A stretch of 64,000 nucleotides of DNA from Membranipora membranacea (Eukaryota > Bryozoa > Gymnolaemata > Cheilostomatida > Membraniporidae). The notes beneath the pieces are model-generated. The model did no database searches and was not told the DNA's origin. It saw only the letters and a list, made by a program, of their open reading frames with translations. The position numbers and the translations under genes were made by a program. Numbering within the stretch: position 1 is the stretch's first letter; each line of letters starts with the position of its first letter. Location of the stretch: contig OU612066.1 in assembly GCA_914767715.1 (NCBI GenBank), positions 24,712,283 to 24,776,282 on the forward strand, in the 5' to 3' direction. Below are positions 1-64,000 of this stretch, piece after piece.

Positions 1-373
1 TATTTCTGTGGTAATACTGGCCTCATTCCTTTGTTTCTTTTTAAAACTAAGAGGTGTGTGCACTGACAATAAGATTTTAATCCTAATCATTTGCATTAAT
101 ACTTAGCCTTGTGGATAGATGATTATTTAACAGTTAAGCCGACATACATCGCTATTTAATATTTACGTGAATAACGAGAAAGGACTACGTAGTCCTTTCT
201 CGTGATTCACGTAAATATTAAATAGCGATGTATGTCGGCTTTACTGTTAAATAATCATCTATCTAAGAGGCTAAGTCTAAAGCAAGAGATAAGGATTAAA
301 TCCTATTGTCAGTGGACACACCTCTGTTTGGGTGAGAAACAAAGGAATGAGGCAAGTATTACCACAGATTTAA
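1..373. repeat. Long palindrome (fold-back element), left end cut by window
   Basis: The sequence is a near-perfect inverted repeat centred at about 188/189 on GGACTACGTAGTCC. The left arm (1-188) and right arm (189-373) pair almost throughout; for example AATGAGGCAAGTATTACCAC near 345-365 is the complement of the start of the window. Parts of the same arms recur at about 14.9 kb, 30.9-31.1 kb and 41.4-41.6 kb, so this is a dispersed fold-back/MITE-like family. The outer left boundary lies outside the window. Confidence 0.85.
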
Positions 374-1054
374 GTTCTTAATAACGTCTGGCACTGGAAA
401 AAAACAAAAGTTTTTGCCAAGGATTGGCCACAACAATCTCTGGTTCACTGTATCGCTCGATATAATTTTTTATGGCTTGCTGTCTAATCAAAGATCCTCA
501 TGAATAAATCATTTATCTTATGTTGTGGTGGCTTTTTTTATCAACAGGGTAACACGTTCACAATAGAAAAGATAAGTACCTTATTGCCTCATGGAAAAGT
601 TTAACCCATGTATATTGTAGGATAAGTAATAGGTAATATGGATTTGAATTGATGCTGCCTTGCGAATGAGTCATTTCTGTTGCTGATATCGCACTCCAAA
701 TAACGAGACATATATATATATATACAAATTTTAATGATAAACAATAGCAAAACCACTCTCTTTTGGATCGAGAAGGGTCTTTGCAAAACTTGGGTACAAA
801 ATCAGCGCTACTTCCTGCTTTTCTAGAATAAGTACCAAGACGTCTCATTGGAGCTTAGCAACAGAAAAAAAATCTTTGATTTGCAAAACTTTACAATGTA
901 GCAATTATGGATGGATGGATGGGTTTGTTCAGTCAAAAATTAAAATTTTTCGATAAAGGTCTTGGTGCTGTGCTAAAAAAATTCAGTATTCAATAGTAGG
1001 TCATAAAATATTGTATGAATCATTATAAAAATAGCAGGAATTGAAAATAGCATT
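374..1054. repeat. Duplicated flank sequence, decayed
   Basis: This stretch is alignable by eye with 31130-31820 and, inverted, with parts of 14.6-14.9 kb and 41.1-41.4 kb. It includes a decayed minus-strand version of the coding-like exon seen intact at 14585-14244 (acceptor-like tract and VAKLQ-type start near 865). No open gene remains. Confidence 0.5.
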
Positions 1055-1372
1055 TTATTCAATAGGGTTTACCATGGCATGTATAAAGGAGTCATGTGTC
1101 CAAGCTGTTCGGATCTTCGGGGTTCTGCGACGCCTTGAGGGTAAATGCTCTACAAAATCGTGTATAAAATGGGACTCGTCAAGGTAAAATTTCATCATGT
1201 TCAGCTTAGTACTTTCTTGCACTAAAAGATCGAAACCTATATTATTGATTTCCCTTTTGGTGATTATGTGATAAATATTACGATAGCTTGCTTTGTCTTT
1301 AGCATACAATAAGTAATAATCATGTACTAATCTTTCCCACTCTGATATGTAACCCTCTTGATAAAACCACCA
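1055..1372 (-). CDS. Uncharacterised terminal exon, coding-like
   Basis: An open frame starts directly after an acceptor-like CTTAG at 1377-1373 and runs about 105 codons to a TAA at 1055-1057. It begins WWFYQEGYISEWERL and ends near HAMVNPIE. Composition (many charged and aromatic residues, RRRR run) looks protein-like but I recognise no family. A second copy at about 32115-31820 carries the same frame with an indel and looks dead. Upstream exons are not identified. It may be part of a duplicated host gene or of a mobile element, since the flanking DNA is repeated. Confidence 0.35.
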   Translation of the reverse strand, partial: WWFYQEGYISEWERLVHDYYLLYAKDKASYRNIYHIITKREINNIGFDLLVQESTKLNMMKFYLDESHFIHDFVEHLPSRRRRTPKIRTAWTHDSFIHAMVNPIE

Positions 1373-1630
1373 CTAAGACAGGACTAACAATTTATTCATG
1401 AGGGTCTGCGATTGAACAGCAAGTGATAAGAAAAAATGTAATAAAATACAAAGAGATCTGCTACCTTCCTTTCCACAGTTACATGGTGTGTTGACGTAAA
1501 ATAAAAAGCGCTAAACTTAATTCTGTGGTAATATCTGCCTTTTACCAAAAAGATTTGAGAGATCCAACAACTTGATTATAACCTCATCTAAAGTCCTGCA
1601 TGACTACTTAACCTTGTCAATGGATAAATA
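1350..1630. repeat. Dispersed repeat shared with 50.3-50.6 kb
   Basis: The stretch matches 50310-50590 by eye (shared landmarks: AAAACCACCAC, TTACATGGTGTGTTGAC, GAGATCC, AAGTCCTGCATGACTACTT). Both copies lie beyond the 3' end of a receptor unit (unit 1 and unit 3), so the repeat belongs to the duplicated 3' flank. Confidence 0.6.
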
Positions 1631-1859
1631 TTCAACAATATAACCCGAGCGCATAACTGGTCAACATGCAGCATGAGTAAATAAGACGTATCATGTAGAC
1701 AAGAATATATTTGTGGCATGCATCCACTGGAATATTCAATCATAGTTCACCGTTTTAATCGTGATTTTTACCCCTTATCCTGTGGTAGCCTATCATGCCG
1801 AGTTTCATTCCAAAAGACAGGCTAGCAGTGCAAGTGATTCTTCAATGTAGGATCCTATA

Positions 1860-2729
1860 TTTCTATGTTATACTAAGTGATAATATATATATAATATATT
1901 TTGACAAAATTCAACAACACCTTGAGTTTGTCCACGACAACAATTGTTCACAATTTTAAACAAAAACATGCACAGCAGCATTTTATTTTTCTCATTTAAT
2001 TGAAACAGCTGGAAGAAACATGGTTGAGATGAAAAGTTAATAAAATTACTAAGCAAAAATAGTGTGATGTCAAAAAACGAATGGCTAAAATCATTCACTG
2101 AATATACCGCTTTTAACTAATCTGGTAGGCAATACAATAGTTCATTTATGACACTATTATGTCATTTCCAACTGTAAGAGACAAAGAGATTAGTGTCCTC
2201 ATTTACACCTTAGGTTACCACCATAACACCAACCATAAACACTTGACAGTGAAACCAATTATGACGTCAATGTAACAAAAACTTAAGTTGCCATCTGCTC
2301 AAATTTTAGTGAATAAAGGCGATTGGAGTAGAAATCCTTGATTGAGGTAAAAGCCTTGATTATTATTCTAAGCCTCTTATTTTGTGGGAGCAGGAAATGC
2401 GCAGTTCTCTCAATCTACGTAATGATGTCATTGAACAACCAATCAGATGAAGGCTAAGCATTACAAAGGGTAAGAGATTAGCATTGTCTTCAGCTTAATT
2501 ATTATAATCAATCACTTAAACAAAAAAGGCATAACCTGATAAAAACTGAGGGCTTCCTCAAGATCATAGCTTACAGTAAAGTACAGTGCTGGATTAATAA
2601 AGACATCAATTATCATTATACCTCCTTCCTAGCCATTTGATATTACGTCCATTGGAGCCAGAATCATAGTAAAAATATACTATAATGGCCATTGCAAATG
2701 AAAAAGTGTAAGATATCTTCATTTTCAGC
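1860..2729 (-). other. Conserved 3' flank of receptor unit 1
   Basis: This non-coding block downstream of the tail exon recurs, in the same relation to the tail, at about 33.65-32.9 kb (unit 2), 49.32-50.05 kb (unit 3) and 59.88-59.16 kb (unit 5). A tail-less relic lies at 28.44-29.06 kb. Landmarks include AAGCCTCTTATTTTGTGGGA and CAACCAATCAGATGAAGGCT. It probably holds the 3' UTR and polyadenylation region; no ORF is seen. Confidence 0.6.
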
Positions 2730-3418
2730 TTAATCATTATCACGATAAAGAAATTCTACAAAATCATCATTATCAAGTGTATAAACTCGATAGACACTGA
2801 GAGCGTCCTCCGAATCACAGTTTACACCCGATGGTGGATGAGTTAGTTTTGGGGCGGAATTATCTGATCTTTTTGGAAGTGATGTGTTACTGTGAGAACT
2901 TTTAGGAATTGTTACCAAAACAGGTTGCACTACCGTGTGTTAAGTTTCACAATGCTCTATGGAACTATTCCTGTGCACCTCAGCTTCAGCTGTCTGTTTC
3001 TTTTGGGTGAAGACTCTCAATCCCCGAGGCCCCCTGCAAGGCATTGGAGGTGTCTTTGGTACCTTTCTTTTTGACCTATAATGAGGTGCTCTCATGCTTG
3101 GGAAATTGGAAACCTGTTTTTTATGCAAATCTATGCCTCTCTTACTTATTTCCCGGGAAATCGATCCCAACAAATCCGATGAGGTCCGAGGTAGGTTTTC
3201 GGTTAAACTGTGCTCAGACCCGGCATCAGGTGATTTACTCCTTGCAGTTTCTTTGAAGTCGTACTGACCAATACTTGGGTTCACATTGCTCATCGTGTCA
3301 TACTCGTTTATCTCACAGTAGTCCAGATAAGGATCAGTTAGCTCGATCACTTCATAATCTGACACAGAATCGATGCGTCCTTTGTTCACATCAGCACTTT
3401 TACCGCATTCACCACCAT
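2730..3418 (-). pseudogene. Unit 1 exon 8: cytoplasmic tail, nonsense at 2940
   Basis: The exon follows an acceptor AG at 3420-3419 (phase 1). Tyrosine motifs in order are SDYEVI, LDYCEI and EYDTM; YEVI and YCEI are separated by 8 residues, fitting the ITAM spacing Yxx(I/L)x6-8Yxx(I/L), and each also fits an ITIM. A proline motif PPMPCR fits PxxPxR (SH3 ligand). A TAA at 2942-2940 (CET*HTVV, CETLHTVV in unit 2) removes the last ~66 residues, which would include SVYRVYTLD and end YRDND. Confidence 0.8.
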
Positions 3419-3690
3419 CTACATTAAATAACACATCAGTAAGTATAACAGAAACACAGCTTTAGACGACGCAGAATTCCATCTTCAAAGCCATCCTCCA
3501 TTGGTTTGGATATGAAGTCATATGTTTCGGACTACAACACTCTGATTTGTAAGAATTCATTTTGACTACTTGTAGCAATTAAAACGCTTCATGTCAATTT
3601 TTATTTCCAAACTTTCTTATTACCCCAGGCAAATATTCTTTAGGAATACTGGAGCCAAGTGTCTCATAGGAAACCTAAGATACTTGACTC

Positions 3691-3730
3691 TTTAACCACA
3701 AATGCATAATCATCTTAACAAAACCACAAC
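3691..3730 (+). promoter_or_regulatory. Conserved upstream block with two ACCACA motifs (unit 1 nested gene)
   Basis: A block containing TTAACCACAAATGC and, about 20 bases on, AAAACCACAA lies 160-200 bp upstream of the nested gene's ATG. It is conserved at 34611-34650, 48370-48327 (minus) and 61061-61100. ACCACA is the core recognised by Runx factors; use as a Runx site is inference. Confidence 0.4.
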
Positions 3731-3790
3731 CAACACGATCAATGTACGATAGTAGTGAAGATCTAGGATTAGACCACCAGTTATATCGGG

Positions 3791-3798
3791 TATATAAA
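3791..3798 (+). promoter_or_regulatory. TATA-like box of nested gene, unit 1
   Basis: TATATAAAC lies 99 bp before the ATG at 3890. Equivalent boxes stand 91-99 bp before the ATG in the other three nested copies. Confidence 0.5.
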
Positions 3799-3889
3799 CT
3801 CATGAAAAGAGACACTGTAAATCAGAACTTGTTGAGGCCATTCATTGACAAGAAGCTATTTTTTCCCTCAGTGTCAGCTTGGATTAATA

Positions 3890-4013
3890 ATGAGGGGGGA
3901 TTGGCTTATTCTAGCGATAACTCTCTTCATTGCTCCATATATTCATGCTACAAGCTATGAGTATGACGCCATGGGAATACGGATATGTAAAAAGCCCTAC
4001 CCCAAAAAGCCAG
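3890..4013 (+). CDS. Nested gene copy 1, exon 1 (signal peptide)
   Basis: The exon runs from the ATG to a GTGAGAA donor, phase 1, encoding a hydrophobic leader plus about 21 residues including one cysteine (RICKK). Confidence 0.75.
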
Positions 4014-4918
4014 GTGAGAATTTGTGTAAAATGCATTCCGGCTGCATATTTTCCAGTGAGCGCCAGCCAGCGGCCATGCAAGAAGTTTTGCAGATTGATA
4101 GTTCAAAATAGCCTTATCATTAGATCAAGTTTGATCCAGTTTTCCTGCATTCAGGTTTCTGCCATTCCACTAGTCACCCCGCAAGCAAACAGGGATCCAG
4201 AATAAGGACATAATCCATTGAGATTGTCAGGATTAACGCCCATATAACAGCAGATTGTACATCAAAAACTCAATGATGTCAAGGGAGGCAGTTTCTGAAA
4301 AGTAGGAGTTTAACAGCATGTAGCTATTTAAGCACCTCCCGACATTAAAAATCCCCCTTCAACATTTATAATTTTTTCCACTCATCATTTAAAATTCTTC
4401 AGAGTCTTCGGTTCATAATTCTTCAGACTCCGTAGAAAGGGTGTGTAAACTTTTGTCGTCTATATTGCTTACAGGCTTCAGAAAACATCATTATGTCAGA
4501 TAATGCTTACTGATATTTAAACATTTGAAATGACTGTTTTATCATATACTCATATTGTTGATTAATTATGTAAGGTATCAAAAGTGTTAATTATTTTCTC
4601 TTTTCATTTTTAGACATGTTTTGGCTGGCTCCGAATAAGACGACGATAAACGATTTTGACTGCATGGAAACTTGTCAGGAAAAGTTCAGCTATGACGGGA
4701 TACAAATATTTTCTCATCTGGCACAGAATGGCAAAAGTTGCAGCTGCAGGCTCTGCCCGGAAGACTATTTTCGTGGTGATAAATTTAAACAGTTACTAAG
4801 CCTTATGGGCTGCATGGATTTCGACAGTATGAAACGAAAATGGTATACAGACTATCGAGTGCTATTAGCTTATTATTGCAAGGATTTGGGGTCGACAGAA
4901 TACAAGCAGTATGGGTGA
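3890..4918 (+). CDS. Nested small secreted Cys-rich protein, copy 1
   Basis: Two exons: 3890-4013 and 4614-4918, joined in phase 1 (CCAG|GTGAG donor, TTTTTAG acceptor), giving 142 aa. The first exon encodes a signal peptide (MRGDWLILAITLFIAPYIHA) followed by a short basic/proline stretch ending KKPYPKKPG. The second begins DMFWLAPNKTT and contains seven of the eight cysteines (DC, TC, SCSCRLC, MGC, YYC). The chosen ATG is conserved in all four copies and starts the hydrophobic leader exactly; an upstream in-frame ATG is not conserved. The gene lies within intron 7 of receptor unit 1 on the opposite strand. The Cys pattern faintly recalls WSC/PAN-like modules, but I do not assign a family. Likely secreted; function unknown. 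A ligand, co-receptor subunit or antimicrobial role are all open. Confidence 0.75.
4614..4918 (+). CDS. Nested gene copy 1, exon 2 (Cys-rich domain, stop)
   Basis: The exon follows a pyrimidine-rich acceptor and ends ..QYG followed by TGA. The stop falls at the homologous position in all four copies, which argues against the GGGTGAAT there being a splice donor. Confidence 0.8.
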
Positions 4919-5071
4919 ATTTTATTCATATTAGGTGTGTTTCATTTAATTTTTGATAGCCTTCCAACTAAGCTTGTGTAATTGAGTATGCTCATAAACA
5001 ATGCTAACAACATTTCTAGTTTTCTAAAATGCTTTCATGTATGAAGATCAATCCAATGACATACTATGGAA

Positions 5072-5077
5072 AATAAA
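5072..5077 (+). terminator. Poly(A) signal AATAAA, nested gene copy 1
   Basis: AATAAA lies about 155 bp after the stop, in a block conserved in copy 2 (35957-35962). Confidence 0.45.
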
Positions 5078-5527
5078 ATGATCATAATAATCCTAAATGA
5101 CTTGTTGTTAGGACATTCTACCTTTTATACCAAGGTTATTTGTTAAGTGGCTTTCGAACAGATCTCTTTAACATCCGATCTGACCAACAGCTTTTGTAAA
5201 ATAGCTCTGCAAAGGTATATAGAATTTGACTTCACTGCTCTTACACTGCATCTTGAGAGTTGTTACACCTGTTCAGTGTTTCATATTCCTCATGTGTTGT
5301 TAAGTGGAAAGATGCAATTATCTTAATGGAAATTTCTCAAGCTTCCCTGAATGCAACACTAGTGGAACTATTTATTTGACAAGATGAAAGCATCATGCCT
5401 GGCTACTGCGCTAATAACTCCCTATGAAATGGTCGAATTGAACAGTTGACAAAGGCAGGGCCAATAGAAAAATAGATAATTTGCTGGAAATGTGGTACAT
5501 GACAATCATGGGACAGCTGACACATAC

Positions 5528-5583
5528 CTTCTACTGATGCTTCTGTGGATATTATTTGACTGGCAGATACCTTTGTTCTGACC
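5528..5583 (-). CDS. Unit 1 exon 7: juxtamembrane
   Basis: A 56-bp exon between TATCTAG acceptor and GTATGTGTC donor. It encodes RVRTKVSASQ... just inside the membrane: basic residues after the helix, consistent with a type I topology. Homologues: 36467-36409, 46586-46650, 54643-54585, 62320-62262. Confidence 0.7.
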
Positions 5584-5652
5584 CTAGATAACAAAATACA
5601 GTGATCAATATTCAGGTATCGTTCGATGATTTGAAACAGCTTGCTTTAGGCC

Positions 5653-6013
5653 GTAGTTTGTGAACACTGCTTAGAACAAGTTTAATCCGGTTGCCTGCAT
5701 TCCTGTTGCTTCCTTCTACTGCTCACGCCGCAGGTCTAGTGGATCGGGATCGACTCGGAATACAGGTGAATGGACCAAACTTGGTCTAACACTGCTACAC
5801 AGAGAAAACTTGAAAATCGAGTATAGGGTTGAATTGGTGATGTCTAGCTGGTGTGTTAACTAGTAGAGCTTAAACCAGTGTTAGATCAAGTTTGGTCCAT
5901 TCGCCTGTATTCCTAGTCGATCCTGATCCACTAGTCCTGCAGCGTGACCAGTGGAAAGGAGCAACAGGAATACAGGCAATTGGATTAAACTTGTTCTAAG
6001 CAGTGTTCACAAG
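5653..6013. mobile_element. MITE-like element with inverted ends
   Basis: TTGTGAACACTGCTTAGAAC at 5657-5676 is repeated as its complement near 5993-6012, and the arms match inward for about 140 bp with a short unpaired centre. A truncated copy is present in unit 2 at 36540-36640. It has no coding capacity. Confidence 0.7.
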
Positions 6014-8160
6014 CGCTGCATTATTCAAACAGATGCAAAAGATTGCTACGAATAACCCGACAAACTATCGCTGCTCAAAGTATAACATTAAGACCAATTC
6101 ATCAAAATGTCACATTACAATGACCGTCCTCTGCACTTGTGCATTAAGCCAATCAAAAATAGCATCCACTCGTAAAGTTATAATTGACTGATACCGCCCT
6201 AATAAGTGCAGGACCACAAAGAGACAGAATTATTTTTTTTACTAATGTTAGAGTTTTTTCTCCCTTTTTATCAATATAATTATTCTAGTAATTATGATGG
6301 ATTTTGAGGAAAAGACAATAATCTAACTGGCTCAGTGACTTATATGGTTTCCTCGTTATCTCCCCCTACAATTTTTAAATTTGATGCAGAAACCATCACA
6401 AATTGATTGAAAGTTATTGCCCAGGCTTGGTGGTTGAATTACCATCTAATCCACGAAATGAATGCAAAAAATCATGAATTCCATAAAAAATGATGAATTG
6501 TTGGCAAGAAATTATCTTTTAACCAGATGACTCAATTAAAAGGCACTTCTACATATGCTAGAGGCGTCAAATTTTTTTGCTCACCACATTATGACGATAT
6601 CAATATATGAATCATTTTGGGTCACTCTATCGCTATTTCCCTTCATTTAATGCAGCATTTCTTAAAATTTATTCTCAGTTTTCTCATATAAACTTTCGAT
6701 GCAAGCAGACATGGTACATTTATCCTCTATTGTATAGAACTAGGCACAGCTTATAAAGGATTCCTTTATTTACCAAATGCTGAAACAATGAAAAGCATTG
6801 AATTGTATAGAGGCCTCACACTCAGCACAATACAATGTTACAAAATTAATATCACAATGAAGATTTGATGTGAACCTGTAGTCTTGTCTTCTATCATGAC
6901 ATCACTTAAAATGATAACAGATGATGAGCATCGAATGCTGACTTAGATTATTGTTCCTAAAATGAAGACGGAACCCTTATTTAATTGTGAAAGCAGAATA
7001 TAAAAATTACTTAGGTATGATAGAAAAAACAGTAATTTTAGAAACCTCCACATGACAGAGAATATTAGGATTCTAAAACAGGGACCGGCAGATTTATTCA
7101 ATATTTTACCTTAGTCATTTCAGTACTCATGAATGGGGGTTAATGTGACCTTCATTTTTTAATACCTATAAGATAATTTGTTAAGTCTTATGAGCTTGCC
7201 TCTTCCACTTTCAGGCCACCAAGTTCCAGTATCTTGCCCAGATCATAACCTTACAGCAAATTTACACATCAAGCAACACTATTAGCAATGACAATAGTAA
7301 CAAGATCTCGCAAATTCAAGCAGCATCCAAGCATTGTATCTCATACCATTTTACATTGTACAGGGGCACACACAGCAATTCCACTGCGTTATGTTGTAAT
7401 ATTTCAAAACTTCTAGACTCTGTTTTGTTAGATCAGGGAAACACATTTCTTCTCAGCTGTAAACACTTGATTTCGTATTTTTCACATGTTTTGAGTACTG
7501 TGTATTGCCAGCGTTTCAAATAGGCCCAATGTGATGATTAACCATAACCATAAACCCTGCTTGGTGATTGCACCTGGGTTTGTTATTGAAACATCTTCTT
7601 GTGAAAACTACTCTGAGTTTGTTCACCTAAACAAGGATAGGTGTCTCCTGTCTCTTTGAAATAGTTTCATTGATATTAAGTTTACAACGGATGTGAAGCC
7701 TAATCCCCCAAGAAACAATAGAGTGAAGGCTGATTATTATCTCTAGGTATTTACACATGAAAGTGTGCTGTAATGTTACTTGATAAAATCTCTTATAAAT
7801 GGTCTGTGTATGGGGGTTCGATGAATGAGATTATCCTGTTATTGCCAAACATTTTCAATGGCCCCTGCAGTGAGAGTTCGCTCCTGTAGACTAGCTATAT
7901 TATAAAAGACAATATCAAATTGTTTGCAATTATGGACTCAAATTTAATTGCTTGAGTTTGATATTTCAGGGAGGGTGGGAGAGGGTATATCCCACCCTCC
8001 CTGGTTATTTCAGACTATCATTGTATTGGTATTAATTTTAAATATGTGTAGATTGCTGTACCAAAATCAAGGATGAAGAAAATCAGTGCCTAGTGACGTT
8101 GGCTATAGCTATTTGCTCAGATTGTAGGCAAAAACATATGAAAGACATTTATTCTGTGTC
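6014..8160. other. Part of unit 1 intron 6, no gene seen
   Basis: Together with 8.6-10.07 kb this belongs to about 4.25 kb present in unit 1 intron 6 but absent from unit 2. I see no credible ORF, RNA gene or coding-like exon. A short perfect hairpin (AGGGAGGGTGGGA with its complement) lies at about 7970-8005. Confidence 0.5.
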
Positions 8161-8211
8161 ACAGGAATTTTATGATCCAAGCCTGTTTTATACCACTGCT
8201 GCCACACAGCC

Positions 8212-8535
8212 AAATGTGTGCTTATAGAATTCTGTGTAGCTCAAAACTAATAAAATGAGGCTGCAATCTCAGCACTGTCACCTAATGTACAAAAAATTTG
8301 CACAAACTGATCGTCAAAATTAGGGTATGAAATTAATTATCTACCGGCACGGCACGGGTGACGTAGTTACCGTCTTACTAGTGCACACTGTACACGTCAT
8401 AAGCTGGTGCCTAGATTTCATGCCCTGATTTTGAAGATCAGTTTGTGCAAATTATTTGTCTATTAGGTGACAATTATGAGATTTAAGTCTCAGTTAATTA
8501 TCTTGGAGCTATGCAGAATTCAATGAGCACAAATT
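8212..8535. repeat. Fold-back element
   Basis: The arms around GCACAAACTGATC (about 8297-8312) and its complement near 8430 pair outward to GTGTGCTTATAGAATTC and GAATTCAATGAGCAC. The centre near 8360 is GC-richer (GGCACGGCACGGG). Weak pairing continues outside to roughly 8160 and 8600. The 120-codon plus-strand frame at 8543-8905 has no other support. Confidence 0.6.
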
Positions 8536-8599
8536 TGCATGAGTGGCAGCAGGTAGTTTAAGGGCAGTCCAAGGGAAAAATCATGGTAATTGGCTATTG

Positions 8600-10068
8600 C
8601 ACTGCTCTGCCTATTCTACACAGGGCTGTATCCATGGATTTTGTATAGGCAAACCAGGCTGTGTACAGGAAATGCGGTGGAAAGTCTTCCTGCAGGGAAA
8701 GATATTGAGGAACTATCTGAGTAATAGAGGTAGTTTAATGTGTTCCAGCCCATTTTGGAAGGAAAATTATCGACCGGCTTCCTGCAGAAACCGTCCATGG
8801 AAAATTCATCGAGTTAGGGAGCTCATTCATGAGCTGCTTGATGATTTTGACTTTGCTGCAACAAAAATTATGCATGGGTGTTATTTCATTCGACGGGCAT
8901 CTTAAATTGAGACTTCCTTGAAAATGATTCAGACAGCGGCAATATCACATTTCTGGCCATAGCCTACCTTATGTCAAAAATATCAGTTTAAAACTCATTG
9001 ATGACATCTTAACCTCAAAACATGTAAGAATTGGCAAATCACACCATATCAACCAGCCAAATCCATTCATGATCCCAACCAATCTCACAATGGCCCCTCT
9101 GGGCGCCTGGTTATTAAAGGTTTAAAAGGTTTCAAGAGGATTTTCAAAAGTGACACGCTGAAAATCGGTAGGGTCAAGCCCCCTAAAAGCCCTTCCGACG
9201 AATACACTATTGACTGTACCCCACATACCAATAATACCAACTTGTGGCAAGAAATTTAAAAGTATCGTAGAGAAAAAAGAGTAGAGGAAACTATTGGATA
9301 CTAAGTTGTTGCAGCTCTAATGCTGCCATCCTGAGTTAAATGCTGCTGCTCTAGACTATCATCAATTTGACAAGTTTGTTTAAGGAAACTTCATACCTCC
9401 TAGTCCCCAGTCCTCTGTCGATAAAGTTCCAACTCAGTGAGCATGGTATACGATAGGCTGATTAAAAAATACCATACAAGGCTAAGACCAAACATACCAA
9501 AACCTTGCAGAATCAAAATTAAATTTAATTGACCAGCAATTGTGTGTATTGATAATAACACTTGTTAATTTTTGGATCTTATTAAAGTTAGAATTGACAA
9601 AAATTCACTGCTGCTGCATGAATATTTCTCCATTACTTTTGCATAGTAAAGTATAGCAAAATTTTGTGTGCATTGAATTCTATTTCAAAATCACAATGTT
9701 TCCATATGTTGGTGTGGCATCATTTGAGTGCCAAATTGGATACATGGAATGAGCATCGACACTTAATTTTAGTATTGCATGTCAAATTCAAAAAAGCTGG
9801 GGTTTCAATCAACAGACAAATCAGTTGATACAAACTAGAATATCCACTGTCTTTTGTTTCTATTCTTCTAAATTTCTTGTGGATTTTCTTTAGCAGAACA
9901 AAAGACTTTCTATATGTATGTAAAATTTGTGGGGTAATAACTCTGGTTTAAATATTATTTATACAAACAAGGAGATGATAATTCCTGCAGCTATTGAACT
10001 ACAAAATCCATATAAGTCACTGAGGGAGAAAAAACCTGAATTCTCAACATTCCACTTGCCAAGGTGAT
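8600..10068. other. Remainder of unit 1 intron 6 insertion, no gene seen
   Basis: No convincing coding or RNA feature is visible here. Similarity to unit 2 resumes at about 10070 (AGTAGCAGATC), marking the right edge of DNA absent from unit 2. Confidence 0.45.
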
Positions 10069-10159
10069 GAAGTAGCAGATCGTTCCTCACATTATGTTGT
10101 TTTCTACACAGATTTATCTATACGAAATATCATTTAACCACTGACGCCTATTCACATAC

Positions 10160-10346
10160 CTCACTATAGTGCGATACCAAATCAGCAACATTGCTATGAC
10201 CATCAATAAACCCAGAGTTGGTGCAATGATGGATATGATGGATGCAGCAGATGGTATTGTTGAGTCGGTAACTGATTCTTTATTCGTGGTCAGTAGATCT
10301 CCATTTTGTGGCCCCTGGTCTCCATCATAGTTGCCATCAGTGCTCA
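10160..10346 (-). CDS. Unit 1 exon 6: stalk and transmembrane helix
   Basis: The exon enters in phase 1 (TTACAG acceptor) and leaves in phase 2 (GTGAG|GTATGT). It encodes a Ser/Thr/Asp-rich stalk, then a hydrophobic segment from about SAASIISIIAPTLG to MLLIWY, then RTIVR. In unit 1 the frame reaching this exon is shifted by the exon 5 lesion. Confidence 0.8.
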
Positions 10347-11158
10347 CTGTAAGCAAATCGAAGTATTTTGATGCTGAACAAAAACAGCTTGCTTATTTTC
10401 ACAGAAAAAGGGTAAAAAATCCAAGAATAACCTACAAGAGGCTAATATTGGAGAGCTAATATTGTAAAATCATACAATGAGCCATCTTGCATATTGACGT
10501 CACGCATGATCAGAAACTACTAGCCAGCAGCCACATCCTATTTATGGTGGTCATATTTGGAGTTTGCAAAAGTGTGAAGTTATAAGATGTCATAACCCCT
10601 GTATTCTGAGTTTTAACTCAATCATGATAAGAACTGTTGATCGGCAGCAATTTACTGTCAATGGGTCATATTGAATCTCGAGGTCATGTGATCAAAATTA
10701 ACAATGTCGTACCCGATGCTTTTCTCAGAACCTAATCACCTCTCACTAATTATTGTAATTAACAGACAGTATAAAATAATGAATCGTATTTCATATTTTC
10801 ATGTTGCAATTTCTCGTCTGAGACATATCGTGTGTTTCATGTTTCATGGAATTCTACTAAACAATTTTTCAGTTAAATAACCCCGAAAACTGTTGCAAGA
10901 TAAATAATAATAACACTTGCAATATTTGAAATGATAAAAACCTATTAAAAACAAAAGTTGTACAATGTTAAGTTGTATGAAAAGCCGACACAACCAAAAC
11001 ACAAGTCAAACAATGTAAATTTGTATGACTATAGTAAGCGAACACACATTAGCTAATGCAAAGACATTATGCCATTGAGTGATTTGATTCTTCAAGCTAT
11101 CAAATCAGCCATTTTTTGCAATGAAGGAAGATATTGGAAACAAAATAAAATGTGGTAC

Positions 11159-11348
11159 CTGCATAAGGGGGCAGAGTTTTCAGCAACACACTCCAGTGGA
11201 GGTTCCCATTGTTGACCTTGGCAGCTGAATGTATTGACCTTGTGGCGAAGTTCAAACCCAGACAGACAAGAGGCTTCATACGATTCAGGATCAACTCTCC
11301 TTAACTTATGCATGTTCAGATGTGTGATACTCGTATTACATGATCGCA
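11159..11348 (-). pseudogene. Unit 1 exon 5: SCR/Sushi module, frameshifted 3' end
   Basis: Four cysteines and a tryptophan in Sushi order: VRSC, EASC, TFSC, QQWEPPLEC. Copies in units 2 and 3 are 219 bp; this one is 190 bp, with about 30 bp lost after AAAACTC plus a 1-bp difference. It therefore leaves in the wrong phase and exon 6 hits a stop within a few codons. Confidence 0.8.
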
Positions 11349-11449
11349 CTACAAAATGATCAATCATTACTACATTTTATGGACTTTGGTATATAGATTG
11401 TATTTTACAATATGAAACCAAACCGTGATGTGATACAGATTATCGAAGG

Positions 11450-11800
11450 GTGGTAAGTCGTCCTCATTGTGGTGAGGGATGTCCCCTCTAGAGTACAGGT
11501 AGTGAGACCCATGGTACTCAGGCCGCGCCCTATACCCTTGCCAGCCGGGAGTCCGGCTACTCTTTTTTATCGAAGAGGCAGAGGGGGATATTTTTACTGC
11601 TGGTGGGGTGTTCAAACACACAGTGGACCTCATGTATTAATAGTCTCGTTCTGCAAGGACCTGGCTAGGATAAAGTGCATGCCAGTATGCCAAATCAAGA
11701 ATGACTGCCGGCGCTGAGAATTGAACCTGAACCTTACAGATCTCAAGTCTGCACCCTTAACCATCAGACCACTCCTGACCCCTGAGGGTGATAAAAGACA
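11450..11800 (-). repeat. tRNA-derived SINE-like repeat (unit 1)
   Basis: On the minus strand 11785-11715 reads GGTCTGATGGTTAAGGGTGC (A-box-like) and later GGTTCAATTCTC (B-box-like), followed by a tRNA-unrelated body. The same insertion sits at the same place in unit 2 (37690-38030), so it predates the duplication of units 1 and 2. Confidence 0.6.
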
Positions 11801-11896
11801 ATTATATTTAGGAAGTCAAACAGCTGCTCCGCAGATGCACAATGTATGACATTCCCAGCTATGAATACAATTTTTAATAAGTACACTCATACATAC

Positions 11897-12274
11897 CTGA
11901 GTAACTTATATGGATCTGTTCACCTTTCACATCATATCCCTCTAATGTTTCATAACGAAGTGTGATAGGCTCAGATCCGTGAAATATAAACGGCCGATTT
12001 CCGTCAAAATGCTTGCTAATATTGAAAGTATAGAAATCACTATAAAGGACAAAAGTCTGAACTTTTGCTAGTGTCTCATTTAACTGATATATGTGCATGG
12101 TAAGAGTCCCTGCTGCCGGAAAATTGCTAAGTACTGCATACATTAGATGGTTCCGTGTGACATTGTGGTTTAGCTCTTTCGAGGTTGGATAGTTGGTGAT
12201 GTATCCATCGGGGTATCGGCTGACATCGATATCATTATTGGAGTCTGATATTTTAAACAGAAACACAGGAAATA
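11897..12274 (-). CDS. Unit 1 exon 4: CUB-like domain
   Basis: A 378-bp phase 1-1 exon encoding about 126 aa. RYPDGYITNYPT resembles the G-x-I-x-x-x-x-YP opening of CUB domains and the end (IHISYSG) resembles their closing strand, but CUB cysteines are missing. N-glycosylation sites include NVT and NET. In-frame ATG and hydrophobic codons just upstream of the acceptor (to 12299) could give an alternative leader. Confidence 0.7.
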
Positions 12275-12487
12275 CTGAAAGAAAAAAAAAAGAATGCATT
12301 GAAATTCATTGTGGCAAATTACACAGCAAATAATTTTAATCTGATGAAAACCAAAAGCGTCCTGGATAAAGGAAACTGACACTGACAGGGCATCATCTCG
12401 CTGAATGAGCGAAGCCACCATCCGACAGGGTAGCAAGGCTTCAGAACCTTTATTTTTTCATTATAACCAACCAACAATTAACATTAC

Positions 12488-12919
12488 CTGCAAAATTGAT
12501 GTTAACTTTAGCCTTGACTCGGTTTTCGACCCACAGCAGCAATTCAATCTGTCCTCTGAAGTATTCCCTCTGTTCCAGGCACATTCCATTCTCTGTATAA
12601 CTAACTAGCGTTTTGTTTGACAGACATGGACCGCTGTTAGCGCTTTTATGGTTGAAGACGATAACACAGTTGTCACAAGAACCTTTAATCCGGATCTGGC
12701 GAAATTGTGGTTTGCTTTCGACTCCTGTAATCATTGCTCCACAGTATCATATTTTGTCAGAGCCCTTGCCATCACTTCTGTCATCCCAACTGCAAACACC
12801 AGGTTTATCTAAATTAATAGTGTCCACTGCAGTCAGTCCTCCTACCGGCAGACCTAAAACATTGCAATATCTGTCTGAGCATTTGGTGGCAAAGAGGTTC
12901 TTGATAGTATTAGATTTTA
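12488..12919 (-). pseudogene. Unit 1 exon 3: Cys-rich ectodomain of unknown family, nonsense
   Basis: A 432-bp phase 1-1 exon (acceptor CCAACAG, donor GCAG|GTAATG). Features: KCSDRYCNVLGLPVGG, CSWDD, GSCDNCVIVF, CLEQREYF, ending NINFAG. A TGA replaces AGA after SDKI (unit 2 reads SDKIRYCG). No family recognised; spacing and alternating hydrophobics suggest a beta-rich fold. Confidence 0.75.
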
Positions 12920-13148
12920 CTGTTGGTGAATATGATATCATCACAGGACAGGTTGAATAAAGGGAATCGAACAAGAACTGTTAGGGTTATCTTAGTTATA
13001 TAGTTTAGGCAATGATGAGGCCATGCATATAATAGTTCAACATTTGTTATTTAATTCCATGAAATTACTCTTTTTTGCATTTTCATGGTGTTTATCAGTT
13101 CTATTAATGATCAGACTTATGACAAAATAAATCAGGATTATGACAAAC

Positions 13149-13216
13149 CTTGAGCAGACAATACTCCGTACAGAGCTATTATCGCTGTAAAACTTTTGGC
13201 AGTCCAAACAAACAAC
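13149..13216 (-). CDS. Unit 1 exon 2: signal peptide with split start codon
   Basis: A 68-bp exon encoding LFVWTAKSFTAIIALYGVLS plus AQ. Its first base G completes an ATG whose A and T are the last two bases of exon 1 (13388-13387), the intron falling inside the start codon. The hydrophobic leader then fits a signal peptide. Confidence 0.6.
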
Positions 13217-13386
13217 CTGAAATAATGATCAATGGGCTCATATATGTTCTATGTTCTATATGTTAATCATATTGATGAACTTCCGTTGGTCACACAGCGT
13301 GCAAAGAAAACGCGATGCAGGAGACAACTCCTCAAAAACCACATAGTAAGTATTCATAGCTCAAATTATTGAACTTTAGTACTTAC

Positions 13387-13480
13387 ATATCATGTATAGA
13401 TGTGGCAAAGAGCAGAATAAAAGAGTTGATTTCCAGAGATATGAAGAGGCAGACGCGTAAAAACTCTAGCCTACAAGCCT
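13387..13480 (-). other. Unit 1 exon 1: 5' leader ending in AT of start codon
   Basis: The donor GATAT|GTAAGT at 13387/13386 is conserved in units 2 and 3. The transcription start is unknown, so the upstream limit given is nominal. In unit 1 the frame upstream of the split ATG has no other methionine before a stop. Confidence 0.4.
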
Positions 13481-13529
13481 GCAGACAAATATGCAACTGA
13501 CTGTTCCAGGATTGTAATGTATTTGAAAT

Positions 13530-14240
13530 GGTTCAGAACAATCCACAATTAGTAATTATTGGGAAATGGGATTCAAAAATCAGCGTTTTTTACCTGTTTC
13601 ACAACAATGGTTTTTCTTGTTTTCCTTGTTCAAATCAGTGGATTATTAACATTAATCCCACCTGTGGTAACCGTCTGTATTTTTTGTTCCCCAAGGAGTG
13701 TATTTTGAGCTGATAATTGCACTTTGTAATATTATCATGTCTCAGCCTTATTCAACACACTAAACCCCTAGTACGCGGTGGTATAGTACACTAAATTTTT
13801 TGCCCGATTGTTGGTTGGATTGTATTCTATGTACGGAATGTGAAGGATAATAGTGCTTACATTTTTAAAGGTTTTAAAAAAGTTTTCTGGTCTAAATGAT
13901 ACCTTTATGATTGCTTGCAAAGGACAAGTTCTTGAACCAGGTAACCTTGCAGGGGGAGGGATCAGATTAGATTAAAAGGTTGACTTTGTATCAATAAATG
14001 GGCATATTGTCTTTGAATTGTGGTGTAAAATTTTGTTAACAGAAGTAGCATTGATGAAGACAAGGCAATATAATACAATTTTAAAACATATGTCCATTTG
14101 ACCTCAGAAGCCAGCAAGGTCTAAAAGGTGTGGAGACACTTCTTTTAGAGTGATAAAAGACAGAAATAGGTCAACACCTTGGCAACAACAGTTAATAAAG
14201 GGATGTGAGTAACCTGATACTTAGTACAGATGCCCTTGCT
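13530..14240 (-). other. Upstream region of receptor unit 1
   Basis: Non-coding sequence alignable with 39900-40600 upstream of unit 2, inverted with 42290-42700 upstream of unit 3, and in part with 58340-58470 upstream of unit 4. Conservation upstream of independent copies makes this the probable promoter region; no specific core motif is assigned. Confidence 0.45.
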
Positions 14241-14243
14241 TTT

Positions 14244-14585
14244 TTAATCGTCACTGTCAGACAGTAATAATGAGGCAAAAAAACATTTACTACTAAATGT
14301 ACTTTGGGTTTGAAAGTATTTAACGTCCTTAACAGCGCAGGATATTTTGTCACCTACATTGTCTTTTGTGCACCCCTTTGGTTTTATTGCAGGTTCCTCG
14401 AAATTTTCAAGTGCTGGTGTCTCTTCAGGTTTGCAAAGAAGGTGGTTCTTTACTATGCTTGATAAATCTATGCATGGCCCCCAAAAATACATCTGGTGAT
14501 GAAACACATCTCTGTAAAACTGTGGGTACAACAGCTGCGCTACTACCCACTCATCAAGGATGAATACCAGATTGTCTCTCTGCAG
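14244..14585 (-). CDS. Uncharacterised coding-like exon in duplicated flank
   Basis: An open frame of 113 codons follows an acceptor-like TTTCTGTTGCTAAG and ends in TAA at 14244. It begins LQRDNLVFILDEWVVAQ, continues FHHQMYFWGPC and ends SLLLSDSDD. Related sequences at 41078-40610 (interrupted by an insertion) and, more decayed, near 865-600 and 31630-31400 keep parts of the frame. Family not recognised. It could be a fragment of a repeated host gene. Confidence 0.35.
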   Translation of the reverse strand: MQRDNLVFILDEWVVAQLLYPQFYRDVFHHQMYFWGPCIDLSSIVKNHLLCKPEETPALENFEEPAIKPKGCTKDNVGDKISCAVKDVKYFQTQSTFSSKCFFASLLLSDSDD

Positions 14586-14639
14586 CTTAGCAACAGAAAT
14601 GACTCTTTCGCAAGGCATCATCAATTCAGATCGACATTA

Positions 14640-15003
14640 CCTTATACTTATCCTACGATATACAATGGTTAATCTCTTCCTTGTGGTGATTAGGTACTTA
14701 TAGTTTCTATTGTGAACGTGTAACCTTATTGATAAAAATATCCACCACAAACATAAGATAAATGATTTATTCAAGAGGATCTTTGATTAGACAGCCAGTG
14801 ATAAAATATTATACTGAGCGATACAATGAACCAGAGATTGTTGTGGTCAATCCTTGGCAAAAAACTTCTATTTTCTCCAGTGTCAGCTGTTATTGAGAGT
14901 TTGAGGAGGGCCAAACTTATTTCTGTGGAAATACTTGCCTCATTCCTTTGTTTCTTATGGGATATAATCCTAATCTCTTGCATTAGTACTTAACTTTTTA
15001 GAT
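14640..15003. repeat. Copy of the palindrome-arm repeat family
   Basis: Matches inverted 330-600 (landmarks AAGATAAATGATTTATTCA, CCAGAGATTGTTGTGG, CTCATTCCTTTGTTTCTTA). Confidence 0.6.
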
Positions 15004-15301
15004 GACAGTTTTCCATCACTGGCCTGATTCTGTTTTCATCAAATATCAGACATTCCTAGTTTAGTAAACTCATAAAGTTAGCTCTCTCCATCTGCGTGGC
15101 CATTTTAAAAAATTTGGTAACTGTTGCAGAGCTGCTTCGTATTCATTGCTTCAATCAGGCGAAACTGAGTTATCCTGCCTCTGTTGTTGTCTGACATGAC
15201 AGTGCTTTTCCTATTCCATAAATTTTTGTTTCAGTGCTCGATGCTGCGCTAAGTTGGGTTTATAGTCCTTGGTTGTAGTGGTAAGTCTTGTTGAGACTCC
15301 C

Positions 15302-15931
15302 TGCTATATTGAATATTAGTCAAATTCTAATAGCCATCATATGTTACTTTGGAGTTGCCCCACCACACATAAATTAAGGCAACTCCCATTTTTACATGTA
15401 GTTGGAATACAAAGGTATAAATAATATGACTCAGCCAGAAACCAGTCAGTCAGATAACGGCAACCAGATAGTGCAGACTACTATCATATTTCGTACTGAG
15501 GAATCATATTATACCTTTGTACCAACTACATATATATATACATCATTACAATTATGGATCCAAAGAAATCAACCAAAAACTTGTAGGACGCTACAACAAA
15601 AACAGAAAATAAAAACCGACAGAAAAAGCAAAAGAAAATAAAGGAAGAAGGCAAGAATGGGAAAGGGACTCTACTTATAACTGCTTACTGTACAACATGT
15701 ATACTCATGAGGACAGCTAGATTACTCATATGAGGATTATATTACTTGTAGAGTCACCCAGAAGGCTGGCGGCTAGTAGAGAGGACAATCCACTGATAGC
15801 TCTGTACTGAGAAGATCTTGCTTGAGCAAGTCAGACATTTGTAACAGTGATTTGAGGTGAGCCTGTTCTATCGATTGTATTGAGTTTAGTTGTATCGGTT
15901 ATTCTAAAACCCCTTAGTTTCAGATATAACA
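15302..15931 (+). repeat. Element A left LTR
   Basis: 630 bp, begins TG and ends CA, followed three bases later by the primer-binding-like site. Confidence 0.9.
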
Positions 15932-16093
15932 TAATGGTGGAACATAAGGGTTGTATTCAGAGGTACCCTCACTGCAAGCGAGTTGTTTCCTGTTGGTAGT
16001 TGTTCTTAGGCGCAGGGACGCGCCATTGTCGTTGTCAGCGAGGCTTAGAGTCTGTTATTTAAGTAGGGTATTTTGAAATTGGGCTAAAAAGCC

Positions 16094-16834
16094 ATGGATC
16101 AAATTCCTTCATTAATTAAACAAATTACAGTCTTAGCAAAGAACTATAAAAACCCACTTCACATCCCCATTTTCAATGATTCAGCAGAAGGGGTAAACTA
16201 TGCTGAATTCAAATTCAGATTTTGCAGCGTAGCAGGTGCTCTTGGTATTGCATCGCATCATCAGCAAATATCTCTATTAGGGTTGTTTTTCAAAGACTAT
16301 CCCCTCGCAGTTTTCAACAACAAGACCAAAGACTGCGACAATGTGAACGACCTATTTTCGTATATGGATAAGATTTTTGAGCCACTAATAAATGATGACT
16401 CGTATATTAAAATGATGGTTCAGCAAAATAAAATCCATCAGAATGCTGACGAGTCAGTCTCTTCCTTTCTGGCCAGAATAATGCGAGCCTTTGAGACAAT
16501 AGAGGGAGATGCATTGAGTTTGTATGTCGACCAGGCCCTTAAACAAGGCCTTAGATCAGACTTACTCAGATCATACTGGCTGAAATTCGGTTCTTTTAAA
16601 ATAATTAATTTGAATGAGGTGTATAGATTTCTTCGTTTTGAGGAGACATTGGATCATCACTTACAGAATAGTGATGGCGATGAGAGTTTCATTACAGGCA
16701 ACACATCTAGAACCCATAGCTCACAGGTTTTTAAAGGTACCAGAAAAAGGAAACGCCGAAGACGGCAAAATTATCTGCAAAACTGGTATTTGTTGATAAA
16801 TGCTTGGAGGTTCAGGAAGATTGTGTTGAGTTGA
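16094..16834 (+). CDS. Gag-like protein of element A
   Basis: A 246-codon ORF opening MDQIPSLIKQITVLAKNYKN. The centre (about residues 30-190) resembles retrotransposon gag capsid regions: an aromatic/charged helical domain with DESVSSFLARIMRAFE and DQALKQGLRSDLL. The C-terminus is basic (KGTRKRKRRRRQ) in place of a CCHC zinc knuckle. It lies 160 bp inside the left LTR. A second frame overlaps its 3' end. Confidence 0.65.
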   Translation: MDQIPSLIKQITVLAKNYKNPLHIPIFNDSAEGVNYAEFKFRFCSVAGALGIASHHQQISLLGLFFKDYPLAVFNNKTKDCDNVNDLFSYMDKIFEPLINDDSYIKMMVQQNKIHQNADESVSSFLARIMRAFETIEGDALSLYVDQALKQGLRSDLLRSYWLKFGSFKIINLNEVYRFLRFEETLDHHLQNSDGDESFITGNTSRTHSSQVFKGTRKRKRRRRQNYLQNWYLLINAWRFRKIVLS

Positions 16835-17154
16835 AGGTCCCACATACAGTATCATTTCAACCTCGCCCAATGGGTGAGTCTATGGCTAAGTTTAGCTTAG
16901 AAGCTTTTGGTATGCTTGAGAATTATTCAGTAACCCAGGAAGTTGTTTATCTCCCACCAAAAAGTCCCTTAGTTGAGCCATTTGCTGTCAGACGGATGGA
17001 AGATTATCAGCCCACAGAAAAACCTTCATGTACCATGAAGCCAGCGGCCGATCCTCAATGTGGAACTGTCACAATCACACCAGATTCATCATTAAAATTA
17101 TCAGCAAGGAAGGGCACAGACCCATTGTCTGATGAGGGCTATAATTCAGGGTAA
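16711..17154 (+). CDS. Overlapping downstream frame of element A
   Basis: Frame -1 relative to gag is open from 16711 to the TAA at 17152-17154, overlapping gag by 124 bp. A run A AAA AGG occurs in the overlap at 16743-16750 but is not a canonical slippery heptamer. The product (VSFQPRPMGESM..., DPLSDEGYNSG) has no recognised domain. It could be a frameshift extension of gag or a decayed remnant. Confidence 0.35.
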
Positions 17155-20123
17155 TGTGAGAAACGGATTGGGCCGTGTACACAACAAGGTGTAGTTGGAT
17201 TGCTCCGAGTCTACTCCTTGATGAGCGAGTGGGCTTTTTATCTAGAGTTTTAGAAAATGTGTTATAAAATGGTTAGCAAGTCGGTGGACGACTCCAAACT
17301 TAACTGCAAACAAGTTAAGTCTAATAGTTTTTGTGTCGATTAAGATTGAATAATTCTTTGTGTGTTATAGTTCACTGGTGACTAAGTTTATAAATCATCA
17401 TTCATTCAAAAGGTTTACTCCTTTATTCATAAAACTATATTTCTCAAATCATCTTGTCTTCACTGCCAAATTCTTTCTCTCTTTTCTCACTGCTGACCTA
17501 CTGTCAAGCTTCACCATAGTCTTTTGTAACAATCAATCCTGCAATCAAATATGACATGTAACAGTGTGCTTTTACATAGGTCATAAATTAGCCTATCCAA
17601 TGAGGTTATAGTTTGTGGAATCAGTGGGCAGGATTTCGGTGAGGTGAAGTGCACTTGTCTCATCCCCTGCCTCCTTTAGATGTTTCGCATAGTTTCATAT
17701 GTATTGTGGACAGAGTACATAATATTGTTGCCATCATTAATCATGGGGCAGCGTACCCCACACTAAAGATTGTCTAGAGGTTTTGACTTACGATTTTCTA
17801 CCCACACAAATATCACAAGAGTATTTGGCCAATACCATGTGGTATAGACATAAATTAGGCCAGTCAGTCCTTCTCAGTGAAATCTGAGAGTTTGAAGTCA
17901 GAAGTATGCCTTCTCTTATTACGGGCAGGTAGCTGGGATAAAACCTGGAAGGTCTGTATCTAGAATGATACCTTTTGTCCATCTCAAAAAAAAAAAGAGG
18001 AATGTTCTGCTACCACAAAGGCGGAATTGACGTCATATCCTGTGCTGCGTCTTTCATTGTTCGACATGTAAATCTGCCATTGAATTAAGACAGGGTTTTT
18101 CCCACCCTGACAGTAACATGACCTGGAATATATTTTGTGCAATTATAATCTGCATTAAACAGGCAGGTGATATATCAGTATTTTATCACCATATAATGTT
18201 GGTGTAAATGGTAGTCAGTAGTGATACCAGTTCTATCTTGTTATCAAGGTTATTACAGTTATAATCCAGTTGAGCCAATATAAGTAATTACAGATAATTA
18301 GCTCAGCTAATAAACATAATTACAGTAACAATGAGCTCAGCTAGTATGCACCTCTATCAGTATGGAGGTTAGGGGCTCAGGAATATATTTTTAAACAACT
18401 AGGGCCGGACCGGATGTCAAAAAGCCTGCATCATTGACCATAGTGTTGCATATATTTTTTTTACAAGCAGGGCTTACAAGATGTCATAAAGCCTGCATCA
18501 TTGAACATAGCATTACGATTTTCACAGATTTTTATAACCAGCTACTGAGGTAGTCTGAGCAATCACTCGATATCTGACCCTACTGAGGATAATTTTGAAA
18601 ATGAGTCCCTCACTGTTGTTAGGTTTCTTTTCATTAAATCAAGTCTGGAAAGCTTGATTCCACCGCAGCGTTATATTTTTACCATTCGATGATCGAGCTT
18701 CATTTTTGATTGTTAGAGGATGGCAAGATTTATTTTCTCCGAATTCCAAATCGCTGAGATAGAGCGTTGTATGTCGAGTTTGTTGAGGGAAATATTCACC
18801 TTCTCAAGATAATTAATCATATTTACCTTGCTCTCATCTCAAAGAATGTGTATCAAATTAAAACACAATGTAGGATTAATTCAATTTACTTGGGAAGTAG
18901 AATCACCTATGTAATGTATCATTCGGAGGTTTGATTAACTATCACCTCAGAGAAATGTAATTTTTGAACCAAAAGCATATAAATTGAAACAATAATGGGT
19001 GAAAAATCCTCTGCGCAGGGGTCCCGGCCGGGTGGGTCTACAGGATATCCATGACCTGACTTAGCAAACGACATGACTTATACTGAGAATGTATGATCAT
19101 GAAATGTATGTGTGTATAGAATGAATGTCTTTCATAGCGTATTAGAAAAGGGTCGGTAATGGAAAGATAGAGTTTACTAGCTTTTGATGACCCATTAATT
19201 ATATTTATGTAGATGCTTGGCAGTGAAACCTTTATCGCACAACCCAATTAAACTGTCTGGCTGCATGATTTGTGTTGCTATCATCATGCTTATTTTATGC
19301 TCGTTATTGTGGTGGTAGATATATTAACCCACTTAAAATATCTTCGTCGGCCAGCATCAGATTGTTACAGGCAAAGGAAATGAAGAGTGACCTTTATGCC
19401 AGAATGATTAATAGCTACTTTATCAAGCAACCAAACACTGTTTGATAAGTCTATGATAGGGGTACCATCATGAGCCGTAATCATGATCTTCACCACAAAG
19501 AATTTGTATACATGCCGATATAGGAAATCGGTATCAGCTAAGTGACGAGCCTATCGTTACAACGCCCAAGACATGAGTACCCGGTACCATGGTTATGTGG
19601 TCAAAAATCTGTGATCACCCGAATTCAGAGACACTCAATCGTGCCTGAACCGAGAGAGAGAGAGAGGCACGTCTTCACACCCCACGATAGATGACTCAGT
19701 GTATCATATTTATCCCCAATTTAGTTCACATAGTATATAATATTAAACAAATTTCTTGCTGACCGTGTGTTTCAAGCGATCGGAAAAAGTTGATTATCTC
19801 TTGATGTTAAAGCAGCACTCATATTGAGGATTGTACCACAATCACATTGAAATGTATGCTCTTATGTATGCACTAAAACCTTTCCTCCCACAGCTTTATT
19901 ATAGAAGAAATCATTTGTCAGTAAACCAGACTACGGTGCCGGACAGTCAAAGCCCAAGATATGCACTGTCTATATATAGATAAGATGTTGGTATACAGAG
20001 AGGAGCGGCATTCAGGTGGTATAGTGAAACACGGTAGAGTAACTCAATTACTATTTCAAGAGATCTTTCGTTTTATAGTGTAGACTGTGACCTAGGGACT
20101 AGGTCATTTAAGAGCCAGAATAA
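17155..20123 (+). other. Element A interior without coding capacity
   Basis: Nearly 3 kb where pol would be expected, yet no protease, reverse transcriptase or integrase frame is seen. A near-duplicate pair (AAGCCTGCATCATTGA at 18422 and 18499) is present. The last bases before the right LTR are only weakly purine-rich. Confidence 0.6.
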
Positions 20124-20243
20124 TGCTATATTGAATATTAGTCAAATTCTAATAGCCATCATATGTTACTTTGGAGTTGCCCCACCACACATAAATTAAG
20201 GCAACTCCCATTTTTACATGTAGTTGGAATACAAAGGTATAAA
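20124..20243 (+). repeat. Element A right LTR, first 120 bp
   Basis: Equivalent to 15302-15421; interrupted at TAAA by element B. Confidence 0.9.
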
Positions 20244-21416
20244 TGTGGGATTCCAGGGTTATGGAGTCACCACATTAACTCTCCGCTACTGAGATCTGTG
20301 CTCACGAGCTCGGTATGATGATGCTCACTATATGACCACACACTTATTTATATGGGATATCATTTGATTCGATCAAACACTTGACTCCAGAGCATGCCTT
20401 TTAATTCTTATCAAGTTTAAAACATTAAAGACAATTCAACTTAACAATGCATGTATTATTTCTACAAGTCATATTTTCTAGTCAATGATGCCATGCATGC
20501 TGGATTTAATTCATTTAACTCAATTAGGTGATGGTATTGGTATAGAAATCCAACCAAATGTTATACTGTGCCATTATTAAATAATAAGGCGAGTTCTATT
20601 TCCCTATAAATATCATTACTGTACAATAAATGAAAATATTATAATAAAAACTGTAAAACTTTCATGTTTAAAAACTGACCTGTCTCCAGAATGAAGTTGC
20701 AAAACAAAGAGCGCTGCTTGACGACCAGAGGGTCGCCAAACAAATCAAATCAATTCAAATCCCTTCAAATCAATTATGCTTTCCATTGGTGAACCATGCT
20801 CTTATATAGCATGGTTCCAGACACATTAAAAAACTGCTGACGTCAATAAGCAAAAAAACAAGATTTAAACACAGTTTTCAATTACCGCAAAAAGAGGGTT
20901 GATCGGCCACAAGAGTTGCTAATTCTGAATTGTATCTGTTGGCGCCGGTGTTAAGAATAGAATTTAGATTGGAATATATTTGCATATCCCGGATTCGAGG
21001 TGATATGCACCGGCTGGTAACTGCTTGTCCTCCAGTCAAGGTTTGAGTGTACTGATGATGATGCTGGCAAAGATATTGGATGTTGTTATTGTGTCGGATG
21101 TTGGTATAGACAATTCTCCTGTTTACTGGTGTATACGACAATGCTAATTCTGAATTGTCTCTGTTGGTGCCACCTTTACTGCATTGTCATGGTTGTCACG
21201 GTTCTGGCGTTAGGGTGGCACCGGTATTAAGAATAGAATTTAGATTTGCATATATTTGCCTGTCCCTGTTTCGAGGTGATTTGCACTAGCTGGTAACTGC
21301 GTGTCCTCGAGTCGAGGTTGAGTGTACTGATGATGATGCTAGCTATAATATTGGATGTTCTTATTGCGTCTGATGTTGATATAGAAATTATCCTGTTTGC
21401 TGCTGTAAATGCGACA
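20244..21416 (-). repeat. Element B LTR (left in window)
   Basis: 1173 bp. It contains an internal direct repeat of roughly 230 bp (about 20925-21140 and 21145-21400), sharing GCTAATTCTGAATTGT and GAGTGTACTGATGATGATGC. Confidence 0.9.
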
Positions 21417-21710
21417 TATGCACCCCCCTGGTTGCAATCGTCCTCGATTGCTATGACAATCCTTTGATCTGATGTTTGGATGCGACATCTGCACCCCCCT
21501 GGTTGCAATCGTCCTCGATTGTTATGAACATCCTATGATCTGATGTTTGGATGCGACATCTGCACCCCCCTGGTTGCAATCGTCCTCGATTGTTATGACC
21601 ATCCTATGATCTGATGTGTGGATGCGACATATGCATTCCCTTAGTTGCAATCGTCCTCGATTGTTATGACATGTTATCCGCTCCCTGCTATTGATGCGAC
21701 ATCTGCATTC
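21408..21710. repeat. Tandem repeat of about 71 bp at element B LTR edge
   Basis: Units starting TGCGACATATGCACCCCCC recur at about 21410, 21481, 21552 and 21623, with a degenerate fifth near 21693. Each repeats the LTR terminus plus the adjoining polypurine tract, so the LTR end is contained in a tandem array. Confidence 0.8.
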
Positions 21711-24700
21711 CCTGGTTATGATCTTCCTTGATCGCCGTGACATGTCACATGATCTGACAAGTCATCTGCTTCCTGTAGTCACGTAACATTATGGCTAGCC
21801 TGGGTACTGGAGGTCGCCAACCTCTCCCAGTGTTCTTTATCCTTTGTTTCTGCTTGTCCTGACGCTCCAAATTGGTCTGGTGCATCTGACGCTCCACTGA
21901 CTCTGCTCCCTGCTTGTTGGTTTCCAGCTGCTCCAGGTCATCTTGTCCAACTTGTGTTCCTGGTTGTCCATCCTAACCATTGAATTACACATCTCTAGGT
22001 TGTCATGTCCACCTTGTTTTCCTGGTTGTCCATCCTAACCATTGAATCCCACATCTCTAGGTTGTACAGTACAGCTTAAGGTGTGCCAGCAGCTCCTATA
22101 AAATCCTCTCACTGGCTCTAACCATAAGCCTCGTTAAGTATTGTCCTGCTCACTTCCTGCTCAATCTCTGCCCTGTTGCAAGTCTAAATTTACCTGCTTT
22201 TGTCAACATTTTGTCACCTGAAACTATAATAGTGTCGCTAGATGCAATGCAGGGGTCAGCTTTTTCTCAAAAAATTCACCAAGTTCTGTTTCTCTCAATG
22301 ATAAATTACCTTACACTCACTTCATAATATTATAACTGTATTCAATTTAATCATTTATTTCTAGATATACACACCAAGGAGTAAAACTCCTTGTAATACA
22401 ATATAAAATTTACTTACCACCTTTCAAAAATTTACATATTGTGTCCTCTTATTTAAACACAAGACAACTCTCAATTCAATTGAACCCGCAAAAAAAAATG
22501 GAATCTCTAAAAGTTAAACAGGAAGTGGGTGTTTGCCAACACAACAGCAAGACTCAAACTCTTTTTCTTTGGAGCTGAAACTGACAAGGAGTAGTTATTC
22601 CCAGTCCAGACACTGGTTTTGGATTTGGATATTCTGATTGAGCCTCCCCATCCATAATGAGTAAGTTTAAAGTTAACACATACTAGATCATCCCAAAGAG
22701 GTGACAGCAAGTACTAGCAGAGTATATAGTGGTGACTATAGTTAGGTACAGTTAGCACTAAAGTTGTTGCCAGCATTCAAATCATTTTCAATCATGTTGT
22801 TAAGATCAAGGGCAGTCTGATCATTAGTAACCTTCCCATGGTGACATTGTACTTACAGTAGAGAAGCAGATAGGACCAACCCCATGATTGCAGCACATGT
22901 TAATCCGACCTTCACAAAATCAAGTATCATTGTGATTGCTGCATGATGTTAATCATGTCAATTGATATTAAAGTATGGATTGGATTCAATAACCAACCAA
23001 GGCAGGTGTCCCCTCCCATTTTCCTTATCCCCTGATTGAGTTGGATAGGCTCACTTTTATAATGCACTATGTTATACCATAGTCGCTTGTGACTTAGGCC
23101 CAGTCATCTAGTAAATGGGAAACCCTATCCATCATACTAGATTTCCCAGTATGAGGGTGATTAGGCATGGTGAGGCACCCACATTTCAGTACTATTCATT
23201 CAAATCACTATAAACCAATCTTGTTTTAGGCCGTCAAAACATCCTGCATCCCGCTGAGTGGTCAGTTAATGCCTCACTACTACAACTACAGAAACCCAAG
23301 GTAAGTTAATAATGACCATTTTAATTGTCTGTCCTTATCCTATTATTAAAACTGCTGTCATCTACTTCAATACGATCACAAATTACAACTATGGGCTGAG
23401 AAACCCATCCTTGATTTGACAATTTATCTCTGGCTAGCGGTAAAAGATGGTTTCTTGTCTTAGTTTTTATAACCTGATCAACTGGCTTAAGTTTTCAAGA
23501 TAAGGTCTAGGACCGGGTTGGTAAAAAGTCAAGCATCCTGGAGATTACCACTAATCCTGTGCCTAAACCTTCATCAAAACTGGGATTCCATAACTTGCCT
23601 ATAGTTTCAGCTCTAGCGTCAATAAGTAATCTTAAAAGGAAAAATGGGCAATTTTGAGTTGTCTTATGTTTTAGTAGAGTTGTTCAATTTAAAATACCTT
23701 TCTTTTGTAAGTCCTTTTATTGCAATCCATGGCTGTTGTGGTAGTCACGACATGACAAGGAGTTCAATCCTCAGACTAACTCACAAAACTAGTAAAACCA
23801 AGTTCTGTTTAACCAAAAAGTATACGTAATATAGTGTCCTGTGGACCCACAGGCTATCAACTAGCAGATATCATTACTTAGGGACGTCGTAGACAACCGA
23901 TTGACTTCCCTTTGAATATATACCTTACATTATTAGTTTGTTCATTGTAAGCACAGAAAGTCCGAAACCATCTCTAAATATGTAGCTCGAGGATGTACCA
24001 ACTCAAGCCCTTGAAAATATTGAAACTTCTTTTATTTGTAGTCATGAGATCCTGAGGCCCTCAGATATCAACAAGCGGTGAAAACTCTATGGACAATAAA
24101 TAAAGCCTTGACATTATGATGCTACCTCATACTGATTACCAATTGCCGGTAAGTCACTGAACTTCCTTTTACCAGTTATCTCCGTTGGTGGTGATCCCGG
24201 CAAGATGAGATTTGAACTATTTCAACTAAGTCTTAATTTTGGATCTAATTTCACATTAGCCTTACTCTGATGTTTGGTGTAAGCGATTTTCTCATTCCAC
24301 CAACACTCCTATCTAGTTTGCAAATCTCAATTTATATTGGTGCCCAGAATCTCATGACTGACTCAGTTATCTATAATGTGCCAAGGGGAAAATGTCTTAA
24401 GTCATTGATAGGCAGAGCCCATCTTATCGTTAGTGCAATTGCACTTGAAATTCTACACGTCAGCTACTGAAAATATAGTAATTTAGATTGGATTTTCCAT
24501 GAAATGTCAAATTTTTTGCCACACAGTTAGATGTTCATCAGTTTTTACCCACTGCTACCCACCTCACTTATAGTTAACCTTCAGCTAAATCACATTACCC
24601 CAATAAATAATTCTCAAAAGATTTATTACTAAATGCCAATCGGAATCACATTGTATACACCATCTTATCTGTCAATTTCTTTACCCTTGCTTGTAAAAGG

Positions 24701-26251
24701 CAACCATGAGTACTTTTGAGACCATGCTACCACGAATACAATTTGTGGGTCAGACACTGTTAACCAATAGACTAGGCACTAAGCGCAATAGACTAAGCTT
24801 AGCTCGCATTTATTTTTAAGCATACTGTGGTGACATTAATCATTCTTACCTAACGCAAATGTTTTAAAAGCTTGTCTCCTAGGCACACAAATAACTTTAA
24901 GGCTTCTTTTAATGACAGGCCAAATATCAGAGCTTCTCAAACAAGGAAAGCTAGATGCAGTTAACAACTTTCAGACTGAAATACTCCTCGAAATCATGAA
25001 CAACTAAATAACTCAACATTAACTCAACATTATAATTTTTCTAAACACATCATTTAACTCATAAATTTCATAAATTTCACGGGTGATGACTCCTCTGATG
25101 GAACAGGTATAAAGGCTTCGGAAACCATCAAGCTGAATATCAATTTGTGCACTTTTAATAGACAATGGATGACTGCCTCCACATTCACGGACGTCCAACC
25201 CATTCCAAAAGAGTAGTCACCAGCACTGGATCCCGGCCCTAAATCTCCTCATAATTTCTTCACATAATTTCCCATAATTTCCTCATAATTTCCATCATAA
25301 TTTTCCTCATAATTTCTCATCATAATTTCTTCTAATAATATTCTCACATAATCTTTTCACATAATTTCTTCTAATAATTTTTTCTCATAATTTCTTCTAA
25401 TAATTTTCTCACATAATCTGTTCACAGAATTTCTTCTAATAATTTTTTCTCATAATCTTTGGCCTGGGTCTGAAGTTTTCTGGTAGTCGGGGCCGTCTGT
25501 CTCGGTCGATACCTCAAAACTAGGCATCACTGACTACGAGCAGGCAGTCTCAACTCCTCAGCTCAACAGCCTCAGGTCCTTAAATGATTATGAGAATTCC
25601 AAATAATAACAAAAAAAATTTTTTTTTCCAATAATTTCAAGATTTAAAATCAATTTTATTGCATCAAAGTCTACCAACTTTCCTCCTACTCACTTGTGGA
25701 TTTGATAATTTCCTAGGTACACCCTCGAACTGCAACTCTTACCCCTAATTAAAATGAGATGGTTCCATGACTTACTGTGGTTTTCTTGTGATAAGAGGAA
25801 GATAATTTTTATGCAATTAATAATCCGGCTGGTTGTGAACCTGTAATATAAAAAATAACATAGCGTGAGTTACAAAGCCCATAAATCATGGTTTAATTAT
25901 CACTACAATGGTGTACAGTTTTGTATACCATCACATAGTAAGGATATATCCTTACTCTGTGATACCATGGAGTACTTGACACCAGCGTACGAAGTTAATC
26001 CATAAATGATTGGCATCTTTGCTTCGATTTATTTTTAATCACACTTTCTCGAATGCAGGGTGTGAATCAGTGAATGCTGTCACTGAATACTGGTAAAAAA
26101 TTGTTTACATTTCTTTACTTGTAGATTATTCTGATATACTGACAGAGATGATACTTTATGATGTCTACTTACGAATTCAAAAAAGTTCGGAGCTATATAA
26201 AGTAAGGCGTCAATTAAACAGAAAGAACAGTCTGAAGGTCGTGAGATCTCT
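21711..26251 (-). other. Element B interior, non-coding
   Basis: No coding frame is credible. A simple AT-rich run of CATAATTTCTTCT-type repeats occurs at 25230-25460. A short palindrome (CATAGTAAGGATATATCC...) lies at 25926-25966 and resembles the ends of the element at 43556-44282. Confidence 0.6.
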
Positions 26252-26270
26252 CCTCACTCGGCGAGCACCA
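26252..26270 (-). other. Primer-binding-like site of element B
   Basis: Minus strand TGGTGCTCGCCGAGTGAGG begins two bases beyond the LTR end, as expected for a tRNA 3'-CCA primed element. The tRNA is not identified. Confidence 0.55.
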
Positions 26271-26272
26271 AT

Positions 26273-27445
26273 TGTGGGATTCCAGGGTTATGGAGTCACC
26301 ACATTAACTCTCCGCTACTGAGATCTGTGCTCACGAGCTCGGTATGATGATGCTCACTATATGACCACACACTTATTTATATGGGATATCATTTGATTCG
26401 ATCAAACACTTGACTCCAGAGCATGCCTTTTAATTCTTATCAAGTTTAAAACATTAAAGACAATTCAACTTAACAATGCATGTATTATTTCTACAAGTCA
26501 TATTTTCTAGTCAATGATGCCATGCATGCTGGATTTAATTCATTTAACTCAATTAGGTGATGGTATTGGTATAGAAATCCAACCAAATGTTATACTGTGC
26601 CATTATTAAATAATAAGGCGAGTTCTATTTCCCTATAAATATCATTACTGTACAATAAATGAAAATATTATAATAAAAACTGTAAAACTTTCATGTTTAA
26701 AAACTGACCTGTCTCCAGAATGAAGTTGCAAAACAAAGAGCGCTGCTTGACGACCAGAGGGTCGCCAAACAAATCAAATCAATTCAAATCCCTTCAAATC
26801 AATTATGCTTTCCATTGGTGAACCATGCTCTTATATAGCATGGTTCCAGACACATTAAAAAACTGCTGACGTCAATAAGCAAAAAAACAAGATTTAAACA
26901 CAATTTTCAATTACCGCAAAAAGAGGGTTGATCGGCCACAAGAGTTGCTAATTCTGAATTGTATCTGTTGGCGCCGGTGTTAAGAATAGAATTTAGATTG
27001 GAATATATTTGCATATCCCGGATTCGAGGTGATATGCACCGGCTGGTAACTGCTTGTCCTCCAGTCAAGGTTTGAGTGTACTGATGATGATGCTGGCAAA
27101 GATATTGGATGTTGTTATTGTGTCGGATGTTGGTATAGACAATTCTCCTGTTTACTGGTGTATACGACAATGCTAATTCTGAATTGTCTCTGTTGGTGCC
27201 ACCTTTACTGCATTGTCATGGTTGTCACGGTTCTGGCGTTAGGGTGGCACCGGTATTAAGAATAGAATTTAGATTTGCATATATTTGCCTGTCCCTGTTT
27301 CGAGGTGATTTGCACTAGCTGGTAACTGCGTGTCCTCGAGTCGAGGTTGAGTGTACTGATGATGATGCTAGCTATAATATTGGATGTTCTTATTGCGTCT
27401 GATGTTGATATAGAAATTATCCTGTTTGCTGCTGTAAATGCGACA
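26273..27445 (-). repeat. Element B LTR (right in window, 5' LTR in element orientation)
   Basis: Near-identical to 20244-21416; ends GCGACA followed by target duplication TAAA. Confidence 0.9.
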
Positions 27446-27449
27446 TAAA

Positions 27450-27959
27450 TAATATGACTCAGCCAGAAACCAGTCAGTCAGATAACGGCAACCAGATAGT
27501 GCAGACTACTATCATATTTCGTACTGAGGAATCATATTATACCTTTGTACCAACTACATATATATATACATCATTACAATTATGGATCCAAAGAAATCAA
27601 CCAAAAACTTGTAGGACGCTACAACAAAAACAGAAAATAAAAACCGACAGAAAAAGCAAAAGAAAATAAAGGAAGAAGGCAAGAATGGGAAAGGGACTCT
27701 ACTTATAACTGCTTACTGTACAACATGTATACTCATGAGGACAGCTAGATTACTCATATGAGGATTATATTACTTGTAGAGTCACCCAGAAGGCTGGCGG
27801 CTAGTAGAGAGGACAATCCACTGATAGCTCTGTACTGAGAAGATCTTGCTTGAGCAAGTCAGACATTTGTAACAGTGATTTGAGGTGAGCCTGTTCTATC
27901 GATTGTATTGAGTTTAGTTGTATCGGTTATTCTAAAACCCCTTAGTTTCAGATATAACA
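27450..27959 (+). repeat. Element A right LTR, last 510 bp
   Basis: Equivalent to 15422-15931, ending ATATAACA before the TCCC target duplication. Confidence 0.9.
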
Positions 27960-28439
27960 TCCCAACCATTAACATATAAATACTCTAGACAGGAAACTAT
28001 AGGCCTAGAGCGTCCTCTCTAATTAAGTGACGCGACGTCACTGCGCTATTCACTTTTTCACTGTATCGCATTGGTCAGAATAGGAGTTATCTCCACATAT
28101 ATGTAATGTATGAATAAAACACCTTCTTATTTCTAGATATGACCACTTAAACTGGGTACAACCGGTGAATTTTACAGAACATATACACATGAAATAAAAA
28201 ATGTGATCAGTATACCATGCCATCAAATATTCTCCGTGCCATAACAACTTATGATATCGATGCTTCTGGTGTACAGCATTTGTATGAAAAATGGTGCATC
28301 GACTATTGAGAATTTAGGGTTTTGCTCAGCATTTTACTTCATTCATTGCTTCTGATCTTTCCAGCTTATATATATTTTCTACTGAGTGTGTATGTATTTA
28401 AATGATTGTTCCATGCATTTGTATTGGCATATATGGTAT

Positions 28440-29060
28440 ATTTACTATTATTCCGCCTCCCACAGGTCATAATATCAAACGATCTGGCTAGGAAGGTGGT
28501 AAAATGATGACTGATGTCTTTGTAATCCAGCGCTGTACTTTACTGTAAGTTGTGATCTTGAGGATACTTGATGTTCACTAGGTTATATATTTTTTTCCTG
28601 GCTGATTTATGATAATAATTAGGCTGAAGACGAATCTAATCTTTTGTTTATATGTTTATATATAATCTGTTTCCCCTTTGTACTGCTTGGGATTCATCTA
28701 ATTGATTGTTCAATGTTTCCATTATGTAGATGAAGTAAACTGTATTTTTCCTGCTTACAGAAAATAAGAGGCTTAGAATATCATCAGGGTTAACCTCAAT
28801 CTAACATTCCTACTTGCCTTTATCCGCTGAAATTTGAGCAGATTGCATACTCAGTTTTTGTTACATAGACGTAAGCACTGGTTGCACAATCAAGTGTTTA
28901 TGGTCTGTTGTTTGGTGGTATCCTTAAGTTTTGGATAAGGATGCTTATATCTTTGTCCCGTACTGTTTAAAATGACCTGGAAATGAACTATTGTATTACC
29001 TTGTAGTATATTCAGTGAGTTATTGTGGCTTTCTTTTTTTTCACATCACACCATTTTTAA
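28440..29060 (+). pseudogene. Relic of a receptor-unit 3' flank
   Basis: Resembles the flank after the unit 3 tail (49440-50050) in plus orientation: GGTCATAATATCAAAC, GCTAGGAAGGTGGTA, CCAGCGCTGTACTTTACTGTAA, AAATAAGAGGCTTAGAATATC. No tail exon precedes it, so it marks a deleted or rearranged sixth copy. Confidence 0.5.
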
Positions 29061-30740
29061 AAGCACTAAAATTTTGTATCGCAAGAGGATGTAAATGAAG
29101 CTATATAGGGACAATGTGGAGAAATTGGAGGGCTTGAAGATGTCGGGGCAGACATCCCCTACCTTGTAGTCACCTACATAATTCATTGATTCAATGCTTC
29201 AATAAAATCTGAAACCATGTCAAACGTGGATTATATATGACAAAAAGTGAGTTGATAAACAAATTTACAAGTTGCCAATGTGGACATGAGGCCTATAGAG
29301 GAAGGAACCACATCAGTTGTCAAGGGTAAGATAACTGATGTTTTTTCATCGTTCATGGAAGAAGGAATTCCATGATTAAAGACCAGTTGTGACTACACTA
29401 CAGGCAATGTGATTTTCTTTCATAAAAGGAAATGAAAATTCCTTAACTTGGTTATCTTCATAAGATTTAAAAGCCATTTTTGTGATGTAAGTTAATAGGT
29501 TTGTAATGGCCATCGGTGTGGGTAAAGTCTTCTTCAGAAACGATGAGAGTTTTCTGCTCATTGTCATTAAGAAGACAACTCATAAGTTATTTGTACTAAC
29601 TTTGTAAAGTACAAGTAAACTGCAAATCCGTACCAGTATTGATAGTTGAATCTATAAGCTATGGTCGGTATTCATATGCTTTGGGTATATGGTGGCAGCG
29701 TTTCATTATTGAACACCTTGTGTGGAAATGGTTGCTAATAAACTGCAAATACAAGCAACCCGGGCAACGCATTAGCACTAATACTAACAATGTGTGTTGT
29801 GTGGCTGCTACTGGAACTCTAAATATCCTGTTACTTGATGAAATATATAACATAGTCTTTGTTTCGGAGCCTTACATTGTCTTGTGGAATAAATGGTAAA
29901 TACAGTAGCTTAGGATTTGAAGACTGTTCTTCTCTTTTCAGATCAAGGATGGTATGGGGCACAAAAGTGGTAGAAATGAATGACAACAGGTTTTGTGTCT
30001 GATACAAACTTTTCATCACCAATTTTATCCGGCTACTCAAGTCCAGAGCTGACTAATCACCAGAAATGACATTAAAACTAAGTTTATACTCATTTGATTT
30101 AGACAACTCTCCAGGTTATAACAAATTGATTAGTATGACTGACGACAAATGTGACTGTAGCCAATTAAAACACCATCTGTCAGTGATATTGAACCCTCTT
30201 AATATTTTCAGGTGTATTTGCAATGGAAATTTATTGATTTAAAGTTTGAAATTCTTTTTGCAAAATCATTTTAGGACGATCAGTGCATACGGGTGGGCTA
30301 ATGAAAGTTAGACCGGAAATGTCTAAAAAATACAATGGTCTTATATGTGGGGCCACTGAAAAATTCTGACAAGAAATTTTCAACCCATAGTCACCAAGAT
30401 GGAAGAGCAGAAGCATACCATCATTTTGAAGAATTGTAAGAACCTGAAGCATGTAAAGCAATGGGGAAATAAATAGATTTAAATGATTTAAAAACATCCT
30501 GTAGCCTGGGCAAGCTAAACACCCTGTACACACAAACAAGGCGTAGGTTGTGATCCTTATCTAAGTTACTCAGAGCAAGGAGGACGAGCCAGGCATACAA
30601 ATCCAGTCTACTAGCCTGTTACTCATCTAAATCTAAGATTACTGGATTTTCATTTTTCAATACTGGCAGAGAATTCTCCTGAACTCCCTGCACAGTGGCA
30701 TCTTTGTCTAAGTTCCTTGTCCAACCCTGAAACAAATCTT
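29060..30740. other. Intergenic, no gene supported
   Basis: No repeat-backed or spliced coding signal was found. A 102-codon minus frame at 30539-30231 is the best ORF but has no supporting copy, domain or splice context. Confidence 0.4.
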
Positions 30741-31640
30741 ATCAAAACAGGATAATATGGCATGAGGTAATAAATACCCTACATGAATATGTAGAAAATC
30801 CCTATAAAAAGTGTAAACTTTGATTGAATGTTCAAGTAAAAGTGATCATAACTATTCTTCTGAGAGAATGACGCAACGCTAAACAATATCGTATCTACAT
30901 AGTCCTTTCTCCTGATTCATGTAACTATTGAACAGTGATGTATGTCGGCTCTACTGTGAAATCAAGGATTATAACCCTGTTACTACTTGGTTAAATTATC
31001 ATCTATCTAAAAGGCTTAGTACTAATGCAAGAGATTATAAATCCTCCTGTTGGTGCAAACACCTCCGTTTTGGTAAGAAACGATGGAGTGAGGCAAGTAT
31101 TACCACAGAAATAAGTTTGGCCCCCTCATTCTTAATAACGGCTCACTCTGGAAAAAAAAAGTTTTTGTCAAGGATTGACCACAACAATCTCTGGTTCGCT
31201 GTATCGCTGGTATATTTTTTTATGGCAGACTGTCTAATCAAAGAGATCCTAATAAACAGATAATTTATTTTATGTTTGTGGTGATTTTCTTATCAACACT
31301 GTATCACGTTCACAATAGAAAAGATAAGCACCTAATTGCCGCGAAAAGTTAAACCTGTATGTTGTAGGATAAGTATTAGGTAATATGGATTTGAATTGAT
31401 TATGCCTTGTGAGTGACTCAGTTCTGATGCTAATATCGCACTCCAAATAATGAGACATAATGTATATCTATAAAATTTTAATGATAAAAAGTTATGCCTT
31501 TTTAGTCTATAATAACAAAACTACTCTTCTGGAATGAGAAGAATCTTTGTAAAACTTGGGTACGAAATCAGTGCCACTTTCTGCTCTTCTAGAATAAGTA
31601 CCAAGACGTCTCATTGGAGCTTAGCAAAAGAAAAAAATCT
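30740..31640. repeat. Inverted counterpart of 41.0-41.77 kb
   Basis: Aligns as reverse complement with 41080-41765 (AAAACAGGATAATATGGCATG; GTAGAAAATCCCTATAAAAA; CAGTGATGTATGTCGGCT). It also contains one arm of the palindrome family of 1-373. Confidence 0.65.
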
Positions 31641-31819
31641 TTGATTTGCAAAACTTTACCGTTTGGCAATTACGGATGGATGGGTTTATTCAGTCAAGAA
31701 ATATAATTTTTCGATAAAAGTCTTGGTGCTGTGCTAAAAATATTCAGTATTCAATAAAAGGTCTTAAAAAGTGTATAAAAATTATTATAGAAATAGCAGG
31801 AATTTAAAATAGCATTTTT

Positions 31820-32115
31820 TTCAATAGGGTTTACCATGGCACGTAGAAAAGAGTCATGTGCCCAAGCTGTTCGGATCTTCGGGGTTCTGAGACGCCCTTA
31901 GAGTAAATGCTCTAAAAAGTCGTGTACAAAATGGGACTTGTCAAGGTAAAATTTCATCATACTCTGCTTAGTACGTTCCTGCACCAAAAGATCAAAACCT
32001 GTTTAATTGATTTCCCATTTGGTGATTTATGTGATAAATATTACGATAGCTTGCTTTGTCTTTAGCATATAATGAGTAATAATCATGTACTAATCTTTCC
32101 CACTCTGATATGTAA
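31820..32115 (-). pseudogene. Broken copy of the 1372-1055 exon
   Basis: Keeps recognisable stretches (GGTTACATATCAGAGTGG..., GCTAAAGACAAAGCAAGC) but has an extra base in ATAAATCACC and other changes that break the frame. Its 5' part is deleted relative to 1357-1742. Confidence 0.45.
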
Positions 32116-32879
32116 CCCTCAGAGTTCACCGTTTGAATCGCGATTTTTACCCCTTATCCTATGGTAGGGTTATCATGCCGAGCTTCATTCCAAAAGACAG
32201 GCTAGCAATGAAAGTAATTCTATGATGTAGTATCCTGTATTCCTTTTTTTACTGAGTGATATGATATATATATATAATATATTCATACAAAAAGCAACAT
32301 CACCTTGAATTTGTCCGCAACAGCAATCGTTTACAATGTTAAACCATAACATACACAGCAGCATGAAAGTAAATCTTAATTAATCGCACCCAACTGCTAA
32401 AAGTGCAACTGCAAAGCTACAGTTGTCACCATTTATCCTACCAGCATGATATTATGATATTATTAGCATTTTATTATCAACCACATCCCCCTCTATTCCC
32501 CCTCCCCCCTCCGCCAATTTGGTTAATAATGAAATGCTGCCACAATCAACCCAGGCAATGTTTGAGCGCATAAACTACCTACATTGCAGAATGAAGTTCA
32601 TTGTTAATGATAAAAAGATAGTAGCAGCCATAGCAAGAATTCAACTACCAACTATTTAACTCCTCATTTGGTTTTCCACAACATTATAGCTCACTTAAGA
32701 AAGCTGGTTATTTTTTTAAGCAACTCGTATCCACCAACAAATCCTTCTCTTTGTCCTCTTTTATTCTTCTTATTTATTTGACATAGCCGGACGAAACATC
32801 GTTGAGATGAAAAAGTCAATAAAATCACCAAAACAATCGCCCGTTGATAACAAGCCATCCAAATAGACGCCCTTCGCAT

Positions 32880-33659
32880 AGTCACTATAATATGGGTCCA
32901 ATCATTATTATTAATTCATTGATACAATATATGAGTGCTTTAGTGAAAAGTGTGGTGTCAAAAAATGGATTGCTAAAATCATTGACTGAATATACTGCTT
33001 TGAACTAATTCTGGTAGGCAATACAATAGTTCATTTATGACAGTATTATGACATTTCCAACTGTAAGAGACAAAGAGATTGGTATCCTTACTTACACCTT
33101 AGGTTACCACAATAACACCAACCATAAACAATTGACAGCGAAACTAATGATGACGTCAATGTAACAAAAACTTAAGATGCCATCTGCTCAAGTTTTAGTG
33201 AATAAAGGCGATTGGATTAGAAATCCTTGATTGAGGTAAAAGCCTAAATGATTACCCTAAGCCTCTTATTTTGTGGGAGAAGGAAATGCGCAGTTCTCTT
33301 CAATCTACGTAATGATATCATTGAACAACCAATCAGATGAAGGCTCATCAGTACAAAGGGTAAAAGATTAGCATTGTCTTCAGCTTAATTATTATCATTA
33401 ATCACTTAAACAAAAAAGGCATAACCTGATCAGAACTGAGGGCTTCCTCAAGATCACAGCTTAAAGTAAAGTACAGTGCTGGATTAATAAAGACATCAAT
33501 CATCATTATACCACCGTCCTAGCTGTTTGATATTACGGCCATTGGAGCCAGAATCATAGCAAATATATACTATAACTGCCATTACAAATACTTGGAACAA
33601 TCAAGAAAATACACGTGCGCAAAAGAAAAAGTGTAGGATATCTTCGTATCTCGCTTTCA
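32880..33659 (-). other. Conserved 3' flank of receptor unit 2
   Basis: Closely matches the flank at 1860-2729; presumed 3' UTR and downstream region, no ORF. Confidence 0.6.
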
Positions 33660-34337
33660 GCTTAATCATTATCACGATAAAAAAATTCTACAAAATCATC
33701 ACTATCAAGTGTATAAACTCGATAAACACTGAGAGCGTCCTCCGAATCACAGCTTGTACCTGATGGTTGATGAGTTAGTTTTGGGGCGGAGTTATCTGAA
33801 CTTTTTGAAAGTGATGTGTTACTGTGAGAACCTTTAGGAATTGTTACCAAAACAGGTTGCACTACCGTGTGTAAAGTTTCACATTGTTCTACTGAACTGT
33901 TCCTGTGCACCTCAGCTTCAGTTGTTTGTTGTTTATCAGAAAATACTCTCAATCGCTTAGGCCCCCTGCAAGGCATGGGAGGTGTTTTAGGCACCTTTCT
34001 TTTCGAGCTTCTCATGCTGGGGAAATTTGGAACCTGGTTTTTATTCAAATTTATGCCTCTCTTACTTATTTCACGGGAAATCGATCCCAACAAATCTGAT
34101 GAAGTCTGTGGTAAGTTTTCGGTCAAACTGTGTTCAGACCCGGCATCAGGTGATTTACTCCTTGCACTTTCCTTGGAGTCATACTGGCCGATACTTGGGT
34201 TCACATTGCTCATCGTGTCATACTCGTTTATCTCACAGTAGTCCAGATAAGGATCAGTTCGCTCGATCACTTCATAATCTGACACAGAATCGATGCGTCC
34301 TCTGTTCATATCAGCACTTTCACGCATTCACCACCAT
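33660..34337 (-). pseudogene. Unit 2 exon 8: tail, 1-bp deletion at start
   Basis: After the deletion the original frame continues open to TAA at 33660 and retains SDYEVI, LDYCEI, EYDTM, PPMPCR and SVYRVYTLD. Those residues would be lost unless translation re-entered the frame. Confidence 0.8.
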
Positions 34338-34610
34338 CTACATTAAAAAACACATCAGTAAGTATAACAGAAACCTGGCTTTAGAGGATGCAGAAGTCCA
34401 CCTTCGAAGCCATCCTCCATTGGTTTGATATGAAGACATACATTTAGGACTACAACACTCTGTTTTGTATGAAATTATTTTGACTAATTGTAACAAAGAA
34501 AGCGCCTCATTGCGATTTTTATTTCCTAACTCTCTTATCTTTCCAGGCATATATTCCCCAGGGATACTGGAGCCAAGTGTCTCTGAGGAAAATTAAGATA
34601 CTTAACTCTT

Positions 34611-34650
34611 TAACCACAAATGCGTAATCATCTTCACAAAACCACAACCA
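34611..34650 (+). promoter_or_regulatory. Conserved twin-ACCACA block, nested copy 2
   Basis: TTAACCACAAATGCGTAATC then ACAAAACCACAACC; see the equivalent block at 3691-3730. Confidence 0.4.
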
Positions 34651-34709
34651 ACAAGGATCAATGTCAGATACCAGTGACGATCAAGGACTAGACCTCCAGT
34701 TACACTGGT

Positions 34710-34717
34710 TATATAAA
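34710..34717 (+). promoter_or_regulatory. TATA-like box, nested copy 2
   Basis: TATATAAAC lies 91 bp before the ATG at 34801. Confidence 0.5.
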
Positions 34718-34800
34718 CTCACGAAATGAGGCGCTGTCAATCAGAACTTGCTCATTCATTGACAAGAAGCTATTTTCCCTCAGTGTCAGCTGGATTAATA

Positions 34801-35804
34801 ATGAGGGGGGATCGGCTAATTTTAGCGATAACTCTCTTCATTGCTCCATATCTTCATGCTACAAGCTATGAGTATGATGCCATGGGAATACGGATATGTA
34901 AACAGCCCTACCCCAAAAAGCCAGGTGAGAATTTATGTAAAATGCATTCAGGCTGCATATTTTCCAGCGAGAGCCAGACGGCAGCCATGCAAGAAGTTTT
35001 GCAGATTGATAGTTCAAAGTAGCCTTTTTATTAGATCAAGTTTGATCCAGTTTGCCTGCATTCACGTTTCTGCCATTCCACTAGTCACCCAGCAAGCAAA
35101 CAGGGATCAAGAACCCATTAAGATTGTCATGATTAAAGCCCATAACAGCTGATTGTACCTCAAAAACTCAATGATGTCAAGGGAGGCAGTTTCTGAAAAG
35201 TAGGAGTTTAACAGCATGTAGCTATTTAAGCATTAAAGATCCCACTCTACATTTATGATTTTTTCCACCCGTCATTTAAAATTCTCCAAACTCTTCTGTT
35301 CATAATTTTTCAGACTCGGTAGAAACAGTCTGTAAACTTTTGTTGTCATATGGCTTACAGGCTTAAGAAAACATCATTATATCAGAAAATTCTCAGTGAT
35401 TTTTAAACATTTGAAATGACTGTTTTATCATATACTCATATTGTTGACTATGTAAGGTATCAAATATAAGTGTTAATTATTTTCTCTTTTCACTTTTAGA
35501 CATGTTTTGGTTGGCCCCAAATAAAACGAGGATAGACAATTTTGACTGCCTGGAAACTTGTCTGGAACAGTTCAGCTATGATGGGATACAAATATTTTCT
35601 AATCTATCACAGAATGGCAGAAGTTGCAGCTGCAGGCTCTGTCCGGAAGACTATTTTCGTGGTGATAAACTTAAGCTGTTACTGAGCCTTATGGGCTGCA
35701 AGGATTTCGATAGTATGAAACGAAGATGGTATAAGGACGATGGAGTGCTATTAGCTTATTATTGCAAGTATGTGGGGGCGGCAAAATACAAGCGGTATGG
35801 GTGA
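34801..35804 (+). CDS. Nested small secreted Cys-rich protein, copy 2
   Basis: Exons 34801-34924 and 35500-35804, phase 1 junction, 142 aa. The leader is MRGDRLILAITLFIAPYLHA; the mature part has the same eight cysteines (SCSCRLCPEDYF core) and ends KRYG then TGA. Many differences from copy 1 are amino acid changes in exposed-looking stretches (ETCLEQ, KDDGVLL). Splice sites, stop position and poly(A) signal (35957-35962) are conserved. It sits opposite to, and inside, intron 7 of receptor unit 2. Expression and function unknown. Confidence 0.75.
35500..35804 (+). CDS. Nested gene copy 2, exon 2
   Basis: Follows CACTTTTAG; encodes DMFWLAPNKTRIDNFDC... and ends in TGA at 35802-35804. Confidence 0.8.
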
Positions 35805-36408
35805 ATTCTATTCAAATATGGTATTTTTCATTTAATTTTTGATAGCCTTCCAACTAAGCTTGTGTAATTGAGTATGCTCATAAACAATGCTAACAAATTT
35901 CTATTTATCTAAAACGCTTTCATATATGAGGATCAATCCAATGACATACTATGGAAAATAAAATGATCATGATAATCCTAAATGACTTGTTGTTAGGCCA
36001 TTCTACCTTTTATACCAAGGTTATTTGTTAAGTGGTTTTCGAACAGATCTCTTTAACATCCGATCTGACCAACAGCTTTTGTAAAATAGCTCTGCAAAGG
36101 TATATAGAATTTGACTTCACTGCTCTTACACTGCATCTTGGGAGTTGTTACACCTGTTCAGTGTTTCATATTCCTCATGTGTTGTTAAGTGGAAAGATGC
36201 AATTATCTTAATGGAAATTTCTCAAGCTTCCCTGAATGCAACACTAGTGAAACTATTTATTTGGCAAGATGAAAGCATAAAGCCTGGCTACTGTGAAAAT
36301 AACTCCTAAAGAAATGGTCAAATTGAACAATTGACGAAGGCAGGGCCGAAAGAAATATTAAATACACTGAAAGTTGGTACATGACAGTCATGGACAGCTG
36401 ACACATAC

Positions 36409-36467
36409 CTTCTACTGATGCTTCTGTTGGGGTTTTTATTTGACTGGCAGATACCTTTGTTCTGAAC
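36409..36467 (-). CDS. Unit 2 exon 7: juxtamembrane
   Basis: 59-bp exon, RFRTKVSASQIKTPTEASVE, open. Confidence 0.7.
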
Positions 36468-36748
36468 CTAGATAACAAGATACAGCAATTAATATTCAGG
36501 TATCGTTTGATGATTTGAAACAACTTGCTTTAGGCCGTAGTTTGTGAACACTGCTTAGAACAAGTTTAATCCAATTGCCTGCATTCCTGTTGCTCCCTTC
36601 CACTGTTCAAATGGACCAAACTTGGTCCAACACTGCCACACGGACAAAACTTGAAAAGAGTAGCAGATCATTGCTCCCATTATATTTTTTTCTATACAGA
36701 TTGATCTATACAAAAAAAACATTTAACCACTGACGCCTATTAATATAC

Positions 36749-36938
36749 CTCACTCTAGTGCAGTACCAAATCAGCAACATTGCTATGACCATCAATAAAC
36801 CCAGAGTTGGTGCAATGATGGATATGATGGATGCTGCAGATATTATTATTGTTGAGTCGGTAACTGATTCTTTATTCGTGGTTAGTAGATCTCCATTTTG
36901 TGGCCCTTGGTCTCCATCATAGTTGCCAACCGTGCTCA
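36749..36938 (-). CDS. Unit 2 exon 6: stalk and transmembrane helix
   Basis: 190 bp; stalk then IISIIAPTLGLLMVIAMLLI and a WYCTRVR boundary. One codon longer than unit 1 (DSTIIISAAS). Confidence 0.8.
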
Positions 36939-37356
36939 CTGTAAACAACCCGAAGCAATTTAATGCTGAACAAAAACAGCTTGCTTATTTTAACAGAACA
37001 AGGGTAAAAAATCAAAGAACAAACTACAAGACGCCAATATTTGAGAGCTTATGATTGTAAAATCATACAACGGGCCATCTTGCATATTGAGGTCATGCAT
37101 GATCAGAAACTACAAAGCAGCAGCCTTATTCTATCTATGGTGGCCATTCTTGGAGTTTACAAAGGTGTGAAGTTATTGGAAATTTACAAGGTATAATGTA
37201 CAATGATAAGTTGTATGACTTTAATTAGCGAACACCATCAGTCGATGCAAAGATATCATGCCAGTGAGTGATTCGATTCTTCAAGCGTTCAAATTAGCCA
37301 TTTTTTGCAATGAAGGAGGAATGGAATCAAAATAAGCAGCAAGAAAACTGTGGTAC

Positions 37357-37575
37357 CTGTAATTGTGGGAGATTGTGTTGCCGTGCCTGTTTGTACACTT
37401 GAGTTTTGAGGAACACATTCCAGCGGAGGTTCCCATTGTTGACCACTGCAGCTGAATGTATTGACCTTGTGGCGAAGTTCAAACCCAGACAGACAAGAGG
37501 CTTCAAACGTTTGAGGATTGACTTTCCTTAACTTTTGCATGTTCAGATGTTTGATACTCGTAATACACGACCGCA
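37357..37575 (-). CDS. Unit 2 exon 5: SCR/Sushi module
   Basis: 219 bp, phase 1-1, open. Cysteines at VRSC, EASC, TFSC, PLEC with the conserved W (QQWEPPLEC), then a Thr/Ser-rich linker. Confidence 0.85.
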
Positions 37576-37689
37576 CTACAAAAGAATAAATCATTATTAC
37601 ATTTTATGGACCTTGGTTGGGTAAAAGTATATAAATTGTATTTTACAATATGAATACACATCGTGATATTATACAGAATATCAAAGGGT

Positions 37690-38030
37690 GGTAAGTCGTC
37701 GTCATTGCGGAGAGGGCTGTCCCCTCTAGAGTACAGGTACTGAGACACAGAGTACCCAGGCCGTGCCCTACCCTTGCCCGCCGGGAGTCCGGCTACTATT
37801 TTTTATCGAAGAGGCAGAGGGGGATATTGTTGCTGCATGTGGGGTGTTCAAACACACGGTGGACCTCAGGTATTATTAGTCCCGTTCCGCAAGGACCTGG
37901 CTAGGATAAATGGCATGCCAGTACCAAATCAAGAATGACAGCCGGCGCTGGGAATTGAACCTAAACCTTACGGATCTCAAGTCTGCACCCTTAACCATCA
38001 GACCCCTCCTGACCCCTAGGGGTGATAATA
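37690..38030 (-). repeat. tRNA-derived SINE-like repeat (unit 2)
   Basis: Same element and position as 11450-11800; the minus strand carries GGTCTGATGGTTAAGGG and GGTTCAATTCCC. Confidence 0.6.
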
Positions 38031-38128
38031 AACAATTATATTTAGGTAGTCAAACAGCTGCTTCGCTTCGCTTTGCTTTGACATTCTCAGCTATGAATAT
38101 AATTTATAATAATTACACTTATACATAC

Positions 38129-38506
38129 CTGAGTAACTTATATGGATCTGTTCACCTTTCACATCATATCCCTCTAATGTTCGATAACGAAGTGTGATTG
38201 GATCAGGTCCGTGAAATATAAACGGCTGATTTCCGTCAAAATGCTTGCTATTATTGAAAGTACGGTAATCACTAAAAAGGGCAAAATATTGAACTTTTGC
38301 TAGTGTCAAATTTAACTGATATATGTGCATGGTAAGAGTCCCTGCTGCCGGCAGATTGCGTAGTACTGCATGCATTACATTGTTTAATGTGACATTGTGG
38401 TTTAGCTCTTTTGAGGTTGGATAGTTGGTGATGTATCCATCTGGGTATCGGCTGACATCGATATCATTATCGGAGTCTGCCATTTTAAACAGAAACACAG
38501 GATAAA
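38129..38506 (-). CDS. Unit 2 exon 4: CUB-like domain
   Basis: 378 bp, open, with RYPDGYITNYPTSKE and ending IHISYSG. In-frame ATG upstream of the acceptor (38540) precedes a hydrophobic run, offering an alternative leader. Confidence 0.75.
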
Positions 38507-38785
38507 CTGTAAGAAAAAAAAAGAATGCATTGAAATTCATTGTGGTAAATTACACAGCAAATAATTAATCTGATGAAAACCAAACGGGGTCAGTGAACCT
38601 ATGACAATATATATACACTATTTTATTTGGCAGACAATATCATCCTGGACGTATCATCCTGGATAAAGGAAGTTGTCACTGGCAGGGCATCATGTCGCTG
38701 AATGAGCAAAGCCACCAGCCGACAGGGTAGCAAGGCTTCAGAACCTTTATCTTTTCATTATAACCAACCAACAATTAACATTCAC

Positions 38786-39218
38786 CTGCAAAATTGATGT
38801 TAATTTTAGCCTTGACTTTGTTTTCGACCCACAGCAGTAAATCAATCTGTCCTCTGAAGTATTCCCTCTGTTCCAGGCACGTTCCATTCTCTGTATTACT
38901 AACTAGTGTTTTGTTTAACAGACATGGACCGCTGTTAGCGCTTTTAGGGTTGAAGACGATAACACAGTTGTCACAAGAACCTTTAATCCGGATCTGGCGA
39001 AATTGTGGTTTGCTTTCGACTCCTGTAATCTTTGCTCCACAGTATCTTATTTTGTCAGAGTCCTTGCCATCACTTCTGTCATCCCAGCTGCAAACACCAG
39101 CTTTATCTAAATTAATTGTGTCCTCTGCAGTCAGTCCTCCTACCGGCAGACCTAAAACATTGCAATAACTTGTCTGAGAATTTGGTGGCAAAGAGGTTCT
39201 TGATAGTATTAGATTTTA
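38786..39218 (-). pseudogene. Unit 2 exon 3: Cys-rich ectodomain, 1-bp insertion
   Basis: 433 bp. Frame is correct to KFSD, then shifted; the remainder is open in the other frame (SYCNVLGLPVGGLTAEDTIN ... NINFAG). Confidence 0.8.
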
Positions 39219-39448
39219 CTGTTGGTGAAAATGATATCATCACAGGACAGGTTGAATGAAGGGAATCGGAACATGAACTGTTAGGTCTACCTTAGTTATT
39301 TAGTTTAGGCAACGATGAGGCCATACAAATAATAGTTCAACATTTGTTATTTAATTCCATAAAATTATTCTTTTTTGCATTTTCATGGTGTTTATCAGTG
39401 CTATAAATGATCAGACTTATGACAAAATAAATCAGGATTATGACAAAC

Positions 39449-39516
39449 CTTTAGCAGACAATACTCCGTACAGTGCTATTATCTCTGTAAAACTTTTGGC
39501 AGTCCAAACAAACAAC
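39449..39516 (-). CDS. Unit 2 exon 2: signal peptide, split start codon
   Basis: 68 bp, LFVWTAKSFTEIIALYGVLS AK, preceded by exon 1 ending in AT at 39728. In this copy the frame continues upstream of the split ATG through exon 1 to another methionine, so a longer N-terminus is possible here only. Confidence 0.6.
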
Positions 39517-40609
39517 CTGAAATTATGATCAATGGTCTCATATAAGGTTATATCATGAAGTTCAATTGATTTTTGACAATATATGTTTACTAATTGAAAC
39601 CAGTTAGTCATATAGATGAACTTCCGTTGGTCACACAGCATGCAAATAAAACGCGACGCAGGAGACAACTCCTCAAAAACCGCAAAGTAAGTATTCATAG
39701 CGCAAATTATTGAACTTTAGTACTTACATATCATGTATAGGTGTGGCAAAGAGCAGAAAAAGAGAGATGATACCCAGCGATATGAAGAGGCAGACGCTCG
39801 AAAACTCCAGCCTATAAGCCTGCAGACAAATATGCAACTGACTTTGGGAGACTTGAACATTTCTATTTGTTCCAGGATTGTAATGTATTTCAAATGGTTC
39901 AGAACAATCCACAATGCGTAATTATTGGAAAATGGGATAAAAAAATCAGCGTTTTTTACCTGTTTCATAACAATGGTTTTTCTTGTTTTCCTTGTTCAAA
40001 TCAGTGGATTATTAACATTTAACGGTTTGTATTTTTTGTTCCTAGAGGAGTGTATTTTGAGCTGATAATTGCACTTTGTAATATTATTAAATCTCAGCCT
40101 TATTCAACAAGCTAAACCCCCAGTACGGGGTGGCACAGTACACTGCAGTTTTTTGCCCCATTATTGGTTGGATTGTATTCTATGTACGGAACTCACATTT
40201 GCATATCATTATGTGAAGGATGTTTAAAGGTTTTCAAAAAGTTTTCTGGTCTAAATTATACCTTTATGATTGCTTGCAAAGGACAAGTTCTAAAACCAGG
40301 TAACCAGGTAAGGGGGGGGGGATCAGATTAGAATATAAGGTTTACATTGTATCAATAAATGGGCATATTGTCTTTGAATGGTGGTGTAAAAATGCCTTAA
40401 CAGAAGTAACATTGATGAAGACAAGGCAGTAGAATACAATTTAAAAACAAATTTCCATTTGATCTCAGAAGCCAGCAAAACCTAAAAGGTGTGGAGACAC
40501 TTCTTTTAAATAGAGTGAAAAAAGACAGAAATAGGTCAACACCTTGGCAACAACAGTTAATAAAGGGATGTGAGTAACCTGATACTTAGTACAGATACCC
40601 TTGCTTCTT

Positions 40610-41078
40610 TAATCGTCACTGTCAGAGAGTAATGATGGGGCAAAAATACGTTTACTACTAAATGTACTTTGTGTTTGAAAGTATTAAATGTCCTCGCTTA
40701 ACAGCGCAGAATATTTTGTCACCCACATTGTCTCTTTTGCACCCCTTTGGTTTTATTGCAGGTTCCTGGAAATTTTCAAGTGCTGGTGTCTCTTCAGGTT
40801 TGCAAGGAAGGTGGCTCTTTACTGGTATGGATTCAATTGATTAAGTGATTAGGTGGATGCGGCCCGCAGACATATCAGCATCGTTATTGTAAACTAAATC
40901 AAACAACATATCAAGATATATGTTATATATACAATGATATAAAAATCATGCTTGTTAAGTCTGTGCATAGCCCCCAAAAATACATCTGGTGATGAAATGG
41001 ATCTCTGTAAAACTGTGGGTGCAACAGCTGCTCTACAACCCACTCATCAAGGATGAAAACCAGATTGCCTCCCTGCAG
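40610..41078 (-). pseudogene. Interrupted copy of the 14585-14244 exon
   Basis: Begins LQGGNLVFILDEWVVEQ and FHHQMYFWGLC in frame; an unrelated insertion at about 40822-40955 breaks it, after which the C-terminal part resumes and ends at TAA 40610. Confidence 0.45.
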
Positions 41079-41079
41079 C

Positions 41080-41765
41080 TTAGCAACAGAAATGACTGAT
41101 CATTCACAAGGCATCATCAATTCAAATCCATATCACCTAATACTTATCCTACAGCATACAAAGGTTAATCTCTTCCTTGTGGCGATTAGGTACTCATATT
41201 TTCTATTGTGAACGTGTAACCTTGTTGATAAAAACAGCCACCACAAACATAAGATAAATGATTTATTCATAAGGATCTTTGATTGGACAGCCAGTGATAA
41301 AATATTATACTGAGCGATACAGTGAACCAGAGATTGTTGTTGTCAATCATTGGCAAAAAACCTCTATTTTCTCCAGTGTCAGCCGTTGGGATGGGCAAAT
41401 TTATTTTTGTGGTAATACTTGCCTCTTTCCTTTGTTTCTTACCAAAATTGAGGCGCATGCACTAGCAATGGGATTTGATCCTAATCTCTTCCATTAGTAC
41501 TTAGCCTTTTAGATAGAGGATTATTTAATAGTAAAGTGGACATACATCGCTATTTATTATTTACGTGAATCATGAGAAAGGACTACATAGATACGATTAC
41601 GTTTAGCGGTGCCACATTCCTTCAGAATAATAATTATGATCACTTTTATTTGAACATTCAATCAAATTTCACCTTTTTTATAGCGATTTTCTACATATTC
41701 CTGTAGGGTTTTTATTACCTCATGCCATATTATCCTGTCTTGATAAGACTTGTTTGAAGCCTCTT
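41080..41765. repeat. Inverted counterpart of 30.74-31.6 kb
   Basis: Contains one arm of the palindrome family (TACATCGCTATTTATTATTTACG) and continues into sequence complementary to 30740-30900. Confidence 0.65.
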
Positions 41766-42190
41766 ATTTTCTGTAAGCAGGAAATACGCAATTTTCTTCA
41801 TAATACGTAATGACAACATTTACACATTACTCATTTACTGATACAATGTCAACCTTTTAATCTAATTTGATCGCTCCCCCTGACATGGTTACCTGGTTTA
41901 AAGGGCAACCAAGGTTTCAAACATGTTCTCATTGATTGATAGCAGATTGCACCTTCTGCATATAGGGAAATAGGGAAAAATACCAAATCTATTTCGGATG
42001 ATTATTCAGCCAGAGTTATTGGGAAACATTTCATCCATCAGGTACTCAAACTCAACTAAAATAGAATACCACAGAGCAGTTTCCTGTTCCTGTTATTATT
42101 TAGCCTGTACTCTATCATCATAACAGCAATGTCTTGGAACCTCCCCTAAATTGAAGTATTACCCAGCTTAGAGTCAACAACTACTTTGAG
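41766..42190. other. Intergenic spacer between head-to-head units 2 and 3
   Basis: Nothing coding seen. It lies near the centre of the inverted arrangement of units 2 and 3. Confidence 0.4.
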
Positions 42191-42289
42191 TTTTGCGTCG
42201 AGTAATGCACAAAGCTGATGCTGCCTAGCACATAATTTACTACCCATTAATGCATCGCTGCGAAACCTTGGTTGCCTTTTAGGAACTTG

Positions 42290-42910
42290 TCTTTGCGAGA
42301 AATCATAAAGGTATCATTTAGACCGGAATTTTTTTTGAAAACCTTAAAAAATATTAGGACTATTATCCTTCACATAATGATATGCAGATTTGAGTTCCGT
42401 ACATAGAATACAATCCAACCAAAAATCGGGCAAAAAATTCAGTGTACTATACCACCCCGTACTGGGGGTTTAAGTTGTTGAATAAGGCTGAGACTTAATA
42501 ATATTACAAAGTGCAATTATCAGCTCAAAATACACTCCTCGAGGAACAAAAAATACAAACCAGTTACCACAGGTTGGATTAATGTTAATAATCCACCGAT
42601 TTGAACAAGGAAAAAAAGAAAAACCATTGTTATGAAACAGGTAAAAAACGCTGATTTTTGAATCCCATTTTCCGATAATTACGCATTGTGCATTGTTCTG
42701 AACCATTTAAAATACATTACAATCCTGGAACAAATAGAAATGTTTAAGTCCCCCAAAGTCAGTTGCATATTTGTCTGCAGGCCTATAGGCTGGAATTTTC
42801 ACATATCTGCCTCTTCATATCTCTGGAAACCATCTCTTTTATTCTGCTCTTTGCCACACCTATACATAATATGTAAGTACTACTGTTCAATAATTTGTGC
42901 TATGAATATT
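42290..42910 (+). promoter_or_regulatory. Upstream region and exon 1 of unit 3
   Basis: Reverse-complementary to 39690-40300 upstream of unit 2. The exon 1 donor (ATAAT|AT|GTAAGT region, about 42870-42880) is preserved. It is the probable promoter region by conservation; no core element assigned. Confidence 0.45.
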
Positions 42911-43010
42911 TACTTTGAATAGATTCACTGACCAAGTTGGGCGTTCATCAGACTAATTATTAGCTGTGTAAATTTACCGCAATGAATTTTTATATTGTTA
43001 TTTCTTTCAG

Positions 43011-43388
43011 TACTTCCTGTGTTTCTGTTCACAATGTCAGACACTAATGGTAATATTGATGTCAGCCGATATCCGGATGGATACATCACCGATTATCCAA
43101 CCCCAAAAGGGCTAGACAACAGTGCTTCATCAAGCAATCAAATGCATGCAGTACTTACTAACTTGCCAGCAGCAGCAACTGTAACCATTGACGTATATCA
43201 GTTAAATGAGACGCTTGCAAAAGTTAAGAATTTTGCCCTTAGGACTAAATACCCTATTTTGGATATTACCAAACATTCTGACAAGAATCGTCCATTTATA
43301 TTTAACGGACCTGAGCCAATTACATTTCGTTATCAAACGTTAGAGGGATATGATGGGAAAGGTGAACTGTTCCACATAAGATACTCAG
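43011..43388 (+). CDS. Unit 3 exon 4: CUB-like domain
   Basis: 378 bp, phase 1-1, TTCTTTCAG acceptor and GTACGTG donor; RYPDGYITDYPTPKG ... FHIRYSG. No CUB cysteines. Confidence 0.75.
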
Positions 43389-43555
43389 GTACGTGTGACT
43401 GTACTTTTTGTTGTAACTTGAAATGCATCAGAGAATTTTCAAAGTTTTGCAATCGGGAGCAACAGTTTGCCTACCTAAATATGATTGTTTATTAACAGCC
43501 TTCTATATTCTGTATCATACCATGTAATGAATTCATATTGTAAGATACAATCTGT

Positions 43556-44282
43556 ATAATATTACAGAGTAAGGATATACAGAGGGGACACTTCAATGAT
43601 TGGTATAGTGCCTGCAGTTTTTGATCCAGTGGGGGAAGATCATCACTCTGGCCACCTGTCAATTTCATATTTAATTTAAGTTACAATGGAGTTTTGAGAT
43701 GCAGACATGCCGACATGCCCACCTATGATAGGTCATAATTCATTCTGTATTTATCCTAAAGACTGGTTTCCAACTTTTTCGAATTGTTCAAGCTATACAC
43801 CATATCATTGTAAATTTTTGCTTTGATACATAGGCTATGAGTAATCCATGTTTTTAAAATGAGTTTTATCGCATAGATTAACATGTGACAATTGATAGTC
43901 AGCTGGTCATCAAAATTAGGAAATGTCCGTGTATTGACCTAAGCCGCATGTATATCTATATAAAAAAAAACTCATTTTAAAAACCTGGATTACTCATAGC
44001 CTATGTATCCAAGCAAAAAATGACAATAATATGGTGTATAGCTGGAAGCTTGGAAATTTCAAAGAAGTTGGAAATCAGTCTTTAGGAAATATACAGAATG
44101 AATTATGACCTATCATAGGTGGTTATGTCTGCATCACAAAACTCAATTGTAACTTATATAAAATATGAAATTGACAGGTGGCCAGATTGATGATTCTCCC
44201 CCACTGGATCAAAAACCGCAGGCACTATAACGATCATTGAAGTGTCCCCTCTGTGTATCCTTACTCTGTGGTAATATGTAAT
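43556..44282. mobile_element. Palindromic MITE-like element in unit 3 intron 4
   Basis: Inverted arms of about 300 bp each (ends TTACAGAGTAAGGATA and its complement) around a loop at about 43865-43966. Landmarks: GAGGGGACACTTCAATGAT left, ATCATTGAAGTGTCCCCTC right. Absent from the same intron in units 1 and 2, so a later insertion. Short hairpins with the same ends occur at 25926-25966 and 56102-56138. Confidence 0.85.
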
Positions 44283-44302
44283 CATGATTGATTCCTCTGT
44301 AG

Positions 44303-44521
44303 TAAGGTCATGTAACACCAGTATTAAACATCTGAACATGCAAAAGTTCAGGAGGGTGATGACTAACAAATACAAAGCCTCTTGTCTGAATGGGTTCGAA
44401 CTTCGCCACAAGGTCAATACATTCAGCTGCGGAGGTCAACAATGGGAGCCTCCTCTGGAATGTCTTCCTCAAAACTCAAGTGTTCAAACAAGCACGACGA
44501 CACAATCTGCCCCAAATACAG
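44303..44521 (+). CDS. Unit 3 exon 5: SCR/Sushi module
   Basis: 219 bp, open; VRSC, KASC, TFSC, PLEC and QQWEPP, then a Thr/Ser-rich linker. Confidence 0.85.
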
Positions 44522-44664
44522 GTACCCCAGTTTTCTTGCTGCTTCATCGCATAATGTTGCTGATTTGATAGCTTGAGCTTTGACTTAACTGATGCGTTTT
44601 TTTGCAAATTAGTCATACAACCTAGCGTTATATGAAATTTGATTTGGTTGAGTTTATTAGTCAT

Positions 44665-45210
44665 ACAGCTTTAAAGACTTTGTTTGAGGCTGCTCTTTTG
44701 TATCACATCTTATTCTCCATATTTTATTCTATCATGTGAGCGATTTTCAGCTTTAGAATCCAAATATTGAGGAAGTTATGGCCTCTCAAACTTCCAGGGT
44801 GATTGCCTTCAATCGGCATTGGGAATAAGCGGATGTTTCCCCTGGGGTATGTCACAACCATAGACATGTGACATAGACATTATGAGCTATTAGTTAATAC
44901 ACTAATAATCACATAATAATTGATGATCAAAATTCAGACCTGGGTGGGAATCGAACCCAGGTCCCCATACCTATAGGCAACGACACTACCATCACGCCAC
45001 TTGACAACTAGGTTAGCCGAGTGTGACGTACCCTAGGGATTGCCGGCTGATTTTTACTGCCGATAAATTGCCGTCACCTTGGAAGTTTGAGAGGCCATAA
45101 CTTCCTCAATATTTGGATTCTAAAGCTGAAAATCGCTCACATGATAGAATAAAATATGGAGAATAAGATGTAATACAAAAGAGCAGCCTAAAACAAAGTC
45201 TTTAAGTGGT
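44665..45210. mobile_element. Palindromic element with tRNA-like loop in unit 3 intron 5
   Basis: Arms at 44669-44803 and 45079-45208 are complementary (AAGACTTTGTTTGAGGCTGC; GAGGCCATAACTTCCTCAAT). The unpaired centre contains on the minus strand (about 45005-44940) TGGCGTGATGGTAGTG and GGTTCGATTCCCACCCAGGT, i.e. tRNA A- and B-box-like motifs. Confidence 0.75.
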
Positions 45211-45874
45211 GTGACCTTTGATGTTTTATTTTGCAATACTTTTTGGGCTTATTCAACTCAGTAACTATTAAGTAGAATGATGGAACTTGGAATAGAGCAC
45301 ATTTTTTAGATGAGAAATTTTAAAACGAATCTGTAGAATAATCATATATTATGTAATATTTGCTTATTACACATTGTCGTTTTAATTCGGTGTATTTCGA
45401 GAACAAAAATCCATACAGTGAACAGGGATGATAACATGATAAAATTATACCCAATCCTATGACATCATTATTTTTGATGTGATGTGACTTCCGAATCCAA
45501 TATGGCTGCCCTAAACAGTAAATTGGTACCGATTAACAGTTCTTGATATGCTATTTAGCTAAAACTTAGGATATGGGGCTATGACATATACAGAATTTTA
45601 TGACATCATATATTTTAATTTTACACCTCTTCGACATCCAATTTGTCTGCTACGGACAGGCAGTGGCTGCCATTTTGTTGCTTCGATAACGCATGACCTC
45701 AATATCCAATTTTGACTTTTTATGACTATTTGTTCACAAATATGTATTTCTTCTAGTTCATTTACTGATTTTTTCCGTGATCTGTAAATAACAAGCAAGC
45801 ATGTTTTCTTCCAATGCGTTGACCTTCATCATCTATTTACCATTCAGCATTGTTATTCTTTGGTTTGCTTACAG

Positions 45875-46064
45875 TGATCACTGACAGCAGCTATGGTGGA
45901 AATCAGAGGCCTCATAATGGAGATCTACTAACCACGAATGAAGAATCAGTTACCGACTCAACAATAAAATCTGCTGCATCCATCATAATATCTATCATTG
46001 CACCAACTCTGGGTTTATTGACAGTCATAGCAATGTTACTGATTTGGTACTGCACTATAGTGAG
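45875..46064 (+). CDS. Unit 3 exon 6: stalk and transmembrane helix
   Basis: 190 bp; ISIIAPTLGLLTVIAMLLIW then YCTIVR, donor GTGAG|GTATGT. Confidence 0.8.
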
Positions 46065-46369
46065 GTATGTGAATAGGTGTTAGTGGTCAAATGACCTTTT
46101 TGCATAGATAAATCTGTGTAGAATAAAAAATAATGTGAGCAATGATCTGCCACTTCATCACCTTGCCGACTGAAATGTTGAAAATTGAGTTTTTTGCAAG
46201 CTCGCTTATTGCCATTTCTTTATATCCTGCCTTATTACAAGGTTAATTGTGTTGAAATTAACGCAGGAAAAAAAGAGAGTTTAAAAATCAAAAAATAATT
46301 CTGTCTCTTGGTTGCCCTGCATTTGTTTGGTGGTAGGGAGTTGGATGGTTGTTAAAATAGCAAGTTGTT

Positions 46370-46530
46370 CTCTGTCCCGCGAAATTTTCTCTCAGCTTGC
46401 AGGCAGGTTGGAGCACTCCTGGGGCGTCAATTGAGCCCAATAGTCGATAGACTGCAGCTGGAATCGAACCCGGGACCTCCAAAGCTTGCGCAATAGAGGG
46501 CAAGTGTTCCAACCAACTGGAGCAAGCTGT
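46370..46530 (-). repeat. tRNA-derived SINE-like repeat in unit 3 intron 6
   Basis: Minus strand reads GCTCCAGTTGGTTGGAACAC (A-box-like) and GGTTCGATTCCAGC (B-box). Not at this site in units 1 and 2. Confidence 0.55.
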
Positions 46531-46585
46531 TTCAAATTGCTAATCAGTACCTGGTATGTTAATCGCTGTATTTTTTTACCAATAG

Positions 46586-46650
46586 GGTCAGAGAAAAGGT
46601 ATCTGCAAACCAAAAGATAACCGTATCAGGAACAGGAACATCATTAGGAG
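46586..46650 (+). CDS. Unit 3 exon 7: juxtamembrane
   Basis: 65 bp, RVREKVSANQKITVSGTGTS, GTATGTG donor. Confidence 0.7.
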
Positions 46651-47164
46651 GTATGTGTCAGCTGTCCATGATTGTCAGCGAATTTGATTTTTCAATTGCC
46701 CCCCCCTGCCTTCATCTATTGTTGAACTTCAGCAATTCTTAGGAAATCATTACGACAGTTACAAGTAGCCAGGTATTATGCATTAGGCATTATGCTTTCA
46801 ACCTGCCAGATAAGTAGTCTTGCCGCAAGTATCTCATTCAGAAAATCTGCAGAAACTTCAAATGAAATAGTCGCATAAAAGCGTGATAAACTTCCGCTTA
46901 TTATTACTCATGATGAATATAAAATACTGAACAGCAGTAACAACTCCGAAGCCACCAAACAAATTACCTTGGCATAAACAGATAGATTGGCCTTCCAACA
47001 AGTCATTTGAGATTTTTGTTATTATTTTATTTGCCATAATACGTCAATGGATTTGTCTTCAAACATGAAAACGTTTTAAAAGAATAGAAATGTTGTAGCA
47101 TCGGGTATCAGCATACTCAATTGAGCAGGCTTAGTTTGAAGGCTATACAAAATTTGAATTAAAT

Positions 47165-48174
47165 TCATCCTAAAGGCTTGGAATTTTTTGATCCCCCAAG
47201 CTTGCAATAATATGCAAGGAGCACTAGAGCATCCTGATACCATCTTCGTTTCAAACTATCGAAATCTTTGCATCCCATAAGGCTAAGCAACTGTTTCAGT
47301 TTATCATTACGAAAATAGTCTTCCGGGCAGAGCAAGCAGGCACAACTTCTGTCATCCTCTGCTAGATAAGAAAATATTTGTATCCCATCATGGCTGAACT
47401 CAGTCTGACAAGTGTCCCTGCAGTCATAATAGTCTATTGTAGTTTTAGTTGGTGCCAGCCAAAACATGTCTAAAATGAAATGAGAGGTTATTTAACATTT
47501 TGATTAAATACCTTACGTCACCAGCACAATGCTTACAATTTAATAAGCTATTACAAACAGCCATTTCGAATGTTTAGATTCATTGAGCAACATATGACAT
47601 AATGATGAATTCTGATTCCTGTAAACGATATTGCTATCAGAAGCTTACACTTGCTACTGAGTGTGGGGAATTATAAATATTGGGAGGAGCTCAAATTGCA
47701 AAATGCTGCGATTCACAAATTGCCTCCCTCTATATTATTATGGACAATTCGAATTAGGCGTTGATTATTTGATCCCTCTTAGTTTTTTTTGGGGGGGGGG
47801 GCAGTGGAGCAACATCTATCCAAGTAAACTGGATCAAACTTAATCTAATGATAAGGCTACTTTGATCTATAGGTTACTCAATCTGCAACACATCTCTCAT
47901 GGCCAGAATCAGTGATAAAAATGTTGTATTAAAACGAGATGTCTCACCAAATTCATCAAAATAATGTACATATTAGCACAACAACAATCTCCCTATGACT
48001 GGCTCTCACTGAAAACATGCAGCCTGAATGCAATTTAATTGAAAACTCACCTGGTTTTTTAGGGTAAGGCTGTTTACATATCCGTATATTATCGCCGTCA
48101 TACTCATAGCTAGTAGCATGAAGATATGGAGCAATGAAGAGAGTTATCGCAAAACAAAGCCAAGCCCCTCTCAT
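47165..48174 (-). CDS. Nested small secreted Cys-rich protein, copy 3
   Basis: Exons 48174-48051 and 47469-47165 on the minus strand, opposite receptor unit 3. Leader MRGAWLCFAITLFIAPYLHA; mature part begins about TSYEYDGDNIRICKQPY. The second exon begins DMFWLAPTKTTIDYYDC, keeps the eight-cysteine framework (SCACLLCPEDYF), adds a leader cysteine, and ends KPLG then TGA. More diverged than copies 1 and 2 yet fully open with conserved splice sites. TATA-like TATATAAAC at 48268-48261 is 94 bp before the ATG. Confidence 0.75.
48051..48174 (-). CDS. Nested gene copy 3, exon 1
   Basis: 124 bp from ATG to CCAG|GTGAGT; signal peptide and basic proline stretch KQPYPKKPG. Confidence 0.75.
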
Positions 48175-48260
48175 TCCTAAACCTGACACTAACGGAAAAA
48201 AAGCTTCTTGTCAATGAATGACCTCAACGGGTTCTGATTTGCAGTGCCTCTTTTCATGAG

Positions 48261-48268
48261 TTTATATA
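48261..48268 (-). promoter_or_regulatory. TATA-like box, nested copy 3
   Basis: Minus strand TATATAAA, 94 bp before the ATG. Confidence 0.5.
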
Positions 48269-48326
48269 ACCAATATAGCTGGAGGTCTAATCCTAGATTG
48301 TCACTAGTATTACATTGATCCTTGTT

Positions 48327-48370
48327 GGTTGTGGTTTTGTTAAGATGATTACGCATTTGTGGTTACAGAG
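48327..48370 (-). promoter_or_regulatory. Conserved twin-ACCACA block, nested copy 3
   Basis: On the minus strand AACCACAAATGCGTAATC and ACAAAACCACAACC in the same order and spacing as copies 1 and 2. Confidence 0.4.
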
Positions 48371-48626
48371 TCAAGTATCTAAATTTTTGTCAGAGACACT
48401 TGGCTCCAGTATTCCTGAGGAATATATGCCTGGGGAATATATGCCTGGAGTAATTAGAAAGTTTAGAAATAAAAATTGCCATGGGGCGCTTTCTTTGCTA
48501 CAATTAGTCAAAATAATTTCACACAAATCAGGGTGTTGTAGCAGGATGGCATTGAAGGCGGAACTCTGTATCCTCTCAAGATGGTTGTTGTTTCTGTTAT
48601 ACTTACTGATGTGTCATTGAATGTAG

Positions 48627-49318
48627 ATGGCAATGAATGCGGTGAAAGTGCTGATGTGAAAGAAGGACGCATCGATTCTGTGTCAGATTATGATGTGATC
48701 GAGCGAACTGATCCATATCTGGACTACTGTGAGATAAACGAGTACGACACGATGAGCAATGTGAATCCAAGCCTCTCTCAGTATGATTCCAAAGAAACTG
48801 CCAGGAGTATATCATATGATCCCGAGTCTGAACACAGATCAACCAATACCCTACCACATGCTTCATCCGATTTGTTGGGATCGATTTCTCGGGAAATAAG
48901 TAAGAGAGGCATAGATTTGCATAAAAAACAGGATTACAATTTCCCAAGTATGAAAAGACTTAATTATGTTCAAAATAGAAAGGTACCCAACACACCTCCA
49001 ATGCCTTGCAGGGGGCCTCAGGGATTGCGAGTATTTTCAGAAAGACAGTTACAGACAACTGAAGCTGAGGTGCACAGGACCAATTCTGTAGAGCGATGTG
49101 AAACGTTACATACGGTACCGCAACCTGTTTCGGTAATAATTCCTAAAACGTCTCACAGTAACGCATCACTTCCAAAAAGTTCAGATAACTCCGCCCCAAA
49201 ACTAGCTCATCCACCATTGGGTGCAAGCTGTGATTCGGAGGACGCTCTCAGTGTTTATCGAGTTTATACACTTGATAATGATGCTTTTGTAGAATTTTTT
49301 TATCGTGATAATGATTAA
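48627..49318 (+). CDS. Unit 3 exon 8: cytoplasmic tail, fully open
   Basis: About 230 residues to TAA 49316-49318. Motifs in order: SDYDVI, LDYCEI (8 residues between YDVI and YCEI, ITAM-type), EYDTM (YxxM), SLSQYDSKE, TPPMPCR (PxxPxR), DALSVYRVYTLD, and the end FFYRDND. This is the best reference for the family's tail. Confidence 0.85.
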
Positions 49319-50050
49319 GATGAAAATCGGGATACAGAGATATCTTATACTTTTTCTATTGCGCGTGTGTATTTGATTGATTGTTCCAAGTATTTGTAAT
49401 AGCCATTATAGTATACATTTACTATTTTTCTGGCTCCAATGGTTGTAATATCAAGCAGCTAGGAAGGTGGTATAATAATGATTGATGTCTTTATTTATCC
49501 AGCACTGTACTCTACTGTAAGCTGTGATCTTGAGGAAGCCCTCAGTGTTTATCAGGTTATGCATTTTTTGTTTAAGTGATTGATTATAATAATTAAGCTG
49601 AGGACAATGCTAATCTCTTACCCTTTGTACTGATGAGCCTTCATCTGATTGGTTGTTCAATGATATCATTACGTAGATGGAGAGAAATGCGCATTTCCTG
49701 CTCCCACAAAATAAGAGGCTTAGAGTAATCATCCAGGCTTTTACCTCAATCAAGGATTTTTACTCCAATCACCTTTATTCACTGAAATTTGAGCAGATGG
49801 CAACTTAAGTTTTTGTTACATTGACGTCATAATTGGTTTCACTGTCAAGTGTTTATGGTTGGTGTTATGGTGGTAACCTAAAGTTTAAATAAGGATACTA
49901 ATCTCTTTGTCTCTTACAGTTGGAAATGACATAATACTGTCATAAATGACCTAATGTATTGCCTACCAGATTAATTAAAACCAGTATACTCAATGAACGA
50001 TTCTGACCATCATTTTTTTGACATCTCACTCTATATTCACTGAAGCACTC
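49319..50050 (+). other. Conserved 3' flank of receptor unit 3
   Basis: Reverse complement-equivalent of 1860-2729 and 32880-33659. Non-coding; presumed 3' UTR and flank. Confidence 0.6.
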
Positions 50051-50309
50051 ATATTTTATATCATGCATCGATGATAATAATAATTGAAGCCATATTATAA
50101 ACTTGATTTAAAGGTGTCTGCAAATTACAATTTCTTATATAAAACACTTGACCACTTGAAAAACATGTCAAGTGCTTGACATGTAAAGCCCAAATCCATT
50201 GTGGACTGGCCAGTCTCCGCCTCTAATTATTCTGATCAGCCAATGGTCTTGGCTGTCACTACACATGATTAATCCCTGTGCACTCCCTCATTTGCCAGCC
50301 AGTTTAACC

Positions 50310-50587
50310 CTCCTGATAAAACCACCACTTAGATAGGATTAATAATAGATTTATGAGTGTCTTCGATTGAACAGCTGGTGATACAAGAAAACATAATAAA
50401 ATACAAGGAGATATGGTACCTTCCTCTCAACAGTTACATGGTGTGTTGACAAAAAATGAGAAGGGCTAAACCATATTCTGTGGTAATAGTTGCCTCATTC
50501 CTTTGTCTTTTACCAAAAAAAATTGAGAGATCCGACAACTTGATTAAAACCTTATCTAAAGTCCTGCATGACTACTTGGCCTTCTCA
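50310..50587. repeat. Dispersed repeat shared with 1350-1630
   Basis: Same sequence block lying directly before the Ngaro-like element, which appears to have inserted at its right edge. Confidence 0.55.
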
Positions 50588-51589
50588 AAATAAAGTTTTT
50601 GGTACAAAAAAGATTTTTTTCTGCCCTGATAACACCTCCCTTGTCTTGGCAATCAGTCCCAAGACAAGACAAATAATCCTAGGTCAACTGAATAAAAAGT
50701 TGCCCTCCCTCAACCAACTAAGGACAACTTATTGGTAAGGAAAACTTAGAACTACTGTTCTCAGCCAATGAGAGGCTTTCTTAGAACTATTGTTCTCAGC
50801 CAATGATAGGCTTTCTTAGAACTGCTGTTCACAGCTACTCACATATTCTTTCTTTCAATCTACATCCGGTCACCACGCCGGTCTTGAAAGAAAACAACTC
50901 TGTCAATTTATTTAATCTAGAGTCAACTCTGTCAACTCACCATGCCAGCTACACACTCAAAACTAGCCGCAGCTACTAACCAGGTATTTAATGCATAATG
51001 AGAACATATACTGGAACTTGAAGAAAGTATTCTCATTGATTTGATAGTGAAGACTGACTAGAAAAACTTTCAAATTCAACTCAGATTGAATCTATTCATC
51101 ATTATGATAATAATGTAGGCAGTGAACTAGCTCATTGATGATCATTCAACCAAGAGTGATTCAACCAAGGAGTACCCTGTTACTCTTTGATGCAACACCA
51201 TTATATCCAAGGGATTCCATTATAAGATTTTTGGTCCTGAGATGACTTGACTGGTCAGAGTTATGTTACCAATTGATGGAGAGTGGAGTCACCTCCCAGG
51301 TAACGTAGTTACTACATATTGGTGGTTATTCCCCTTGTAGTCAAATTCATATTGAATTCACACGAAAAGTCCACACTTACGCCTGTCTCTAAAAATGTTA
51401 CTAATGTATTTCTAAGACACCTTTTCAAAAAAAAAAAAAAAAAATTTAAATTTAAATAAATTAAAAAAAAATGGAGAATAGAAAAATGACTTAAATAAGA
51501 TAAATAAAAGACTCCTTGCACAACATACGCTGGGAGCAGCCAAACTATTACAGTTAAAGAAAAAATTGGTAAGTTCTACCAGGGAGTAA

Positions 51590-51690
51590 TGCTGTTGCTG
51601 GCTTGCTGTTGCTGGCTTGCTGTTGCTGGCTTGCTGTTGCTGGCTTGCTGTTGCTGGCTTGCTGTTGTTTGCTTGCTGGGGCTCGCTATT
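51590..51690. repeat. 14-bp tandem repeat
   Basis: About six units of TTGCTGTTGCTGGC, degenerating rightwards. It creates a Gln/Ala/Ser-rich frame on the minus strand that is not evidence of a gene. Confidence 0.85.
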
Positions 51691-51819
51691 GCTTGCTATT
51701 ACTGTTTTCCTTGTTCCCATTATACTTTCATACTAACAAATTGGGCTCCGCTTTGTACATAGTACAAGTGAATACATGCCTCCAGATTATGTAGACAAAG
51801 TAGTCAACAATCTGACCTA

Positions 51820-52527
51820 TTGCAAGTGAGTCTACCATCAAGACTACTAGGTAAACTTTGCCATCTTTCCCAGATTGTAGTAGCAGGCCGTGCATACCTC
51901 AGTAGTGTGTATGGCAGTCTAAAGGGTATCATGTCATCTGATCAAAATCACATGCGGCATATATCTTGTGAGACCAGATCTGATTTGGTTGTATGGAGAG
52001 ATTTTCTGTCTTATTTAGCACCCGGTAAACAGTTCCAATATCTTGTGGCAGGGGCTGTAGACTTCACTCTGGTCACTGATGCTTCAGGATCAATAGGATA
52101 TGGAGGTTTTTGGGGAAACACCTGGTTCCATGGGATGTGGCCAGATGAACTTTGGACAAACTTAAACATCACAGTTCTAGAGCTGTTCCCCATATTCGTA
52201 GCAGTGCACATGTGGCAGAAAAAATTTGCAAATTCAGTGGTTGAGGTCAGGACAGATAATGGGGCCCTAGTCTCTATTCTAGAACATCTGTATTGTAAAG
52301 ATGCTGTTGTGAGAAAGCTACTACGCCCCTTGGCGCTCCTATGCATGCAACAAAATATTCTCCTAGTGCCCAGACATATCCCAGGATTAGAGAACATTGC
52401 TGCAGATTTGTTGTCCAGAAATAAAATCAGAGAATTTAAACTCCGTTTCCCCACCATGGCTGCCTGTCCAACTAGCTTACCGGTACACTTGTGTCCGAGT
52501 AGGGTAAAAGATAAATACTGGTCGTAA
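51820..52527 (+). CDS. Ngaro-like RT C-terminal part and RNase H
   Basis: About 235 codons. The first ~85 residues (LPSRLLGKLCHLSQIVVAGR...) match the thumb/connection region typical of DIRS/Ngaro polymerases. RNase H follows: LVTDAS (first Asp), VLELFPI (Glu), VRTDNGALV (Asp), and ENIAADLLSR near the end (final Asp). The palm motif (YxDD) is not present, so the 5' part of pol is missing. The frame has no ATG here and is open further upstream, consistent with a truncated polyprotein. Confidence 0.8.
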   Translation: MQVSLPSRLLGKLCHLSQIVVAGRAYLSSVYGSLKGIMSSDQNHMRHISCETRSDLVVWRDFLSYLAPGKQFQYLVAGAVDFTLVTDASGSIGYGGFWGNTWFHGMWPDELWTNLNITVLELFPIFVAVHMWQKKFANSVVEVRTDNGALVSILEHLYCKDAVVRKLLRPLALLCMQQNILLVPRHIPGLENIAADLLSRNKIREFKLRFPTMAACPTSLPVHLCPSRVKDKYWS

Positions 52528-52758
52528 GGTGACAAATAATAATATCTATTTTTCTTTTCTAATCATAAGTACAAAAGTGACCTTTGAGCCTCAGGACGTG
52601 AAGCGCGGGGGTGAGAAGGTCAAAGCAAACACATGACATTAATTATTATTGTGCAATGTTTATTTTAGAAATATAAGTACGTACTCATACATAAAAGATT
52701 ACCTGCACTATTTATTTCAGGTCTGAGAGCTAAGGCGAGGGGCTACTTAGACAAGTCT

Positions 52759-53571
52759 TTGTCCGAGGGCTCCAAGAAGTCTTACGATCGATTTTACAAC
52801 CAATACAAAATGTTCTGCTCTGAGCACAAGCTCAAAAAATTCTCTACTTCGTCAATGGAGTTGTGGGTCACAAACCTGGCACAAGAAGGAAAGAAACACA
52901 GTGCAATCCTGTCACATGTGTCAGCAGTAAAATTCTTTTGCGTAAAAAAGAACAGTGAGGTTACCTTTGCTACTCATAAACTAAAGTTAATATTGAGGGG
53001 TATAAAAAACTCACAGGGTAGAACCCAAAAGAAAACACAGGCGATATCTCTTGACCAACTACACACTCTGATCACTAAGGTAGAGCAGGTCTTGGGAAGT
53101 ATAGATGGGAGGCGCTTTTCTGCCATGGTATCTTGTGCTTTTTATGGATTCTTACGCCCTAGCGAGTATTGTATATCTTCAGCAGGGCATCATATGTCTG
53201 TTGGTGATGTGTGTTTTAGCAAGGGTGCCATGGAAGTGCACATTAATTCTTTCAAGAATTCTGCAGAGTCTGCAAGCATTATGATTAAAGCAGTAGGGGG
53301 AAAGACATGCCCAGTTTGCCTCGTTAAGAGGTATTTAAAACACTTGAAACCCTCCAGCAGCAGCACTTTGTTTGAAGTCACAACAGCAGAGTTCAGAAAA
53401 GAGTTCAGTGAAGTCCTAAAGGATTCAAAAATAGAGGGCTGGGTCACTCCTCACTCACTGAGACGAGGTGGCGCTACCTGGGCTAGCATTCAGGGCTGGT
53501 CTGACTCAAGAATAAGATCTTTTGGCAGGTGGTCATCCGATGCCTTCAAGAAATATATCTTGATAAACTAA
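52759..53571 (+). CDS. Ngaro-like tyrosine recombinase
   Basis: About 270 residues beginning near SEGSKKSYDRFYNQYKMF. Recombinase active-site pattern is complete by eye: Arg in GFLRPSEY, HSLRRGG (H-x-x-R), and the nucleophile Tyr in RWSSDAFKKYI close to the C-terminus. N-terminal core-binding region is helical (AILSHVSAVKFF). The open frame extends a little upstream of 52759. Stop TAA at 53569-53571, 65 bp before repeat B1. Confidence 0.85.
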   Translation: MSEGSKKSYDRFYNQYKMFCSEHKLKKFSTSSMELWVTNLAQEGKKHSAILSHVSAVKFFCVKKNSEVTFATHKLKLILRGIKNSQGRTQKKTQAISLDQLHTLITKVEQVLGSIDGRRFSAMVSCAFYGFLRPSEYCISSAGHHMSVGDVCFSKGAMEVHINSFKNSAESASIMIKAVGGKTCPVCLVKRYLKHLKPSSSSTLFEVTTAEFRKEFSEVLKDSKIEGWVTPHSLRRGGATWASIQGWSDSRIRSFGRWSSDAFKKYILIN

Positions 53572-54584
53572 GGTGCAGTTTTGGCGAAACAATTGTTCTG
53601 AGCTTGCTAGGTATGCCTCGCTCAATACAATTGGTTTGGTGTTCATTTGTTCGTCAATTCTGCACCAGATTTAACAACTAATACTATGGCAAGTACCCTG
53701 TCTGCCAAACAACATTTACAGTGGCGTTGATCGTCACTTTCGGTTACAAATGCGTGAAGCGCACCATATTTTTTTCCCCTATAATATGTTACATTATAAG
53801 AAAGAAAAAATAAAGTTTTTGGTACAAAAAAGATTTTTTTCTGCCCTGATAACACCTCCCTTGTCTTGGCAATCAGTCCCAAGACAAGACAAATAATCCT
53901 AGGTCAACTGAATAAAAAGTTGCCCTCCCTCAACCAACTAAGGACAACTTATTGGTAAGGAAAACTTAGAACTACTGTTCTCAGCCAATGAGAGGCTTTC
54001 TTAGAACTATTGTTCTCAGCCAATGATAGGCTTTCTTAGAACTGCTGTTCACAGCTACTCACATATTCTTTCTTTCAATCTACATCCGGTCACCACGCCG
54101 GTCTTGAAAGAAAACAACTCTGTCAATTTCCCTCCCACCTCCCTATCACTAACTTATGTCGTCCATTGTGGAAATGCTAACAATTTCCTGGTGATGGTGT
54201 TCATTTGTTCGTCAATTCTGCACCAGATTTAACAACTAATACTATGGCAAGTACCCTGTCTGCCAAACAACATTTACAGTGGCGTTGATCGTCACTTTCG
54301 GTTACAAATGCGTGAAGCGCACCATATTTTTTTCCCCTATAATATGTTACATTATAAGAAAGAAAAAAGTAATAATAATAAACCTAAACAGGACACTATA
54401 TATAGCACTTAATTGTGGGTGGTGTTACAATGCTGGATTGTGGTAGCAATAAGCTACCATTGATTTACCTGTCAGAACCTGTCAGAGATTTTACGCCTTA
54501 ACCAAAGAAACTAAAATACATGTCTAATAAACTTGTAAATTACAGATAAAAGCACCACATCAATCATGGAAAGCTGACACATAC

Positions 54585-54643
54585 CTTGATTTGGGGTTCT
54601 CGTTTCTATGTTTGTTTGGTTTGCAGACACCTCAGCTCTAATC
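54585..54643 (-). CDS. Unit 4 exon 7: juxtamembrane
   Basis: 59 bp, RIRAEVSANQTNIETRTPNQ, intact splice sites though no tail exon remains. Confidence 0.65.
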
Positions 54644-54776
54644 CTAGATAACAAAAATCAAAGGGTAATTGTATGCATTATTTGGATCAGCTTGCAACTT
54701 GCATAGTTAGAGCAGCTCCGTCGCGAAGATGGTTTATTTGCTCATCAGACTTTTTTAACCTCTCCTTATACATAGG

Positions 54777-54780
<4 letters not shown>

Positions 54781-54808
<28 letters not shown>
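54781..54808. repeat. (AT)n microsatellite
   Basis: Uninterrupted AT dinucleotide run. Confidence 0.9.
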
Positions 54809-54811
<3 letters not shown>

Positions 54812-55393
54812 AGGCAACTTTATATATATATATCACTTTAAGTTATTGAGAGCTTGCTCTGTGACGCTAAACGATTTAATTACCCTAGATGAGTAAATTA
54901 TTCGCAGAAGAAAAAGTTAATAATTTAACAAATGATTGAACCTTTCATTGTTCAACATCAAAGCCTAGCTAATATTTACTCATCCGTTTTTAAGTTCCAG
55001 AGGACATTATGTCACCCCGAAACTAACTAAACTAAACTCTAGCTAACCTTTATTCCTCTAGAGTGTGGGAGACTCCATAATTTGATAATTAAAATGATTC
55101 CTTATACCAGAGTGCTGGGTAACCAAGTTAAAAGTTGTAAGATTTAGACCAATATCAGTCGATGCGCAGACATACCTTCACAAAGTCATCTTAAACTTAC
55201 ACCTTCGTTATAACAGACAGTTGATTGCCTTTTTGTATAAGGAAGTGGCCAAATTACACTGTAATATTAACACAATGCTAAGGACATTGTTGTCAAAATA
55301 ATGTTTCATTGTTTCTAGATTAAATTTAGTTCCTACTTTTTGCCCACACAGAACGATCAATGCAAAAACACGCTACAGAAACAATTCACATAC

Positions 55394-55601
55394 CTCACTA
55401 TAGTGCAGTACCAAATCAGTAACATTGCAATGACTGTAAATAAGCCCAGAGTTGGTGCAATGATGGATATTATAGAAGCAGCAGATGTTATTGTTGAGTC
55501 GTTAGGAACTGTTTTCTCAGTCTTGGTTTGTCTAGTTCCACTGGTTAGTTGCTCTAGACTTCGAGGCTCCTGATCTCCACCATCTATGTGGTCAGTTGTC
55601 C
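55394..55601 (-). CDS. Unit 4 exon 6: stalk and transmembrane helix
   Basis: 208 bp; longer stalk (EKTVPNDSTITS), then IISIIAPTLGLFTVIAMLLI, WYCTIVR. Confidence 0.8.
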
Positions 55602-55830
55602 CTGTAAGCAAGTCATATTATTGATGATGGCTTTGCACTGTGGGAATTGTAAGATGTGTAGGTAAAAAGAGCTTCATAAAAGAAATACAGAAATAGTTGT
55701 AAGATTGGAGTCTAGGAAAATGCACTGATTCTATACAATCAGTCAAAAACATTTTGGTTTTCAGTTTAACTTGTAGTTATAATAAGACGGTAAAGGGAAA
55801 CACACACACTGTACAAATAAAAGTCAGAAC

Positions 55831-56046
55831 CTGTGTCTGGGGAAGATTCTGTTGTGTGTGTGTGAACACTCACATTTTGAACAATACATTCCAGCGGTGG
55901 GTCCCATTGCCGATCGTTGCAGCTGAATGTGTGAGCTTTGTGTCGAAGCTCAAACCCATGCAGACAAGAGGCTCTGTAGTTCTGATCAGTTTCCCAGTCT
56001 AACCCTCCCATGTTTAGATTTGTAACATTTGTATTACAAGACCGCA
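55831..56046 (-). CDS. Unit 4 exon 5: SCR/Sushi module
   Basis: 216 bp, open. VRSC, RASC, TFSC, PLEC, with RQWDPPLEC; NMGGLDWETDQNYRASC groups it with unit 5 rather than units 1-3. Confidence 0.85.
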
Positions 56047-56101
56047 CTAAAAATTGATCAATCATGATTACATTCATTTGCGTATGTTAGAGTAAGAATA
56101 T

Positions 56102-56138
56102 TATCACAGAGTAGGGATATCTCCTTACTCTGTGATAT
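56102..56138. repeat. Short palindrome in unit 4 intron 4
   Basis: TATCACAGAGTAGGGAT followed by its near complement; same ends as the element at 43556-44282. Confidence 0.6.
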
Positions 56139-56445
56139 GATGATGGTATAATATAAAAGGAACATAGAATGATGAATCATTTTGCGTAAAATCTTGCACA
56201 TTATCAAAACCATGACGGTCTGATGGTAGATGGAATATACTTTGCTAATGATATGATATGACATATGATGCAACTGACTTCCAGTAATATGGTTGCTTCA
56301 CAGATGCACACTATTGGATCTTTTCAAAAGCTCAATGCTCAGATGTTACATGACACTAAAATCCTAGGGGTGCAGCATCCAGGCTATCAAATTCATTTTA
56401 CGTCCATTGGACACCTCAGATATAATAAGTACATAAAATACATAC

Positions 56446-56793
56446 CTAAATACCTGATGTTGATCAATTCATCTTTCATATCATATCCCTCTTCTGGTTG
56501 ATATTGCAATGTGATGCTTGAAGGGCCAAAAACCTTCACATCCCGATTGATGTCAGAATGGTGTGATAAATCATAAAAAAAATCTGAGTTGAATTTTTTG
56601 AGTTTTTGAACTTTTGCTTGTGCCGCATCAATCCGATATATGTATATAGTCACAGTTCCTGCTACTGGCAAATTAATAAGTCCCGCTTGCATAACTTTGT
56701 TTGATTTGATCTTGCGATATTTTCCTGTTATGTATCCATCTGGGTAGCGACTGGCATCAGAGTCTGACATTACAAACAGAAACACAGGAAATA
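56446..56793 (-). CDS. Unit 4 exon 4: CUB-like domain
   Basis: 348 bp, open; RYPDGYITGKYRKIKS, ends INIRYLG-type. Ten codons shorter than the other copies. Confidence 0.75.
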
Positions 56794-57026
56794 CTGCAAG
56801 AAATGACAGTGAAAACATGCATTAGAATTCAATATGGTAAATTTTCACAGCAGACAATTTACGTGATGAAAGGTAAACTTGGTTAGTGAATGTAGGGCTA
56901 TTATGGGAAATGGATACTGCTAGGAAATCATCTAGCTGAATGGGCAAAATTGATACAATAGGATAGTTAGGCTTAACATCATAATCTTTATTTTTTGATC
57001 ATAACCAACCTGCAATAAACATTTAC

Positions 57027-57457
57027 CTGCAAATTTGATGATAATTTCAGCCTTGACTCGGTTTTAACCCACAGCAGTAAATCAATCTGGCCTCAGAAGT
57101 ATTCCCTCTGTTCCAGGCACGTTCCATTCTCTGGATTACTAACTATCGTTTTGTTCGACAGACATGGGCTGCTGTTAGTACTCCGATGATTAAAGACGAT
57201 AACACAGTTGTCACAGGAACCTTTAATCCGGATCTGACGAAGGTGTGGTTTGCTTTCGACTCCTGTAGTCTTTGCTCCGCAGTGTTTTATTTTGTCAGAG
57301 CCCTTGCCATCATTTCTGTCATCCCAACTGCAAACACCAGGTTTATCTAAATTAATTGTGTCCTCTGCAGTCAGTCCTCCTACCGGCAGACCTAAAACAT
57401 TGCAATATTTGTCTGAGCATTTGGTGGCAAAAATGTTATTAATAGGAATAGATTTTA
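57027..57457 (-). pseudogene. Unit 4 exon 3: Cys-rich ectodomain, nonsense plus frameshift
   Basis: 431 bp. KCSDKYCNVLGLPVGG and CSWDDR are intact, but TTCTGAGGC replaces TTCAGAGGA (stop after QREYF) and one base is missing near GGGTTAAAACC. Confidence 0.8.
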
Positions 57458-57680
57458 CTGTTGGTGAAAATGATATCATCACTGGACAGGTTGAATAAAG
57501 GGAATCAGAACAAGAACTGTTAGGTTTATCTTAGTTATATAGTTTAGGCAATGATGAGGTCATGCAAATAATAGTTCGATATTTGTTATTTAATTCCATA
57601 AAATTATTCTTTGTTGCATTTTTATAGTGTTTATCAGTGTGATCAAAATTATGACAAAATAAATCAGGATTATGACAAAC

Positions 57681-57748
57681 CTTGAGCAGACAATACTCCG
57701 TACAGAGCTATTATCGCTGTAAAACTTTTGGCAGTCCAAACAAACAAC
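57681..57748 (-). CDS. Unit 4 exon 2: signal peptide exon
   Basis: 68 bp, identical peptide to unit 1 (LFVWTAKSFTAIIALYGVLS AQ); the exon supplying AT of the start codon is lost. Confidence 0.6.
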
Positions 57749-58138
57749 CTGAAATTATGATCAATGGGCTCATATAAGGCTATATCATGATGAGTTTAAC
57801 TGCTTTTTGTCACATTGATGACTTTCCGTTGCGCACACAGCACGCTAATAAAACATGACGAAGGAGACAACTCCTCCCAAACCGCAAAGTAAATATTCAT
57901 AGCACAAAATATTGAACACAGACACAAAACCTGTTAACACTAACATCTACTACTTCTGTGCCCCATACCATTCTTGATCTGAAAAGAGTAGAGTAAGCCT
58001 CAAATGCAAAGCTACAATATTCCCCATTTATTCCAGAAGAAGATATAAGGCACCGAAACAAAGAGTATATTAGGCTATTATTACACCAAGTTACAAGACT
58101 TTTAGAGTTCCAGCAGCAACGATGAGGAGCAACCATAG

Positions 58139-58293
58139 ACTTACTAATAAACCTAGACAGGACAATATATATACGGCTGAAGTGAGGCACTTAATTATGG
58201 GCGAGGTGACGACATTGGAAGGTGTAGTAGTATTGGTGTTATCAGTGCCTCAATGTTAACGCTCCATATAGTGTCCTGTCTAGGTTTATTATT
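58139..58293. mobile_element. Short inverted-end element (MITE-like)
   Basis: AATAAACCTAGACAGGACAA and its complement GTGTCCTGTCTAGGTTTATT bound about 150 bp. A related end lies at 54372-54395. It sits in sequence replacing unit 4 exon 1. Confidence 0.6.
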
Positions 58294-58299
58294 AAGTCT

Positions 58300-59150
58300 A
58301 TTGGAGCAACACACATTGTAGCTGAAGTGGTCAAACAAATCTGAAAAATTGGATTCAAAAAGCAGTGTTTTTTACCTGGTTCATACCAATGGTTTTTCTT
58401 GTTTTCCTTTTTCAAATCGTTGGATTATTAACATTGATCCCACCTATGTTAACGTAACAGGTTTGTATTTTACTTTTTCTGAGTGATACCGTATATGTAT
58501 ATGTTCTTTAACCTATTTGCAGCTTTTTGGCTGGAGAGGAGTGCATGTTTTGGACCAAATAAAGCTGGTTTAGCCACAAAAATCCAAATATCTCAAGATG
58601 GAAAGCCATAATCAACAATCGCTTCGAACAAAACCTAAACAATCTCCTGCTGTTCATCAGGCTGACAACAAATTTGACTGACATCTTTCTGAATTTTGGC
58701 TGACAAATTTTGAACTAAATTAGTTAAACTTTGGGTTATTATCAGTTACAGTTGGGACAACCAGGATCTGTAAAGTGGTAAGATTATTGATGGAAGTGAC
58801 AGTACAAGACCGAAATGATATAATAAGTTGGAAATTCCAGTTGCTGCATTATTGGGGTCGCATGTAATGAGCCGTCAGAAACGGCCCTATTACTATTGCA
58901 AAAATCAATTTAAAGTCTCGAAGACAGGAGGCCTAAAATCATTAAGTTTCACTGTAATGTCACTCCTCTAGTTAGTGCCATGTCTCCTCTATATTATGAA
59001 AGCGTAAACTAATCAAATACCTCAAAAACAAGGCACAGAGGGCTCAATTTAAAAGGCGCACTTGTTGCCCCAAAATAATCTTCCAGAGGTCACTGGGACT
59101 CAACATCAAATATTTGGGAGGTTTCAACTGTGAAAATAACTATTAGACAT
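58300..59150. other. Spacer between units 4 and 5
   Basis: 58340-58470 matches the upstream region of units 1 and 2. The rest shows no gene. Confidence 0.45.
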
Positions 59151-59159
59151 GATCACCAA

Positions 59160-59870
59160 TACAATATTAAAAAGTTTTAAAAAGCGAAATATCACGTCAA
59201 CTAATCTGGTTGGCAATACAAAAGTTCATTTATGACAACATTGTGTCATTTACAGCAGTAAGGCACAAAGAGATTAGTGTCCTTACTCAAAAACCTTAGG
59301 TTACCACCATAGCATCGACCATAAACACTTGATTGTGAAACCAATGATTACGTCAATGTAACAAAAAAACTGAAGATGCCATCCGCTCGAATTTCAGTCA
59401 ATAAAGGCGATTGGAGTAGAAATCCTGGGTTAAGGATTGATGATTATCCTAAGCCTCTTATTTTGTTGGGGCAGGAAATGCATAGTACTCTTCATCTACG
59501 TAATGATATCATTGAACAACCAATCAGATGAAGGCTAAGCAGTACAAAGGGTAACATATTAATTAATCACGTAAACAAAGGATTAGAATTGTCTTCAGCT
59601 TTATTATTTTATTATCATAAATCATGAAGACAAAAATTAACAATAACCTGGTAAACACTGAGGGCTTCCTCAAGATCACAACTTAGATTAAAGAACAGTT
59701 CTGAATGACATCATCATTATACCACCTTCCGAGACATTTTCATATGGTAACAATGTGGAGTCAGAATTATTGTAAATATAATATACCATAACAAAATACT
59801 TGGAACAATTGATCAAATTCATTGCGCAATAGAAAAAATGTAACAAAAAATTTCATATCATATTTTCAGC
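59160..59870 (-). other. 3' flank of receptor unit 5
   Basis: Diverged version of the block at 1860-2729, in the same position relative to the tail. Confidence 0.55.
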
Positions 59871-62800
59871 TTAATTATTATCACTAATAAAAAATTCTAC
59901 AAACATTCATCATTATCAAGTGTATAAAACCCGATAAACAGATAAACACTGAGAGCTTCCTCCGGATCACAGTTTACAGCTGGTGGTGTATGAGTTTGTT
60001 TAAGGATGATCTCCACTTTCTGGTAGGTTTGGTGGTTTAGGTTTTGCACAAGCACTATTTTTAGGAATTCCTTCCGAAAACAGGTTGCGGCCTTGTGTGA
60101 AAAGTTTCGCATTGCTCTGCCGAACTGTTTCTGTGCACCCCAGCTACAGTTATCTGCTGTCTTTTAGAAAATACTCTCAATCCCCGAGGCCCTCTGCAAG
60201 GCATGGGAGGTGTTTTTGGTACTTTCCTTTTTGGGCAATGATTTGGTCTTTTCATGCTGGGGAAATTGGAAACCTGTTTTTTATGCAAATCTATGCCTCT
60301 CTTACTTATTTCCCGGGAAATCGATCCCAACAAATCTGTTGAAGGACATTTGAAGTTTTCAGGTAGCTTGTGTTCAGGCTCAGCATCAAGGCTTTCATCA
60401 GATGATTTACTCCTCATAGTTTCTCTTTGGTCGTACTGCCCACTGCTTGGGTTCACATTGCTCATAGTGTCGTACTCGCTTATCTCGCAGTAGTCCAGAT
60501 AAGGATCAGTTTGCTCGATCACTTCATAATTTGAGACAGAATCAACTTCTTCTTTTGTCGTGGCAGTACCCTCATCGCCATCTAAGATAAATACAACATC
60601 ACTTTAGAATGAAAATATCAGATCGATTACAAAGAACAGCACTTCATGCCATTCCCTATATTGATAGATACATCCATAGTATGTCTCTTAATATTGACAA
60701 CTTTCACCGAAAACTAATAATATGAAATGAAAGGCGTATTTTGGAAAGAGTTGTCCCCCCTGTTTGCTACGGTTGAAATTCCATAAAACCCAATCTTGTG
60801 ATTCCTGTTTTGAGGGTGTGGGCGTACAAAATTTACTTCTGCTTAATGATATATGGAACAACTTTCATAAAACTCATTTTTTAAACTACTTGTAAAAAGA
60901 CAAGGAAACTATGTAGGAAGGTATTTCTGCAAAGAAGATTGTAGATCATGTGTGTACAAATCATCATCTCAAAATGATTAAATGCATCATTGCACTTTCA
61001 ACTGTCAGATGTTTGGCATAATCAAGGTGTTTGTGAGGACAGTTGAGATACTTGACTTTTCAACCACAAATGCGTAATCATCTTAACAAAACCACAATAA
61101 TCAGAGCAGTGCGTGATACTAGTGACAATCAGGGATAAGACCTCCAATCATATAAATGTGAAAAGGGATGCGTGAAATCAGAACTTGCTAAGGTCAATCA
61201 TTAACAAGAAGCACTTTTTCCTTCGTTTTTGGGTCAGCACAAATAATTATGAGAGGAGCTTGTCTTATTTTAGTGGTAACTATCGCCATGACCCCATTTC
61301 TTCATGGTATGGAATACGTCCCAACTGGAATTGATGGAGTTCGGACATGTAAACGACCCTACACTAAAAGACCAGGTGAGTCTCTCAGTATATGATGTAG
61401 GCCATAAACATCAATTGTACGTAAATGTGAATGTTAAGGTCATATGAAATTCAATAAATAAAATTTCCCTGATATTGACTAAGTGTGTTTATATGTATCA
61501 ACTAAGGCATTGGAGGGGGAATGTATATTTTCCTGTGCAGATTGACAGCCACATATGAAAGCCATGAAGATTATTGGTGTTGAGTCTGTATTTGATAATA
61601 TTATTGGCTCAAAAGTGACCAAATAAATTCAATTTATTCATCCTTGATTTCGACCATGATAGAGATGGTCAGACCAATAGAGTGTTTTTAGTAAAGCACT
61701 TATCATCACTTCAGATATTAATGTTGAACAGTAAAACATTCCATTCTCTCTTTTTTAGACATGTTTTGGTTGGCCCCATCAACAGCGATGACACATTTTG
61801 GCTGCATGGACAATTGTCAAAAGTTTGGTTCTGAGGAGATAAGAATATTTTCCTATCTTGAAGATGATTATCCCAGGTGTGTTTGCAGGCTCTGCCCAGA
61901 GGATTATCTCGGTGGTGACAAACTGAATTTGTTACTTACACTGATGGGGTGCGGAGATATCCAGAGTTTGAAACAAAAATGGTATTATAACGAGCGCAAA
62001 TTCCTGGCTTATTATTGCAAGGTTGGGCATTTGGGTTAATCACCTTTATGATATTTCGGTTACATCACATGCTTTCATACAATAACTTTCAAACATCAAT
62101 GATTATTGTGAAAGCATTTGTATTTTGTAATTGTTAACTTATGATATTTCCAACTGCGTCTGGAAACAGTCATGTTCTAAACTATTTTATAATTTTCACT
62201 GACAGTCTTGTTAATAGTAATGAAATAAGTGGCAAATAAAACACTGTTGGCTGTCACATACCTTGTATTGCTGCTCCTGCTTCGGCCTGTATTCTGTTTG
62301 CAGAAACTTTAGCTTTGACCCTAGACAAACAATAACAGGGTGGTTAAATATCTTTTCAAAAATATTTAAGACAGCCTGCTGTAAGCATTTCACCATTGTT
62401 GTCACACATACCCAAGCCCAGACAGTTGCAGTTGGCAAAAGGGCGGACTCCGAGTTAAAAGTGGTAAAACTCAGCCCCAATATCATCCCATGTGCACATA
62501 TACCCATACCATCATAAAGGCTAGAACACACTATAAGGTATCATAATAGTTTTCATGAACCATTTACGTAGTGCACAGTGAACAGGACGCACTGATAGTC
62601 ACATTCCAATGTAATCTTCTGTAGAGGTAGTGAGCTAATCCGGGCTGTTGAGTCCACCCAAAGTATATGATTTGTCTTATCAAGATAATTACGCAAGATA
62701 ATTATGCAACAGTAAGCCGGAAAAACTCAGGCAAAAAACCAAGCAAAATATTTCTATTGAGAAAACGGTTTGAGGTTTCTAGTGTAATGCAGTTCTAATT

Positions 62801-64000
62801 TTCCACTGAGGAATATTCACATACCTCACTATAGCGCAATACCAAATCAGCAACATGGGAACAACTGTCAATAAGCCCAGAGCCACTCCACAAATGGATA
62901 TTATGAAGGTAGCAGTTGTAATTGTTGAATCGCCAGAGGTTTTCGTGGTTCCATTATTCTGAGACCTCCGATCTCCATCATAAATGCCGTCAGTTGTCTC
63001 TGTAAGCAATCCAAGTATTTATAATATATATTATTTGTACACATACGCTTTCCTCCAAGGCTATGGTAGTTGGAAGCCAAAGTTTTACAGAATATTTTAT
63101 GTATATATATATCAGAATACTCATTTAAAGTTGTGAATCAACTCCTTTCATCTCAGAAAGACGTAAAGTATATCAGTACATATGAAATTGTAGTACTTGT
63201 ATCAGGGGTAGATTCTGTCGCGTATGTTGAGTTTTGAGCAATACATTCCAACGGTGGCTCCCATTGCCGATGTTTGCAGCTGAATGTGTGAGCTTTGTGT
63301 CGAAGCTCAAACCCATGCAGACAGGAGGCTCTGTAGTTCTGATCAGTTTCCCATTCTAGTCCTCGCATGTTCAGATTTGCAATGTTCGTATTACAGGACC
63401 TCACTAAAAATCAATCAATCATGATTACATTATTAAGTGTGGTAATGTGAAGGCATGATAATAGTATCTCATACACTGGGCATAGAACGATGGTAAATAA
63501 AGTTTGTTGAAATGTACTTAAATTTCATTGCGTCAAGGTTTATCAAAACAACAAATTTTGAACAACATAATGTAAATTAAAATTTACATTGGTTTTGATA
63601 TAGTATATTATGTGACTGACACTGAACAGACAGTGATATAGTTTCCGTTGCTTGATCTTATACATTCTCAGATACAAAAATTTTATGCTACATAACACCA
63701 ACTTAAACCCAAGGCTTTTTATCACCTGCTGTCCTATCAAATTCATATGCAGCCACTGTGACATAATCAGTATATCAATACAAACCTGAATATCGGATGT
63801 GGATCACTTCATCTTTCACATCATATCCTGGCAATGGTTGATAAAACAGCTTGATATCGTGTGGGCCATAAAGTTCCAATAGCGGATTTCTGTCCGAACG
63901 GTTTGTTAAGTCGACAAACTTTTCATAGTTGGAGAGTTGGAACGTGTTAACTTTTGCTAATGTATCGTTTAGTTGATAAATGAGCATTGTCACAGTTGAT
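59871..64000 (-). CDS. Receptor unit 5: partial copy entering from beyond the window
   Basis: Exons seen: 3' part of exon 4 (64000-63786), exon 5 63403-63197, exon 6 62999-62825, exon 7 62320-62262 and tail 60581 onward. The first three and the junctions are open. The tail is frameshifted late (one extra base near GTTTTCGGAAGG) and stops at about 60061, losing the C-terminal Tyr motifs but keeping the ITAM-type pair. It may therefore be functional with a shorter tail; the 5' exons must be examined outside the window. Exon 5 ends ACAA|GTACTA, a slightly unusual donor context. Nested copy 4 lies in intron 7. Confidence 0.65.
60061..60581 (-). CDS. Unit 5 exon 8: tail, shortened by frameshift
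   Basis: About 173 residues. SNYEVI and LDYCEI (8-residue spacing), EYDTM, TPPMPCR are present; ends QPVFGRNS then TAA. Remnants of the lost end (EEALSVY, YTLDNDE) persist in another frame to about 59900. Confidence 0.75.
61061..61100 (+). promoter_or_regulatory. Conserved twin-ACCACA block, nested copy 4
   Basis: CAACCACAAATGCGTAATCA then ACAAAACCACAA; the best-conserved non-coding block in this diverged copy. Confidence 0.4.
61151..61156 (+). promoter_or_regulatory. TATA-like box, nested copy 4
   Basis: TATAAA 98 bp before the ATG at 61249. Confidence 0.45.
61249..62039 (+). CDS. Nested small secreted Cys-rich protein, copy 4
   Basis: Exons 61249-61375 and 61759-62039, about 135 aa. Leader MRGACLILVVTIAMTPFLHG, then GVRTCKRPYTKRPG. 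The second exon starts DMFWLAPSTAMTHFGC and keeps the cysteine framework (RCVCRLCPEDYL, LMGCGD, AYYCK), ending HLG then TAA. It is the most diverged copy: short deletions near the first cysteines and at the C-terminus, but splice phase, cysteine order and stop region are preserved. Located opposite and inside intron 7 of receptor unit 5. Confidence 0.75.
61759..62039 (+). CDS. Nested gene copy 4, exon 2
   Basis: Follows TTTTTTAG; open to TAA at 62037-62039. Confidence 0.75.
62262..62320 (-). CDS. Unit 5 exon 7: juxtamembrane
   Basis: 59 bp, RVKAKVSANRIQAEAGAAIQ. Confidence 0.7.
62825..62999 (-). CDS. Unit 5 exon 6: stalk and transmembrane helix
   Basis: 175 bp; FIISICGVALGLLTVVPMLL then IWYCAIVR. 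Shorter stalk than other copies. Confidence 0.8.
63197..63403 (-). CDS. Unit 5 exon 5: SCR/Sushi module
   Basis: 207 bp, open; MRSC/VRSC-type start, RASC, TFSC, PLEC and RQWEPPLEC. Confidence 0.85.
63786..64000 (-). CDS. Unit 5 exon 4: CUB-like domain, cut by window end
   Basis: Open from the window edge to the donor; YQLNDTLAKVNTFQ and IHIRYSG match the other copies. Confidence 0.7.

Follow-up and report, generated by a model that had tools for sequence, protein, structure and literature searches.

Clustered genes for ITAM-type receptors, many of them hosting in their last intron an antisense gene for a putative secreted cysteine-rich partner: a possible recognition system

The closest described systems come from ascidians. 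In the Ciona self-sterility system, the membrane receptor gene s-Themis and its partner v-Themis occupy one locus. According to PMC7018956, the partner lies on the opposite strand in the receptor's first intron, recombination hardly separates the two, there are three such gene pairs, and s-Themis contains egg-jelly-receptor, GPS and LH2 domains. The second system is that of Botryllus fester, in which exons 3 and 4 have no conserved domain and exon 5 encodes an SCR, or Sushi, module (PMC3549757). A later review gives the fester ectodomain as Ig plus Sushi. The same review describes the fester co-receptors (FcoR) as single-pass type I proteins with one V-type and two C2 Ig domains, a Sushi module and a long tail with Y-x-x-I/L/V motifs; they are encoded in variable multigene clusters and paired with a neighbouring fester gene (PMC12065747). 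The fester-family gene of such a pair lies next to a gene for a HECT E3 ligase.

We analysed a stretch of 64 kb, hereafter the window, and found five related copies of a gene for a putative type I receptor, approximately at the coordinates given in an earlier note on this DNA. Copies 1, 2, 4 and 5 are on the minus strand and copy 3 is on the plus strand. The main exons of different copies match each other with tblastn E-values of 1e-11 to 1e-126, which excludes chance and bears out the note's claim of five homologous copies. From the signal peptide onwards, the order is a Cys-rich module, a 'CUB-like' module free of cysteine, a Sushi module, one membrane helix and a tail of about 220 residues. 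The coordinates given here for receptor exons are match ranges and may differ from the splice sites by as much as about 20 bp. The locus extends beyond the window to at least 14 units, some of them partial, and further clusters of the family are found elsewhere in the genome. The tandem, inverted and partly decaying arrangement that the earlier note had described belongs to this larger cluster. Among the long frames listed from the 100-kb flanks on either side, frames resembling ankyrin repeats and linker histones were seen by eye.

The signal peptide, recognised by eye, is conserved and has its own exon (13150-13215 in copy 1, 39450-39515 in copy 2, 57682-57747 in copy 4, and 65014-65079 in copy 5, beyond the window). 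The preceding intron splits the start codon in copy 1 and in copy 2 (AT|G). A leader had been claimed before; a conserved signal peptide is indeed present, in a different exon and with this split start. A hydrophobic frame ahead of the signal exon, which at a guess is the leader then meant, was rejected as a signal peptide. In copies 1-3 it contains no ATG after the preceding stop, its phase joins it to the split ATG, and a copy on contig C9 has stops there. This frame is probably 5'UTR.

The Cys-rich exon was found within the window in three of the five copies: at 12486-12869 in copy 1 (splice sites 12853 and 12488), at 38784-39167 in copy 2 (splice sites 39151 and 38786), where it is open and encodes six cysteines, and at 57025-57407 in copy 4. 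That of copy 5 lies just outside, at 64408-64761, and copy 3 yielded neither a signal nor a Cys-rich exon, so that a Cys-rich domain can be assigned to four of the five copies said to carry it. No Pfam match was obtained with the Cys-rich exons scanned.

All five copies have the 'CUB-like' exon (11895-12275, 38127-38507, 43010-43390, 56444-56794 and, in copy 5, 63784-64000, cut by the window end and running on to 64170). None of the five encodes a cysteine within the window, so the cysteines of a CUB domain are missing. Searches of Pfam and of PDB sequences returned no CUB match; the Pfam matches of this exon were at chance level, and no PDB sequence matched it. The identification of this exon as CUB is therefore unproven, and we keep the name only as a label. 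We also considered an internal duplication of the Cys-rich and 'CUB-like' modules and rejected it, as hhalign found no match between them.

The Sushi exon is likewise present in all copies (11170-11352, 37355-37579, 44299-44523, 55838-56050 and 63192-63407). It had been called before, and it is weakly supported here by a Pfam match in one of five members (E 7e-4) and by a profile search in which a single chain, of factor H, matched at E 2.3e-6 and nothing else better than E 0.3. The C9 copy has no Pfam match. The helix exon follows in every copy, at 10138-10377 and 36754-36948 in copies 1 and 2, where it includes the stalk, and at 45844-46086, 55384-55617 and 62803-63003 in copies 3-5. Judged by eye, each encodes one membrane helix, in agreement with the earlier description. 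Between helix and tail lies a juxtamembrane exon that the earlier description lacked (5529-5579 in copy 1, 36410-36466 in copy 2, the first part at 46590-46613 as a weak match in copy 3, and 62263-62316 in copy 5). Scoring 8000 candidates drawn from 5.8 billion proteins gave no homologue of the joined receptor at E 0.01.

Four copies carry the long tail, as had been noted, at 2733-3395 (copy 1), 33665-34315 (copy 2), 48650-49315 (copy 3, plus strand, open) and 59874-60546 (copy 5); neither a tail nor a nested gene was found after the helix exon of copy 4. An ITAM is a tyrosine pair of the form YxxI/L-x6-8-YxxI/L in a receptor tail. All four tails contain such a pair, spaced YxxI-x8-YxxI, together with a YxxM and a proline motif; in copy 1 these read YEVI-x8-YCEI, YxxM and RKVPKTP, and the tail ends in DALSVYRVYT. 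Scanning for YxxI/L-x6-8-YxxI/L with I, L or V allowed, we found the pair in 23 of the 24 tails examined, which confirms the tyrosine motifs claimed previously. The pair arises in 2.7% of shuffles of the tail of L049, a receptor copy on contig C9, and an environmental relative (P0007) retains it at about 30% tail identity. The motif is shared with vertebrate ITAM receptors; here, in contrast, motif and ectodomain are parts of one chain, and we found no sequence relation.

The last intron of each of the four tailed copies contains a second gene, absent from the earlier note, which we call N. It has two exons on the strand opposite to the receptor: 3890-4011 and 4613-4915 in copy 1 (gene 3890-4915, plus), 34801-34922 and 35499-35801 in copy 2 (34801-35801, plus; 142 aa), 48174-48053 and 47470-47168 in copy 3 (47168-48174, minus), and 61249-61374 and 61758-62036 in copy 5 (61249-62036, plus). 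In copy 1 the first exon encodes a signal peptide and the second an eight-cysteine region. The product is predicted to be a secreted eight-cysteine protein of no known family, with secretion, like the membrane topology of the receptor, read from the sequence by eye. Splice donor and acceptor are kept in all four copies, and no lesion was found in any. A TATA-like TATATAAA upstream and a polyadenylation signal AATAAA downstream accompany N in copies 1-3, and both are absent at the corresponding places in copy 5. The scanned N, Cys-rich, 'CUB-like' and tail exons gave no convincing Pfam family. The idea that N might be a WSC or similar module was dropped for want of any such Pfam match or a meaningful PDB match. 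Two environmental fragments are almost identical to N of copies 3 and 5; they therefore probably come from this species or one close to it.

The arrangement of N and receptor recurs throughout the genome. N lies between the juxtamembrane and the tail exon wherever a unit yielded both of these exons. Of 69 N matches genome-wide, 53, on seven contigs, have an opposite-strand tail exon within 4 kb 5' of N. This geometry is kept by 42 of 51 strong matches (tail at 557-1687 bp) and reaches down to 11 of 18 weak ones, which are 32-40% identical. In four cases N and a tail are neighbours within 4 kb but are arranged differently. The remaining 16 matches without a tail in this position include nine strong ones, seven of them at C9:13.247-13.340. 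Conversely, no N was detected at 40 of 93 merged tail loci, where it may have been missed or be absent since many of those tails are divergent. Distances among N copies track those among receptors (Mantel r 0.73 with the tail and 0.85 with the 'CUB-like' exon). Receptor and N are duplicated as one unit. Block duplication alone could hold two unrelated genes together.

We compared the preservation of the two genes. Within the cluster, 32 lesions fall in 21,045 nt of receptor exons, and the 4,761 nt of N exons (12 N copies) are free of them, a comparison that is rough because of shared descent, partial alignment and exon ranges set by hand. It covers the exons found; units U6, U8 and U10 share by descent a frameshift at one position of the signal exon, and the tail of U9 is aligned only in part. 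Lesions affect 13 of the 14 receptor units. In the window, the tail exon has one in-frame stop in copy 1, a frameshift of one base at its start in copy 2, as judged against copies 1 and 3, and three frameshifts towards its 3' end in copy 5. The Cys-rich exon of copy 1 has one in-frame stop as well, and that of copy 4 combines a stop with a frameshift. Copy 3 has no lesion in the exons it keeps. Exon 2 of N was open in all 20 loci read, one of them shortened. Genome-wide, stops occur in 6 of 51 strong N matches versus 28 of 54 comparably strong tail matches, the tails being longer. N exon 2 also has the lowest dN/dS of all exon types (0.29, a ratio of means over 66 pairs, with single pairs at 0.11-1.86) and is under constraint. 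Positive selection was not apparent, mean dN being below mean dS in all eight exon types, with single pairs reaching 1.9. N is the best-preserved part of the locus.

The lesions in the scanned receptor exons would be expected of a dead or artefactual region, made of decayed duplications and chance open frames. We consider this very improbable, given that the N frames of the same cluster are unbroken and constrained, that the geometry is repeated genome-wide and that unbroken receptor exons exist on another contig. A second reading would make N the true functional family, a secreted Cys-rich defence or coat protein, and the receptor a hitch-hiking host on its way to loss, with products that do not interact. 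That all 12 N copies of the cluster are intact where 13 of 14 receptor units are broken fits this reading, and for the same reason N may be able to function independently of the receptor that hosts it; the low dN/dS of N and the nine strong N matches lacking a tail point the same way. Against it, the pairing persists even among the weak N matches, tails keep their motifs at about 30% identity, and unbroken receptor exons occur elsewhere: L049 shows exon matches without stop or frameshift, and 26 of the 54 stronger tail matches have no stop. We regard it as rather unlikely.

The receptor resembles the Botryllus proteins in anatomy, judged by their descriptions. Like fester (FF1) and uncle fester (FF3), as far as these are described, it has a signal peptide, exons without a known domain and one Sushi exon. 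Like FcoR as described, it combines a single helix (by eye), a Sushi module and a long tail with Y-x-x-I/L/V motifs in multigene clusters. Direct orthology to fester or FcoR, with N an incidental nested gene, would account for these likenesses, in particular for the two domain-less exons before Sushi and for the variable clusters. The differences make this quite improbable. By description, fester and uncle fester cross the membrane with three helices and end in a short tail, compared with one helix and a long tail here. FcoR are described with V-type and C2 Ig domains, and no Ig match was found in the exons scanned; the C2 pair has no counterpart between Sushi and membrane, where the Sushi exon is followed by the stalk/helix exon, about 400 bp away in copy 2. 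Cys-rich and 'CUB-like' modules, the ITAM spacing and a partner that is a nested antisense secreted gene also set the family apart from FcoR as described. The receptor thus resembles fester/FcoR without matching their definition. As to the earlier suggestion of a family related or parallel to fester, the order of two modules without known domain, Sushi, membrane and tyrosine tail is a likeness; helix number, tail length and the C2 Ig pair are not. More generally, that account stands in its five copies, exon types and tails and in its picture of a tandem, inverted, decaying receptor family with ITAM-like tails; its CUB identity is not supported, its copies are less complete than described, and its leader exon is probably another one.

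The nested antisense gene points to the Themis type at least as much as to fester. As in Ciona, a partner gene sits antisense inside a receptor intron. Here it is the last intron and not the first, 53 N-tail pairs were found instead of three, and the predicted components are an ITAM-tailed receptor and an N without known family. In Themis, v-Themis is fibrinogen-like and s-Themis polycystin-like. Neither domain was matched in Pfam by the receptor exons or N copies scanned.

Our preferred reading, with a probability of about 0.5, takes the window as part of a cluster in a large family of nested pairs, in which receptor and secreted partner would be co-inherited and form a recognition system, possibly a new one. 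In such a system the receptor would signal by Src/Syk-type phosphorylation of YxxI-x8-YxxI once its ectodomain is engaged, and N would be its soluble partner, acting as ligand, co-ligand or blocker. Antisense nesting would keep N linked to the receptor while possibly allowing expression in other cells, as for v-Themis in s-Themis. The pairs may serve self/non-self recognition by gametes or blood cells, or the recognition of pathogens. A purely pathogen-sensing family, similar to activating NK-type receptors of vertebrates, with N as a soluble pattern-binding co-factor and no role in allorecognition, would suit the ITAM-like tail, the Sushi module and the birth-and-death clusters; a ligand-like gene nested in the receptor would sooner be expected where the two partners of self-recognition are inherited together, and we find this alternative rather unlikely. 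More specifically and only tentatively, the family might be a second nested receptor/ligand system, with other domains than Themis and far larger (53 pairs on seven contigs). Each ITAM-type receptor would then have its own ligand antisense in its last intron, the two would not recombine apart, and together the pairs would form a multigenic lock-and-key repertoire for self/non-self recognition.

To our knowledge, receptors and ligands of ascidian allorecognition and self-sterility are known for few species, and it is still an open question how the two remain matched as each of them diversifies. That the partner N outlasts the receptor in this cluster is itself unexpected. Dozens of ITAM-type receptors, many of them interlocked with a secreted Cys-rich partner, would provide a list of candidate receptor-ligand pairs. 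The family would link the Themis layout with fester/FcoR-like receptors, and it would allow a natural test of whether antisense nesting serves to preserve co-adapted pairs.

All four tailed copies of the receptor gene in the window (copies 1, 2, 3 and 5) carry a second gene, N, on the opposite strand between their juxtamembrane and tail exons. The two exons of N encode a signal peptide followed by some 115-120 residues of mature protein, in which eight cysteines are invariant across the four window copies. Its splice sites are identical in all four (donor CAG/GTGAG, acceptor TTTTAG/AC). In three copies, TATATAAA lies about 100 bp 5' of the start codon and AATAAA lies 3' of the stop; neither was seen at the N of copy 5. 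Exon 2 is open in all 20 loci read, with that of one locus, L046, shortened before the last cysteine.

The five homologous receptor copies proposed in the earlier note were recovered by both self-comparison and tblastn. Copies 1, 2, 4 and 5 lie on the minus strand and copy 3 on the plus strand. From 5' to 3' of the transcript, the exons encode a signal peptide, a Cys-rich region (six cysteines), a 'CUB-like' region (no cysteine), a Sushi module, a stalk with the membrane helix, a juxtamembrane segment and the tail, the signal peptide and helix being assigned by eye. The gene model was fixed by comparing copy 2 with L049, a distant copy on contig C9. In this comparison AT closes the 5' exon and G opens the signal exon, so that the start codon would be split. 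Under this model, exon phases agree all the way to the tail, the juxtamembrane exon is placed after the helix exon and before the tail exon, and AG/GT splice sites stand at the expected positions in the signal, Cys-rich, 'CUB-like' and juxtamembrane exons inspected. The exon model with its split start codon is a reading of the sequence rather than of a transcript.

Support for the Sushi module is modest: Pfam matched it in one of five members (E 7e-4) and a profile search with the Sushi exon matched one factor H chain (E 2.3e-6), while the copy on C9 had no match. Pfam and PDB sequence searches gave no support for the CUB identity previously assigned to the 'CUB-like' exon, and no convincing Pfam match was obtained for the Cys-rich, tail and N exons scanned. 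The ITAM-type tyrosine tail held: the spaced pair (Y..[ILV]-x6-8-Y..[ILV]) was present in 18 of the 19 genomic tails read and in all five environmental relatives, against 2.7% of 20,000 shuffles of the L049 tail. The sole exception, locus L035, is missing the first tyrosine. One environmental relative, P0007, is 28-33% identical to the receptor tail and retains YEVIERTNPYSDYQSI and the C-terminal DALSVYDIYT. Both tyrosines also match the ITIM core, so receptor output could be activating or inhibitory.

With 100 kb added on each side, the cluster was found to begin 7.3 kb ahead of the window and to reach about 149 kb in window coordinates. It includes at least 14 units, complete or incomplete (U0-U13), and some fragments lie outside these. 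Within it, N is intact while receptors break. In a frameshift-aware lesion scan limited to the exons found, the receptor exons (21,045 nt) carried 14 stops and 18 frameshifts and the N exons (4,761 nt, 12 copies) no lesion. Had N accumulated lesions as fast as the receptor, about 7.2 would be expected; the Poisson chance of zero, about 0.0007, is rough because copies share lesions by descent. The decaying array described in the earlier note is borne out by receptor lesions in 13 of 14 units; only copy 3 shows none, and neither a signal exon nor a Cys-rich exon was seen in it. By reading, skipping of the juxtamembrane exon together with splicing to a downstream AG could circumvent the frameshift at the start of the copy 2 tail (34240-34330).

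Cluster dN/dS, taken as the ratio of means, was 0.29 for N exon 2 and 0.50 for N exon 1; receptor values were 0.32 (signal), 0.34 (Sushi), 0.48 ('CUB-like'), 0.47 (Cys-rich) and 0.63 (helix exon). The tail gave 0.49, a value based on just three copies free of frameshifts, two of them with a stop; an initial comparison among the window copies had given 0.16-0.43. No mean exceeded 1 among the exon types compared across the cluster; single pairs above 1 occur, with a maximum of 1.86 in N exon 2 and the helix exon. Between copies 1 and 2 there is little divergence in the Cys-rich exon (12486-12869 and 38784-39167; dS 0.06) and far more in the tail exon (2733-3395 and 33665-34315; dS 0.39), a pattern suggestive of ectodomain gene conversion.

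The stretch 15417-27960 between copies 1 and 2 is probably a large retroelement of recent insertion. Identical 516-bp direct repeats lie at 15417-15932 and 27445-27960, a 99.8% repeat at 20241-21418 and 26270-27447 and, by eye, a gag-like frame at 16088-16834. Between copies 3 and 4, identical 323-bp direct repeats at 50587-50909 and 53807-54129 enclose two frames (51772-53571), of which one gave a weak RNase-H-like match and the other a tyrosine recombinase match (Phage_integrase, E 2.8e-6); this is presumably a DIRS/Ngaro-type retroelement. Upstream of the cluster, C2 24.614-24.664 Mb (window -98 to -49 kb) carries tandem long frames resembling, by eye, ankyrin-repeat and linker-histone-H1-like proteins.

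Searches of the genome (339.3 Mb, 18 contigs), in which the window occupies C2:24712283-24776282, returned at least 69 matches to N exon 2 and at least 117 to the tail, the latter merged into 93 loci. A pair was defined as a tail on the opposite strand, up to 4 kb 5' of N. Among the matches listed, 53 of 69 N were paired, including 42 of 51 strong matches (E up to 1.1e-14; tail 557-1687 bp away) and 11 of 18 weak ones. Pairs occur on contigs C1, C2, C3, C4, C6, C9 and C11, and another four N-tail neighbours no more than 4 kb apart are arranged differently. Counting against the pair model are 16 N without a tail among the matches listed (nine strong, seven of these at C9:13.247-13.340 Mb) and 40 tail loci at which no N was detected, many of which are divergent and lie on C3, C5, C8 and C9. 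When N loci were read individually, 19 of 20 had an opposite-strand tail and the twentieth, L048, had only a weak juxtamembrane-like match (E 0.05). Stops interrupt 6 of the 51 strong N matches genome-wide and 28 of the 54 tail matches that fall within the same limit (E up to 1.1e-14), the tail matches being longer. Across 10-11 cluster units, N distances track receptor distances (Mantel r 0.73 for tail, 0.77 for Sushi, 0.85 for 'CUB-like' and 0.87 for helix), which argues that N and receptor duplicate as a block.

A second cluster, at C9:13.24-13.61 Mb, has at least 28 N exon-2 matches, compared with 12 in the window's cluster, and some of its N have no detected tail. Clusters of divergent tail exons without detected N lie at C3:26.73-26.87, C5:10.78-10.82, C8:26.89-26.90 and C9:7.69-7.72 Mb and are read as a wider tail superfamily.

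Botryllus fester and the fester co-receptor FcoR resemble this receptor in module order and tail (PMC3549757, PMC12065747). FcoR is there described with two C2 Ig domains between Sushi and membrane (PMC12065747). The receptor here lacks these domains and does not match the three helices of fester; compared by description, the family is therefore placed with neither. Its gene layout is like that of the Ciona s-/v-Themis pairs and its receptor anatomy is FcoR-like. No description of this nested arrangement was found in the open-access literature searched. We propose that N would be a partner of the receptor in recognition. Because N outlasts broken receptors in the cluster, it may work in trans, with receptors encoded in other clusters, or serve a separate function.
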